This document shows positions 1 to 64,000 of a stretch of DNA of 64,000 bases, piece by piece. The stretch comes from Alentia gelatinosa. Lineage: Eukaryota; Annelida; Polychaeta; Phyllodocida; Polynoidae. The DNA lies in assembly GCA_950022655.1 (NCBI GenBank), contig OX465583.1, positions 35,367,360 through 35,431,359 of the forward strand. The letters are read 5' to 3'. The notes under the pieces are model-generated. The model ran no database searches. It was not told where the DNA came from and saw nothing but the letters and a program-made list of their open reading frames with translations. Position numbers and translations under genes: made by a program. Positions within the stretch are counted from its first letter, which is position 1; each line of letters starts with the position of its first letter.

Positions 1-3000
1 TCTCTTTCACCACATCGATTGCGAGACTCGCTAAGCCAAGGATGTGACATCAGTCTTAGGCCCACACGAAAGACGTATAATATTGTTCTTGGCCGCTAGG
101 GGACTTGAGCGCTTAAGGGTCGTTGAACGTGTTCTTATCCACACCCAGCGCTTCCGGACTTTAGAGAGGTGGTCTGCCACGTACGATCTGCCATCCTCCC
201 TCCGGAGATGTTTATACCTAGGGGGCTCTGCGGTCTCCCGCCATCCTCTATACTCTTACCCCAGATGCTACTTCTCCTTGATAGCATAAAGAAAACGCCA
301 CATCTCAAAGAAAACCCAAGGGTGGATATTACAAAACACTGGTCGAGGTGAAAATAAACAGAAGAGAATAAAAATTGGGGATCAGTGCTGGGATTGTATG
401 CACTACTTGGGTGGCTCACTTGTAGCAACAGCGTTGGAGATATGAACAAAAATTGTTGTGTTGACACATGCGAATATTAGAAGGTAGATTAGACGACTGG
501 GAGCGGCGGGAGCTTAGGGCTCTTGGGTGGCCGGGGGCAGAGGCATGCAGGAAGTACAGAGGGTGAGGATGGGCAGGGAAGGTGCACAGATCCGGGGTGG
601 GGGTGGGGGTGGAGAGGGGATGGCACGGGAGCAGATGAACGCCCGGGCCGGCGCAGCTACCGACAAAGGGCGGGGTACAACCGGCACCCCTTCCACTCAT
701 CTCGGCTGGCCGGCCTGGTACTATTCCTGCATTACATCCATCCTACATTTATATATGTGAACTGAATTTGTTTAAGTGTGGACAGATTGGGATTTTATGA
801 TACAATATTTGAACAATGATATAGAAAAATACGAGGATCCTTGTATTAAATCAAACCTCACCGAGCTAGCTTTGTATCATGCCCGAGCACGGTGGGTAAA
901 TTCATATACCAAAAATCCATATTATTTCATCATAAATGCATTTAGAAACCATGTTGAAGTGAAAGTCTGCACTCCGCCAATGGTTCAACATGTTCCGTAT
1001 AGTGGACAAAAATGATCTGGCATTTAATCTGTGCATTAATATGAACTCATGTACTTGGCAAATACTTGCCCTGGCAACGCGGAGGAGTCTATTTTCGAGT
1101 CCGTGAGTTCGTATTCATCGACAGACTAAATGACTGGTCTATTTTCCCATTACTATACACCCTAAAGTACTTCAAATCCATAATAATTTACTTTTTATCG
1201 CCATTCGAAGTCAAAATTGGGCACGTCTTCTCTGTTTACTTTCCTGCCCTTGCACTAATTTCCCCATACAGTAACTCTGTGAGCAGAGGCTTTGGCTATG
1301 GTTACTTTATCATCGGAAACGCTACCATACCTCTATTCTAACATCACTAAATGCATCAACTTCTCATGTTGCTAAGGGCACTCGAAAATGGGTCAGTATT
1401 CTGATGTCCTGCCTCACCAATGTCACACTATGAGAGGAAGCCAAGAACCACACTGAATTATCATATTTACTGACACACTAATTTGCTAACCTTTCTCTGG
1501 CTGGAAGGAGACACACATGCATTATTACGGATATTTACATTGATGCTGCCAGCAGTATTTGCCTTGATGCATCTCTGGAACAGAAATCACAACTTCAAAA
1601 CTCGAGATCCAGCTGCATAAACCAGACGTGGGTCTCACAGAGTCTCAATTCACGGACTGGAATATCAGCACGCAGGGTTTTACACATGGATATAAATATT
1701 AGAAATCGCGATGTTAAACTCGATGCGTGCTGCACAGATCTGTGTAGACTATTGGGTTTATTGATATGAACCACCACGTCAAACCCATATACTATGAGAA
1801 CTGTGACCACCGGTTGTTTCGTAGACCTAGATTTACGATAGATCACTGATCATTGTAAGTATATGACCAATGTGCACAGATGTAAAATAAAATAAGTGTA
1901 CAGAACAGGAAACTGTACAAAACAAATGTGGCTTCGTGGGGAAAATGACCGGGCGTTTAACAGGATACGTGTTACGAACTCATGGGTCGGCAAATATTTC
2001 CCCCGACGCCTTGAGGTGGGAGGGACGCGATTATTGAGTCTGTAAGTGAGTAACAAATATCAAATCAAATGTCCGGTCCGTTTTCAATTTATTATGCACC
2101 TTGAATGTTTTAAATTCATAAGAATGTACCTTGAACCGCAATATAAAATCTAAATAGGGCACGCAGAGTTGGTTCATCCATGCACGTGACCCATGCTTAC
2201 ACTTGCTAAGTGTCTTTGTAGCAGACAAGCTGCATGGCAGGATACTGAATAATGAGTATAAATTCTTATAGATGCAACAATAAGTCTTAATCTCGCCCTC
2301 CATTCAGTACGAAAGAGGTGACAAACTAATATTTTGAAGCTGGTAAATACCTACTATATATTACGCTACCTTTAATTCTCTAAAACAGCCAGACCTAATA
2401 ACTTGCTCCATTATTTTGTTGAACATTGATTAAAAGAGTTTACGTTGTCTTCAGGAAGAAAATCGATCACCACCCTAGAATTGAACGTGTTTGTTGAATT
2501 TTAAAGTAAGCAATATCAATCATTTCATACTTTTTAATTTTATTGAATCTCCACCAGGTTCTGTGAGAGGAAAACGATAAAATGTAATGAAGATTTGTTA
2601 TTCATTAAAGTGAAATTAACTTTGTATAGTGGTAAAATAAATATGTAGGCTGCAGGAAGAAATGTAATATGTTGACACTATTTCTGACCTTTTGCAGGTG
2701 ATGAAACATTTTCTCATAGTTGAACATCAACGAGGGTCGTAAGCAGAGACAGTGGGCGTGGTTGTACCATGTCACAGAACGCCAAAAAAATACAAAGAAG
2801 AATTATGCGACCTATGGGACCCTGTTGGCAATGACCTCTCCTGTGTCAATTGGCATGGCAATTATTATTAGACGTTGTAAGGTCAGCCCTGTCTCGATGA
2901 ATGTACCACAGTGACGCCCGCTAGATGGGGCTTCTCATCTGCTTCTTCGCGGAGTGATCCATCTCGAGACGAGTAGCTCACTCATGATAGTACGAGCGAC

Positions 3001-4106
3001 TCAACGAGCAGCTCCCTCATCCACTGAAAGATTATAAGGATGCTAATCGCAGGCCTTATCTTACGCTCTTCAAGTAGAGGCTTCCTGGTTGAGTATATGT
3101 CGGAAGTAGGCACCAACATTGAAGTCACCTATCAGCAATGTATCTGCCAAGTCTAGTTGAGATTTTATTGCCGCAGTTTAGACTGACTACCCGGGTGTCT
3201 ATTCCTATAATTTCCACCTTTCCTAGATTCTTTTCCTGTGTAGCGACCATGTGTTGGTATCAGGGGATGATGCATTAGACAGTGATTTGTAATTACTCAA
3301 GGATTTGGTATCAGTAGAGTGCAATTCTATAACAGCAAGAACCTTATCCACATGGTGAATCAAATGATCAAAGAAGGACACAGACAGGGCGGATGGTACA
3401 TGACAAGTTTCTTTTGTTCTGCTCTCATGACCTCCCATGGTACTTCAAGTAGTGCGTTACATTGCAGTCAGCACTCTAACATCCGATACCAATTAAAGAA
3501 AAACTGGAATCTAGCTCTTAGGGAGGAGCATCTACCATGGCTGTCAACAGTTTATCACTACTGATATACCATGTCAGACTCGATTAGTCGGCATTTTACT
3601 GTTAATACCATATCACTGATGTTATCTGAGGGTATAAAGCAACTGCTCACTGCCTCGTGGCACGGATAGTTTCTCCGCCTTTTTTGTGATATACGTAGAA
3701 GTAAAGTGATGGGTGGTTGGTAGTAGTTATACACGTAGCTAGCTTGTCAAGTGACCCCTGAATGATTGAGTGTCAGTGTCTAACAGACAAATATTTGTGT
3801 ACTTTGCCCCTTCTAGGGTGACGGCCCACCCACGGGTATCTTCTGGTAGGGCATCTGAAGACTTCAAGAGCATCTACATCCCCGATGGGCGCCAGTTGAT
3901 AAGCCCAGGCGAAAAAGTATGAACCTTTACAATCAAGCTTAAATAGCAAGACTCACTGTAAAACAGATTCCTAAAGGATATGGTAAACAAAACCTGGAAT
4001 TATTGTAAACGAGATTGGCATGCTCAAAACCATATTGAGATATTGAACTAAATTTGCGAAAGTATGCATTTCAAACGGAGAAGTTAAAATAGTTCAAGAG
4101 CTTTAC
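1..4106. other. Intergenic sequence, no gene recognised
   Basis: Six-frame reading gives only short, unrecognised frames. A G-rich patch at about 580-620 and a GC-rich stretch to 715 stand out from the AT-rich surroundings but carry no identifiable site. One copy of the motif GAGCAGCTC lies at 3006-3014. Nothing else is supportable. Confidence 0.6.
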
Positions 4107-4440
4107 TATATACCCATGCCGTATTTACTGTAAATACGTACCGTTTTGACATATAACGTAAAAATACTGTACGGACCACTGGTGCGTACAATAAAATACG
4201 GACCACCTTGCCAAACACGTTTATTAACATATCGGTTGTTAAAAATTAAATTAATGATTTTTTTTTAAATTTTGGGTATATAGTAAATATATAACGTCCA
4301 ACCATGCTTGTACAAGTCACAGAACTCGATGATAATTTACGGTTTGTACGGAACTCGGCATAAATGCCTCGTTCCGTACAAACCGTAAATTACAATCTCG
4401 TTCTGTGACTTGTACAGCATGGTCAGGACGTTTTATATAA
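4107..4440 (+). mobile_element. Compound hairpin element, family 1, copy 1
   Basis: The element starts TATATACCCATG (4107-4118). An inverted inner copy, GGGTATATA, lies at about 4274-4282, and the element then runs into a long palindrome (4278-4440). It has no coding capacity. The same order of parts, at low sequence identity, is seen at 22754-23265 and, reversed, at 25750-26045. The first 80 bases and the 3' edge (CATGGTCAGGACGTT) are clearly homologous to the 22.8 kb copy. An asymmetric inverted repeat followed by a terminal hairpin is the plan of non-autonomous Helentron/Helitron2 (HINE) elements; that assignment is inference. I could not see a target duplication. Exact ends are uncertain by some 10 bp. 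Confidence 0.75.
4278..4440 (+). repeat. Long structured hairpin of family 1, copy 1
   Basis: Arms, from outside in: an outer stem with small mismatches (around CCATGC / GCATGG); 14 perfect pairs (4312-4325 with 4400-4413); an 8x8 unpaired bubble (4326-4333 / 4392-4399); 21 perfect pairs (4334-4354 with 4371-4391); TC facing TC (4355-4356 / 4369-4370); 4 pairs GGCA/TGCC; loop TAAA (4361-4364). Every bubble is symmetric in length. On the minus strand the TC/TC mismatch reads GA/GA, a tandem G-A mismatch in a CGAG context. Confidence 0.9.
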
Positions 4441-5545
4441 TTACATTGACATATTCAATATATAATTCGAATGTTGAGCTAAATTTAGAAACGAAGATTA
4501 AAAATAAAGATAAGGAAAACGCCCTGCATAAGAGGGAAACTATATGCATGATATCATATTTTTTCTATATATGATAACCTTTTAAGCCAGAATGATTCTG
4601 AAAGATAAAATCTATGTTTTAACTTACAGTCAGAAAAATGTTTTATATAGTATAGACAACTCCGGGAAATGTCAAGTGTGTATTTATATGACTTACGTGA
4701 CTGTAATTCTGAGGAATGTGTTATAAAATCTATTATAAAAAATCTATTATAAAAAAGAAAATCTATTATAAAAAACCATTTCCCACTCAAAATAGGGGCC
4801 TGGAGGATGACACGAGATTCTACGAGGAATCATGAGAGCTGGCTGGCGGACAGCGTGGGAGAGGTGTGGACAGGGGTCAAAGGTCATCTAAACTACTGTC
4901 AACGTGTGACTGGCCTCTGGCTACCACTGGTAGGGGGCAGCACAGGACAGAGCCAGCGTCTAAACCCTAACCTAACATCCCCGGGGGTTATCCCCCTTGT
5001 CTTGTGATAAGCCGGCCTGTCAGGGGACCTTTCACCAGGGGATATCCCCCGGTCATACAAGCGGGGAGCCCTGTCACACTATAGTCCACACTGGATGTAT
5101 GAAAGTTTGTATCGGTTTATCTGACGATAACTCTTCTCTGTCAACAATATCTCTGTCAACAAGTCTATGAGTTCTATTGTTCAAGCAAGCGTGAGTGTGA
5201 GAGTCAAGATGTGTGTATATAGGGAGTGGTGTGAGATCATCCACTTTAGTTAAGAGGTGCACTGCACTTGTAAATCATTCTAGATCCGTCTTTCACCACT
5301 GCGGGTGGCGAAGAATAACAAAGTCATGATCTACAATCTATATCTGGGCCGTTATAAAACGGTATTACCTTGATGAAAATAACTTATCATTGCGAGAAAA
5401 CATGCACCATATGTTCTAATTCTTATGGAAAAAGTAAAACATGACATTAGAGTCATCAGCTTCAGTTTATTCATTGCAGAAAGAAGAGATCAATTTTTTC
5501 AGAATGATGAATCTACTGGTGAGAGCAATATGAACGAACATATAC
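4441..5545. other. Intergenic sequence, no gene recognised
   Basis: No recognisable frame. Around 4980-5052 two short C/G palindromic patches occur, GGGGGTTATCCCCC and GGGGATATCCCC, 50 bp apart. A run resembling two telomeric CCCTAA units at about 4964 is too short to mean anything. Confidence 0.5.
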
Positions 5546-5554
5546 ACGTACATT

Positions 5555-5557
<3 letters not shown>

Positions 5558-5650
<93 letters not shown>

Positions 5651-5655
5651 CACAC
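5558..5655. repeat. (TA)n microsatellite
   Basis: Almost uninterrupted TA dinucleotides of close to 100 bp, with a few interruptions (TATATTTATA, TACATA). Open frames running through it on both strands, rich in I and Y, are products of the repeat and not genes. Confidence 0.95.
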
Positions 5656-8600
5656 AGTTACCTTACATCTAGGGCTTCCCCTTATAGAATATGATATATA
5701 TACATATAAGCATATAGGGAACAGAGTGATTGCTAGTTCTTCCATCATCCGCAAGGAAATTGTAAGATATCGGCAATGTAGTCGAGAGTCAGCTACTATT
5801 CATCTGTCTTAATTTCTGGAAAATAGTGAGACGAGGCTAAAACCCCTCTATGGCAAACCCAACAAATGTTTTAGAAAAAATCCATTGATAAATAGTCCGC
5901 CACCTGGTGTTTTATTTGGCGTCTGGGTCAAAATGGCTGCCTGCATGACACAATGGCTATGAGCCTCTATACACATGTAAAGCATGCAATGAATTATTGA
6001 CGCAAGGGCTCATACGTTTGGAAGGCGACATCAGAAATTATTAATGCTGAAATGGGCATACTCTTAGGATTAGGTCTTATATTTATCCCCAGTTGCAGAA
6101 TGGATCAATCCTCAGTGTAACACCAGCAGTAAAAGACGGGCGAACTCTATTTGAAAAAATAATCTCATACGAAAATGCACTCTACGCATTTGATGTGGGC
6201 GAGGACGCTGCTTCGGAGAGGCTGTCAAAGGGGAATGTTAAAATGCAGATTAATATAGTCCCTTGAGTCCATGCATAGCAATCTCAGCCCTTATAGTGAG
6301 GGATGGTCGATTGATTAGGGCACTTAGGACTCGGAAGGGTGCATCACTTTTTTCTATTCAGATCTTGTTCTTGTTCTGAGGCCTGCATCAAAGCAGACAA
6401 TAGATAAAAAGGGGGCCCAGAAGAAGGTATGTGGTGGCAGTGGAGAAACCTCTCAAATTACCTCCACAACGAGATTGGTCTCCATGGATACAAAAAACAT
6501 TCGGAGTGCAAATCCGGCGCACTTTTTTCCCCTTTCTCCGTTTTCTTTTGGTGGATCATGTTCGACATTGGTGCTGGTGCATGGACATACATGTATGCAG
6601 GTACATATATGCTTTGAACTGTCGGTACAATACAATGGAAACATTGGCATGTAAAAGGCGCACTGTTCGCAGTGTAGGTTTTTAGAGCAGAAAAGATAAG
6701 GTGGTAAACCTAGTAACCGGTGATATCCATAGGCAATTGTTTTTTTATAGGCGGTTGTAAATAACATCTAGTTAAATGCCTGCTGTGACCTTTTTGGGAT
6801 ATAAATCTGAGGAGTACGGATCATAGTGGCCTCAGCAATAGAGGTTTTTCAGTTATTTCTCGAAATAATTAAATATACAAAAAAGAAATGTTTCGGAGAA
6901 AGAATGTATATGTATATATGTGAATGTATGGGTACGGAACGACACAGCAAGTCAAAGAGTCCGGATATTTCATTCGAGACACTGTAGCCTATATGTGTAA
7001 TACAGCTCAAGCATAAGATCGAAATGTAGGAATCATTCAAAGATATCAGGAATCATTCAAAAATAAAGTGTGAAAGCTAGTATTTTAGTCTTGTTTCCCC
7101 AGGTATATCAGTCTCTATGCTTCATTTATTGTTGGTCACCAGTCACCCAGACGTCCATCTTTTAGTATAGTGGCGAGCACTCTGGGCTGTCTGATACTTG
7201 CATCTCTGGGCAGCCGCTTCCTGTCAGGTCAGACCCAAGTAGGTGGCACACCACACGACCAGGGGCATCGGTGGTAGCGGCATAAAGATAGCACCCAATA
7301 CCAGTCCTGCTCCCACGAGCATCGCCCCCGAGCAGATTAGCTAATTGTGCTGGACCTATGGCTCCACCGAACCGCTTTTTCAGCATCTGAGCTGGCCGCT
7401 GGCTGGCGCTGCGTGCTCAGGATTCCATCCCTGCAGACAGTTCTTCTTTTGTTTTATTGGTCTTTTTAGTTGGTGTTTCTTATCGTATTCCTCCGCAAAA
7501 CTGCAGCCATGATTTCTTGCTTGACAGTGTAACGTCCCCTAGGGGCTTTTTGTATTCATTTTTATTGTTCCTCTATTTATTATACACAAAGTAGGCTCAC
7601 TGTCTGCCACACTCGTCACAAAAAAACCCACTGCAATATCAGATTTCCTTGATGTGGTTAAAGGTAACAAGGTGTTATAAAAGGACTATGGACCGGTTAA
7701 TAAGATAATTTCCTTGAACAATAATTTGATCACTTAGAAAATGAACTGATTTTCTTATAAAAAAACAACAGTTTCTCAGGTGTGCTGTAAAAGAACCCAC
7801 AACTGTATTTTAGGAGATCTCCCATTTAGGAACTCACGGGGGAAATAAAAGATATCACCAAGTAGAGATAGCACCCATACGTGATGGTGAGAAATAATAT
7901 AGGACAGTTTCCCATCTAGTGACTACACTGACCACACAGGATGCTTGTGTGAAAGCATACTTAAGCGTGGGTGGAACCTTCTCTTATCTCCAACCCCTGC
8001 CTTATCTGTGGACACATGTATGCACTGTCTGTTTTGGGGAGTAGTGCAGGGCCATCCTGAAGCACATCGACTGGATGAGGAAAGAGGCCCATGGTTTGAA
8101 CGTCAGTTCCCTGGCCAGGCTGAGTGCTTGTCCTTGTACCTACCTAGTTCCCTGAGGGACAGACAGCTTGACAAGAACCAAGGTGCAGGTTCTTTTACAC
8201 ATGATGTCTACCACTTTCGTCTTTATGTCAGATATTGGCTTTCCGGAGATTATTAAACGAAACGTGCTTAAAATAAATGGTGATAACAAGTAATTAGAAG
8301 AATGAATATATTGAAGCTACAGTCGATTTTCTGGACCAGTATGGGGTAAAAATGTTTTGTATTAAATTCAAAGTCCAATAACAATCATGTATTGAAAGTT
8401 CATGAATCCGATTTTTCTGAATGTTTTCCAAATCCCCACCAGGGAAATGAACCATCAGAAAAATATAGAGAATGAAAGGACTTGTGTACCGACATATTGA
8501 AATCATACGACAATTGGACGTTTTGTATTAAACCCCCACAACATAATCAAAGGAAAAGAACAAAATATAGAGAAATACATATAGACTACACATAATACCA

Positions 8601-9721
8601 CACAGACACATGCAACAAAGTGGCATGTAGGCGTTGGATAAAAGGATGTGTGCTACATGTTACCAATTACAAATGAAAACATATGGCTATGTCGTTTGAC
8701 ACGAGATTCTTTAAGTATGGAGCTGATAATCCTCCTATACTCTTAATACGGTTATTAAACATATATGGCTAATCAACCAAACGTACCTGTCCTTACATTC
8801 CAAAGTTTAGAACTCAATCATATACTACGCAATTCTCTACAGTAGGAATTTATCAGTGTCCTTTATATATCACGGAGGTTGTGTACTACTCATAGTTGCA
8901 GCAATGTGAAAGTGCTGTATGGAGATAACACTTGGACGTAAAGGTCACCTCTATGGTCATCCAGGTCCTGGAAACACCCGTTCTGGCCATTACTTATACA
9001 TAGCTAACGGATATCTGCACTGCTATAGATATAAAACACGCCGACAGATCTGCCTGGCCCGATCTCCTGGGCGGGCCCTGGAAAGGCCGGCCTGGCCATT
9101 GGGTATGTTATGGGGATTGGCAGCAGTATCATCAGTTTATGTAGCTACAGGGGAGGGGGTTTGGTGGTGTAGTGTGTGTGTGTGGTGGCTTGCCATGTGC
9201 ACTGATGACGATAGCTGTACACTATACTCACAGATCAGACTTGGACAGGTGGCGTCATACTTAGGTTAAGGGAAGCTGAGGTATATTTACTCATACTACA
9301 TATATATGAAACTGGAGCTTGTTGGATATGGGAGTGAAACGTACAAATGGGAATATGTTATTTGATTATAAGATCAAAGACCTCTTCAACTAAAGTCTCT
9401 AGACTAATACGCATTATACCTGGTGTCAACCATAGCTCGGTTCTATTTGATAGTAGTGAGATGGCGATCAGAACCAGTAAAAAAACTTCCTTCACTTGCT
9501 TCACAGAGTGTGACTTCTGAGATTATTGCTGCAAACTATCAAAGGCCTTAAAATGGCTGGAGAATAGAAAGCTTTGTTCAAATAAAGATGAAACTGTAGA
9601 ATATGTTTTGTCGATTCACTTTACACCCAAATGTTAAAAGGAATAGACGGATTTTCCTTAGAATTCCTCCAGGGGTTTTACGACACTATATTTACCTGGT
9701 ACTATACAGGGGATTATATAA

Positions 9722-9724
<3 letters not shown>
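5656..9724. other. Intergenic sequence, no gene recognised
   Basis: Frames of up to 116 codons (7945-8256 and 8919-9269, plus) show no domain, no plausible composition and no neighbouring exon, so I do not call them. A CTCF-like match lies at 5897-5910. I see no RNA gene or repeat in the rest. Confidence 0.5.
5897..5910 (-). promoter_or_regulatory. CTCF-like motif match
   Basis: The minus strand reads ACACCAGGTGGCGG, which fits about 13 of 15 positions of the bilaterian CTCF core consensus when the neighbouring bases are included. Binding is inference; a match of this quality can occur by chance in 64 kb. Confidence 0.3.

Positions 9725-9764
<40 letters not shown>
9725..9764. repeat. (CT)n microsatellite
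   Basis: About 20 uninterrupted CT dinucleotides. The minus-strand open frame with an ER-rich tail here is a repeat artefact. Confidence 0.95.
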
Positions 9765-9765
<1 letters not shown>

Positions 9766-10089
9766 AAACAAAGACGATGATAAAGACTATTGGAAGAACA
9801 TTTTGTTTCCTTTGTGTAAAGCAAAATGAGGTTTAGTTTTTTTAAATTGTAATTGGAAGTAACTATATAAACACAATACATCATTTTATAGTGACAAATA
9901 GTCAATGTAATACTTCATAGCCTTAGTCTAAATGGCCACTGGCGTGTGCCTCAAATAGGATGGAGAAATATAAATTGAAAGATGATATTTGTTGCACTCT
10001 ACACAATTAACCTATTGCACATGTGGTTATTGTAATTTGGGTTGATATGTCTGGATTAAAAATGAAGGCCTGTTAGCTGCATTTTCACA

Positions 10090-10177
10090 CACTTTATTCC
10101 AATGTATAAATCTTCTTATATACGTTATATCTGCACTTTATTCCAATGTATAAATCTTCTTATATACGTTATATCTG
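10090..10177 (+). repeat. Perfect 44-bp tandem duplication
   Basis: Two identical 44-bp units (10090-10133 and 10134-10177), each starting CACTTTATTCC and ending ATATCTG. Zero differences between the units indicate a recent duplication. Confidence 0.95.
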
Positions 10178-11207
10178 CACCCTATTTGGATCTTATTTAG
10201 CTCATACCTTACTAACATTGACTGATTGGCTGTCATTGACGTGATTTCTACCAATAAATGCCAGAGAACAAGCAGCTATGGCAAGGTAAGAGTAAGGGCA
10301 CTTCAGTATTTACAAATTCATGCCATCACGCACCTAGGTGATACAAAGCAGTTAATATTATCTGATAGACTAAAGCATGCATCTGGACTGAACGATAGAG
10401 GAATATTGTCATTTTATTAAGGTAGAATGACATGATGATACTCTTATAAATGCCACTTGAGCTTTTATATCCTTTCTGGTAGTTATTTTCCTTAGCTGAT
10501 TATCTACTCTCACCTTTTCAATGCTTCTATCTAAACATCCAATAGCAGAGACACCCATCTGCCATTCAGACCCTAATATGGTTATACCCTAACATTAGGA
10601 CTAGTACATCCTCAGACCATCCCCCAAGCGGCAGACAATTTCACAAATACAAGTGGGTGAGAGAGGAGATAAAGCTGACACATTGCTTCTAGGTGCTCTA
10701 GACTAATCACTAATTCATTGAAAATCGCAGAATGTTTTCACGAACATGTAAAGGCCAAACCTAATCCAGCGGTGAAGTCATCTAACCACAGGCTTGTGGT
10801 CTTTGTTGCTAAAAATATCCATGTATACAATTCTCCACTTTGGCTTGTGAATTGATATGTTTTCAGTATGGGGTGCACAAAGTATATACCATTGTGCTAG
10901 TTAGATTGCTTTGACTGTTTTCACCCACGCAGAGTGGAACCTATGCGATGTTTCTGAGATTCTCAGTATATAGCATGTATTCCTGCTACACATAGTATGC
11001 ATACTTTCATGCAACTAGGGACCTTTATAGGAAGCGTTTTAAATGCATCTAGATGGGAGCTCAGTCCATTTCTTGTTGCTATGGAGACATATTATAATAG
11101 AAACTGCTCCACGACCCAACACGATAAATTTGTCATGTTATCTTTAATAGATGAGCAGAGGTCACCTTAATTGAGTCTGGTTGAGGAGATTTGATTTATA
11201 ATTTCTT

Positions 11208-11330
11208 GAATTTATGGTTGTCCTGGTACCATATCTCCATGGCAGGCCTCAATTTATGGTTCCCTTGTACCATATCTTCATGGCAGGCCTCAATTTATGG
11301 TTGCCCTGGTACTATATCTCCATGGCAACT
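11208..11330 (+). repeat. Three-unit minisatellite, about 42 bp
   Basis: Three units of 41-42 bp (11208-11249, 11250-11290, 11291-11330), each containing AATTTATGGTT, a CCNTGGTACC-like core, ATATCTCCATGGCA and GGCCT. The third unit loses the GGCCT end. The open frame across it reflects the period of about 14 codons and is not a gene. Confidence 0.9.
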
Positions 11331-12125
11331 GATTTTAGCAACTTGGAAACCACACCAACGGATTTGTAGACCTAGAAACCCAAATAAAAAAGGTATGACA
11401 ACATTTTATAGGTAAACTTCTGACTGAGTTATGGGACATAAAATGTTTGGCAGATTGTAATCAGCAGGCCTTAAATACCCAAACTCGAAAAAAGGGTGCG
11501 AAAAAGGGTCGCATGGTATATATACTTTTTACAAGGTACCCCTCTTTGGAGCTTGTTCGCCAAATGCTATTCACCATGGCATATGCTAGCTAGATATATA
11601 TTGACACGCTTTCATCTGAAATCACAAAAAGATCTGCTAGATTAATGCCGTGCAATGTTTATGCAGGATACAGATACACATAAAGATAAAACTAATGCAT
11701 GTTAAATCGATTTAAAACCTTTTTTGCTTTGGGGTGTGACTAATATCACTCCACGTGTTATTGGCAGAACGACTGCTCACTGCTGCCACACCTTACATCA
11801 CCTAACCGCTCTCACTTCGCCACACATTCAAATTTCCCACCCTACCACTTCAAAATCAACATTCACTACGTTCACAATTCTCTAATTTATTTATCTCATT
11901 TCATCATTATCCTAAAATTAACTCAAATATTTTCAAAATATCGTCGTCATTTGATCAATTGATAATTTTTCATATTGTTTAATAAAACATAAAGTTTTAT
12001 AATAAAAAAAACAAAAAAAACCTTTATCCTACAAGACTGCTGTCACTTATCTATTTTCATAACACGTAGCCCGCTAATGATATTTCTTATCTCCTTATTT
12101 GTGTCCATTGTGGTGTTAGTAGAAA

Positions 12126-12263
12126 CAGAACGAGAGTTAGACTTGTCAATGTTTATGCCACGACGGGAAGGTCGTGTATTACTATGCGAAGCATTAGCTG
12201 AGCGTAGTGAGGAACAGACCTAATCAGATTGGCATAGACACCGACAAGTCTAACTCGAGTTTG
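12126..12263 (-). repeat. Structured hairpin with two tandem GA mismatches
   Basis: Arms, from outside in: a short outer stem; GA facing GA (12132-12133 / 12257-12258); 14 perfect pairs (12134-12147 with 12243-12256); a 7x7 bubble; 6 pairs (ATGCCA / TGGCAT); an 8x8 bubble; 5 pairs (AGGTC / GACCT); a 7x8 bubble; 7 pairs with one G-T (12181-12187 with 12202-12208); GA facing GA (12188-12189 / 12200-12201); 3 pairs AGC/GCT; loop ATTA. The last four parts repeat the tip architecture of the other families. Confidence 0.8.
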
Positions 12264-12520
12264 GTTGTGTATTTATCCTACCCCGTCTCCACGACTTTAT
12301 GATATTAGGAAAGTCTGACTCGATTCAGTCCATGTATTACAGCTGTCAGAATTTCTGCTCTGCGGCCGGAACTATTTATACAGGTGCATAATTCCTGAAC
12401 GCTGATTGGTCAATTCTTTTTATTTTTCTAGGTACATAAATTTTACTTTATGTCATGGCACGCAACATAAAATTTGCCTGTGTTAAATAAATGACAGTTT
12501 TTTATTAGGGGTAGGATAGA
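12126..12520 (-). mobile_element. Compound hairpin element, family 3, reversed copy
   Basis: Read on the minus strand, the element begins TATCCTACCCC (12508-12518), carries a body with an ATGTCA..-type small hairpin, repeats the terminus inverted (TTTATCCTACCCC on the plus strand at 12272-12284) and ends in a long hairpin at 12126-12263. The first 25 bases of the body (CCCCTAATAAAAAAC) match the second unit of the 22.3-22.7 kb element. There is no coding capacity. It has the same order of parts as families 1 and 2 but essentially unrelated arm sequence. A HINE/Helentron-like assignment is inference. Confidence 0.7.
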
Positions 12521-13140
12521 TTTGAATACGTAACAAAAACCGCGTAATCCATAGAGTTTGTCAATGTTATGTTACTTGTGAAACATTTATCAAAGAGCCT
12601 TTATCCCTTTGAGCACGAACCAGGACTTCCCCGACAATCGTCTGCTTCTGTGTATAAAGCAGGCAAAACACCTTTAATGAAATAACCGAGGATTGCCAAA
12701 CAGGAGGACTACGCTTTGAATAGTTTCTCTATGAAATACAAAACTTTGATGGTAAAAAAGGAGGTCAAAAGCTCACAATTGTCTGCCAGGTGAAGTTGCA
12801 ATGTCGCCCATAACGTAGCGGACTGAGGGTGTACTGGCTGCGTGGAGATATAAAGTGTGGATTAAAGACTGAATGATAATTTTTTAAGGGTTTTATTTAG
12901 ACTGGACAGCCCTTCGTTCCAAGAACTGATCTCAACGAGCTACCAGTAACTCATTCAGGTGATTTACACAACATTCAAGTGACTAGCACAACATGTTTAC
13001 AATTCGTTTGTGTATATATTATATCGGATAAATATTATACAAGAAATTTTATCATAGATACTGCTATGATGTACTTAGCCTGATGTATGCGGTCAGAGTG
13101 TGAGGAACTTCATGGTACTGTTAAGAGTAGCAATCACTTT

Positions 13141-13218
13141 GGATCCTTTTTGAATTTTTTTAGAGTTTCCGCCAGTCTTCTTTCCAATAGTAATGCATTC
13201 CATATGGCTGAACCATGT
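13141..13218 (-). pseudogene. Non-LTR retrotransposon RT C-terminal scrap
   Basis: Minus-strand translation gives a run containing SAIWNALLLERRLAETL followed by KKFKK. This fits the G..LWN.LP...R...TL..FK signature at the C-terminus of CR1/Jockey-type reverse transcriptases, just after the finger-palm-thumb region. Only about 26 codons survive, with stops on both sides. It lies about 190 bp beyond a second, longer fragment of the same kind and strand, so these are probably two insertions or a rearranged pair. The motif is seen; the clade is not resolvable. Confidence 0.5.
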
Positions 13219-13410
13219 CATTCAATACTCCTTTTATACATACTGCAATACGGGCGGTTTTTTTCTAAATGTTTATTGACCACAAATAGCGATATTCAAT
13301 GCGGCATCATATCGATCTTCAATATCATTGGTATAACAAACGTATTATAACAAAAATAACACATTACTCGTCTCAGGCAAGCAATGAAGTACACAAGACT
13401 AAGGAATGAC

Positions 13411-13890
13411 TCATACAAAGGACAGTACAGATGGTGCAATTAAAAAGACTCGTAAAAGCTTGAATTCTTCTTTGACCCTGGGGTTTTGTGTTTCCACTGA
13501 TAAACTATCCCACAATATATTGCCCACATATAGGGAAGATCTTTCGAAACTTTCCAAGTTCGTTCCTTTCACCTTAATCTTCCGTTTATCATTACTTCTC
13601 AAATTCCTGGCAGTAGGCTCGTATCCATGTTCAGAATCTAGACCCTACCATTTAATGATATCAGGCAAATGACAATTTCTCCGTATATCTAGGTTACTCA
13701 TTTTACAAATATCGCGTAGTTCCTGTGTACTTTTATCTCGACTTTTATATTTCCCTATAACACAGCGTAAACCCTTATTCATTAGTATGTGTAATCTTCT
13801 ACGTTTTGTTTCTGTCATTAAACAAAATTTTACACCAGCGTATCCAAGCATAGGCTCCCTTTGTCATTCTTCTCTTTTTACTTCAAATAG
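13411..13890 (-). pseudogene. Non-LTR retrotransposon RT 3' region, decayed
   Basis: Minus-strand frames at 13645-13851 and 13411-13602 together read as the post-polymerase part of a CR1/Jockey-like RT ORF. The upstream frame has AGVKFCLMTETKRRRLHILM and then GLRCVIGKYKSRD (thumb-side helices that in this class end '..Q..ALR.I'). The downstream frame has SLYVGNILWDSLSVETQ and then VKEEFKLLRVFL (the LWN.LP...R....FK signature). A frameshift or stop separates them around 13605-13645. The catalytic FADD box is not present. Family membership rests on motif order. The fragment sits just upstream, on the plus map, of a family 2 hairpin element at 13990. Confidence 0.7.
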
Positions 13891-13989
13891 TGGTCCTGAT
13901 CGTGCCCTGGTATTGGCTCTTTTAGTCTGTAGTAGCTGTTCTTGTGCTTTTCTTTATATATGAATATTAGGGTAGGATGTAAGCGGCAG

Positions 13990-14282
13990 TTTTATCTCAC
14001 CCCAGATATTTTTTCTCCATAGACTTAACATTGGAAACTCGTATCTAACACCCATTAGATATTTAGGAAATATATCCAATGGGGGATAATGTCAAAAATG
14101 TTAGCCCATTAGTCAATATTAAGGGTGAGATAAATTCAGAAACCCATTCAAGTTTAGGGTCAGAGCTCGATCCCATCTCGTTTGAATCACATAGCAATTC
14201 ACGCGGCTTCGCTTTGTGAATTACTACGTGATTCAAACTCGATGGGATACGAGCTCAGACCCTAAACCTTCATGGGTTTCCT
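13990..14282 (+). mobile_element. Compound hairpin element, family 2, copy 1
   Basis: The element starts TTTTATCTCACCCC (13990-14003). It has an inner inverted copy GGGTGAGATAAA (14123-14134) and then a hairpin from 14139 to 14280. Within the body is a small hairpin (CCCATTAGATATTT / AAATATATCCAATGGG, about 14053-14086). The copy at 34874-35164 is roughly 90% identical over the whole length by eye and shares both ends, which fixes the boundaries to within a few bases. There is no reading frame. The flanks differ between the copies and show no clear target duplication; both copies are followed by T. This fits a Helentron-type insertion but is not proof. Confidence 0.85.
14139..14280 (+). repeat. 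Structured hairpin of family 2, copy 1
   Basis: Paired blocks: 9 bp (14139-14147 / 14272-14280), 4x4 bubble, 10 bp, 1x1, 7 bp GAGCTCG, one-base bulge, 8 bp, TC facing TC (14178-14179 / 14239-14240), 11 bp, 5x5 bubble (ATAGC / ACTAC), 7 bp (AATTCAC / GTGAATT), 2x2 (GC/TT), 3 bp GGC/GCT, loop TTC. The minus strand of the tip reads GCGAAGC (14206-14212), the 7-mer known to form an exceptionally stable single-stranded DNA mini-hairpin. Confidence 0.9.
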
Positions 14283-14429
14283 CTATAGTACTGAACGATA
14301 CAGTATAATTAACACTTGTTCTGATTTCGATAGCATTATCATGCAGTATTCTCAGCTAGTTTCTATCAGCTATATTACATGCATCAAACAGGAGATCGTC
14401 ATAGTCTATGTATGAATGCATATGAGAGG

Positions 14430-14555
14430 CAGGAAAAGAGGGAGGCAAAGTAGAGAATGACAGAGAGATAATGTGATAGAAAGAGCAATAGAGAGAGAGA
14501 GAGTATATGTCAGAGAACGAAAGGGATAGACAGACAAAGAGCAAGAAGGAAAGGG
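14430..14555. repeat. Purine-rich degenerate AGAG tract
   Basis: The stretch is dominated by AGAGAGA, GAAAG and AGAG words with few pyrimidines. It is low-complexity sequence; the minus-strand frames rich in S and L through it are artefacts. Confidence 0.6.
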
Positions 14556-15261
14556 CTTCCAATATACTAGTAGTAACGAATATACAGTGATGAAGATCAA
14601 GGGCCCGTTTAATGATCTAGGATCAAACTCTTGTCTGTACCTCGTTCAAGGGTTATCGTTCGATGACATTTAAGTTTGTTCGCTGAGACAGTATCAGCCG
14701 TCCATAAGGTCCCCCATAAGTGTGGAATCAAGTTGGCCCACATCGTCCCCAGGTCTCAAGAGCATACAGAAAAGGGTGTAGATGTACTCAAACCTCGTAA
14801 ACCTGTAATATCCTCAAGGCTCATGCGTCATGAAATTAGATCGGATTACATGATATCCGAGTCATTTTTCAATTAGCTTCAAACACAGAATATATCAATA
14901 TATGATGGAAAAGCCTATTTAATCTTAACTCCGGTATGTTTTGTACGTAATTGTAAGCATACTACGTTTAACTGATTGAAGTTTAGTTCGGCGCATCGCC
15001 ATCCATTAACAGTTTTGATTGATCTAGCTTAGCAAATAAAGCCTAGAATTAACAAATGCATCAACCCATAATGGACAAACAAAAACCCCACAAAATTATA
15101 ATCTTAACTCTTTTTTCTAATTCCATTATCCTGACCTGTCCATCAATCGACGTTTTACTGGTATACTGGTACAGTCAGTCAATAAACATGCGTGGACTTC
15201 TCATGTTGATAACATATTTACATGGAATGACTAGAATCAAAGTTCAATGTAATATCACGAG

Positions 15262-15470
15262 TCACTGTTGTAAAGGTCGTATTACAGTAAAAGGAATAAT
15301 GGACATCAATGTTTTCTTGAGTTCAGATTTGAAGCCCCTAAGAGAATCAGTGTTCCTGACTGCTGGAAGTAAGTCATTCCATTTTAACGCCCCAAAGTAC
15401 ATTAGATTACATTTATATGCCTTGCAATTGCGCCTACAGGAATACCTAAAACAAAATACGTCCCTCAAAT
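15262..15470 (-). pseudogene. Non-LTR retrotransposon RT C-terminal fragment
   Basis: The minus-strand frame contains YFGALKWNDLLPAVRNTDSL followed by RGFKSELKKTLM. This is a good fit to the C-terminal LWN.LP..VR....L..FK..LK signature of CR1/Jockey-like elements, preceded by the expected basic Y.CRRN stretch. The fragment ends in a stop within about 15 residues of the signature, as expected for the 3' end of such ORFs. It overlaps the same domain as the 13.4 kb fragment, so it is a separate insertion. A 143-codon plus-strand frame across the same bases is its shadow. Confidence 0.7.
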
Positions 15471-15479
15471 TGCATCAAT

Positions 15480-18330
15480 GGGCCTAGGGCACACAACACG
15501 GTAGTCCCATGAACACCTTACAAAGCATGTACATGTATAACTCTGACATTCTCACACTCAGCATACAATGAGATAAGTGCAGATCCAATGCGGGATCGCA
15601 GATGTTCCCAAGTGTTGGATCCTCCCCTCTTGCAGGGGTCGGGAGGGAAACAGGGAGAGGGCCCACAGATCCCGCGACCATCCAGGTAATCCTCTCCGCT
15701 AATGTGATCAACTCGGTGCCACCCGGCGATGATTGCGTTACACTGCTCCAGCATGCCTCCAGGGTGGCCACCCGGTCGTTGTCGCTGCGAGAAATTATAT
15801 GGGGCGCCGAGGGAATCGTAATTATCACGCTAGTTTACAGAGATCCAAAGGATAGGGGAGTTTGACATATGTAACGGGTAGCGAAAATTGGAAAGAATAT
15901 TGAGAGAAATTAAGGCAAAAAGAATGCAAGATGTTGATACTTTCAAAAAAGGGACGGGCTTAATGAAACGCATCTACCTTCTTCTGACGGCGTTTTGAAC
16001 CGCGTTAGTTTGGATAAAGATATTCCACAGGCTCGTAGAGCGAGTAAGTAACTGATACAAATAGTTATTTTTAGACATCCATTGTCTGGAGCTGATTGAG
16101 AGAAACGGCATATACCATTGTGGGTTAGATATTACTGTCAGTAGAACAAAATGAGAAACTTGCTCTGCTTTGTTGTACTGTTTTCTGGCGAAGAATGAAT
16201 TTGCAACCTGATGCTACCATAGTCTGATAAATACAAAGGTCTTAATTTGGCACTAAAGGAACATTATACGTTTTACATTTGCGTTGAAATGGATTTATTG
16301 ACACATTGCACGCCATTATGTTGGGGGTGGCTTGATACTGCAGGAAACACAGCAGACTGCTAGAATAATGCAATCAGCCTGTGGCCAGTGGAGAAACAGC
16401 CAGCAGCTAAAGTATGTTAAGATCCACTCCTTGAGCTCGGTAGATGTATCTTTCATGGCCTGACCACAGCTTAAGTGGCCTTTCTAAATGGCACCAACGA
16501 CCAGGGAAGGCAGGCTGAGGCGCACCGATCGCCTTCGATCATGCACGAAGGCCGAATTAAGACCTGTAATATGGTCCTGTCCAATAAGAGTGATCTTGTA
16601 GACTTGGAACTGGTGGCTTATCCAGGCAAGAATCTGTGATGAATAGTGAAGTTTAGGGCGATTCTATCATTTTGTTATAACGATGTTCGATGCTATTATA
16701 AAACGTGAACTAAACTTGTGTTACTCCCTTTCAGTCATTGTATATTGATGTTCAGTAGAAATATCAAAATTATGGATTTATGTCAAAAGATTTTAATGTT
16801 GCTATTTATGTTTTGAGAACAAGATATGTATTCTGAATTACAAAGGGACTCAACAATCCTTATAGAACATATATTAGACCTCTCTGACCATGATATTGTT
16901 CTTTGAATCTAGCAGATCATTCTTCTAAGATGACCAGTCTTTTTACGTGACGCTCCAAAAATTGCAATCATTTAAAGAAGAAATTACTTCACACTTGCGT
17001 ACATAGGATTGACACCAGTATCATATAACTATGCCATAAATTCTCAGAGAGAACAGACTGGCACTGGGCCTTGTTGGAAGCAATCCTACAACCTAAATGT
17101 TGGCAGAGAAAGTAAGAAAAAGAAAGTAATCAAAATATAATTTAGTTTCTACCTTTCTGAATGGACTTATTTGAATCTCTGTACTTTATTATAATATGTG
17201 CCTCTCTGTAAACCATATTTATGTTCTAAAATACGGTATTATGATAGTGTAAAAATTAGGTGGATTTTTTAAAAACTAAATGATAAATCATATGCATGGA
17301 AAACTGCATCTAGCCCGAACTTTCCTCAACATCTCCTTAACTTTACCAACTACATGTTGTGCATCAAATCAAACAATGGAATTCACCAGCATAAGGGAAT
17401 CTACAGATTATGTATACACTATTCTCTAGAATAAATGGTAAATTTAATCTTATATCAAGATAAGAATAAATACCTATTAGTATGTCGCATTATAATATCG
17501 ACCACCTGTGTTTAGAGTTGGACATCATTCAAGGGTGCGCTCGCTTCTCGTGTGTATTCTGGGCCTAATCCAGTGACTTGTACTCAGTTTCAAACCCTTA
17601 CTCCCGGGATCCTCCTTTTCTATTAACCGAAATGTTAAATATCGAGCCCAACTAATGAGTCCCAGATTTACCAGGGTTAACGGGATGTTGCGTCATCGTT
17701 TCCTACCTAGATTTAGCGACTGAAAACAGTGCCAACTTTTTACAATCTGCAAATTGGTCAGTTACCAAAACCGAAATAGGAATACCAGGTAACCGGGACA
17801 GAAATAGCTCCTGGCGATGAGCGTGTAGAATCCCAGGTAATGAATTCGTTCTTCAGTGTGATGCTATTACAGGCCATTTGTCTCTGATTGTGTTTTGGCA
17901 AGCTCTACCTGTCCTTCGCTCATTTGTCTAAATATAGCAAGGTATCTGTGTAACATGTTGAATGTACATTATCATTGTCTAATGTCCGTCAGTTGTTCCT
18001 CTATGCCTCATCTTTATGATAATGTTTAGTATATTATGCTGATCAGTTGTTAAAGTCTTTACAAAGCGCTATGTGCAGTTCTTGAGAATTTGCGAAGACG
18101 TATACTCCCGTATACACAAATATTAATTTATTCTATGCTTATCATCTTATGTTCTGTAACTAATGGTAAGTATCATGAGTAAAGACTAATATTTTTATTG
18201 GCACTTGTATACGCCTTATACGAATATATGAAGTAAACCTGTCAAAATAAATGGAATGTCAGAACTAATGAGGAATAGAAAGAGACTGACATGCCATACA
18301 TAAAGCAGACGAAGGCATGGATCTCATCTA
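15480..18330. other. Intergenic sequence, no gene recognised
   Basis: Overlapping opposite-strand frames at 15484-15865 occupy a GC-richer patch and have no domain. The rest is AT-rich without long frames, tandem repeats or long palindromes that I could see. Confidence 0.5.
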
Positions 18331-18331
18331 T

Positions 18332-18721
18332 TCATTGTGGATAAGTCTCCGTTCCTGTTGCACACAGGTTAAGCGTTCCGTCATCCCTAACCACGCTTCT
18401 AGCAGAGTGTCGACCCGCACGAGGTGATTCAATATCGCTCAAAAATACGGTTCCTAGAAGCTCAAAGTACAAATAGTAAAGGTAATTTTTAACGACCCGA
18501 AAATCACTCTTGCTTTGTCCATCAATTTCAGAGAGAACATCCCGGGCAGTTCTGAAACGTCCTGAGCAGTTGTAAAACAGGGCGAGCTGCTCATAGAGGG
18601 CGCCCCAAGCGTGCGCAGGCGTTCTGCAGCAATAACTGCGATCCTGCAGTGAGATGCACCCGTTCTCTCTCCCGATCACACGACCTGAAAATGGCCGCAA
18701 TGACCCCAGCCTCCCAGCCAA
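18332..18721 (-). CDS. Possible exon with a TPR-like helix pair, unproven
   Basis: A 129-codon minus-strand frame whose centre looks protein-like. The stretch YEQLALFYNCSGRFRTARDV continues with LSEI and places Y, L, A, Y, G, A and L at the spacing of a tetratricopeptide repeat (positions 4, 7, 8, 11, 15, 20, 24), followed by a hydrophobic NYLYYLYFELLG. The first 35 residues are basic and low in motif content. It could be an exon, a fragment of a helical-repeat C-terminus such as those of Mab-21-like proteins, or chance. Splice sites and a second repeat were not found. One copy of GAGCTGCTC (18584-18592) falls inside it. Confidence 0.25.
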   Translation of the reverse strand: MAGRLGSLRPFSGRVIGRENGCISLQDRSYCCRTPAHAWGALYEQLALFYNCSGRFRTARDVLSEIDGQSKSDFRVVKNYLYYLYFELLGTVFLSDIESPRAGRHSARSVVRDDGTLNLCATGTETYPQ

Positions 18722-18906
18722 CTACCGCCGATCAAATCAATTTCTGCGGAGTTGATAAGCCATCGAGGCAATAACAGCCAAAGCCTGGAGCCTAGCGATG
18801 GATTGCAGTTATATAGGCAGACGTATAGGATCGACTGCGACTGCCTTTTACTCAGCTATATGCCAAAGAATAATTACCTACCAAGGATAAATTCTCTATG
18901 CTTTAG

Positions 18907-18923
18907 TTGGAAGGGGGGGGGGG
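18907..18923 (+). repeat. Poly-G tract
   Basis: About eleven consecutive G with flanking GG pairs in an otherwise AT-rich setting; a simple mononucleotide run. Confidence 0.8.
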
Positions 18924-19689
18924 ATTATTGATCACGGCAGTAATCCTTAAACACTGTGCGTAGATATGCTGGATTAATATAGGTACATATTTATATTTGT
19001 ATATAAGAAGTGGTACTCCTGGGTCAAGGTTAGCTATGGTTGGCTTACTGCCTGTGTAAATGACTCATCACTTCAAGTTAATGAGTCACACTGATCGAGT
19101 GTTTGATAATATGAGCAGGGCTGGAGGGGGTGGTGGACGTTTTACCAACCTTGCTATAAGGTAACCGGCATCAAGGACGCAGTCGGGCGTATCGGATTAA
19201 GACGTTCCCTTTGATACACTACCGATCGGCTTTGTGAGGGTGAGACCCACCCTCCAGCTCCTCTGAGCCCCCGAGCCAGGTCTCCCAGGTCCCGTCACAC
19301 CATCTCTCCCGATTCCCCGGATGACGGGTGGATATCAAATAAAGCAGAAATATAATACCGCCTAACAAAAAAGGTAACCCACGCATAAAAATCACACTCA
19401 ACCCTTCAACATGATCTACACAAAAATACAATAGATGAATGGTGTGGCAGATCAAGCGTCAGTTAGCGTGGGTACAGATATTAGATTTGACATTGGATAT
19501 GAGGGTGTAGGTGGGGGTTGGTGTCTATCAATGACAAATTGATTTTTTTTCACCAATCGACGTTGGCAAAGTGGCTTAGCATTCTTACTAGCGGGTCCAG
19601 ACGGGAGGCACCCAGGCGGGGATAATGTCACTACCTTTTGCTGCCAGATTCACCCGGGGCTGGATGGAGATGTGGGCACTACCCTAGTG

Positions 19690-20240
19690 CCCCGTCCAGT
19701 TCAAAGCCATCCCCCAAATTACAAATTAATACTCCACGAACCTCCCAACTACTCCGCCTATTTCCAAACTACTCCAACTGACAAACTAGTTCTACACCCA
19801 TTTCCCTATTACCCAATCCCAACTACCTCGCCTGGCAATCTTGAACTCCACCCACCTCACCACTACCCACTGTACCATCCCAACTACATAACCCAACAAC
19901 CTATATAGTACTCCAACTACCTCTCTACTACTTTGTCTACTTCCCAAGTAACCATACCTCCCTATATACCCTGTCAAACTACCTAGTACTCCACCTACCT
20001 CCTCACTATCAGAATCAAGCTCTCAACTACCCCGTCTAGCATCTCAGTACTCTCTACTAACCTGTCTAACAATCTAGACTCCACCCACCTTCCCACTACC
20101 CAAACCCGCTGCCATATCCTATATAGCTACTACTCTACTTACCTCCCTACTATATGTCTTCCTACCCACGACTCTGTATATTACCTTTTCTACACTATCC
20201 AACTACCTATTTCCCTTTACATATCATTCCCTTGAATACA
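19690..20240 (+). repeat. G-poor degenerate minisatellite (CAACTAC words)
   Basis: CCAACTAC, CAAACTAC, CTCCACC and CCTACC words recur irregularly over about 550 bp, and G is strikingly scarce on the plus strand. The period is not constant (roughly 25-50 bp). The proline- and tyrosine-rich plus-strand frame at 19672-19908 is a product of the repeat. Confidence 0.65.
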
Positions 20241-20242
20241 GA

Positions 20243-20330
20243 TTTTACCAAGTATTTTACACATACGGAGACAGTCTATTTTCTATTATTATACACTTTG
20301 AATTAGCCATTTTCTACCTTCAAATCTGGT
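20243..20330 (-). mobile_element. Fragment of a family 1 hairpin element
   Basis: The run ACCAAGTATTTTACAC, then CATACGGAGACAGTC, then TTATTATACACTTTGAATTA is collinear with 25857-25925 (hairpin outer arm plus inner inverted repeat of the copy at 25750). The other hairpin arm is absent, so this is a half element, truncated at the stem. Confidence 0.6.
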
Positions 20331-21985
20331 TGTCTTATTACTGAGAAGTTAAGTCAATGTAATGTGAAGTGAAGGATTAACCCGACTGGCCAAGAAAGCC
20401 CTCCAAAGACGTGTATTGTTGATGACCTCTGCCTTTTATGTGCACATGCTTAATTGACCGATGCCCATGTTTACTTACAGCGTAGGTGGGTAAATGGCCA
20501 TGAGTTCACTCTCTCAGCAGGAATCCCACAACAAAAATACAGCATGATATATGTGATCAATCATAGCACCCCCATTTGGCGGGGGACTTCTATGATTAGC
20601 TAATACAAACCCAACGTATGCACAATCTGCTTGGGTCTGGCTGCCGTTTAACAATGAGCTAGATTTTTTTTCAGATAGAAGTGTTTAATTACGAAAAGGT
20701 TTTACATTATGTGGGTGATTTTCAAACCCAGCCGTCAGAACATAAACAGGTGACAAAACATACAGACATGACATGTCTGCATACGGATAGACAGAGTAAT
20801 CATAATAATGTATATGTATTTACTGCCACATCAGCCACTCCCTGAGGGACTAGATCGATATCTAAATCCCCAACTATCTACCTTATCAGTCACGATCCTA
20901 TCCCGCTTACTACAATTAAAGGACTCATGTGATGTATTAATGAATGCAGACAGGAACGATTTCCAGCTTAAACCCTGGTTTTGTAAGGTTCACTACTCAC
21001 GATTCAATATTCTTTGTTGTGATGCAGATGTTTTGTTTAAGAGTGTAAATCATTATCAATATTGAAACAGACACTAGATATATCATTAGTTTAGATGAAA
21101 TATCAATTCCGATCATACCATCAATGTATATCCATCATCTAGTTACACCTTTGTCACTCCATCTACCCCTTCTACCTCCCAGAAACCTCCTCGTGACTAC
21201 CACCGTATCCCAAGTCCGACATCCTGCTATGACCATTTCATCTCTTGCCCACTCAACATGTACATTCTCCTCAATCATTTGCTTCTATTTAATCTGATTG
21301 TGAAATGTTAGTGTTCCTATGTCTACGCCCTTTGCATCACCCCGTCACAAATAGGGTAAGTGCTTGTGGCCAGGAATAACAATATTTGATGTTATCTATC
21401 GAAGACCCTTACGGTACTTTTGTTAGTCTCAACACACAGATCTAAACCAGGTCTCTTTGCTCAGACATAACCACAACTTTCTGTTACACGCTATCAATAA
21501 ATTAAGGCATGTAAAGTAAACAACAACATTTTGCTAATAAGATAAGTATGTTTACCATGGTAAGTCTAAAAAAAGAAACAATAACTTAGATCTAAGATGA
21601 GGTTCAAACTGTGGTTTACATGAATAACAGACGTTTACTTAATCCCAGAGCCATTGGGCTATACCCAATTTTATGCCCTATGGTAATGATTGGTATTGGA
21701 ATAATAACATGAATAGACTTTATATCGACCTTTACAAGCAGGATAGATCTATGCTTTGATGTGTGTCGGTATCACCAGGAAGGTGATACGAGGATGGGAA
21801 TTACATACATCTATGGGATAAAGACAATGACCTGATATTTTAGGAAATTGTACAACGAATCTCTGAAACTGCATTATGGTACAGGAATATCAAGGAAGGT
21901 CACACAATTTCATATGATTGTTTATATGGCGCGAGTTGTTTTGGGGAAATGATTTCACGAAGCGGAGCTGAGGGATATTTGTAGT
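20331..21985. other. Intergenic sequence, no gene recognised
   Basis: No frame with a recognisable domain and no repeat I could define in this stretch. Confidence 0.5.
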
Positions 21986-21986
21986 G

Positions 21987-22228
21987 GAACCTAGCGTCTA
22001 CACTAGACGACTGAAACGTGACGACTGTATATCGTCTCGCCTAAAGTCGTCAGGTGGTGCTCGATAACGCAATATCGACCACAATAGTCATCAACCATAG
22101 AATTTCCTAAAGTGTTTACATATTTTATATATACCGATTTCTAGCCATTCACAGCTGAAAGTCGCCAGATGGTGCAAAATTCAAGAATCGCCGCCTATAA
22201 TCGTCTAGTGTAAACGCCGGGTTAGACA
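21987..22228 (+). mobile_element. MITE with ACACTAGACGA terminal repeats
   Basis: Left end GCGTCTACACTAGACGAC (21994-22011) is matched inverted at the right end (GCGTTTACACTAGACGAT on the minus strand, 22198-22216); the similarity extends outward through AACC. The interior repeats GTCGTCAGGTGGTGC and GTCGCCAGATGGTGC, so it is partly self-similar. No coding capacity. Relatives lie at 38111-38310 and 62742-62860. The superfamily is unassigned because no target duplication is clear. Confidence 0.75.
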
Positions 22229-22272
22229 ACAAACGCCATAAAAACAATTATATGGAATTGAGTTACGTTTTG

Positions 22273-22735
22273 ATTTTATCCTACCCCGTCATGTGTTTTG
22301 AACTTCATATGTCACCCGTGGCATATAGATATCTTATGGCAGAACCGTGGCATTCAGTCACACCATGTTAAGTCTATGGAGATTTATATGACGGGTAGGA
22401 TAATTACTGAATATTTATGTTACTGCTTTAGAGAAAAAGCACATCACACTGTGCATCAAGTCAAAGGCTTTATCCTACCCCTAATAAAAAACGCCATAGG
22501 TTTAACATGGAATTTGTTTATGTCACGGGCGTGACATAAAATGTTGTTTATGCCACTACTTTCTAATACTGAAAAAATGTGGAAGCGGGGTAGGATAAAA
22601 TCTAGATGCCACTCAGTTGAGTTTGAGATTACTTATGTCACCCATTTTGTGGGCTCTGCAATATCACTCGTCTTCGACTCGTGAAATAAGGGAGCCCACA
22701 AAATGCGTGACATAAATAAACTCAGACTCAAACTC
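22273..22735 (+). mobile_element. Compound hairpin element, family 3, double-unit copy
   Basis: Two units lie in tandem. Unit 1 runs from TTTTATCCTACCCC (22274-22287) to ACGGGTAGGATAA (22391-22403). Unit 2 runs from TTTATCCTACCCC (22469-22481) to GGGGTAGGATAAA (22587-22599). The terminal hairpin follows at 22617-22735. Unit 2 contains a perfect 10-bp hairpin (TTTATGTCAC / GTGACATAAA, 22517-22540). The start of unit 2 matches the 12.5 kb copy. It begins 45 bp after a MITE and ends about 18 bp before a family 1 element. No reading frame belongs to it; the 78-codon frame here is incidental. Confidence 0.75.
22617..22735 (+). repeat. Structured hairpin of family 3
   Basis: Paired blocks: 9 bp GAGTTTGAG / CTCAGACTC (one G-T), 5x5 bubble, 9 bp TTATGTCAC / GTGACATAA, 1x1, 14 perfect pairs (22643-22656 / 22692-22705), 8x8 bubble (22657-22664 / 22684-22691), 3 bp CAC/GTG, TC facing TC (22668-22669 / 22679-22680), 3 bp GTC/GAC, loop TTC. 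On the minus strand the tip is C-GA-GTC-GAA-GAC-GA-G. Confidence 0.9.
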
Positions 22736-22844
22736 GTTACGTCTCTTGATCTTTATATACCCATGACGTATATATCGTAAATACGCACCGTTTCGCCGTA
22801 TAACGTATAAATGTTATACTGCACCGGGTTCCGTATAGCAGTGT

Positions 22845-23018
22845 ACTGAACACGTTCAACGCACGTTGCTATGTATACTGAACACGTTGACACACGTTGT
22901 TATGTATACTGAACACGTTGACGCACGTTGCTATGTGAATTGAACACGTTGATGCACGTTGCTATGTGAATTGAACACGTTGAACAGTACACTCTTATAC
23001 CCGTATAAGAGTGTACTG
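22845..23018 (+). repeat. 31-bp tandem array closed by a perfect palindrome
   Basis: Four to five units, each with TGAACACGTTGA, GCACGTTGCTATGT and TATAC or GAATT; CACGTTG appears twice per unit. The array is preceded by AGTGTACTG and followed by CAGTACACT, which starts a perfect 16-bp inverted repeat with a 2-base centre (22985-23018). Confidence 0.9.
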
Positions 23019-23105
23019 ACAACTTTATGCTATCGTTGGATTTACGAATTCGTCGTAATTCTTGTATTTAAGTTCTGGTTAAATTTCAACATTTACGGGT
23101 ATATA

Positions 23106-23265
23106 ATAAATATAGAACGCCCCACCATGCTCATACATGCTACAAAACTTGATAAACATTAACGGGGAATACGGAACTCGGCGTAAACGCCTCGTTCCGT
23201 ATTCCCCGTTAATGTTCATCTCGTTTTGTAGCATGTAAGGCATGGTCAGGACGTTCTCTATAAAT
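23106..23265 (+). repeat. Long structured hairpin of family 1, copy 2
   Basis: Same layout as 4278-4440: outer stem around CCATGC / GCATGG, 13 perfect pairs (23136-23148 / 23223-23235), 8x8 bubble (23149-23156 / 23215-23222), 21 perfect pairs (23157-23177 / 23194-23214), TC facing TC, 4 pairs GGCG/CGCC, loop TAAA (23184-23187). Paired positions differ from copy 1 in a compensated way; see findings. Confidence 0.92.
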
Positions 23266-23269
23266 ATTC

Positions 23270-25748
23270 CATGAACAAATGGTAAGCGTATTTGAATAAT
23301 TTGCTTTGATGATAGCTCATTCAGTGCTCACACGCTTCCAAACACTCGTTATTCTCCCTTTGTTTCTGATCTTAAAAGCTGTAGACATATATTGCATGAT
23401 TCACTTCCCCATTCCTGACGTATAACACGTTGTTATTGACTCTTAACGGCAACTTTCCGGTATATACACACGTGTTAAGTCTTCTGTATGACAGCAGAAA
23501 ATTTCAGCAGCACAACAATATGTCAGAATGTGCTGTAAAACGTACATTTTGTAAGAACAGGAGTTTGTCTAGCAACCTGCTAGAACATTCTCTAGTCTCT
23601 TATTGAACTAAGTACTATGTCTGACGATAAAATCCTGAAACATTCTATGTCAAGCAATTTATATGTATCAACAGCAAAAATAAAAATCGAACTCCTATAA
23701 GTAGAAAAATGAGCAGAGTGCTCGAAAACACTACATCAATTCCTAAGTATATTCCATGTTGTATACGCAAATTGGATGTGTCTCGATGGTTATCCTAAAG
23801 TGCTTCTCCAATATAAAATGTCTCACTGTCTCAATATTTTAGCCGAGAGAAACTTCTTTTTATCATTTGAGATCCTACTTTTGTTAATGAGTTTTATAAG
23901 GCGGTAATCATCTTCCCATCTATTCATTTCTGAGACAAAGGCTTGAATCAAAACAAAAGATGTATCGATTTTGTTCGTTTTTTAACCTCTTAAAACTACC
24001 ATCTTACGTTAAAACTCCGTAACCAATGAAACAACTCGTATTGAATAATCTCTTATAAAGATGAGGCACAGGAAAGGGTTATTTTCCTAGTCCCATTCGC
24101 GGTAAAGGGGGACTGGGTGTACTGGTATTGTGCTGATGCCCCATCGTCATCAACGAATCCCTGCTTTACTATTGATCAGTGTCTGTCCCATTCCTTCCGT
24201 TTCCTCAGCCTGGAGGATCCTCATTTTCCGGCTGGCCACCCCGATTGATAAGCCCACCAGGGCTGCGCTGGTGATGGCTGGGCTCGGGACAAATTGATTT
24301 CGACAGCCTAGGCAAATCAAACATGTAATAGCATGAAGGGCGGTGGTAAAAAGGAAGTATCTTCTAAAAGTATTTAATAAAAACAACAACAATAAGTGGC
24401 CTTTCCCCACTTCCCTGGGGGTCAAGGCCGCCATGGCATGACGTGTCTCGGGAACGAGGCTGTGAACCGGAAGTGATACCCACCACCCACTAGGAGGCGT
24501 TGGAGTGGCTAACGTTATTTCCAGTTCCGTCCGCGGCTTCACATGCGAGGGCTTTATTATTTTTTCCCCTCTGTAGGCTCTTTAGCGTCTGTGCAATCAG
24601 GTCGGGCCCAGTTGAGATAATTCTCGCCCCACGCCTACCCATTTCTCCTCTTTCCCCTTCTCTCCCAACTTCTCCCAGTCTGGTTGTTATTGTTGTAACT
24701 GCCCAAGCAGTGGGCATAGGCAGAAATATGTACTTCTATCAGAACCAATCACGAACGGTGGTCCTTTGCATACAGTCGTCATGGCTAGGTTGTGACGTAA
24801 ATAGATGACGTGACAGTATGCGCGCGCACGTGAGGTCAGTGAACCTCCCCGAAATATGAGTGCCGTGCAAATATAACCGAATTTTACTTTATCTAGTACA
24901 TATTTGTCTTTCATTACGCCCCGAACCAAAGAGTATAGTCACCGGTAGATCTAGCAGAAATGCACTTAAATCGAATCAACAAAATTGTAGCTCCTTGGTC
25001 CATTTCCTCTGACTATACTACCCACCTCTCTCATCCAGCCCTCTATGTCTCGTCCATCACTTAGATTCTGTGTTCAGAACGTTTCTTCGGCCATATTTAA
25101 TTCGTTTCTGTTTGTACTGCTAGTTGCACATACACGAAGACGTTTCCTCTGAAGCTGTCTGAGTGGAATCTCTGGGACTGTCACTGTCGAGCTTCTCCTC
25201 TCTGTGCCGTATCTGTAGGAGCAGCTCAGTGTGCTCCCAGTCGCTCTAAACTCGCCTCCTCGCTCCTCCTCTTACCTACATACGTTTGACAAAACACTGG
25301 AGCCGTCTGATAAGCTCCCCACACGCCACACTTTGATCTAGTCGCTCGGCGTCATCGATAAAGTATGTTTGCAGAAATAATCCGATGAAGTGTTGACTAG
25401 ATTGAATCCCTTCTCTAAGCACCTCATAGAGGTAGCAATGAAAGCACCTCTTTCCACCTCCCACCCCCCTGCAACCACACTCTGCCAGAGGAAAAGAACG
25501 CACAAGCGCTTGTGTTTATAAGTGTTGCAGAGGGGTGCAGAGAGTGTGATAGAAATAGTTTGTCTAGGAAGAAGGTAGAAAGACAGAGAAGTGTAAGGAT
25601 CTTATGATTCGGCTTTCAAAGCCTTCCTCTTTCTCCAAGCAACCTGAGGTTGTTGTAACTATCAGAAATGTCTTGCCACTGCAAAAAATATATTATCACG
25701 ACTAGCTTAGTATTATAATTATTATAGATGATAGACGCTGTGAACAGA
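23270..25748. other. Intergenic sequence, no gene recognised
   Basis: Overlapping opposite-strand frames of 75-130 codons at 24150-24929 lie in a GC-richer patch and show no domain. GAGCAGCTC occurs at 25219-25227. Nothing else is supported. Confidence 0.5.
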
Positions 25749-25749
25749 A

Positions 25750-25915
25750 TACTATACGGAAACAGGGTTACTGTGGCCGTACGGCATTAATACGCGGTAA
25801 AATTGTCGGTAATACGAACCGATGCCGAAGGCAGAGGTTCGTTTTATCGACAATTTTACCAAGTATTTATGACGTACGGACACAGTCAACCTGTTTTCGT
25901 ATTATTATATACCTT
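25750..25915 (-). repeat. Structured hairpin of family 1, reversed copy
   Basis: Outer arms are imperfect (ATACGGAAACAGG with CCTGTTTTCGTAT; CCGTACGGCATTAATAC with GTATTTATGACGTACGG). Inside are 13 perfect pairs (25796-25808 / 25848-25860), 5x5 bubble (GTAAT / TTTAT), 7 pairs ACGAACC / GGTTCGT, GA facing GA (25821-25822 / 25834-25835), 4 pairs TGCC/GGCA, loop GAA (25827-25829). Confidence 0.88.
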
Positions 25916-26045
25916 AAATTATCCAATTTTTACCTTTGTTTTTGGGCGAATTTTTGGATTTCGCCGCTGTACATGCCCCATATGCCACATACATACCCCG
26001 GACGTCACCTAGGTGTCGTACGGATATAAATATGACATGGGTAGG
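25750..26045 (-). mobile_element. Compound hairpin element, family 1, reversed copy
   Basis: Read on the minus strand it starts CTCCTACCCATG (about 26034-26045), followed by a CGTATTTA-like stretch as in the 4.1 kb copy. It has an inner GGTATATAATAATACG (about 25898-25913) and ends in a long hairpin (25750-25915). The start is intermediate between the family 1 (TATATACCC) and family 3 (TATCCTACCC) starts, which links the two. Body and arms are strongly diverged but the order of parts is kept. Confidence 0.7.
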
Positions 26046-26248
26046 AGCGGGCAGTATGTGTAGGATATACTACCACAGGTATATAATAATATTACTGTCC
26101 GCAATGTTTCAGTAAGGCATTGATACGATCACATATTGTCACGAAAGTGCTGTCACTTTAAGCATGGTCTTGTCACTGTAAAGGCCGCTGGCCACTGCTG
26201 CCGACGCACTCCAACAAGACTTGCCACACACTCCGACACAGATTAGGC

Positions 26249-26525
26249 CCGGCGTCCTCCTACTACGATAGAATCGTAGACCTCCCGATATGGCACCGAT
26301 ACAAAATGTCAAAATCGGTGCCATATCAGGAAGGTGCAAAATCGTAGACATATGTCTAGACAAGCCAATCCACCACGCATTGTATGGGGTTTTTATCGGT
26401 GTCTAATCGCAGAAACGTGGTCAACTGCCCCGATATTAGGTAACCTTCCGACACGATTTTGATTTTTTTATCGGCAGGTGCATCGTAGACCATATCGGAG
26501 CCATATCGTGGTAGGTGGACGCCGG
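26249..26525. mobile_element. Palindromic MITE-like element, 22-bp inverted termini
   Basis: Left terminus 26249-26270 (CCGGCGTCCTCC, then TACTACGATA) matches the inverted right terminus 26504-26525 with two differences. Immediately inside the left end is a perfect 14-bp inverted repeat, GATATGGCACCGAT (26287-26300 / 26314-26327, 13-nt loop). The words ATCGTAGAC and GATATGG recur near both ends. Related sequence lies at 52190-52700 and a right-end fragment at 55380-55483. No coding frame. The superfamily is unknown to me. Confidence 0.7.
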
Positions 26526-29500
26526 ACCTTATCCACATCGTAGCCTTCTCGGAACGCCTCTATCGACGTGTGTCGCAGTGTGCCGGAACGTGTTTTGCGG
26601 AAATAAAAACGTGACAACGGTACCAACACACCACGACACAACTGGCTCACCAACACAGATATCGGGGGACTTTATTAACCCATTCACGGCGGGCTTCTAC
26701 ACCAGTCCCATATGTAGGGGTCAGGTACTAGTATCTATATATCTCCGACACAAATCGGCCTCTATGATGCTACATTTTGTCGGAAGGCCTACGACACGCC
26801 GGAGTGTGTCAGATGTGTCATTTCGGAACGCCTAGCCCAATGCTATGACAAAACCACAAGACGAGATTCTGTCTCGGCAGAGTGTGTCGGAGTGTATCGG
26901 GAGCGCAGTAGACACCATCTTTGCTGTTAGCAAGCTTTGTAGAACCGGGCGGAAAATTCATTTCCTTGGCATCAAATATATACCTCAAACTTCCTCCATC
27001 AAACCCCATCTCTAACTTCCTTATCCCTCAAGCCGCTTCCCACTCTACATACAGCATTTTGCTTTACGCTTCTGGTCTACTTGACCAGGGAGAAGACATA
27101 TTGGCATCTGTCAGACACATCCGTCATTGAGATTTTCCACAGTGCTAGGCCTGTCTCACGGTCTGTGAGGTTTTATTGGAAGGTTCATCATATATGAGTA
27201 TGCTCATCACAAATATGCCCATCTTATCTACACCAGCTATATACTCAGTCTACGGTGGTAAGACCGATGCAATCAGTGTCATGACAAATAATACATCACA
27301 TCTACATATAGGCAAGCATTTAAAAATACTTAGAAGGAGGAGGCCAAGACAAATCCCAGGCCTACTGTCAATGTAGCTGATAACACTGTTTTATTGGGAT
27401 GCAGACGAAGGATAAATGGCAATATATAAGACAATATCAAGAGAGCCAAGAAATTGGTATCTTGCATTCGGCTCGCCCCGAGATAATGAGGGTGAGATAT
27501 TATAATGCATGAACATGTATTTGACTAAAACTATGGTGTTTGTTCTAGTTACTAAATCGGCAATTTGTTTACCATTTATATAAATCAGATAGTAGAAATT
27601 TCCACAGAAAACCAGACAAACTGATTTTATTTAAAAGGTTTTATTGGGGGATAATTATACATCGAGATAGGGGCGGTAGAATTTGGGAATGTTGCGGCGT
27701 TTCGTAGGCAATGTTTGGTTGTCCTTTGAAGTTTCCTCTTATAAGTACTCTTTAAGGATTGTATTTGTTAATGATAATCTGGTTGCTATGCAACAGTTGC
27801 TAGGTAATCTAATTATAGGCGGTAAATTTGAATCACATTTGTTTTCCCATTTCATGGTATGATACCTTAGGTTGGGGTTGTTTATAACATTGGTTTTGAT
27901 TCTAAGTAACAGTGTAACAATAAATAGTTGATGAACATTTGATAGTGCTAACATTTAACAATGGTAAATAATATATAAATATATCTATATATCGGTTGTA
28001 TAAATTTTTATAATCATCTTTTTAATTGTTATATAATTCATTGTAAAAAATAAATAGTATGCAAGCATAAAATATTAATAGTGAGCATATCTATAGTGCT
28101 GTAGTGTTTCGAAGAAATCATTCGCAACTCGTTTGTCTAAGTCCTGTAGCATGCGATAGATATATATAAATACAGTTGTCTGTGTATTGATAACTGTGAC
28201 TCATTGACTCCATCTTGTCCCTAAAGCTTTATTCTACTAACGACATTTAACTTTTCTCCCAGACAAGGTACATGTAGCCAGGCAGACAGGCAATGTTAGA
28301 AATGTATTCTTTACGTTTCGTAACAATCAAATGTTAATTATCTAAAAGGATAAATAACACCTCACCCTTTACGGAACATTAACAGGCCGACTTCTACGTG
28401 ATAATATTCTATTGTAAAGCAGACAACGGTTAAATGACAACAAAACAATACAAAGAGAGCCAAGCAATTATCATATTGCCAGGTTTTACTTCCCACTACA
28501 ATGGTGACTGTGAAGTCCTGATCAATCTCCAGGGCTAACAATATATTGACGTCTGAAAATATGTTTATATAAAGTCCTAATCCCGTTTTCTACAGCTGCA
28601 AACAAAAACAGGAAATCACTCTATTGTTCCTCTGATAGGAATTCCAATTAACGCGGGTGACTGTTTGTGCTGGCACGGACGAGGCATAGTACATTCTACA
28701 TATTTCTAAGAAATGATATTGATTTTGATTGATTTAAAACTCACACTCTTCAATATTCTATGGTAATTATTCCCAGTGCTATACACAATCTCCTTTGGAT
28801 GGTATGTCATGTTACTTAAATACGCGACACTCTATCATGCCTGGTAAGTTCTGTAGCGGAGACTATGACAGAGAATGTATTTATAGATAGCTGAGGACCA
28901 CCGTACTTATATATTAGCCGTCTGCCTTGTTTGGTTTTATCACATATCTCCCGCCAGGCAGCATCTCTTTCTATAGCCCCACCACTTCCCATTTACCATC
29001 ATGCATACTTCCTCGCCTGCCACTAGAATATCCATATGTCGGTCGTCATTCTTGGTTATTCGCAGCGATGTCGGCCTCACCCGACCTGCCCCGACCTGCC
29101 CCGAACTGTCCATCTCTGAGTAGGTCCAGTCTGGATGTTATTGTATAGTACAATTATATCTCTGGGTTACGCCATAGAGCTGCAATATTCTCAGAGATTA
29201 GAGCAAGACAGATTATTTCAAACCTTAACCTTACCTTTACTACACGTAACAGTTTTGTGCTATATTCTGCAGCATGTATTATATGTAAGATATTCAAATT
29301 GTATTTGTGCAGAATTGGTGGAGTTTTAAGGATTCTTCTTCATGGTAATACACTTCATATGGCAGTCATTCTCTATGCATCATATCAAACAGAGTGTATA
29401 TATAAGCCAATTGATGCTTGAATACAAAATACATACTTGTCAACAAAATCAACAACCTAAACTGACGACTCCTACCGTCATCCTTCATCTTTTTCATCCC

Positions 29501-30885
29501 TCTGAGGCACTTAATTTAATCATTGATCTCGATGTAAACTCGGTACCCATGTAACTTTCCATCGATTATCAACCATGACTGTGTCTGAAAAACTCATTCA
29601 ATTGAGATGATACTTTTGCTGATAAAAAAAACTACCCTTGTGCAAAGAGAATGATTTTGGCATTTACCATCACCATTTACCAAAATTAGATTTTAAAAAA
29701 AATAGGCTATTGTATCATCTTATATTTTAAATTATCTATAAAATGCTTTTTAAATTTTTCATTTGCTTTATTTAGCCTGTAGGGGCGTCGGTGTTGCCAC
29801 CGGTTTACTTACCCCCACGGCAAAAAAAAACTAAACTTATGTACATAGTCAGTGGTTGGAAACTATAATCGTAAAGGTCTCCTTTATCATTGAAGGACTA
29901 GTTACATATTACAATTTTGTGTCAAGTCTCTGCTTGCAAAAAAATACATACTTACTTGTCATGAAATATACAAACGTAAATGTATGTTTCTCATGACCTT
30001 ACTGCCCCTTTCCAGCACCGTCCAACACTCGTTGCTGTAAGTGCATTCACACCTTCCTCCATTCCAACCATCAGCCCACTACTACCACTACGAGCTGCTC
30101 ATCTCTCTGTGAGTCACTCACTCTGAGCAATCCATCTTTCAGAGATAGGCGCCGACCGCTTGCATGTCAAACTAGGTATATAGTCCCGTGTCAGGCCTGC
30201 CTTAATGTAACTTCTGTATAGAATAACATCGCCTAAGGTATGGTTGTTTACGCGTTGTAAGCGAGTTACTCTCTATACATCCCCCGCGCCTACCACTCTA
30301 ACATATATCTATAGATAAGACATGGAATGCTTGTTTTTGTCTTTATGACTGCGAAACCTGCTGGAGAAGATCAGAGGGGACCATGATGTATAGATATGTG
30401 CTAATCTATCTTCATGTCCCGATGACTCTGGTTCAAGTATCATCTTCCCTGGTACATCAAGGTTTCTTTTTCAAAACCTCTTCTTGTTACTTCCTGATGG
30501 GTTCCTGTTATTTCCCCTGTTTATACGATTTTTGTCATCTATGTACTTCTTGAATCTTCGTATCTCACTTTGTTTCTCCTGTTTATCTTCTAAGTACCCA
30601 TAGATAAAGACGTTATCAATGCCCTGTCCATTCCTGTATCTGTCCCACAAACCTGGTGTTTTTCTTACCGAGTGAGCCCCACCTTTGCCTGAGGATTTTT
30701 CTACTCTGCGATTGCACAACACATTGCCCACCTGTACAGCGCTAGAGACATGATTCATGTCAGACCCTGAGCCTTCTCTGATGTAAAAGTTAATTCGAGG
30801 AAACAGTTGCCAGATAGCTTGATTGTAGAGCATGATAATGCAGAGTAAATCCAGCTGACCTAACGCGAACAACCATGGACAGGCC
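26526..30885. other. Intergenic sequence, no gene recognised
   Basis: The part to about 26910 shares words with the element just before it (GGAACGCCT twice; GTGTGTCGGAGTGT inverted against 26230) and may be its degraded continuation. From 26920 on I see only short frames. GAGCTGCTC occurs at 30092-30100. Confidence 0.45.
30471..30872 (-). CDS. Unrecognised 133-codon frame with a charged C-terminus
   Basis: I do not recognise it. The N-terminal 35 residues are hydrophobic (possible membrane segment LLCIIMLYNQAIWQLF); the last 50 are rich in K, R, E, D and N (DKQEKQSEIRRFKKYIDD, then NR and NN). There is no catalytic motif. The residue bias of the tail is unlike random AT-rich translation, so it may be a retroelement or exon remnant, but no supporting neighbour or splice signal was identified. 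Confidence 0.15.
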   Translation of the reverse strand: MFALGQLDLLCIIMLYNQAIWQLFPRINFYIREGSGSDMNHVSSAVQVGNVLCNRRVEKSSGKGGAHSVRKTPGLWDRYRNGQGIDNVFIYGYLEDKQEKQSEIRRFKKYIDDKNRINRGNNRNPSGSNKKRF

Positions 30886-31150
30886 GTTATTTCACCACTT
30901 TATCATTGTCATATCATCACTTCATCATTCAGCACAGGATGGCCAGTAACCAGGTCGACATGGAGACAGTTCACTTTATCATAGCGTCAAATCACCACTT
31001 CATCATAGTGTCAGATTACCACTTCTTCATAGTGTCAGATCACTTTTTTATGATAGTAAAAACACCACCTCATTATACAGGCACTTCATCTCATAATAGG
31101 GTTGGATCATCATTTTATCATAGTTACCAATATCATAGTGTCAGTTCAAC
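30886..31150 (+). repeat. Degenerate 24-bp minisatellite
   Basis: The core unit ATCACCACTTCATCATAGTG plus TCAG is repeated near-perfectly at about 30975-31045 and degenerately on both sides. A period of eight codons explains the histidine- and isoleucine-rich open frame (HHFIIVSD repeats) across 30906-31205, which is not a gene. Confidence 0.85.
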
Positions 31151-31169
31151 TCATAATATGATTCTTACC

Positions 31170-33415
31170 AGGTCTATTCACCATTGTGCCATTTGGTTGA
31201 ATTAGTATTCCGTAACAGGATCAATACAATTTCAATACAAGGTCAAAACAGCTATTTTGCACAAGGTCAGCTCACCTCTTCCACCGTACCCTATTTACAA
31301 CAGTAGTTTTCTAATCGTCGCATTCAAACATTCATGTTTATATATCACTTCATCATAAAATCAGATAAAATCAGATAATCTGCAAGGTAGAACCGCGAAA
31401 CCAATATGGGGGCAAAAGTGGAAAATAGAATTTAAAGGTCAATATACAATCAGAAATACGATATCTTATGACACGAGAGAAAACTACTTTTCATATTACA
31501 ACGGTTGCAGTATAGATATGAATCGAAACTGAGAAATCCATCCACCTAGAAGATAAAAGGGCAAGTGTAATAGATAAAGAGGCCTCTGTATGTGACCCTG
31601 ACATGTGGCGTGAAGGTATGACAGCTGGCTTGATGAAATACGCATTGGCTTCCCCTGCTCGCGGGCAATTGAGCTTATCCAACACGGCCAAGCAGGAGCC
31701 GAACCACTAAGCAGCTCATCCATAAAGATAGCCGTGCTGGGCTCACCTGTGGCCTATGTGAGCAGCTCAATGTTCTATTAACTTTACAAATATGCACCGA
31801 CCCCTGGAGCAGCTCAGCCGCCCCTCCCGACCCCCCTGTCTCTGGAGCATATCGTCTGTACACCACTGCCCAACCGATAACTCACATGACCTTCACAGGG
31901 TGACCTTCACCTTCACTTGTGGGTCAAGGTCAAATGAGAGGGTTATCTGCAATGAGCAGCTCGCGAGATGTTTACTTCCGGTTCTTAATGTTGTGTGAAG
32001 GAGTTGACAAGGAGGCTTGTGTAAAGTGGGCTATCTAGATTGAGTTTGTTATACAGAAGGATAGAGTTTCTTGTTGCAATGTCAGGATCATAGAAGCATG
32101 TGATGCTTGTTTGCTTATGTTTTTTTGTAGATTTTAAATCTCTTTCCCATGTAAGTACTATCAAATTCGTGCATTGATTCATAGATCCTTAGATTATATC
32201 TACCCTGAGCAACTCTAACTATAGAGGTTCTTGGAAAAATAGTATGCAGCAAATATTAAAGCACAGTTAATCATTTATTTCAATCGTTTCCTATATAAAT
32301 GCAAAAGATGTCCTGTTGGTGGCCGTTTTGAAGTTCTGTATGACTATTAGTAATTTTACGTAAGGGAATTTTTCAGAGAATCAACAAACAGCAGTGAATC
32401 ATATTTGAATTACTCTGATTAGTTTTATGATAATAATAATAATGATAATGATAATAAATAGTGATTAACAATAATGGTCAGCAATAAAAGAACAACTTTA
32501 AGTAGAATTTATTCTTTTACCTCCGCTGCACATCGTCTGCAGATGACAAAACAAAATATTTCTGAAAATATCTAGCAGTGTTTTAATTTATATCTTTTAA
32601 AAAAATTCTGCCTTACATGCAAATATTTCTGCACAAAAAGATAGTAATAGAAAAAAAGAAAACCTGTGTGGAAATAAACGCATGGATTTACGTTGGTGGC
32701 ATTTTCGCACCTGTCCTGCACATTGCATTTCTGCTGACATATCGTAACATCGCATTTACCACTCTAACAACACACAGAACCTGTGTTGGTCTTTCCTCTT
32801 CCATTTCCCCCTCTCCACACATTACACTTCTCAAGGCATCCTTGATAACGATCTTAACCCTTCGCTTCTTAATGCAGTTGTGTGTAATTCCATTGGTCTA
32901 GCCGCATAGGGAAACCAATCATTCAAGATTATATCTCTTTACAATGGACGATGCCAACTTAACGAGACTATCGAATACGAATTAACGATGCAGCTGGCGA
33001 GGGAACCGATCGTCCCCCTGAGACAATGTATAGAGAGTAGCGGCTAAGGAACGTAATCTATGAGCACTATGGATAGAAGATAGCAGGAGTTAGTTATGCA
33101 GGGAGGCGTGTCTATCTATCCTACACACCATTTAGGATGAAACATCGCAGATGGGATATTGCCACGGTGCTGTTGAGTGTAGGTTTTATGGGAGATAGGA
33201 GTGGAATAGGATACCGTATCTATGCCGTTGAGGTGCAGATAAAGAAGATATTCACACTGAAAGATCAATCTAGCCAGATTATACTGCTGATGGAGTGCTA
33301 TAAATGTAGCTCGATGCTGTTGATAAGTATAGGATATTTCATTGAACAGTGTAATATAGAGCCCACAGCAGACCGTAAGTAGACAATACTCAAGTGAAAC
33401 ATCGGGACTATGAAT
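31170..33415. other. Intergenic sequence with a GAGC(A/T)GCTC cluster
   Basis: Three exact copies of GAGCAGCTC lie at 31760-31768, 31807-31815 and 31954-31962, in a GC-richer stretch (31640-31990). No protein domain was recognised in any frame. A short AAT/GAT-rich run lies at 32428-32460. Confidence 0.5.
31760..31962. promoter_or_regulatory. Cluster of three GAGCAGCTC palindromes
   Basis: Three copies of an odd-length palindrome (GAGC, central base, GCTC) within 203 bp, with unrelated flanks, inside a locally GC-rich stretch. Its role as a protein-binding site is inference from density alone. Confidence 0.35.
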
Positions 33416-33424
33416 ACGTGATTA

Positions 33425-33470
33425 TATATATAGATATATATAGATAGATAGATAGATAGATAGACACCGA
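33425..33470. repeat. (GATA)n / TA microsatellite
   Basis: A short TATA run passes into about six TAGA units ending at AGACACC. Confidence 0.9.
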
Positions 33471-33490
33471 AAACCTTAGTATCCGCTTTT

Positions 33491-33883
33491 TTAAATCAAA
33501 ATCATGTGATCTACTAGACCATTGATAGGCCTATCCTCCTCGATCAGTTCTTTTAACATTCGAAGATTGACCAAGATCAATTTCTCAAACCTCGACACTT
33601 TTTTCTCTTTTTTTTTTAGAGTAATGCACGTAATCATATTGACCATGTAATGACGACTCTCCTTCCTCAAAGACCTCTCAGGAGAACGAGATTGATCGGA
33701 ATTATTGCTGTCTGCCGTACTCGATGTAGAAACCTGCTCACACGTTTTCTTCTTTGATACAATATCTCTGGTCTTCCAAGATGACTTAGTCTCCGACGAC
33801 ATCATATCCATAATGGATGCTAGGTTTTCTTCTACTCCGACCATCCTCTTCTCCATTGATTGAAGATCTTCTTCGGACGTCAC
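33491..33883 (-). pseudogene. Possible retroelement gag-like frame
   Basis: A 130-codon minus-strand frame. It starts with an acidic, probably coiled-coil stretch (DLQSMEKRMVGVEENLASIM), continues with a serine-rich linker, and ends in basic-hydrophobic SRFEKLILVNLRMLKELIEE followed by DRPINGLVDHM. The end resembles, from memory, the conserved gag/ORF1 segment of DIRS/Ngaro-type elements in invertebrates, where a 'RPI.GL..H' run follows a helix. I cannot confirm that by search. The frame is truncated just after this motif. A tyrosine-recombinase remnant of the partner type lies 20 kb away but is not obviously the same element. Confidence 0.3.
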
Positions 33884-34873
33884 TTCCCGGGATCTTGCAT
33901 ACCGCGTTAAGTCAGTCGTGGGGTTCCTTGAATTTGAAAGTTTTCAGGGTTAGCGTGACTTGTGCGAGATTGAAAGAGCAACAGCTTTCATGTCAATTTT
34001 TTTACATTCTCTCTTATGAAAAAGTCAGTATAGTTCTGGACGACGTAAAGACCAAATGGAGTTGTCTTTACGTTGCCAATTTCATATGTTTCTGGCAACA
34101 GGAAAAATTTGTTGAAATCTGATGGTTTCAGCCTCTGACTGACTCTCAACCTATGACTCACCCTCACTGATAGTCACCCCCCTCTCTCATGAATTAAATC
34201 GAGGATATTAGCATAAAAAGCGCAAAGACATACGTGGTCTTTACGCTGAAAATCATAAATAGATTTAGTCGTAGATATTTCCCAGTTGACGCACGATTTA
34301 AAGACGATAAACTGCCAGTGTCCGCACAGTGAGCCTCAAATGATGAAATAGAGAGCAATGGTTAATATGTATCAATACGGAATACCAGTCCTAAATCATT
34401 ACTCTTATAGGCCATGTACCCATGAACCATGTCTAGTGCTTAAGTAGTCTGTGGTCACGGGTGGATGATTAGGTGTATCCCCCAGCAGACTCCTATGGGA
34501 TGAACCAGCAAATCCCCATGGCGGCCTTCTCCACAATGCCCTCACACCAGATATTACATTAGCATCACCATTTGACTTTCAAATTTTCATGTACTGCTCA
34601 GAGCCACTCCCCATACCGAAGAGAAACAGCAGATCATCCGCAGGATTGTCTATGGTCTAAGGATGATGTTTATTCAACGCTTCATCGCGGGGCTTGTTTG
34701 AGAGGAGGTGAGCCTACATCTGCCCATGTCTACAGTGAGAGATGGGTTTTGAAGGTTTAAGGAGGCTGGTGGGTGAAGAGATTGCGGAGAATTACAGTAA
34801 TTCCTATGAGGAACTCTTGCATTTGAAGTTTTGTAATGTGTAAGCGACCAATGTATCGGTCCCATAAAATCGA

Positions 34874-35164
34874 ATTTTATCTCACCCCGGTATTTTCATC
34901 CATAGACTTAACATTGGGAACTCGTATCTAACGCCCATTAGATATTTAGGAAAAATATCGAATGGGGGATTATGTCACAAATTATAGCCCATTAGTCAAT
35001 ATGAAGGGTGAGATAAATTCGGAAACCCATTCAAGTTTAGGGTCAGAGCTCGATCCCGTCTCGTTTGAATCACTACGTAGTTCACGCAGCTTCGCCTTGT
35101 GAATTACTATGTGATTCAAACTCGATGGGATACGAGCTCAGACCCTAAACTCTCATAGGTTTCC
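34874..35164 (+). mobile_element. Compound hairpin element, family 2, copy 2
   Basis: Near-full-length second copy of the element at 13990-14282: start TTTTATCTCACCCC (34874-34888), inner GGGTGAGATAAA (35006-35017), hairpin to GGTTTCC (35164), then T. The hairpin keeps every bubble: TC facing TC, 5x5 (TACGT / ACTAT), 7 bp with one G-T, 2x2 (GC/TT), AGC/GCC, loop TTC. The minus strand again reads GCGAAGC at the tip. Some pairs near the tip have decayed, as expected for a non-autonomous copy. Confidence 0.85.
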
Positions 35165-35169
35165 TGTAT

Positions 35170-37120
35170 ATTATCCCTATATTCTCGCGATATCGCTATT
35201 TTTTATTATATAAAACTCTGCGAGCTCGGGACATAAGGTCGGGCTGAGGACCACGTTCATTCAACGTCCAAAAAGCCCAAGACAGTATTCTCAGATACTT
35301 ATCAAGGCTATATGTTTCGTCATCAATTGTGCCTGTTTTGTTATCGAGGGTATCACATGATGAAATCTAGACCAATCATACCATAGTTTGGATCCGTGGA
35401 CTGTCATGGCTTCCAAGCTGATCAGACAACAAATCGCCGTTTCTATCAATTATTGAAGGTATACATTAATAGGGAACAGGTTTCAGGTAAAAAGAATCCG
35501 AAGTTACACGGCAAGTATCTTGGGAAAATATTCGTGATCTCCACCACGTAACTTTGAAATTCATCGCTCGGCTTGTAACCAATATCCCTCTAGTAACCTC
35601 TGATTCACTTAACATATAGAAAGAACTATATTGAAATATGGCAGGTATCGCTTCTTAGATCATATCGGCACTACATTCCATTCATATTCCGATCCAATGG
35701 TTTCTATTTCAAAATGATACGACTCTCATGAGGGAGATATCCTCACGCCACTATTGTATGCAATTCTAATATTCCACTCAATCAAATGTTTCATAAGGCA
35801 ATTCCCTTCCATCTATCCCTCCCATACAGCGGAGCTAATGGTGAAGTTTCAAAGGTATATCATCCATTAAGCGGTTGCGTTGGCTTAAGTAGATCTATTT
35901 GATGGGGCTGGAATACAACCATTTGCTACAAGCTGATAAACTAAAACATCATTAGGGCCTCGAGAATGCTTTGATTCCACTAGTTTCCGCAGGTAAATTA
36001 CATTACCGAAGTATATATGTATAGGAGCCTATTGTTTCGATTAAAGATACCCCCAGTGCTTTTAACGAGACGCATTTAAAGCTCGCCTCCCGACAATTCA
36101 TACATTACCGGTCTGGATATAGAACGTAATTCCCATCTGTACAATTGGAGTCATGAAGAGAGGAACGAAATGGAATCCTGCCCGAGAGAATACGTAGGTT
36201 TTTATTGACATGCAATCACGAAATCCTAGCGTGTTCCGGCACTCGTGACAACCATACTATCAGATTTCTCCTGGATTAGAAAAAAAACGTAATGTCACAA
36301 AACTTGTGTTCACATCCTGCTCGTATAAAAATAATCAAATCTCTGTGTATTCTTTTTCTAAAGTTCGGACTTTTGGTAGAAGTTATTTAGTGTTTTCGTG
36401 CGGATGTCAATATTGCGTGTGCGACCTGTTGAGTTTAATTTTGCTAATTTCATGAAAATCGGGATTCATTGTGATCAGGACAATGCGAATTTCTCATAGC
36501 GACAGAGCAGGGAGGAGGCTTATATAAAAGCCGCCATCTGAATGCATCTTTTAATCATGCCAAATTTCATGTTATATTGTAACAAAGTTAGTGATCTTAT
36601 GTGCTGGCCTTTTCTTGTGATTGGTTGTTTCGAGTCTGTTGCATTCCTTTAGCTCCAGATGACATTTCTACCTACAGAAAAGCAGCTCCCCTTCGTCACC
36701 TGATTCGCCATCATTAATGTGTCGTCGTTCCAGACAAAGTTGATGGTTTTAAGCTTCATGTGTTTAATAAGGAAAGCCTTCCAAAGTTGAATATGAACAT
36801 TATCCCATTCCCTCTACATGTACAGACACCTTTGAAACAAAGTTCGCTTAAATTTCTAATAGAATAGCTTTAATAGTTATGAATAACAAAGTCATATAGC
36901 ATTTGTCGCTATACTTTCAACAGAATAAGTTAAGAAGCTGTTTTTTTCACGATAAATGGTGATGATTTCGCTGACATCCCAAATTCACCAAAAGAAATAT
37001 GGTACCCTACAGTCACCTCCACAGCCCTAACCTTTACATACATCCCCTCCTTCCTCCCTAGCCGCCACCAACATATCCCCGCAGTAAAAAAGTCGAACAA
37101 GAAGGAAGCGGTCGGAAGTT
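35170..37120. other. Intergenic sequence, no gene recognised
   Basis: AT-rich, no long frames, no tandem repeat or long palindrome noticed. Confidence 0.5.
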
Positions 37121-37360
37121 AACAATATCCTAATGGCCGACAGTGGCTGGGCGCCGACGGGCGTCGGTCTAGCACTGACCACCAGAAGGAGTGGCGCCAA
37201 GCCGCGCCAAGCCGCTCTGCAGCACGCCTACTGGTTCGCGGCGCCACCAGAAGAGGGCGTGACCGGCACTAAAGCTGCTTGATGACGCCGGGAGTGGTTT
37301 GCGGTGGCCCGGCGAGCTGCTCTGAGTGACTCTACGTCTTTACCTTGAGCAGCTCCCAGC
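37120..37360. promoter_or_regulatory. GC-rich island with paired GAGC(A/T)GCTC sites
   Basis: A sharply delimited GC-rich stretch with several CpG, containing GAGCTGCTC (37314-37322) and GAGCAGCTC (37347-37355), 33 bp apart centre to centre, the hairpin CCGAC/GTCGG near 37158, a duplicated CCACCAGAAG (about 37181 and 37244) and a CTCF-like match. It looks like a CpG-rich regulatory element, but no transcript start or adjoining exon was recognised. Confidence 0.35.
37247..37259 (+). promoter_or_regulatory. CTCF-like motif match
   Basis: CCAGAAGAGGGCG fits the CTCF core with one substitution; CCACCAGAAG, which overlaps its start, also occurs about 63 bp upstream. Binding is untested. Confidence 0.3.
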
Positions 37361-38110
37361 AGTGGTGAGGGTGGGAGTGGGTGGGGTAGGGATGATTAAG
37401 CTGATTGTACCTTTCTGACCCGCGCTACTGATATTAGTTGACTGGTGAGAGAAGTAGGTCAAAGTGTGGATGGATAATCGCCTGGAAGTCCCAGGTGAAT
37501 TAATGTAGGGTGGGTTCTTGTGGCTGTACTTGGGGAATACTAATTGAGTCATTGTTTTATTACTCGGAGCGTACATGTTATCCTCACGAAATTCCCCAAA
37601 CACTGTCGAATGTACAGCTCTGTAAATTTTATGATTCGTCATTAGCGTATTGATTGTAAGGGTTATGATTTATTTAGGTGGTAACATCACTAGTTAGGAG
37701 AGAAGATGATAATTCTGACTTAAGTGATATTATTCATAATTGGGAAATCACTGTTTGATTTGGACAGTCATTCTTTCATCCCAGTAAGACCTAATATACC
37801 ATGACCAGGAAAAATGGATAAAAATGGTCCATGGATGTAAAACATTACATGCAACTTTGTGGTTCGATTCCCATTGCATATCCTTGAGATGAAGGTAAAA
37901 TTAACTATTTACGTATATCTGTTAATATATATAAATGCCTTTGCATTTTATTGCAACGGATTCTTCACGGCCGAATTAATTGAATTCTCTAAAAGGTGTT
38001 TCTATTCACTGCATACGCCAAAGATGCCCCATGTCTTATTTATAGTGTTTCCATGTAGAAGTAGCTATCAAATCATATCCATGATGTATCAAACTGAGAG
38101 AGCATCTTAC

Positions 38111-38310
38111 TCGGCGTTTATGCTAGATGACTAAAAACATGGTAACTGTAGATCATCTGGCCAATAGGCATCAGGTGATGCTAGATTACGTAATATCAGC
38201 CAAAATAATCGTTGTCTAGACAACTAATTCAAGCCGGATTGAAATAGTCGCCGGTGTCGGAGAGTGCTATATAGTGGTCAGGTGGTGTCAAATTGCGTAA
38301 TATGAAAAGC
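38111..38310 (+). mobile_element. Diverged copies of the ACACTAGACGA MITE
   Basis: CGGCGTTTATGCTAGATGACT, then ACTGTAGATCATCTGGCC and CATCAGGTGATGCTAGATTA, are collinear with 21992-22085. A second partial copy (GTGGTCAGGTGGTGTC, AATTGCGTAATAT) follows at about 38270-38305. Both are degraded and have no clear right terminus. Confidence 0.6.
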
Positions 38311-41300
38311 TTCTGAACAGCTGTGAAATCAATATGAATGACTCCACATGGCATGTGTATTATAAATGACCATGTCGTGTCACTGGCAATCTCTGCCTAT
38401 GTGCACTTCCCTGATGCCTATATGAGCTTCCCTGATGAGTTGATGCGTGCTATAGGTTTTAGCTTCGTGTTGTACTGTGGCCGAATCAAAGTCATTTGTG
38501 ACAGTATGATATGCCCCAGGTCTCTTGTACAGAAATCTTAGTTGTCAACATGAGTTATATGAATTACAGTGTATCGTTACTTAACATGCATCTCCTGATT
38601 TTAACAGGTTTCAACCAAAGCCATTCAGCCTGCTCCTGTATAAGACACCAAAACGACTTCCGCTGATGGAACTAAGTGGGTGGAAATGGAAAAGAATCCT
38701 TGTATTGGCATTCAACACTTGTTTAAGGTATCTGCATAATTTTAATTTTTCATAATCCATACACTGTTGGAAATCGACGAAACTGACGAAAATCGATGGC
38801 TTTGTGGACGGGCGTTCGTGAACTACGAGAGACTGACGTGAAGCAATACAGGAGCATTAGCGAGTTCATTACTATGTCGTCCACCCCAAGTTGTTTACAA
38901 AGCTGCCTGTTTCTGAAACCAGCAATGAGGACTTTTAATGTTCTCGATGGGATTATAAACGGTTATTGGATCTGACAACTTAACAACAATGGTTAGTGGT
39001 TCACCTGAAGACCTCGTAATAGATGGATAATCGAGCACAGGACAAATACTGATGTAGATGCTCAGATCCTAGTCAGCAGGTATCTGCACCAAATTATGTC
39101 TGGTTCATTCCCATGAACTTCCTTTTGCTGTCAGATAAGTTTGAAAACCTGAAGAAAATCTACAACGACGAGATTGGATGAAAACTACGATAGGGTTTGA
39201 TAGGTCTCGACCTAATTGATTTGCTAAAATTGTGTTAGATGTTGACTCGTCCAGTTACCGCGGAAAATGACTGGGTGACCTAGACAAAACAGGTATCTCT
39301 ACGAGTAGTTTCCTCATCTAGAGCTACAAGGTTATGATAACAGTCGGATCCTCAGCTGGTCTGGCACTACACCTGTAATCAATTGGTCATCTAGTGCACC
39401 TGTGGCGGCAGGGGGTGGTCTGACGGACACCTGGAGCATCGATGTGGCGAAAGGGGCCACGGAACAGGTCGTCTCTTTCCAATCCATACAACACAAATGC
39501 CTTGCTCATATCTTCAGAATTCCACACTATGCTTACTGGTGTAAATTTACTTTATTTTTATATTGATTCTCCCCTTGAATTTATGCAATAAATTTCATGC
39601 TGAATTCTTAACCATTTGAGGCATGAGAATTCCTTGAGGCAGCCCAAGCTTGGATAAAACATTTAAACTTTACTCGGAAGTTCCTGGCCCAAATATCAAA
39701 TAATCTTGAAATGAAGTACGCAATTAATTCTGAGTATTGGTGGGGTGTAAAATTAACAAATACATACTTTTTGCATTTCATGTAGCCATAGCAAGATGTT
39801 TAAAAATGCTTATGTTACTAAAACAAATGGCTCCCTATAATGAACATACCATGGTGACTGTGGTATGCCCCTTACGTATAGCACAGGAAGTTCGTCGCAA
39901 TAGCCGACTATACCCTTACTACAACGGTCTCCTGCACAAATTTAGATGATATAATATATTCAGCATAGTGTGTGTTGTATGTTAAAAGAGTATTGCAGTT
40001 TATATTTTGCCCTTACTGAGTAGTACTAATTGGTATGCAAGCTGCCGCAGTAGTAAAGGTAGAATGAAGACTGGCTACTCCTGTGTCTTGATATGCCTAA
40101 AGCAGACACAATCAGCATGGTTGCGGGGCTGATTACCTTTATCTTTGGCACAATTAGTTCATTACTGACTTTCCCTCACGGTGAGATTGGTCTCTTCAGT
40201 CCAACGGGTTTGACGCGGTGGTGAACGCTAATGAACGTCACCAGGTGGCGAATTGATAATAACAGAAATCACGTCTGAGGAGAATAGACGAGACTACAGG
40301 AGACTTCGGGAACCCTCGCGGGAACTCAATGATGAAATGTTGCAGAACACTTCTTTTCGAACTCCTTGGAGCATAGGCATAAATAATGGGCTAGGCAATA
40401 AGTCAGCAGGTACGCAAGAATACAAATCAAAGGATAAATCTGTGAAAATGTAAGCATGAAAAAATATTGCGGTTAGTGAATTTGATAATCTGTCTTGCTG
40501 CGATCAGCTAAGGTTATTTCCTTCATGTCTCTAAGTGAGAGCGGTTCTGGTTTTTTTTTAGGTTTTTAAAAAAGAGTATGAGAAGCAACGAAAGATATAA
40601 GATGGGACAGAGCAATATCCTACGGCCAAAGATAACAAGGTCAGAGGAGTAGAAGCCAAGGAGTTAGAGAAGGGAGGGTGAAGGCAAGTATGATTGAAGG
40701 GTACGAATTGTAAGGTGTTAGTGAACACAGTAGACTCTTGTCGGAACCATTATCCACTCTCCTGAATGCGTCCCCAGCATGACCTGTCTGATGTAGAGCA
40801 TCGCGTCAGGAACTGTGCTAATCCCCGTCCTGCTCTAATGGAGGCGAGCAGCTCAGAGATTATTAGCATACAAATGACACCTTGAGTTAATCCCTCTGGA
40901 GAACTGACCTAGATAACACTGAGCTGCTACTTATTACATCTTCGTGACCTCATGTATACCTTTTTGGTACCATCTAAACTAAGTAACTACATTTCCCCTT
41001 TGACTTTTCAATTACATGGGAGTATATACATGAATGTTCAAAACGCAGGGGTTTATGCAATAAACATCTTGAGTTATTGGAGTTAACAATCTTACAGGAA
41101 ATTCATAGTGAATACTGATAAAACTTGAACAGTTATAATCTGTGGTTTATGATTGTTATCATTCATTATGGCCAGAGAGCTCAGTCACCCTATTAATACA
41201 CACCTTTCACTTACGATACACAGACTGGTATTTCTCCCGAATTGGGGGTAAATGGTCTGCTACCATGGGCCACATTCCATTCCAGACAAATTGGGAAGGA

Positions 41301-44090
41301 TATCTTTACCACAGTAATTCTCCAAGTAAGATTTTTTATTTTTAATTTTTTTAATTTTCGTTGTTTATCCTGCAAGGACTTCAGCTATATGCCGGTGTGA
41401 ACTGTCCTTACAGTACAAGGTACAAGCTCAGTACAAATTCCCAGCTTAGCCATACAAGCGTAAGATTTTTCCTTAGTTACTAACACAAACTACAGTACTG
41501 TTTCACCTAAAAGGTTTACAGATTTCAATATCAACAACAATACAGTTAAATATCAGTCTGGTATGAGGAAACACCTCAAACTTTTGGCAGATCAAAAAAT
41601 AAATAGTCTCAGTTCGATTTTATAGTTTGCATCCAAGGTAACCTAATTACTATCGTTGAGTGGTCCATTTCGAGGGCTCTCTAGTTGTATTTGTTAATTC
41701 CTTTATCATTTGAACCATCAGATGAGTAACAAATGCCAGATTAGCTTAGATTAGAGTCCATATTTTGCTGTATTTTTGTCTTTGTGTATTTTTCACGTTA
41801 TTTTGTTAAAAAAAAATTTGCGAGAAATCACATGTCACATACTCTGTAGAAGCAAGATCTGATGGGAGGGGTTACGGGTAACCAGAAACACATCTCTCTG
41901 TTAGCGTCACATATGTGTGTGCATGCCATGCAGGCTGAACACTTCAGGTTGCAGTTTCACTTTCGGTTTAGAAGTTCCCTAACACGAACCATGGAGTTAG
42001 TCTCAGGTGGAGTTCTCCACGGTGGTGTCCTGTGGCCCGCCATGGAGGTAAGGGAAGCTCACCGGCTGCCATCCATACCTGTCCGGTTACTCCTGTGCGG
42101 GCACTGTGGAGGATTCCGCGCGGGCCTTGGATGTCACAGGAAAGGACCCACCTGACACTTAGACCTGCAGACTGCAACAGGGCTCAGCTGTTCCTAAGTC
42201 AGTCTCTTATAGAAACTATCTCGGAAGTTATTGATACTTAAAGCCAAATCAATATTACTATATCTGATGATATATATTCGTGGGACGTTTATTTGTATCC
42301 AGATATGTGTTATATTCATGGCATATAGGCTCAAAGCCCAAAGGTTAACACTCTGTCTCATAGTGTGGGTGGGTGGGTTCCAAAATGGCGATGAGCGTCC
42401 TCAGAGCTGGTGGCTCCCTCTTTGAGGCGTGGGTCACAATGTGGATAGTCTGGGAGCCACCAAGGGGCCGCAAATGTCCACGCTCAAATTTCCCAATTAT
42501 CCTCGATTATTGTTGATGTCGTTCTGTTCACAATATGCATATAATGTATGCATGGAAAATAATTTCCTTTGGGTGATAGAAAATTCCCAACACTAATTTC
42601 ATTCACCTAAGGACCTATTGTTTATTAAGGTGTTAAATATGAGTCCTTTGATATTTTTCCCTACCTCGGGTTAGCTGTCTTAGCAAATTCATGGAAAGAG
42701 CTCTGCTTACACCCCATCCTACAACTCCGAGAGGAGAACCTAAATCATATTGTCTCCAGCTTTGAAGGGAGACGAATTCGAAGCAAAGCCAAGTTAAAAT
42801 GATCACTTCCCACTCAATTATGAATGAAATTCACCCATAACTCAATTATAATTGCACCGTCTATCAGAATCTAATGCTATCAGATTATATAATGGGTCTA
42901 ACCCAAATAATGATATCGTGGATTGATCTGAATGTATCATTAAATAAGAAAAGCGATGACCAACTCTTGCGATAATCCATAATCAGTCACTGCGGATTCT
43001 TATTTGCCCATGCTACCATCACAGGCAACATATTTTATGAAGACTCGGGTCAGGAATTTATTTGGATTTGGATTAGCTTTAATGTCTAAACATCAAAAGG
43101 CAACAGACTTTAGATGCGATGTTTTGTATCCCAAAAGCAGCATTCAGATTTGCCAGACAAGGCCACCCAGTGGCAAATCCTCTTTTACACAAGGCAGTGG
43201 CCCTGTTTTATCAAATGCTTGTTTTTCGTGACACGGTTATTTTCACATGAAATATAAATTAACACCGTCCGAAGTACAAAGGCCAAGATCAGACACCAGA
43301 TGGGGCGGCGCGCGTCCAGCACGGTGTTCCCAGAATTAGGTGCGGGAGATTTGTCGTCGCACGCCTCAGCCGTTACACATCGATCGTGTTCCACTAATGG
43401 TTAATTAGAGCTGACATGAAATAGCCACACTAATGAGATTGCCATGTTGGCCCTCGGATTATGTAATATCAAATTCCAGGTGTGGCGGGGAGATTTATGA
43501 TAGGCCTTGGAGGATCACAAGACATCCCCCTGACCCAATGCTCGTCGTAATGGCGCCATAGTACAAATCAGATTTTATTTTTCCACTATTATGTAACAAC
43601 CAAGAATTGACATGAACAAAATCCTTGCCGAGGGGTGGAAATTAATATTCATGATATGCTAATGAGACCCTTATGTGGGTTCAATCGTGTCCTTGGTATG
43701 GAACAGAAGCAGGGTGCGGTTAGGCTATCGGGAAGTGTCTCATTGTGTTTCCATGGTAATTAGTTGTGTTTGTCATCAATATGAGCACAGGGTAAAACAG
43801 GAGCGACAGGTCCCCCTCCCCCGCTACAACGCCCCTGGCTTGCTCACCTGGTCGTGCCATGCGTGGGGTAATAAGAGAAAACGTAGTTACTGAGCCCGTA
43901 GGGATGCTCCTTCGAGGTCGTTTGTACCACATTCAATATGTCAATATGTCAACGCCATTTTATTCACTTACTAAGTCAGAGATTCATAGCTTTTTACTTT
44001 AGGCACAGTGCGCCTGAACATTGTTTATAGTGCATCCTTAGCAAAGGGTAGTATTTCATAGACGTTTGGCCATACGTATATGATAATTTA
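38311..44090. other. Intergenic sequence, no gene recognised
   Basis: Only short unrecognised frames. Items seen: a CTCF-like match at 40238-40250, GAGCAGCTC at 40846-40854, and a 10-bp inverted repeat GGTGGCTCCC (42409-42418 / 42452-42461) with a 33-nt loop. Confidence 0.5.
40238..40250 (+). promoter_or_regulatory. CTCF-like motif match
   Basis: TCACCAGGTGGCG agrees with the CTCF core at 12 of 13 positions. It is the cleanest of the matches here, but there is no neighbouring gene to interpret it. Confidence 0.35.
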
Positions 44091-44099
44091 CAAAAGCTG

Positions 44100-44205
44100 A
44101 GTTCCTGTTTTTGCACGTGTAAAATACGCAGTAAAATCGTCAATCAGATGAACCAATGCCGCAGGCCGCCAGTGGTTTGATGCATTGAATCAGTCTTCAG
44201 ATCAA
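44100..44205 (-). mobile_element. Degraded family 1 hairpin fragment
   Basis: AAAATACGCAGTAAAATCGTC, then GAACCAATGCC and AGGC, align with 25785-25832 (left arm and tip of the reversed family 1 copy). The right arm survives only as TGGTTTGATG, so the hairpin is largely lost. Confidence 0.5.
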
Positions 44206-47200
44206 TTTTGTTGGCTCCATTAGGTTATGAATTAGCCTGCCACTGGGGATTCATTTGACAAGGTATATGGTAGGATATAGATGCGATTCATTAAGGAAAA
44301 CAGATTCATTTTATTTCATAATTGATTCAAACCCCTTTTATATGATAGAAGTTACATTTTTTGTGCAAGAAAAGTCTAGATTTCCCCTGATGGTGAACAA
44401 TACTTCTGAGCAGTACTACTTGTGATACATTATTGATGAAAAAGCAGCGATACCATTTGCGTTATTTGTTGGGAGAGAACATATGGGAAATGATTGGGAA
44501 TAATGGATGAATAACTTTCCTATCAATACAGAATCTCTTTTCCACTTTGAGAAGCTAGAGTTTCTTGTAAAGCAGAACTCAGCATGCATGTAATTTGCAA
44601 CCTGAATAAAGGTGTTTAAAGAAAGCATTTACATCTCTTACATTCTTCCTACTCACACCCTGCAATTGCTAGCCTTCCTTCTTTAACGCCCGACGCGACA
44701 TAACGCAACAAGACAAGACGAGAAGTCACCAGGACACAACTGGACAGCGACAGAGTCGTGTGTACGACGGAACGAGGGAGGAGACGCTGGGTCCGCCGTG
44801 TTTCTGTCTGGTACTGTTTTCTGTAACTACCATCTAGGGTGAACTCTGTTCTTGACGTCACATAGATCTACGTCACTCTTCGTGAAGTCATGGCGTCCGT
44901 CTTTTGTGGCGGCGTCTTTACGTGTCATTCCCATTCGTGTCGTGCCGTGTTGGCCGGTGTTTGGGGCAGGTGGATTCCGGTACTGATGTGCGCAAGTGCT
45001 AAAAGCCAGCTGTATGACGGAATACGTTATGTTATCTATAACTCAGACAGCCTAATTTACCAATTGCAAACAATAGAAAGCATTCATTTGAGTAGGCGGG
45101 GAAGCGTAAACCGTTCAAATCGGAGGTGCCAATGGTGTCACCTGTGTTAACTGATTCGTACTAGGAAGACTGGTAGACAACATTTTGCTATGGGTCTGAA
45201 GTCATTGAACCATATCCTTCTTCACCACAAGTAGCTATACAAACAAATTTTGATTCTGATGCTGGTGGGCGTGGTGTCTCAATCATATGATAGTTTTGGG
45301 AATATATTATTATCCATTAATAAAAGAGTTACTACTTTTTAATTTCCAACTTCAAAGAATGATTCCTTGATAAATGAACTTCCTTCACTGCTTGCACTTG
45401 TCGCACTTGTCAGACATATGCAAGTTTGGAAATTTATGATATACAGCATCAACGTCTAGTCACTAAATGTATCTAAAGAACATCTCTGAACAGTATATTC
45501 CACTTGATGAATGTCGCCTCTTGAAAAAAAATTGTCTGGAAGGATTCCTTCAATATCTCTTGAGCATAATGAATAGTGCAGGTAAGAAAGCGTTGGGTAG
45601 CAAGGAATATTGGAACTCAGCATACGATATTTCTCGCCGCAGCCTTTATTAAACATCCCTTGTATCTTTTACCTTTCCTCACCGTCCTCAATCTCCACAC
45701 AGAGTCTGTCGTATTGTAGGCACCTCAACACTTACAGGTGGCGAAGACGGAACAATAGCCACAAGCTCGAAGCGCCGAGAGCTGCACAAACAAAAGCGCG
45801 AGAATCTCAGATGAGTGGCCCGGAGAACAATAGGACCAATCCATTCTCTGAGGGGAGAGCGGCTGTGGAATCGACCAGAAACAATACAAAAACAACGTGG
45901 AGAATGTCCTCTCCAAGCACAGTGTCTTGTCGCCTGGTGACGGCGGGGTGAGATACACGGGAGCAAGTGGGAGGGCTCCGGTGAGCTTCTCACCGCCCTG
46001 CCCCTTTGTGGAGAATGGGGTGGGAGACATGGGAATGAATCACTACCCACGTCCAACCCCAATCCCCACCTGACAACCTCCCCCTGTTAGCACATACCGG
46101 CCACTACTGACGACATATTATCGGGAGCGGATGGAGCCATAAACAGCTGATATATGGACATGGCTATGGTTGACAGGCCTGGCATATGCCTGCCAAGCCA
46201 ACCCCTGTGTCTTTGGTACAGAATTCAGGACATAAATGGCACTACAATGATCTTTTACACATTGCCTGGTGCTCGTCACATTCATCTCGGTTGCAGCTTA
46301 TACTGGCGAATATGATATGGAATATTCGACACGACGATACTATGGCTCGTGGGATGTTTTGAAATTACATCCGTTGATGATTAATCTGTCCTGAACCAAA
46401 CACCTGCATATGATGACAATATAAATTTACAAGCCCCCAAGGTTATTAAGATGAGACGTTTTTGCCTTTGTTTGCCTCTGAATTCGCTTTTTGAATGGCC
46501 CTTTAAGATTCCTTTCTCAAAAAGAATTTGGATAGTCCCCTGAATAAAGAACAACATGATAAGGAAGCTCTAAGGGCGTCTCAAAGGAGGAATGTAAATT
46601 GATGTCAGCTTGTTTTACTTTTCTGCATATCATCGGAAGCTAAATCTATGAGAATTAGTATGAAAATTAAAATTCTTTGCCTACATATGTATAAATCTGC
46701 TTGCCCACTAAAGATAGTACCGGTCCACTACGGTTATAACCAGTCTCCCGCCCACCGAAGAGTTAATATCATTTTCGTGTAAGTGTTTGTAACATTTTGC
46801 GGACAATAATACAGGCAGGTGGGAGGTTCTACATAATGCGGGTGATAACAGAGGTGTACAGTGTGTGTTCCATATTGCGAACATTAGCAGAGGATGTGGC
46901 GTTCGTTATATATTTTGGGAGATACTAGAGAGATACATGGGTTTATTTTATGTTCTGGCTCAAAATGGTGGGGTGCGGCATTTGTTGTATACCAAGGGCG
47001 ATGATAGAGAGATGTGGTATTATACATAGATGCGGTATGCTGGGGGGTTGTATGTTGTAGACGATAATATAGGGCTCCATCATAACCATGCCTATAGTCT
47101 ATGCCCTGGTATCTGCTCCCAAGAAACAATACAAACTGCAGATGCGAATCTAATCAGAATGAATCACCACCCGACGCCGCCAGCTTACTTCTAGATTAGC

Positions 47201-48444
47201 GTGACTAACTGGAGTTGAGGCCCGGGTGGTGGCTCCTCCACGGGTTAGGGAAACTTCTCTTCCGGTACCTTCATCTCTACCAAAGCAGTATCCCCCAACG
47301 GCATCACTTAAAGTCTAGGCTTTAGGATCAAGTTTACACAATGATTAGCTTGATCTGAGGTGTTTGTTATTATGAGATTCATGGATGCATATTTATTTCT
47401 TATATTACTTACATTTATTCCTCATCAAAGAGATTAAACACATATATGTGTGTGTGTCTAAATATACAATTTATTAACTTATGTGTGCAGTTAAAGTACT
47501 TCAAAAAGGTCATATGTTTAATATACTAAGGAGGGATTTTTCGAAGACACAGAGTTACACCATGAGTCAAAATAGATTCCAGACAGTGCGCCGACCAAGG
47601 TAATTAAGCCCGTCCACAAAAGCCAATTACGAATGGCTGCTACTTTTGTTCTCCGCAACTGCAATTGCTAATACGTACTTAGGAAAAATCCTTGGAAGGG
47701 GAGCGCAGCAACATTGGCCAATAATCTACGGGCGGCGGGCGTCCTCCGTTCCCTCCCCGAGCAGTCATTGAGTGAACCCGGCGCGACTTATCCCAGACCT
47801 CATTTTACCGATAATAGCCGAGCTCCTACCTCCGACCTGCTCCGAACTGCTCGCCCCGTCCATCAGTTGCCCTCTGGAGCAGCTCGCTAGTTATTTATAG
47901 TAACAGAGGCAAGATGAGCGGCAAAAGTTCCGCTGCAGGACACTTGACCCGAGGAAAGATATTGAAGGATTCTTTCGGCTCCGCCCCTGACCTCAGTCTC
48001 TAGTCGTAGGCTGCACTAATGGAAACTGTTTTAACATGGTGTATTGTTCCTCTCCGTCGTTTGTCGGTAATTGAGTGTATTACAACAATGGAAGCCATTA
48101 CCCCTTACTGTTTTGTTCCCAACGTTGCCTTGGCTGGAAATATGCGAATCTCAAATGGCATGCTACAATTATTCACTAGTATATATTTAATTAAGTCTTT
48201 TCCAGCTTCCCAAAGGCACTGTTTATTTTAGCCATAACTGATATATTGATATCGTGTCCCGCTCAATATGACAATTTGGAAGTTGGATCAAGTACAAGTT
48301 TAACAATAGAGACTCAGTACCTAGCCTGTACTGCAAATAAACTTCCCAACGGGTATGCGACCTTGAGCGATAATTAAGCCTCATGAACTACTTCTATCTT
48401 CTATGTATACAATTTTGTATGAAAAATAATCAAAACCGACGAGG
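44206..48444. other. Intergenic sequence, no gene recognised
   Basis: Opposite-strand frames at 45610-46062 occupy a GC-richer patch and show no domain. 46850-47060 holds vaguely repeated GATGATAGAGAG and GCGG(C/T)AT words. GAGCAGCTC occurs at 47877-47885. Nothing further. Confidence 0.5.
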
Positions 48445-50160
48445 GAAGGTCGATTACCTTTTCTGCATATCAAACTAAATGACGAAGATCATGTTTATGC
48501 CCCAACCCAAAATAAATGTAAAGAACAGTTAGACCTTTTGACAACAATCAACAATATAGTTAGCTATAAAGTAATATTGACAGCTATACATAAATCTTAC
48601 AAGACGCTTTACACCGCAACCAACGAAGGGTGCCTGTGTAGCAAAGAATTAATTCCACAGATCTCAAAAGAAAATCAATCTTTATTAGTAGAGGGATCAG
48701 AAGACGGATCATTGAACAAAAAGGGGATAAAATTAGTTATCAAAATTTGGGAACTGGCGACTTATTAAGCTTTTGAATATGGGATATATACACAAAATTA
48801 CTAAATACCTATGTGCTAACGCCTATGAAAACCTGTTGGGGGTGTAATATAAATAATGTTCGGGCGCAGTGTCAACCATATACGTCGCACTATGACCAAC
48901 AGTTGGCTCACTAACTAGGCTTCATTAAAAAAAAGAGAAGGCTGTTCTCTACAGGTGCGTTCAGAGGCATGCTACAACCTCCATCTAACAACTCGAATTT
49001 CGAGCTATCTAACGTGGGCCTTTCACAGAATACAGTTCAAATAGCTCAACCCGCCCGGGACCCGCCACTGTCAGTCGCCGTATCTAAGACAATGCTACAC
49101 TGCGTTGTTTTAGTTTATTCTTCTGCAAAGTTTCCTGTAGGCTTCTCGAGCGTTGTAGTGTGAGGCCGGCTACTCTCCAACCGTATCCTTTGTTAAACGC
49201 TCTCTTACCGTATAGCAGAGACTAAGATCAGGAGAGTGATGTTCATTAACATATTTCCACGTATGCGCAAAATTGCCGAAGCATAGGTAAAATCTCCAAA
49301 TATTTGGACTGTTTTTTGTTGGGTGATCAACTTCGAGGAAGTCTTCAATATAGCCTCTTTGAATGGTCTTTTTGACTCACTTTTGCTCTTTGGGTTTGGA
49401 ACTAAGTCTATAAGTTGGATGAAAATGATTCGCAATACAATTGAGACTTGTGTCCCAGACAATGGTTTTCCCACCTCCTTTAATCGTTCGTGAGGCACCC
49501 ATCAGGGCTGCTGCATCTCCCCCTACATAATTCTGGTGATCGCTTTAAGGTGTGAAAGGTATCAAAATCAACAAAGGAAATTACTTTAAATTATCTATGT
49601 TTGCAGATGACTTAACTTGTCTAGTTCAAGATGATTTATGATTCATGATTCACTGTTCATAATATTACACATTCTGGGACGGATCAGAAGGTATGCCGGT
49701 TTAAATATCGACCACAGCAAGTCATATGCAATGAGGATCGGATCTATAGGTACAAACACTGTGCCTGATACTTTCAAAAAGAGAGCAAGCTGGAGGCTTT
49801 AGGAATTTTATCTTTTCTGACAATATGACGCATCGTTACTTCGGAGACTAGAACTCCACTACACTAGTTTAGCCCGTATAGATAAAAAAGTGACGAATGT
49901 AATATTAGAATACGCAAGGAACTATGAAGTAAATCTGTCACTGGGTATGATGGAAGATCGGAGTCTATGTACCAACGAATCAGACCCAACTAAGAAATTT
50001 TTTTTTAAAGTTAATTACTCCTTATATTTTGAAGAAAAGCTTAGAGGATGCAAAAAGATATGCTCGTGCTGGAGGAATTCCGGTACACACTAAGAGAATG
50101 GACGACAGACTGGATATATTGCCAACAACTCATTAATTCAAAAAGAAAGAAAAGCAAACC
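48445..50160 (+). pseudogene. Non-LTR retrotransposon EN-RT remnant, internally deleted
   Basis: A plus-strand retroelement recognisable in pieces. At 48445-48560 one open frame gives EGRLPFLHIKLNDED and VYAPTQNKCKEQLDLL, the L1-CR1 class AP-endonuclease strand with the VYAP box. The same frame runs directly into YKTLYTATNEGCLCSKELI (48585-48660), a pre-RT segment, so the catalytic half of the endonuclease is missing. Then, in changing frames, come FEEVFNIASLNGLF and GFGTKSISWM (about 49332-49430), GTHQGCCISP (49494-49523, the RQGCPLSP box with one stop before it) and SMFADDLTCL (49594-49623, the catalytic box). AGLNIDHSKSYAMRIG follows at about 49700. Stops and frameshifts make it dead. The box order supports a CR1/Jockey-type element; the clade is unresolved. 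Confidence 0.8.
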
Positions 50161-50164
50161 ACAA

Positions 50165-52185
50165 GCAGAGGCCGGAGCCAAAGTAGTGAGCATCTAATAT
50201 AAAGGTTTCCACTGAGCATGAAATATAATTACCTTTCTATAATTACATGTGCAGTTTTATATATTCTGCGTCGGGCTTGACCCTTGGCCTCTATTACATA
50301 AGGTTACTAGCTTTTAACTTTGTGGGTTTTTTTTATTATTATTTTGGTGGGAAGTTACACTCCATATAAAGTTAGGTCGTACAGGCTTCTAGCTGATATG
50401 TCATTCTAAAAGGCCATTCAAGTCATTATATATTTCAATACTTAATTTGCCAAACCATGATTTTACTGCAAAAGGAAACATGATGATGAGTAGAATCCTA
50501 AACACAGAGAACACAGCGTAATCTACAAAAGTATTCTAATCATAACTCTATTGCGATTTGTATAAGCTCCAATCCGTCAGTTTGTACATACAGTAGACAG
50601 ACACAGGTAGATATATGTAATCTCAAAGACGACAGATTATTTCACTTCGACCCGCCCCGTTTGAGTCCGCCCTTTATCAAAGCGTCGACCCGGCAGTCTT
50701 TAAAGGACAGCGCCGCCGGTCCACAAGGCCGGCTTTCCTGGCGGCGCCGACGTTCAGACTCTGAGGCAAATCCCTATTTGATATACTACTTAGTGCCCTG
50801 TGAGCAGGGAAGGCCACTTTGTCGGGGTCTGACCCTGTTTACACGGGCATCAGTCTCACCCGCGCTCTGCCTTATCACAGTCAGAGAGACAACTGAGGAT
50901 CGGACAGATACCACGGCAGGGAGCCCACCGCCCACCCATCCCCACGTGACTTGGTGGTACTGGAAAAGGTTACTTCTGTAAAGGATTCTCGCGTCTGGGC
51001 AGGCAGACAGAGGCAGAGGCGCCCGCGTATACATGTAGACATACACCTAGGGCCAATTCCTAGAATGAGACTTGGTAGATTCTTAAGGCATCTTAGTTCG
51101 GCTGAAATTGCCATTTCGAATGCGTTGAAATGGGAGGAATTGTATCCAGCCTCATAGCTTAATATCATGATTTAATGTTCACTTTTGTATATTGCTAACT
51201 AAAACGTAGGGCTTAACCATTAGAGGAGGAATTAGTTTGAGTCTCAATGGGGACAATTCTTAGGGCTTGTTCTAGGAGCCAGTTCCTGGACATTTTCATT
51301 TGGAAACTGAACAGAACAGCTTTCTACAGCTCAAAGTGCTTCCTTCACAAAAGACGAGATCAGGAAAAGAAAGAACCGTACCACTAGTTAAAACAAATGG
51401 CTGTGTTAGGCCCGGTACACTGTAAAGGAATTTCAGTAGGATATACGGGATACTACCGTAAACATGGACGGTATATTACCCTAATATTATCTACAGTTTC
51501 ATACTGTATATTTAGTATCAGAAAAGATATTGTACCGTAAATGTATTCAGTACTGTAAACCAGCCAAGCTACGATCAGTCTTCAGTACCAAACAGTAAAT
51601 AGGGATACATTAGATACACTTAGAATAATTCTAGCATCATCAAAAATTCTAAGCAGTGACGAAAATCCAAAAGTTAATTCATGAGAATGTGTAAAAGATA
51701 TTCGTATATCTTCTGTAAAGTGTATGCCATTTAAAACATATTAGTTCTCAAGTTTAAATGACATTATTACATTCAGCTACCATATGATGGAACCTTCTTT
51801 AGGTTCTAGTCACTATTCTTATGATATAGCCTGCACTGACAACATAAGAGTTGAAAAAGCTTAGATGTTGAAATAACATTGATCACTATGATTGCAATTA
51901 TCAATGATAATGATAAACCAATCACTACTATATTACGATGCTAGACAAATCTTACATAAAACTGTGCTAGAGACCCACAGTAAAAAGGTTTTTGGAGTAT
52001 GCATATTGATAAGCGATTTGTATAGTATATCTAGACAGTTTTGCAATTTCACATATACGAGTTACAACCATAGTCAAAATACGGTTTATCACAGTTAGGA
52101 AATACTGTCAGATATATATATATAACAGTCGCCCCTGAACATTACGGTATTTCTTTGGCACCTCAAATTGTTTACAGTGTTACTG
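50165..52185. other. Intergenic sequence, no gene recognised
   Basis: A GC-richer patch at 50640-51030 carries overlapping opposite-strand frames without domains. The stretch 51410-51600 has several short GTACCGTAAA and ACAGTA inverted words but no definable element. Confidence 0.45.
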
Positions 52186-52189
52186 TGTA

Positions 52190-52700
52190 TCGACCGACCT
52201 CCCGATGGGCTCCGATATTCCCTATGATGCACCTCCTAATAAAAAATATGAATCGTGTAAGAAGGTCACCTATAATCTGGACAGTTGATCATCTCTCTGT
52301 GATGAGGCTCAAATGCAAAACGGGATTCTATGATTTGGTCCCTATGTAAAAGATGTATTGTAGGGTGTCTACAATATCTGATCATGATTAAATGTTGGTG
52401 GCTAGTCGGAGAGTACACTGCCTGGAAAATTACACTCACGTGTGAGACACTGATCAGAAAATCAGGAAACATAGGTTATCCATCGAGCTCCCGACGCGCA
52501 CCAATACACGACAATCATAGTGCAAATCGGGGCAGTTTCTATGATAACTTACCCACGCGCACCGACGCGCACCGACACGCACCGACGCGCTACGATAAAA
52601 ACCTGTATCATATATGGTCTACGACAATCGATCATGCATCGATTGTCGTAGCGCGTCGGTGCGCGTCGATGTGTATCGGCCACGCTTTTAACGGGAAATC
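52190..52700. mobile_element. Diverged relative of the 26.2 kb palindromic element
   Basis: CTATGATGCACCTCC, then TAATAAAAAATATGAATCGTG and AGAAGGTCACCTATAATC, align with the inverted 26430-26500 segment. The 3' part holds three ACCGACGCGC-like 10-bp units (52561-52590), an 18-bp inverted repeat (52578-52595 / 52646-52663) and, nested inside, a perfect 14-bp hairpin CTACGACAATCGAT (52619-52632 / 52638-52651, 5-nt loop). Two alternative pairings of the same arm are therefore possible. No gene; the 132-codon frame here is incidental. Confidence 0.6.
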
Positions 52701-53279
52701 ATATGAAATAATCAACGGAAAATTATGAAATTTTCAGAATCCCTAGGATATATAATGGTTTTGCTGCTCTGCAAAAATGATGAAATTCTATAATAGATAA
52801 GGGTCTCAAATCGACCCTTTTATTCTTTAACCTGAAACTGATTTTTTTTATTGGATATTTTTAGTAACCATCATATGATATTGTTTTATATCTACAGGTG
52901 AAACATCGATCATAAATATGCATTATTTCTGGAATTGTAAAGGAAATATGGTTGATTACGTTGGTTGCATCTTGAGCTATATCGGGGTATATCGGGACCA
53001 TGGTACCTTTTTCATGCACTCTCCCATCACGTTACGACGCACACCGGCGTTGGTGTGTGCCCGGTCTAACTGTAAGTGATTTGTATGTACACAATGATCA
53101 TAATGATCCTTAAAATTGGAGTAGGATGGAAGATAGGCTGTATAGCCTTTATCCTTATTCTCCAGTATAAATAAAAGCTTTAAAAAAAATCTGCTGATTT
53201 TCGTTAAGGTTTCAGTATCAGCCTACGAAACGGCACATTTAAATGAGTGTATTATCTTCTTGGATTAGTGGGGAATATT

Positions 53280-53281
<2 letters not shown>

Positions 53282-53325
<44 letters not shown>
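53282..53325. repeat. (TA)n microsatellite
   Basis: About 21 uninterrupted TA dinucleotides. Confidence 0.95.
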
Positions 53326-53327
<2 letters not shown>

Positions 53328-53999
53328 GGGCGTAGGTATTGACAGCATGAACCAATCATTTTATATATGCATTTTTGGGATGTTCTTGCATATAGCAGCA
53401 GGCAAAACCTGCAAATGACCATGCCATGTTGTGTCAGTCTACGAAAAGACCACTCTGGAAATGTAATAATGATGTTTACAAAATACATATTACAACAAAT
53501 ATACTCCGGTATTTAGACTGCTGTCTGTCAGAACTACAAAAATCTCCCGAACGGTCAGAATTACATGTTAAAACAGTCAATGCATATGGATATTTAAGTT
53601 GTTTTAAATTTAAAAAAAAATCCAATTCTAAAGGAAAGGGTTCAATAAAATGAATGAATGTTCATTAGGCCATATGAATATTTCTTGTAAGCCGTTTTTA
53701 TATGCCGTTTCGTAGACTGGCAAACGGTAATTTCTTTAACTGCGAATTCAAATATCGATGCCCCTTTCTTTACTTAGTGAAAAAGCAGCGGCAGTTTAGG
53801 AAGATTTATCATAACAGTTGACATGTGATTATAGTGAAAGTACAAGGTAAATGAGAAAAGTAGTCCCATGAATTTTAAGCACTATGGATAAGTTTTGAAA
53901 AAAATGTAAAAGGAAAGTTTGGTGTGGGTGGATGGGACCAAAATAGTAACTGCAAGTACATCAAGGTATACAAGTATAATAATTCCATAAACTCAGCCA

Positions 54000-54850
54000 A
54001 TCACGTTAGCTAGGGCATCTGGAACTATGGTCTTGGCTACAGTTGGAAGGTACATGGCGGCAGACACCAGAGATGACCAGGTTCTGTGAGCATAGATCTG
54101 GTCCAACAGCATGCCCAGGTGAGTGGTCTTGTGAACCCCTGCACCCCAGAAGGAGTGTATGGAGAATGAAGCAGCGTCCACGAGGGTAGCTGGGATGAAG
54201 GTGACGAGTTACTGAGGAGTGAGGTTATGTCCAGCGGGATCGGTGAGACCCGGAGCATGCTGTTGGCTGAGATGTAAGCGTTCCAAGCGTTTATGGGGCA
54301 GTATTGCAACCCCGGGACCCAAGGAATGAGGGTTGTGACAGTGTCGTAAGAGTTGCGAATCATTTTGGAGGAAGCAACGTGTAGCAGCAGTCCGGCAGTG
54401 ACACGGATCGTCCATGCCTGGGCGGTGAGTGACAAGAGGATGGAGACCTGAAGATAAGAGAAGAAACCCAGAAGAGTGGCATTGCAGAGAAGGTGATGCA
54501 TCGGGAGCTATAAAGAGGCTGCATATCAGATGGTCTTGACATGGTGAGGCAGGAGAGGGGATCACTGGTGAGGGATATAGTGGCAGAGGCAGGCAGCCGC
54601 ACATAGTACGTTGTTGTGATGAGACGTAATGAATGAAGCGAAACAGCCCTGATTGTTGCGGAGCCAGTTGCGCACCCAGTAGATATACTTCTGAGTGGCT
54701 GCTGGAGACAAAGTTTTGGCCAAAGCCTAGGCATAGAGATAGGCTTCCAGTGGCCAGATACGAAAGGGCTTGATGCGATGACCAAAACAGAAGATCAGAA
54801 AACGTGTGGTTTGACGCTGCTTGTTGCGCCTGGTTGCGGGGGTCACCACT
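54000..54850 (-). pseudogene. Tyrosine recombinase remnant, DIRS/Crypton type
   Basis: Read on the minus strand in three frames. SPAATQKYIYWVRNWLRNN (about 54650-54710) resembles the core-binding domain that precedes the catalytic domain. GFFSYLQVSILLSL (about 54430-54470) matches the 'GFF.FLR.SNL.PL' box, but the first catalytic arginine is Q. LLLHVASSKMIRNSYDTV and then LIPWVPGLQYCPINAW match the following strands and the 'PG..LCP..A' box of DIRS-like integrases. IHSFWGAG and later TWSS..S..MYL (about 54040-54165) match the HSFR..GA and W....Y end, with R replaced by W. At least two frameshifts and two missing catalytic residues mean it is inactive. DIRS, Ngaro or Crypton cannot be told apart without the rest of the element. 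Confidence 0.65.
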
Positions 54851-55010
54851 GCGACAAAGGAGTCCTTTCTGATGTTGGTATAACCAATATATAATCACTT
54901 GGTTGAATAATATCCTTCAGAGCTTCTAACACTTATATATAAATAATACATTTATTCTTCAACAAATAATAAGAATAGATTTCTTTTGAATTGAACCCAA
55001 CAAGAATGGG

Positions 55011-55085
55011 CTTGTTCGGGATTTGAACACAGGACCTTCTGATTACCGCTGAATTTGAACTTGGCAGCCACACCAGCGCCTGCGA
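55011..55085 (-). repeat. tRNA-like remnant (possible SINE head)
   Basis: The minus strand reads AGAAGGTCCTGTGTTCAAATC followed by CCGAACAAGCCC: variable loop, T-arm with a B-box (GTTCAAATC) and a 3' acceptor-like end. The T-stem is unpaired, the anticodon loop lacks T33 and the 5' half does not fold, so it is not a functional tRNA. A tRNA-derived SINE head or tRNA pseudogene is the likeliest reading. Confidence 0.35.
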
Positions 55086-55379
55086 CAGATATATAGAAGA
55101 ACTAATCAGAGGAAGGCTTGCATCCTGAACTGTCCGTCTGAAGGATTCGAGTCAAGAGAAGGAGAATGGGATATGGATGATACTTATTTAACATGATGAC
55201 TCTCACCTGCTGGTCATTGTCCTCCCTGAAACTCTCCTCTCATTGTCCTTATCCTTCTCATTGTCCCCAGATATCAAGCGGTCGCCCGGGTTGCATCGTG
55301 AGATGCATGGAGACCGTGATCATTTACTTTTCTACCTGAAAACCCACTACGATGCATGGCAAAGTAGCTTGTCTAGACA

Positions 55380-55483
55380 TTTGTCTATGATATGGACCTT
55401 CCAGATTAGTCTACGATTTTTACTTTTTGTAACGGAGCCGTGTCGGCAGGTCTAAATTTCTAACGTAGTAGGTGGACGCCTGA
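55380..55483. mobile_element. Right-end fragment of the 26.2 kb palindromic element
   Basis: TAACGTAGTAGGTGGACGCC (55461-55480) matches the 26504-26523 terminus. The preceding TAGTCTACGATTTT and GGAGCC words match its interior. The left terminus was not found. Confidence 0.55.
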
Positions 55484-55509
55484 CCATAAGGCACATTTGT
55501 GAAAACAGG

Positions 55510-57995
55510 TTTGGATGTATCCTTTTAGTGTGTCTTTATTGATTTCTGCTTCAGTGCACTGGGTTTACATGTTAGGGAATTCCATGACGACCACCATATG
55601 GCAGCTGCGAAAGCCACATTGTAAATCCATTAAGGAGGGACCGTCGTTTAGCAATCACCTGTCAACAATCACTTGTGAGCAATCAGCAGACAATCAGCAA
55701 ACCGATCAGTTGGCCGTCCCTCTCTCCATTGACTCATTGCAACGCACGGCCACCTACCGGGAGGGTGGTGAGTCACGCTTCCCGCGGCCACGCGACAGGA
55801 AAAACTCGTCAATGTCGTCTGGTCAACAGTCTGTCACTCAATTATCGCTAAATGCGATTTTTAAGAATCTCTATAGTGGAAAGACAATGTTATCATTTCC
55901 TTAAACTTTGACTGCAATACACAACATTTGTAAATACAAATCGTGTGAATTTCGATTTAAATCAATACAAAAAATATCCACAACGAACAATACAAACTCT
56001 CTAATCGTAGGCCTACTAGAACAATATCCATATTATGCTGAGATGTGGATTGGTTGATACGTAGGCTTTGCCAGTTTATCAACTGTTTATAGATTTTCTT
56101 GTTCTGGTGTTCCTCTTTGCCGCAACGCGTTCGAAGACAATATCCTGAATAACTATTTAGCAATGGTTTCTTGCAACGCTTTTGGTAGCTTCATATTTAC
56201 ATGTAGGCCTACAAAAGGTTGTGTAATATACAGATGGTTTCAGTTCTTGATCATGGGACTAGCATCGGCGTTACTTTCTTGCGTCTCGACTGTTCACAGC
56301 ACTATTGTAAAACATATTGTTATTTTATGGGACAATGATAATAACCTGAGACCTCCCTAAAAGCACATCGTCCGTTACTTGTTCCTGAACATCGTTCGTT
56401 CACGCTACGTCCAGTTTTTACTCTATACATGGTTAGCCCTAGGCCAAAAGGTCCTCGTGCTATCGTGAAGGTCGCCTTGGAAATGTCATTCATCTTACCT
56501 TTACTCTGACTGCCTGTGGTTTATGACCACAAACCTTCATGTTTTTGATCGTATTTCAAAGGAACACAGATTTGGCTCTTGTTTTTTTTCTGAGACTGCA
56601 CCACGGCACATAGAGATATACCCCATGATTGGATGTTCTTCTCGATGTTAGTCTCCTGGGAGTTTCATGCAAACACGAACCAGGTTCTTTGTAGAGCACA
56701 AAAGGTAGAAGATGATCAACTTAGGCTAGGGACGTTACTTTCGGTTATTATCAGTACCCTTTTTAGGTCTGTTTTCTGACTTCGCTCACGCTCCGCTGTG
56801 TTCTGTACGATTGGTGTGCGATGTCATCTGACAGGGTGCAATCATAATACTAATGACGATGTCTTTATTCTGTTCGTCACAATGCTGTGTCTGCCTCTGC
56901 CTTTCTGGTTCTTATGACCCGCCCCCATCACCACCCCACCTCAGTTTGCGGTTGGGTAACAATGCAATCAACCCTAGGCGGCTGGCGGGGGCAGAAAACC
57001 GGTCAGAGAGACACCTGGATCTGTTGCCGCTAGGTGACGCCATCGTAATCTCCACTCAGGGTGGCCCCGTGAGAAACGCTGAGTCATCGCTCCTGTGTCT
57101 CAGGAATGATCATCAGCCTAGTGTCTCAGAAATTAGTGGGGTTGACATTCCGGTGTAATCGTCGCTGTGCCATCGTATCAGGTTTCTGGGCAATGCATTC
57201 AAGATGGGCTGCAATTGTGGCGGCCAAGAAAAATATTGGCCCATATTGGAAGCTGAATCCTTCACAGGCAGTGACGTAGAGACTGGGTTGGAGCATGAGG
57301 GATAGGAGATTGTCATTAGGTTTTAATTCTTTTAATTCTGTTCAGGAATCTTAAGGCTGCTTTAAATTAGGATCCAAATTCGGTACTTTTTAGCACTTAA
57401 GGAAAGACGGGAAACGAATTACCCACAGTAATGCAGATTTAGTGAATACGACCTTTGGGTGGATTTGTACCGGAAAATGGTGCAAAAACGAAATCATTAT
57501 TATCAATGTTTTGCTACTGAAACTTTTAAGATTATGGGATGAGTGCCCAGCCTAAAGGGGGCTTTTAGCAAATTATTTTAATGGTCAGAAAATGTTTACA
57601 GGAGGGATAATCCGCCTTCTGGTCTTATTTTTGCGCCTTGTTAAGGAGCAGAAATACACGGGTAGGAGAAGACTGCTGCTGGGCAGATGCATTCATGGTT
57701 TGATCGATCATGGGAAAATGCCTCAGGGTCTGTGCAGGCCCCGCCCTCGTTTTCCACATGGTTTCATGATGGTGGTTCTTACAATAAGCGGTCCCTCGGG
57801 AAACTGCCTGCGGAAGTTTCTGGGATCTAACCCTGTCCTCTTCGCATGCTGTGCTTACCCCTACCTGGTGAATCAAAGCTTTGAAATTGAAATCAACATG
57901 CATGTATACGTAGAAAAGTGCATGGAACTTGTAACTGTTTGCAAGTTTTGGTCTGGGAGCTTGTGTTTACACGTGAATAGGTTCTACGATTAGAT
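55510..57995. other. Intergenic sequence, no gene recognised
   Basis: Frames of 129-133 codons (55515-55904 and 57592-57993, plus) and their shadows were read for motifs; none was found. I see no repeat structure. Confidence 0.45.
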
Positions 57996-58146
57996 AGTTA
58001 TATATATATATATATATAAAGAAATTTCAACCAACGAAACACCCCCCCCCCCCCCCGAAGAACACCCCACAAGGTGTGAAGGGAGGAAAAACCTCTAGTT
58101 GATAGGGAAAGATTTTTTTTAAACTATATATATATATATAAATATA
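57996..58146. repeat. Poly-C run bracketed by two TA tracts
   Basis: (TA)n at about 57999-58019, a run of about 16 C at 58041-58056, and (TA)n again at about 58124-58140. Both TA tracts are joined to A/T-rich GAAATTT or GATTTTT edges, giving a rough mirror arrangement over 150 bp. Confidence 0.85.
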
Positions 58147-61100
58147 CATGTTGGTTCCGGTGAGTGACACAACCAGAGTTCACCATTCGCGTTAAATTAC
58201 CCCTGTCGACCAGAAGGGAAAAATAGGCTCTTCAGCTGACACACATCGTTGGGGAGGACAAGATTGGCCAATAACATTAATGCCCGATGAATGTCACCAT
58301 ACTGAGCAACCATAAATCTGTTCAATGTGATCTACTCAGTTTAGCCGTTTCACAGAAGTATGATGCCTCAGGCCATTGTGATAATGATACATTTATTTCG
58401 CTAAGTGCAGACATATCTTATGGAATTGCTTAAACCTTCGAGGAAGTGCATATATAGGCCTTCGATTTGATATGATGAAATAGTAGATAATACCATTAGG
58501 ATGTATTGACAGCAGGTGACTATGGATCTTTTGCGTTTAAGATGGCTGTGCTTATGAGGGGGGCTGTTTCGGGCAGTGGCTGTAGTTGGGTTGCAGTGTC
58601 AAGGCGTTTTGATGCTGCTTTGAAAGGATATAGTATGTAGTACAACAAAGACAAGTTAAAAACCTTGTTTTGGTGGCTTCGAGGAGTAACTGAACCGAAG
58701 CCGATGTTGTGCACAGCAGAAACTACATAGAAGGTGAGCGTCTAACCTTTACTACCACCCAGGAGAAAGTCATGCAAGCAGGCTTGTCTGTCAGCCCCAG
58801 CTAAAACAAAACCACGTCACGGATAACCCCAGAGTCCTGTTGTCATGACAACGCAACAACAGGCTCTGGAAGTCTAATCCCACTCAATAAGCCCGCCCAT
58901 TCCCTTGTGGTTCGACTGAATTAGCTTCAAGAAATGCGAGAGTTATGTTTTATGTACAAACTAATTGTTGTGCGAGCATGAGTTCTGGGCCGGAGTTCTG
59001 TGGCTGAATCAAACTAGGACAATGATTTTCTCCGAGCTTGCTTTGTGTTTACCTACGTAATTCCACCTCCAGTAGCCTCGTTTGACCGTAAATATTATGC
59101 CTTGCGAGATACGTAACACATAGAATATCACCGTAAGAAAGATTTGTCCAGTTCCTAGGTAAAGAAATGATAATTGCCGAAAGGAATGTGCTAACCTGAC
59201 AGGTAAAGAAAGTGCATGTTAGTAATGAATAATATGTTTGTATAAAATGTAGTTATTCATTCCTATATGAACACACTGTGGTATCTGTATGGAATCTGTA
59301 TAGAAATACTAGGACACTGGTTCCACATAACGATACTATGTATATGTCTGGATGTTGTAAAGCCAAGGGTAAATTACTGTTAACTGCTTGAAGTATGCGC
59401 CTCCCTTTTCTATAGTTCCAGAGATAAGTGCATGAACACTTGCAGCCCCCCTGATAAGCTGATTGCTGTCATGCCGCATTTCAGTTGGACCGCTGATAGT
59501 AGGAATGCAATGCAATTTCTTTTCGTGCTTATCCCATTGCCGGCTCCTAGTTTCCCTGGCCTCAGTTAGACACATGTATAGCATCGCTTCGAGAGGAGTA
59601 TTTCTGTCTCTATTTAATCTGGACGACACAGCGCATTAACATACATACACAACTTTCATTCAGCATATATTTCAATTTTGATAGACTTAAAAGGGTATGT
59701 GAAGAGACGATAAACTGATGAATGTGGCATTGCATTGAAAACCGGAATATGCCGGTCTTGGTTTTCAGCAAGAACCAAGTCTTAAAGTGTTCCAACTAAT
59801 GTATCTACCGGGAATTGTATATGCCTTTTTAATCTACTTCAGTGAAAATAACATCTTTTCTCTACTTTCTTTCCCAGTTTCTTATTTCGCTCAGAGGTAA
59901 GTTGCATGAGACTGCAGCACTGGGTGAGATAAGAGTTATACACTGCAATCCTGACTAGCGGTATCTCGGACAAATGGATCACGCCTACACAACTGATAAA
60001 AGCCAAAGGCGGGTGTTTCCCTCCAGCAATCGTCTCTGCTCAGTATCTTCTAACAGCAGTCAACAGGTGGGATGATACTACCATGGTGGGTGTATAGCGA
60101 ACTGCATGCCCCTATCACTAACACAACTCAGGTACAAGGCCAAGGTAACCAAACATACCATTGCCTGTGATTGAATATGGTATAGTATAGTGATGTGATA
60201 TAGAATTCTATTTTTGCTTATACCTTGCTCAACATATGTAAAGGGAAGCTTTGGGTTATATATAGGTGATCTTTCCTTTGTGTTCATGAGGAAATACACA
60301 AGAAGTAAATAAGTAAACTCTAATTTCTTCTGTTTTTCTTTTTTAAATCTGGGCTACGCTCCATCCTATTGACTCTATGGAACAGACGGTTTTGCACAAC
60401 CCTATTGCCAACTTTAATCATTTTGGCTATAGTAGGGAATAGAGGGTATAGGAGAAGGGGGTAGGCCGTTAGCAAAAGTCATTTTCCACTGGCCTACTAT
60501 TTACCCCCGATACGAACCATTAATTGATGTTTAGGATATACCGACGCCAGATCAGTGAATTGAAACATACATGCCGAGAAGCGGTTAATGATTAATTGTG
60601 CATAGATTATACAATAAGGCCGGTGCTGATTGACTTGGTCAACAACTTGGACAATCAACAGGTGTTTGAAATCGTTTGTGATGGTCATTGTGTTTGTAGT
60701 ATAGTTCTGTCTGTATGGACCTAACAAATGCAGCAGAAGAAAGGCATACATGTCTACTACCCTCACCGCTTTTTAGATTCCAACGTATCACCGACTATAA
60801 GGTGAAATCTATTAATTGCTGTCGTTTTCCTTGGCCAGTGGGAAATGGCATTATGGGTGTGGATAGAAATTTCATCTTTAGGCAAGAGTTCGTTCTCGCA
60901 ACACACCCAAGGACCTAACAGACTCATTGATCCAGTAGTCGGATTTGGTATTTATTCATCCTCTAAACAAAAAGCTCACATTATACTTTCAAACAATTAT
61001 TGACTTGGTTTAGTTTAAATTCGATTCTGCACGTCTATGAACATCAAGAGTGCATTTCATTGTCACTGGAGGTGTGGAGTTGTTTTGTTTCTTTCCATGT

Positions 61101-62740
61101 TAAAAGTTATAAACGTAAGAGTTGAATAATAATTACGTTCCTAGTGTAAATGTCTAGACAGGCGTAACTATACTCACTTCAAGTTGATTCAAGGTATTGC
61201 ACATTTACAACAGCAGATGTGTATTTGTGTATTTATGACGACCACTCCCAAAGTGGAGGGATATAATCCATCAAATGTTAGTAAAGGAATTGGGAGGTAA
61301 TTTTCCAGAAGATAAGATCAGTTAAACAACAGAACAAAGCAAGTACCAAAAACCTTGCATGATGTAGGTTAATATAAACAACTGCAAAGGAAAGCCGACT
61401 TAAGAAAACATACTGCGAAAGCTCAAATGAAATTTCCCTCAGGTCAGAGTCTGCCTGCCTACAAAAACTTGACGGTCTGGCCTTTGTGAGGCCCGCGGGG
61501 GACCTACCGGCCAGGTGTGGCACATTCCCACAGCACAGGTGTGTTGCCTCACCTTCCTGCGCCCACCCTCCTCCAGTAACCCCTCCCTCTACCTGCAAGC
61601 CAAGGCCTGGAGCGACCAAAGCAGGGGCGACCTACCCTCTGAGCCTTTATCAGCCGATACGTTGTGGAGGGTGGGAAGTATCGTGGGGAATATTACCTGT
61701 CTGATTGGCCCTGACGTTCGGTTACACCCAATAGACTCCAGCACCTGAAGCATGGGCAGGGGGTCCTCCTGGGGTAGATAAGGGCGCTCCATACACATAG
61801 TGCTAGGACAGATCTCTGCGGGGCTGCGAAGTTTGTGTTCCTATGATAGCATTTTCTTTTGTGTGCATGGTTCGATTTCATCAGGAGGTAGATTTATTTG
61901 TAAGTTTGATTTGTGTGCAAACATATGGGGTAACAAGGTAATATGGTATATGGTAGATATAGAAAATACCTCCTACACTACTTAATCCATGTGCATATGA
62001 TATTTTCTGTACACAGTATCCCCATCGCCGAATTCAGTTTCATACTAGTCTGTCCCACTAATCCACCATCGTATTTACTGTTAGCCTCCGGGTCTTTTTA
62101 TATGCCATAATGTAATGTTTATCATCCTGCTTCTTCAGAATCTAAATTCCATCACAATCTAGGATCCATCATACTGATCGCAGAATCACCTTGAGTATTC
62201 AACTTCAATTTGCCTTCACACTGTTTATCGATGGTTCTAGACAATTCAGTCATCCTTTCCTTTCCTACCAGCGATTCCGTAGGAGTCCAGGGGGTTGTTG
62301 AATAATTTAGGCTCCTTTGCCACGAGAGTAGCGGCGACCAGTAGAGCGAGGGACGATGCGAGGGACTAGGATAGGCCATTCACATTTGATATCCCGTGTT
62401 TCCCCAAGGTCATGAAATTATGTGGAATTGACCTCGTTCAAGTGGTCCTGTATCTTGGCTAGGACAGAATACACCATAATGCGGTATTTCCACCTGCCGA
62501 TTAAATAGCCACTGATTATGAGGTCACAAGGTCGTCGGATGGAGCACTTGATTAATTTTTCTTCTTTGCATTGAGGGTAACCGAGAAAATATTGATGCTG
62601 CGAAATGGGTCCTAGCCTGAAGATAAACTCTCCCTACACTACAACCGAGTCTATACTTCCAATATATACATTCGCGGGGTTATGCGCATCGATGGTAAGA
62701 GAAAGCCTCGTGCTAAATTGGTGGTGTTAGGTTGCATAAT
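58147..62740. other. Intergenic sequence, no gene recognised
   Basis: Only unrecognised short frames. It contains the hairpin at 58829-58869 and a GC-richer patch at 61480-61780 with overlapping opposite-strand frames and no domain. Confidence 0.5.
58829..58869. repeat. 14-bp inverted repeat with central palindrome
   Basis: CCAGAG and CCTGTTGT pair with ACAACAGG and CTCTGG, leaving one bulged T (58835). Part of the arm also belongs to the perfect palindrome TTGTCATGACAA. Confidence 0.8.
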
Positions 62741-62741
62741 A

Positions 62742-62860
62742 AAGATATAAACTCGTCGATCACGGTTTTGTGCCCAAAAAGTAGAAAATTATCGGCGGGT
62801 GGTGCCAAAAGCCAGAATCGTTGGCCCAAATCTTTAGGTTGAAACGCCGCGTTAGACAGT
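62742..62860 (-). mobile_element. Right-end fragment of the ACACTAGACGA MITE
   Basis: AAACGCCGCGTTAGACA near the right edge matches the right end at 22211-22227 (AAACGCCGGGTTAGACA) with one difference. Upstream, GGTGGTGCCAAAAGCCAGAATCG is collinear with the interior. The left end is eroded. Confidence 0.5.
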
Positions 62861-64000
62861 GTTTGGACCGTGTAAACGAGAGTCTTTAATTACTGCAGGT
62901 GGCGGCATATATTGGTGTGTGTTTTGAACTAGATTGATCACTTAATATTTCAGACATTCTCCTTCTGATATTGCCATTTTGTACTCAAGCCATAATCAAC
63001 ATATTTCAGCTAGCTCTATTGATAAATAAGGCTGCTCTCTTATTCACCTACGGGACCCTCAGAGGTGTCATTCATTAAGACACTTTTCTGTACGCCTAGG
63101 AGACCAAGGGACGATATGTTTGGGTCAACTGCACGATGGTTTATTCAACGGTTAGGGACAACTTTGCACAAATCATCGGCTAGGACTGTCGTAGCTGACG
63201 AGCGTGAATATCATTAACCGGTAAACCCCTAGGTTTTTTCACATGAACAAAAATTTACTAAAACTTATCCTTTGGTGAAAATTTAGCTTTATGTCTGTGG
63301 TCATTAACAAAGGTGTGAATGGAATCCTTCTAAGTTGGAAGACCCACCCTCACTCATCTTACTCTGAGTGACTTTCAGTCAACGGCATGTTCAATGATGT
63401 AACATGTGTATGTCAGTTAGAGACCAACCCAATAAGCTGAATATATACCATTAATATAGAATTCATTTTCTCACAGTTATACCTGTGCAAACAGGTCATA
63501 CTTAGACCTGCGCAATTCCAACATGCCAGATTCCAGTTCGCCTTCAGCCATTCCATCGTCTGGCCACTGCTTCACCAATCACGATCCTCTCAGTCCAAGG
63601 ACACAACCCTCGCCTAGCGCTCTCCTATTCTAGTTGGCAGATCTAGATATACAATATTTGGCGCTATAGGTGTCACACCCCACCTCCCCACACCCTCCAC
63701 CCTACATTCATTTGTCACCTGTGGCCTGTCAATAGGCGCTCCTCCAGGGCGGGTGCGCCTGTCACTAGGGCGTTAACCGACCCCCTACGTATGCATTTGG
63801 TCCCTCCAGGGGGTCACTGAAGGAGATGCATGGGAAAACCATCAGCTGGTGGGGTTGCATGCTGGTGCCCTGTGTATATCACACGTATTATAATCAGAAC
63901 CAATTACGAACACAGTTGGAGCTGGACGTCTGACATATCTGTGTTTATCCATCACACCTTGGCACTAATATCACCCGCGTGGGCAATATAGCATTCACAT
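62861..64000. other. Intergenic sequence, no gene recognised
   Basis: No supportable gene. A CTCF-like match (ACTGCAGGTGGCGGC, 62892-62906) lies just beyond the MITE fragment. The pyrimidine-rich stretch near 63680-63720 is simple in composition only. Confidence 0.45.

Follow-up and report, generated by a model that had tools for sequence, protein, structure and literature searches.

Short elements with a common 3' hairpin plan and a common insertion target in a 1.23-Gb genome

We describe short repeats that are built on one plan, in which a 5' TTAY..ACC is followed by an inverted copy inside the element and by a hairpin that closes the 3' terminus and whose arms measure about 65-70 bp. This plan is common to four abundant families (A, B, C and D) and to several rarer ones. 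In the reading that we favor, to which we assign a probability of about 0.6, they are non-autonomous transposons of one superfamily that move by a single-strand (rolling-circle or HUH-like) route with the help of a putative trans-acting enzyme. The term single-strand reflects the absence of target duplications and the presence of tail-to-head joins, both of which other mechanisms could also yield. Sequence similarity is the usual basis for grouping repeats into families, but here a transposon end looks defined by shape: the families have hairpins of similar length with tandem mismatches at a similar spacing from the cut, and sequence searches would not join them.

Elements in the window and across the genome

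The window, that is the whole 64-kb stretch of DNA that was analyzed, contains the following features, with element limits set by the end rules found in the present analysis.

4103-4440, plus strand: element A, 338 bp; 3' flank TTAC at 4441-4444
4103-4115, plus strand: 5' subTIR of A, TTACTATATACCC
4274-4286, plus strand: inner inverted copy of A, GGGTATATAGTAA
about 4289-4440, plus strand: 3' hairpin of A, with two TCxTC internal loops
about 12117-12519, minus strand: element C1; decayed 5' end near 12519, CTATCCTACCCC
12284-12273, read on the minus strand: inner inverted copy of C1
about 12262-12126, minus strand: hairpin of C1; 3' end uncertain (12117-12123)
13992-14287, plus strand: element B, 296 bp, TTATCTCACCCC .. 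GGGTGAGATAA plus hairpin; 3' end CCTCTATA, 3' flank GTAC
20241-20296, no strand assigned: D-type hairpin fragment
22276-22403, no strand assigned: inverted unit without hairpin, TTATCCTACCCC..GGGTAGGATAA, then TTAC; separate from element C
22470 to about 22751, plus strand: element C, starting with TTATCCTACCCC at 22470; inner inverted copy to 22598
about 22612-22745, plus strand: hairpin of C; 3' end in the family form CTCTTCATA
about 22752-23263, plus strand: element A2, a relative of A with an internal minisatellite; 3' flank ATAT
about 23110-23263, plus strand: hairpin of A2
25753-26089, minus strand: element D, 337 bp; 5' TTATTATATACC at 26089
25906-25753, minus strand: inner copy and hairpin of D; 3' flank GTAT (minus) at 25752-25749
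34877-35170, plus strand: element B2, 294 bp, a relative of B; 3' flank TTAT
44102-44166, no strand assigned: D-type hairpin fragment

A first-pass annotation had reported seven compound hairpin elements in the window, and we confirmed that the hairpin elements are real and above chance. All seven places fold as described, and TATATACCC occurs 23,627 + 23,455 times genome-wide, far above the 8,455 + 8,517 occurrences of the same letters read backwards. The seven hairpin places stand, but some of the coordinates had to be revised. The elements reported at 12126 and 25750 lie on the minus strand, their ACCC end having the higher coordinates and their hairpin the lower ones, and the latter element extends to 26089. 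The stretch 22273-22735 consists of two units, the inverted unit without a hairpin at 22276-22403 and then element C; when it was used as a query, 39/40 scored places matched from base 209-221 (window 22458-22470) onward, the sole exception among the 40 being the window itself. A relative of the 22276-22403 unit was observed near a C match at C5:42211466, in the opposite orientation. A2 adjoins C in the window tail to head, with nothing between them. The reported start, TAT..ACCC, is indeed repeated in inverted form inside the elements and followed by the hairpin, but the elements begin with TTAY, which lies one to four bases ahead of it; the 3' ends read ..TATA(A)/CATA. The two places listed as fragments gave short D-type hairpin matches only (about 56-65 bp).

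A first look at the genome yielded 2914 places for B, 3393 for A, 6869 for C and 4215 for D, totals that represent candidates rather than verified copies, as the best 40 were scored per family search. Among these top-scoring copies, the unit and the hairpin were covered with sharp limits in 40/40 for A, 40/40 for B and 39/40 for D, and identity of the best copies to the window copy was 94-98% for A and 97-99% for B. The subTIR pair measures 12-13 bp in A, B, C and D, and about 150-160 bp separate its inner copy from the 3' end. Sequence relatedness was assessed for 11 hairpins (55 pairs) scored against shuffles. Four pairs scored clearly above the shuffles (A/A2, 83; C1/C2, 24; A2/D, 20; G/H, 18) and six mildly so (scores 13-16, z 3.8-4.4), and the remaining 45/55 came nearer to the shuffles (z below 3). 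On the whole, the hairpins have little sequence in common.

Insertion and tail-to-head joining

At six empty sites (L068, L064, L049, L037, L096 and L020, the last a local tandem repeat read by eye), unit and hairpin had entered together, precisely, and without target duplication or loss. The first-pass annotation had named independent insertion of the hairpin and the TAT..ACCC unit, or target duplications, as refuting its proposal, and these six sites spoke in its favor; the 22276-22403 unit, which has no hairpin, stands apart. A duplication of TA or NTAY was considered and rejected, since members of a family all have the same 5' TTAY but differ in the 3' NTAY, and the empty sites agree.

The target common to A, B, C and D is TA(N6)W^NTAY, in which two bases vary by family. 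Among 71 A, B and C copies (72 minus one duplicate, with tandem joins kept in), T was found at −9 in 51, A at −8 in 38, T or A at −1 in 68 (T in 52), T at +2 in 68, A at +3 in 67, and C or T at +4 in 62. These flank and end counts use top-scoring copies, drawn from the 40 scored per search: 24/30 loci were parsed for A (some with two or three copies; 29 copies in all), 29/30 for B, and 16/20 at the 5' end for C, of which 14 entered the count. The rule recurred with more A, B and C copies (34/39 3'-end pieces parsed and four more read by eye, L130 left out), from which 4 A, 1 B and 4 C rows were excluded as tandem joins, the C row L088 being probably no tandem join. In D it recurred less strictly; 34/40 pieces were parsed (one missed piece was a 5' piece), and the 32 copies counted leave out L142 (TTAT) and L176 (TTAC) and include the tandem join L178, parsed two bases off. 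Because bases +1 and +4 vary by family, and because D keeps T at +2 in only 25/32 copies, the target is not identical across families.

Exact junctions of an A tail with an A head numbered 71, and the reversed pattern numbered 0. Six places joined two A tails, each (6/6) with a 4-base RTAY spacer, compared with 1 + 1 in the reversed control. Joins also cross families: D tails precede A (L051) and B (L022), A precedes a B-like head (L049), B precedes B3 (L038), a C1-like tail precedes C (L087), and C precedes B-like heads (L137 and L139). The proposal of one superfamily with one plan has held up, in view of the common target, the precise insertion without duplication, the cross-family joins and the likeness of the hairpins.

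Hairpin fold and geometry

The claim that the hairpins are conserved in fold and not in sequence was upheld by compensatory changes, similar geometry and TCxTC loops. Two-sided changes were found in 14/60 pairs of the A hairpins (slid controls 1-8) and in 19/63 pairs of the D hairpins (slid controls 4-7), although arm-to-arm gene conversion could be another source of such changes without selection. The 2×2 internal loops were TCxTC in 19/26 cases, with the F copy L051 oriented by its ends, versus 6/293 in simulated hairpins. The center of the apex lies 71.5-79.5 nt from the cut in 12/14 measured hairpins; the outliers are one F copy (L013, 84 nt) and C2 (57 nt). For E, H and B3 the cut could be placed only to within a few nt, which gives 74.5 or 71.5 for E. 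Where present, the apical TCxTC (or inverted) loop lies 66-71 nt from the cut and the mid-stem TCxTC loop 40-47 nt from it. In the F copy L051 the apex is 77 nt from the cut and the apical loop is inverted relative to the element ends. The predicted fold of L013 is devoid of a TCxTC loop, and the B hairpin lacks the apical loop. Folding of family C gave no 2×2 TCxTC loop, and CTCG is present at the apex in both arms. Within families, loop bases were no better kept than the stem, which counts against the favored reading (0.948 and 0.959 versus 0.952 in A, 0.987 versus 0.974 in B and 0.786 versus 0.823 in D).

The strand that folds is probably the bottom strand, since the TCxTC loops read as tandem G.A pairs on that strand. 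Top-strand mismatches were C.T in 69 cases and A.G in 9, with the TCxTC loops counted in, and the bottom strand was predicted to be more stable in 14/16 hairpins (for A by just 0.1 kcal/mol; D2 and F2 favor the top strand); in both counts the orientation of F was taken from the motif itself and not from the ends. G.T versus A.C stood at 27 to 33 between families, which is not significant, and at 69 to 100 within families, a weak difference from pooled, non-independent copies.

The common hairpin type and target point to one enzyme that reads folded shape over letters. Such an enzyme would recognize the shape of the hairpin, most likely that formed by the bottom strand, in which the loops would become tandem G.A pairs with a set spacing from the cut. 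Its cleavage site, both at the 5' boundary of the element and in the target, would precede NTAY on the top strand or, in bottom-strand terms, follow RTAN. Many unrelated hairpins could be accepted, because stem length and G.A loops rather than letters would be recognized. It is doubtful, though conceivable, that the elements represent a distinct kind of single-strand transposon in eukaryotes, in which one enzyme other than a Rep-helicase mobilizes many sequence-unrelated families, recognizes the bottom-strand hairpin from its length and from the set spacing of tandem G.A pairs from the cut, and inserts 3' of RTAN. If the enzyme is found, it would provide a eukaryotic protein that inserts DNA under the guidance of structure and would explain the co-mobilization of unrelated short repeats.

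Candidate enzymes and known systems

The search for a partner returned one match to Helitron_like_N (PF14214) in the 1.23-Gb genome, without these ends, and nine PIF1-helicase matches in the whole genome. No partner with TTAY..ACC ends was seen near the PF14214 match; the 10 kb around it held no such hairpin, no paired ends, and four loose TAT..ACCC strings, no two of which were alike. Among the Rep and PIF1 matches it was the one whose surroundings were read at length, so that autonomous copies could be missed. Y1_Tnp (PF01797) gave 0 matches in the genome at E 0.001, and 5/14 control genomes gave matches. A literature search in open-licence papers met no description of such hairpins, which is not a claim of their absence from print.

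The first-pass annotation had likened the plan of the elements to that of non-autonomous Helentron/Helitron2, a membership that the present evidence does not establish. It is quite possible that they are ordinary non-autonomous members of that group (HINE) with an expanded 3' palindrome, whose Rep-helicase partner has been lost, is very rare or is absent from the assembly. Rare Rep-helicase remnants are present in the genome, and DINE-1s also occur without a local partner in some Drosophila species. The Helentron/HINE plan comprises a 5' subTIR, an inner subTIR and a palindrome near the 3' end, with optional internal tandem repeats and no target duplication (PMC4067079; PMC7492417). The order of parts and the absence of duplication are the same here. 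The elements also resemble Helentron/HINE/DINE-1 (HLE2), including the oyster Cg_HINE, in high copy number, in optional internal tandem repeats and in the subTIR pair (about 11-15 bp, one 5' and one inside the 3' end). However, the target is NTAY with TA at −9/−8 and not T-rich/TT, the inner repeat lies about 150-160 bp rather than 38-60 bp from the 3' end, and the palindrome arms measure about 65-70 bp rather than 5-10 bp. Unlike in Helentron/HINE, the subTIR is at the very 5' end, and similar geometry and G.A/TCxTC loops recur across families. The single Helitron_like_N match, with no such hairpin in the 10 kb around it, also argues against this explanation, given that the best A and B copies are so similar to those in the window. 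With end, target and fold defined, the question of a HINE-like partner becomes testable.

An IS200/IS605- or REP/RAYT-like origin, with a putative eukaryotic single-tyrosine HUH enzyme possibly guided by base pairing, appears unlikely. Read on the bottom strand, the elements would have a left-end hairpin just 3' of the flank RTAN and a right end RTAA, and mismatches on this strand are mostly G.A. This layout matches that of IS608, which inserts 3' of a TTAC that remains part of the left flank and which recognizes subterminal hairpins (PMC5934647). Agreement of target base +4 with the fourth base of the element is seen in A (C27:T4) and in C (T17:C3, G3), with a Fisher value of 3e-7 for C versus T, but not in B (C18:T8) or D (C16:T5), both of which also begin TTAT; guide pairing was therefore rejected as a general rule. 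The lack of a Y1_Tnp match also speaks against this origin, as do the tail-to-head multimers, which are not known to be a hallmark of IS608.

A role of the hairpin as RNA (a processed precursor or a structured cis-acting RNA), with an incidental DNA fold, is improbable: RNA, too, forms stable tandem G.A loops and bottom-strand RNAs are predicted to be the more stable in 14/16, but the foot of the hairpin falls on the DNA junction and the distances run from the cut site. A cut-and-paste MITE, with the TAT..ACCC pair serving as the ordinary TIR of a DDE transposon and the hairpin as a hitch-hiker, can be dismissed almost entirely, for although the pair by itself resembles a TIR and the 22276-22403 unit has no hairpin, the A-D hairpin lies within the inserted unit with its foot at the 3' junction, the tandems run tail to head, and the six empty sites are free of duplications and rule out hitch-hiking.

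The favored reading, a single-strand superfamily with a putative trans-acting enzyme, can be set beside other known systems. Canonical Helitrons have a 5' TC and a 3' CTRR and insert between an A and a T, whereas the ends found here are TTAY and ..TATA(A)/CATA. The bottom-strand likeness to IS200/IS605 (IS608) consists of a hairpin beside the cut, a retained left-flank tetranucleotide and no duplication; the hairpin here is far larger, the genome eukaryote-sized and without a Y1 transposase match. REP/REPIN sequences moved by RAYT are described as likewise short, numerous and non-autonomous, one end carrying a GTAG-like tetranucleotide, but they are bacterial palindromes of 20-40 bp without a subTIR pair. 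The attC sites of integrons are similar in that a folded single strand with little sequence conservation is recognized by shape, and differ in their tyrosine recombinase and junction rule.

Elements in the window and their families

The genome that holds the window comprises 1.23 Gb in 101 contigs. The first-pass annotation listed seven places at which an inverted unit is followed by a large hairpin, and every one of them folds in this way. Its description needed correction: the elements at 12126 and 25750 (2/7) actually lie on the minus strand, and 22273-22735, given as a single element, is really two units:

22276-22403, hairpin-less inverted unit, TTATCCTACCCC..GGGTAGGATAA, then TTAC
22470, start of element C, distinct from the unit at 22276-22403

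The hairpin-less unit may once have carried a hairpin and lost it, or it may be a mobile unit in its own right. Element C and A2 (a relative of A) directly adjoin tail to head in the window. A2 contains a minisatellite of ~31-bp units (window 22856-22985), as in HINE elements (non-autonomous Helentrons). A long (TA)n tract at window 5540-5660 dominates automatic inverted-repeat lists.

Whole-genome searches for the four abundant families A, B, C and D returned 3393, 2914, 6869 and 4215 candidates, respectively, and the best 40 of each were scored. The entire unit including the hairpin was present with sharp limits in 40/40 scored A, 40/40 scored B and 39/40 scored D copies, figures that describe top-scoring copies, among which truncated ones would not appear. 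Extra families (E, F, G, H, C2 and B3) were met by chance in flanks. All four abundant families start with TTAY and end at or near the hairpin foot:

A, 5' end TTACTATATACCC, 3' end ..CTATATAA
B, 5' end TTATCTCACCCC, 3' end ..CTCTATA
C, 5' end TTATCCTACCCC, 3' end ..CTTCATA
D, 5' end TTATTATATACC, 3' end ..CGTATA

In the whole genome, TATATACCC was 2.8 times commoner than its reversed-letter control (47,082 vs 16,972). Arrays of TATATACCC with ~42-bp spacing were seen on contig C1 at C1:1850108-1851175 and C1:1082098-1082358 (see also L040:600-900); these are possibly a tandem repeat grown from the 5' module of element A.

Target sites, empty sites and joined elements

That the elements form a single superfamily sharing one machinery is well supported (probability about 0.85). 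The flanks of A, B and C copies, counted around the insertion point in TA(N6)W^NTAY, had T at −9 in 51/71 and A at −8 in 38/71, T or A at −1 in 68/71, any base at +1, T at +2 in 68/71, A at +3 in 67/71, and C or T at +4 in 62/71. A larger sample gave T at +2 and A at +3 in 32/34 and 32/34 copies of A, 37/38 and 34/38 of B, and 25/28 and 25/28 of C; for D the values were 25 and 27 of the 32 counted copies. Positions +1 and +4 vary by family, and no simple rule explains the pattern. At +4, family A has C more often than T (27 vs 4) and family C has T more often than C (17 vs 3; G in 3 more), which is the pattern that pairing with the element's own 5' end would give. A general guide-pairing rule for the target is not supported because B (18 C, 8 T, 4 G, 3 A) and D (16 C, 5 T, 1 A), both starting TTAT, break it.

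Uninterrupted counterparts exist for six insertions, with duplication or loss in 0/6:

A in L068, counterparts at loci L058, L064 and L065
A in L064, host an E-type hairpin
A in L049, host a D element
B in L037, host another B hairpin
C in L096, host a local repeat
B in L020, host a local repeat (read by eye)

A single C-to-T difference at a CpG lies beside the L037 junction.

There were 71 exact junctions of an A tail with an A head, scattered in position, against none of the reversed pattern. Two A tails lay within 0-8 bases of each other at 6 places (1 + 1 in the reversed control), with a 4-base RTAY spacer in 6/6, as expected under the target rule when two elements insert from opposite sides. 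Other joins were as follows:

A to B-like, across families, L049
B to B3, across families, L038
D to A, across families, L051
D to B, across families, L022
C1-like to C, L087
C to B-like, across families, L137 and L139
D to D, same family, L178

Hairpin sequence, internal loops and folding strand

Hairpins aligned clearly better than shuffled sequences in 4/55 pairs (A/A2, C1/C2, A2/D and G/H) and mildly better in 6/55. Changes on both sides of a pair were found at 14/60 pairs in A (12 sequences; 1-8 in slid controls) and at 19/63 pairs in D (7 sequences; 4-7 in slid controls). When 3' letters were shuffled, the observed value for A was attained by 0 to 4 of 500 shuffles over five measures, and that for D by 0/500 on four measures and by 46/500 on the measure of further pair types. 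Such compensatory changes could possibly stem instead from arm-to-arm gene conversion.

Sixteen end-oriented hairpins contained 26 symmetric 2x2 loops, 19 of which were TC opposite TC, mostly CTCG/CTCG; in simulated hairpins, 6/293 of the 2x2 loops were of this type. The two A loops were present in 36/43 and 39/43 copies, the mid-stem loop of B in 18/19, a TTCA/TTCA loop near the B foot in 19/19, and the D loop in 4/7, and folding the family consensus of C gave no TC-opposite-TC loop. One F copy (L051:2498-2658), unlike that at L054, has its apical loop inverted relative to its ends, with GA opposite GA. Within families, loop bases were no better conserved than the stem, and the case for selection on the loops therefore rests on their recurrence between families and on the idea that arm-to-arm gene conversion would erase such loops. 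The mid-stem TC-opposite-TC loop lies 40-47 nt and the apical loop 66-71 nt from the 3' cut (the element's 3' junction), and the apex centre 71.5-79.5 nt from it in 12/14 measured hairpins (84 in F copy L013, 57 in C2). F was measured in the orientation set by its ends, and for E, H and B3 the position of the cut may be off by a few bases.

Each TC-opposite-TC loop of the top strand reads as GA opposite GA on the complementary bottom strand; the resulting contexts include CGAG/CGAG and TGAA/TGAA, in which tandem G.A mismatches are sheared and very stable. Top-strand hairpin mismatches were C.T in 69 cases vs A.G in 9, loops counted in, so that bottom-strand mismatches are mostly G.A. The bottom strand was predicted to be more stable in 14/16 hairpins (exceptions D2 and F2), for A by only 0.1 kcal/mol. 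The ratio of G.T to A.C, 69 to 100 when pooled within families, weakly favours the bottom strand; between families it was 27 to 33, in the same direction and not significant. A single-strand route is likely. The most interesting point is shape recognition via the bottom-strand G.A loops, which we infer.

Candidate machinery and known systems

Helitron_like_N had one match in the whole genome (L070, C7:36820500-36830499), a decayed Rep-helicase with a stretch that we take to be OTU-like. The 10 kb around this match held no such hairpin, and its four loose TAT..ACCC strings included no two alike. Of nine PIF1 matches, three are spread across contig C1 and are taken for host PIF1; C7 has four, close to the Rep match, and C2 and C9 have one each. 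PIF1 pieces lie ~14 kb from L070 on the same contig. Y1_Tnp had zero matches in the genome search. Helentron membership is possible, at somewhat less than even odds.

According to PMC4067079, one subTIR of a HINE lies 2-4 nt from the 5' end and the other 38-60 bp from the 3' end; the palindrome measures 5-10 bp, and the T-rich target is not duplicated. Oyster Cg_HINEs have a right module of 60 bp and insert at TT sites (PMC7492417). The present elements share the HINE plan but differ in measures and target. IS608 inserts 3' of a TTAC retained in the left flank, its subterminal hairpins being read with guide pairing (PMC5934647). The present elements, read on the bottom strand, similarly show RTAN and then the hairpin, a resemblance to IS608 that we would treat as a working likeness, not as membership.
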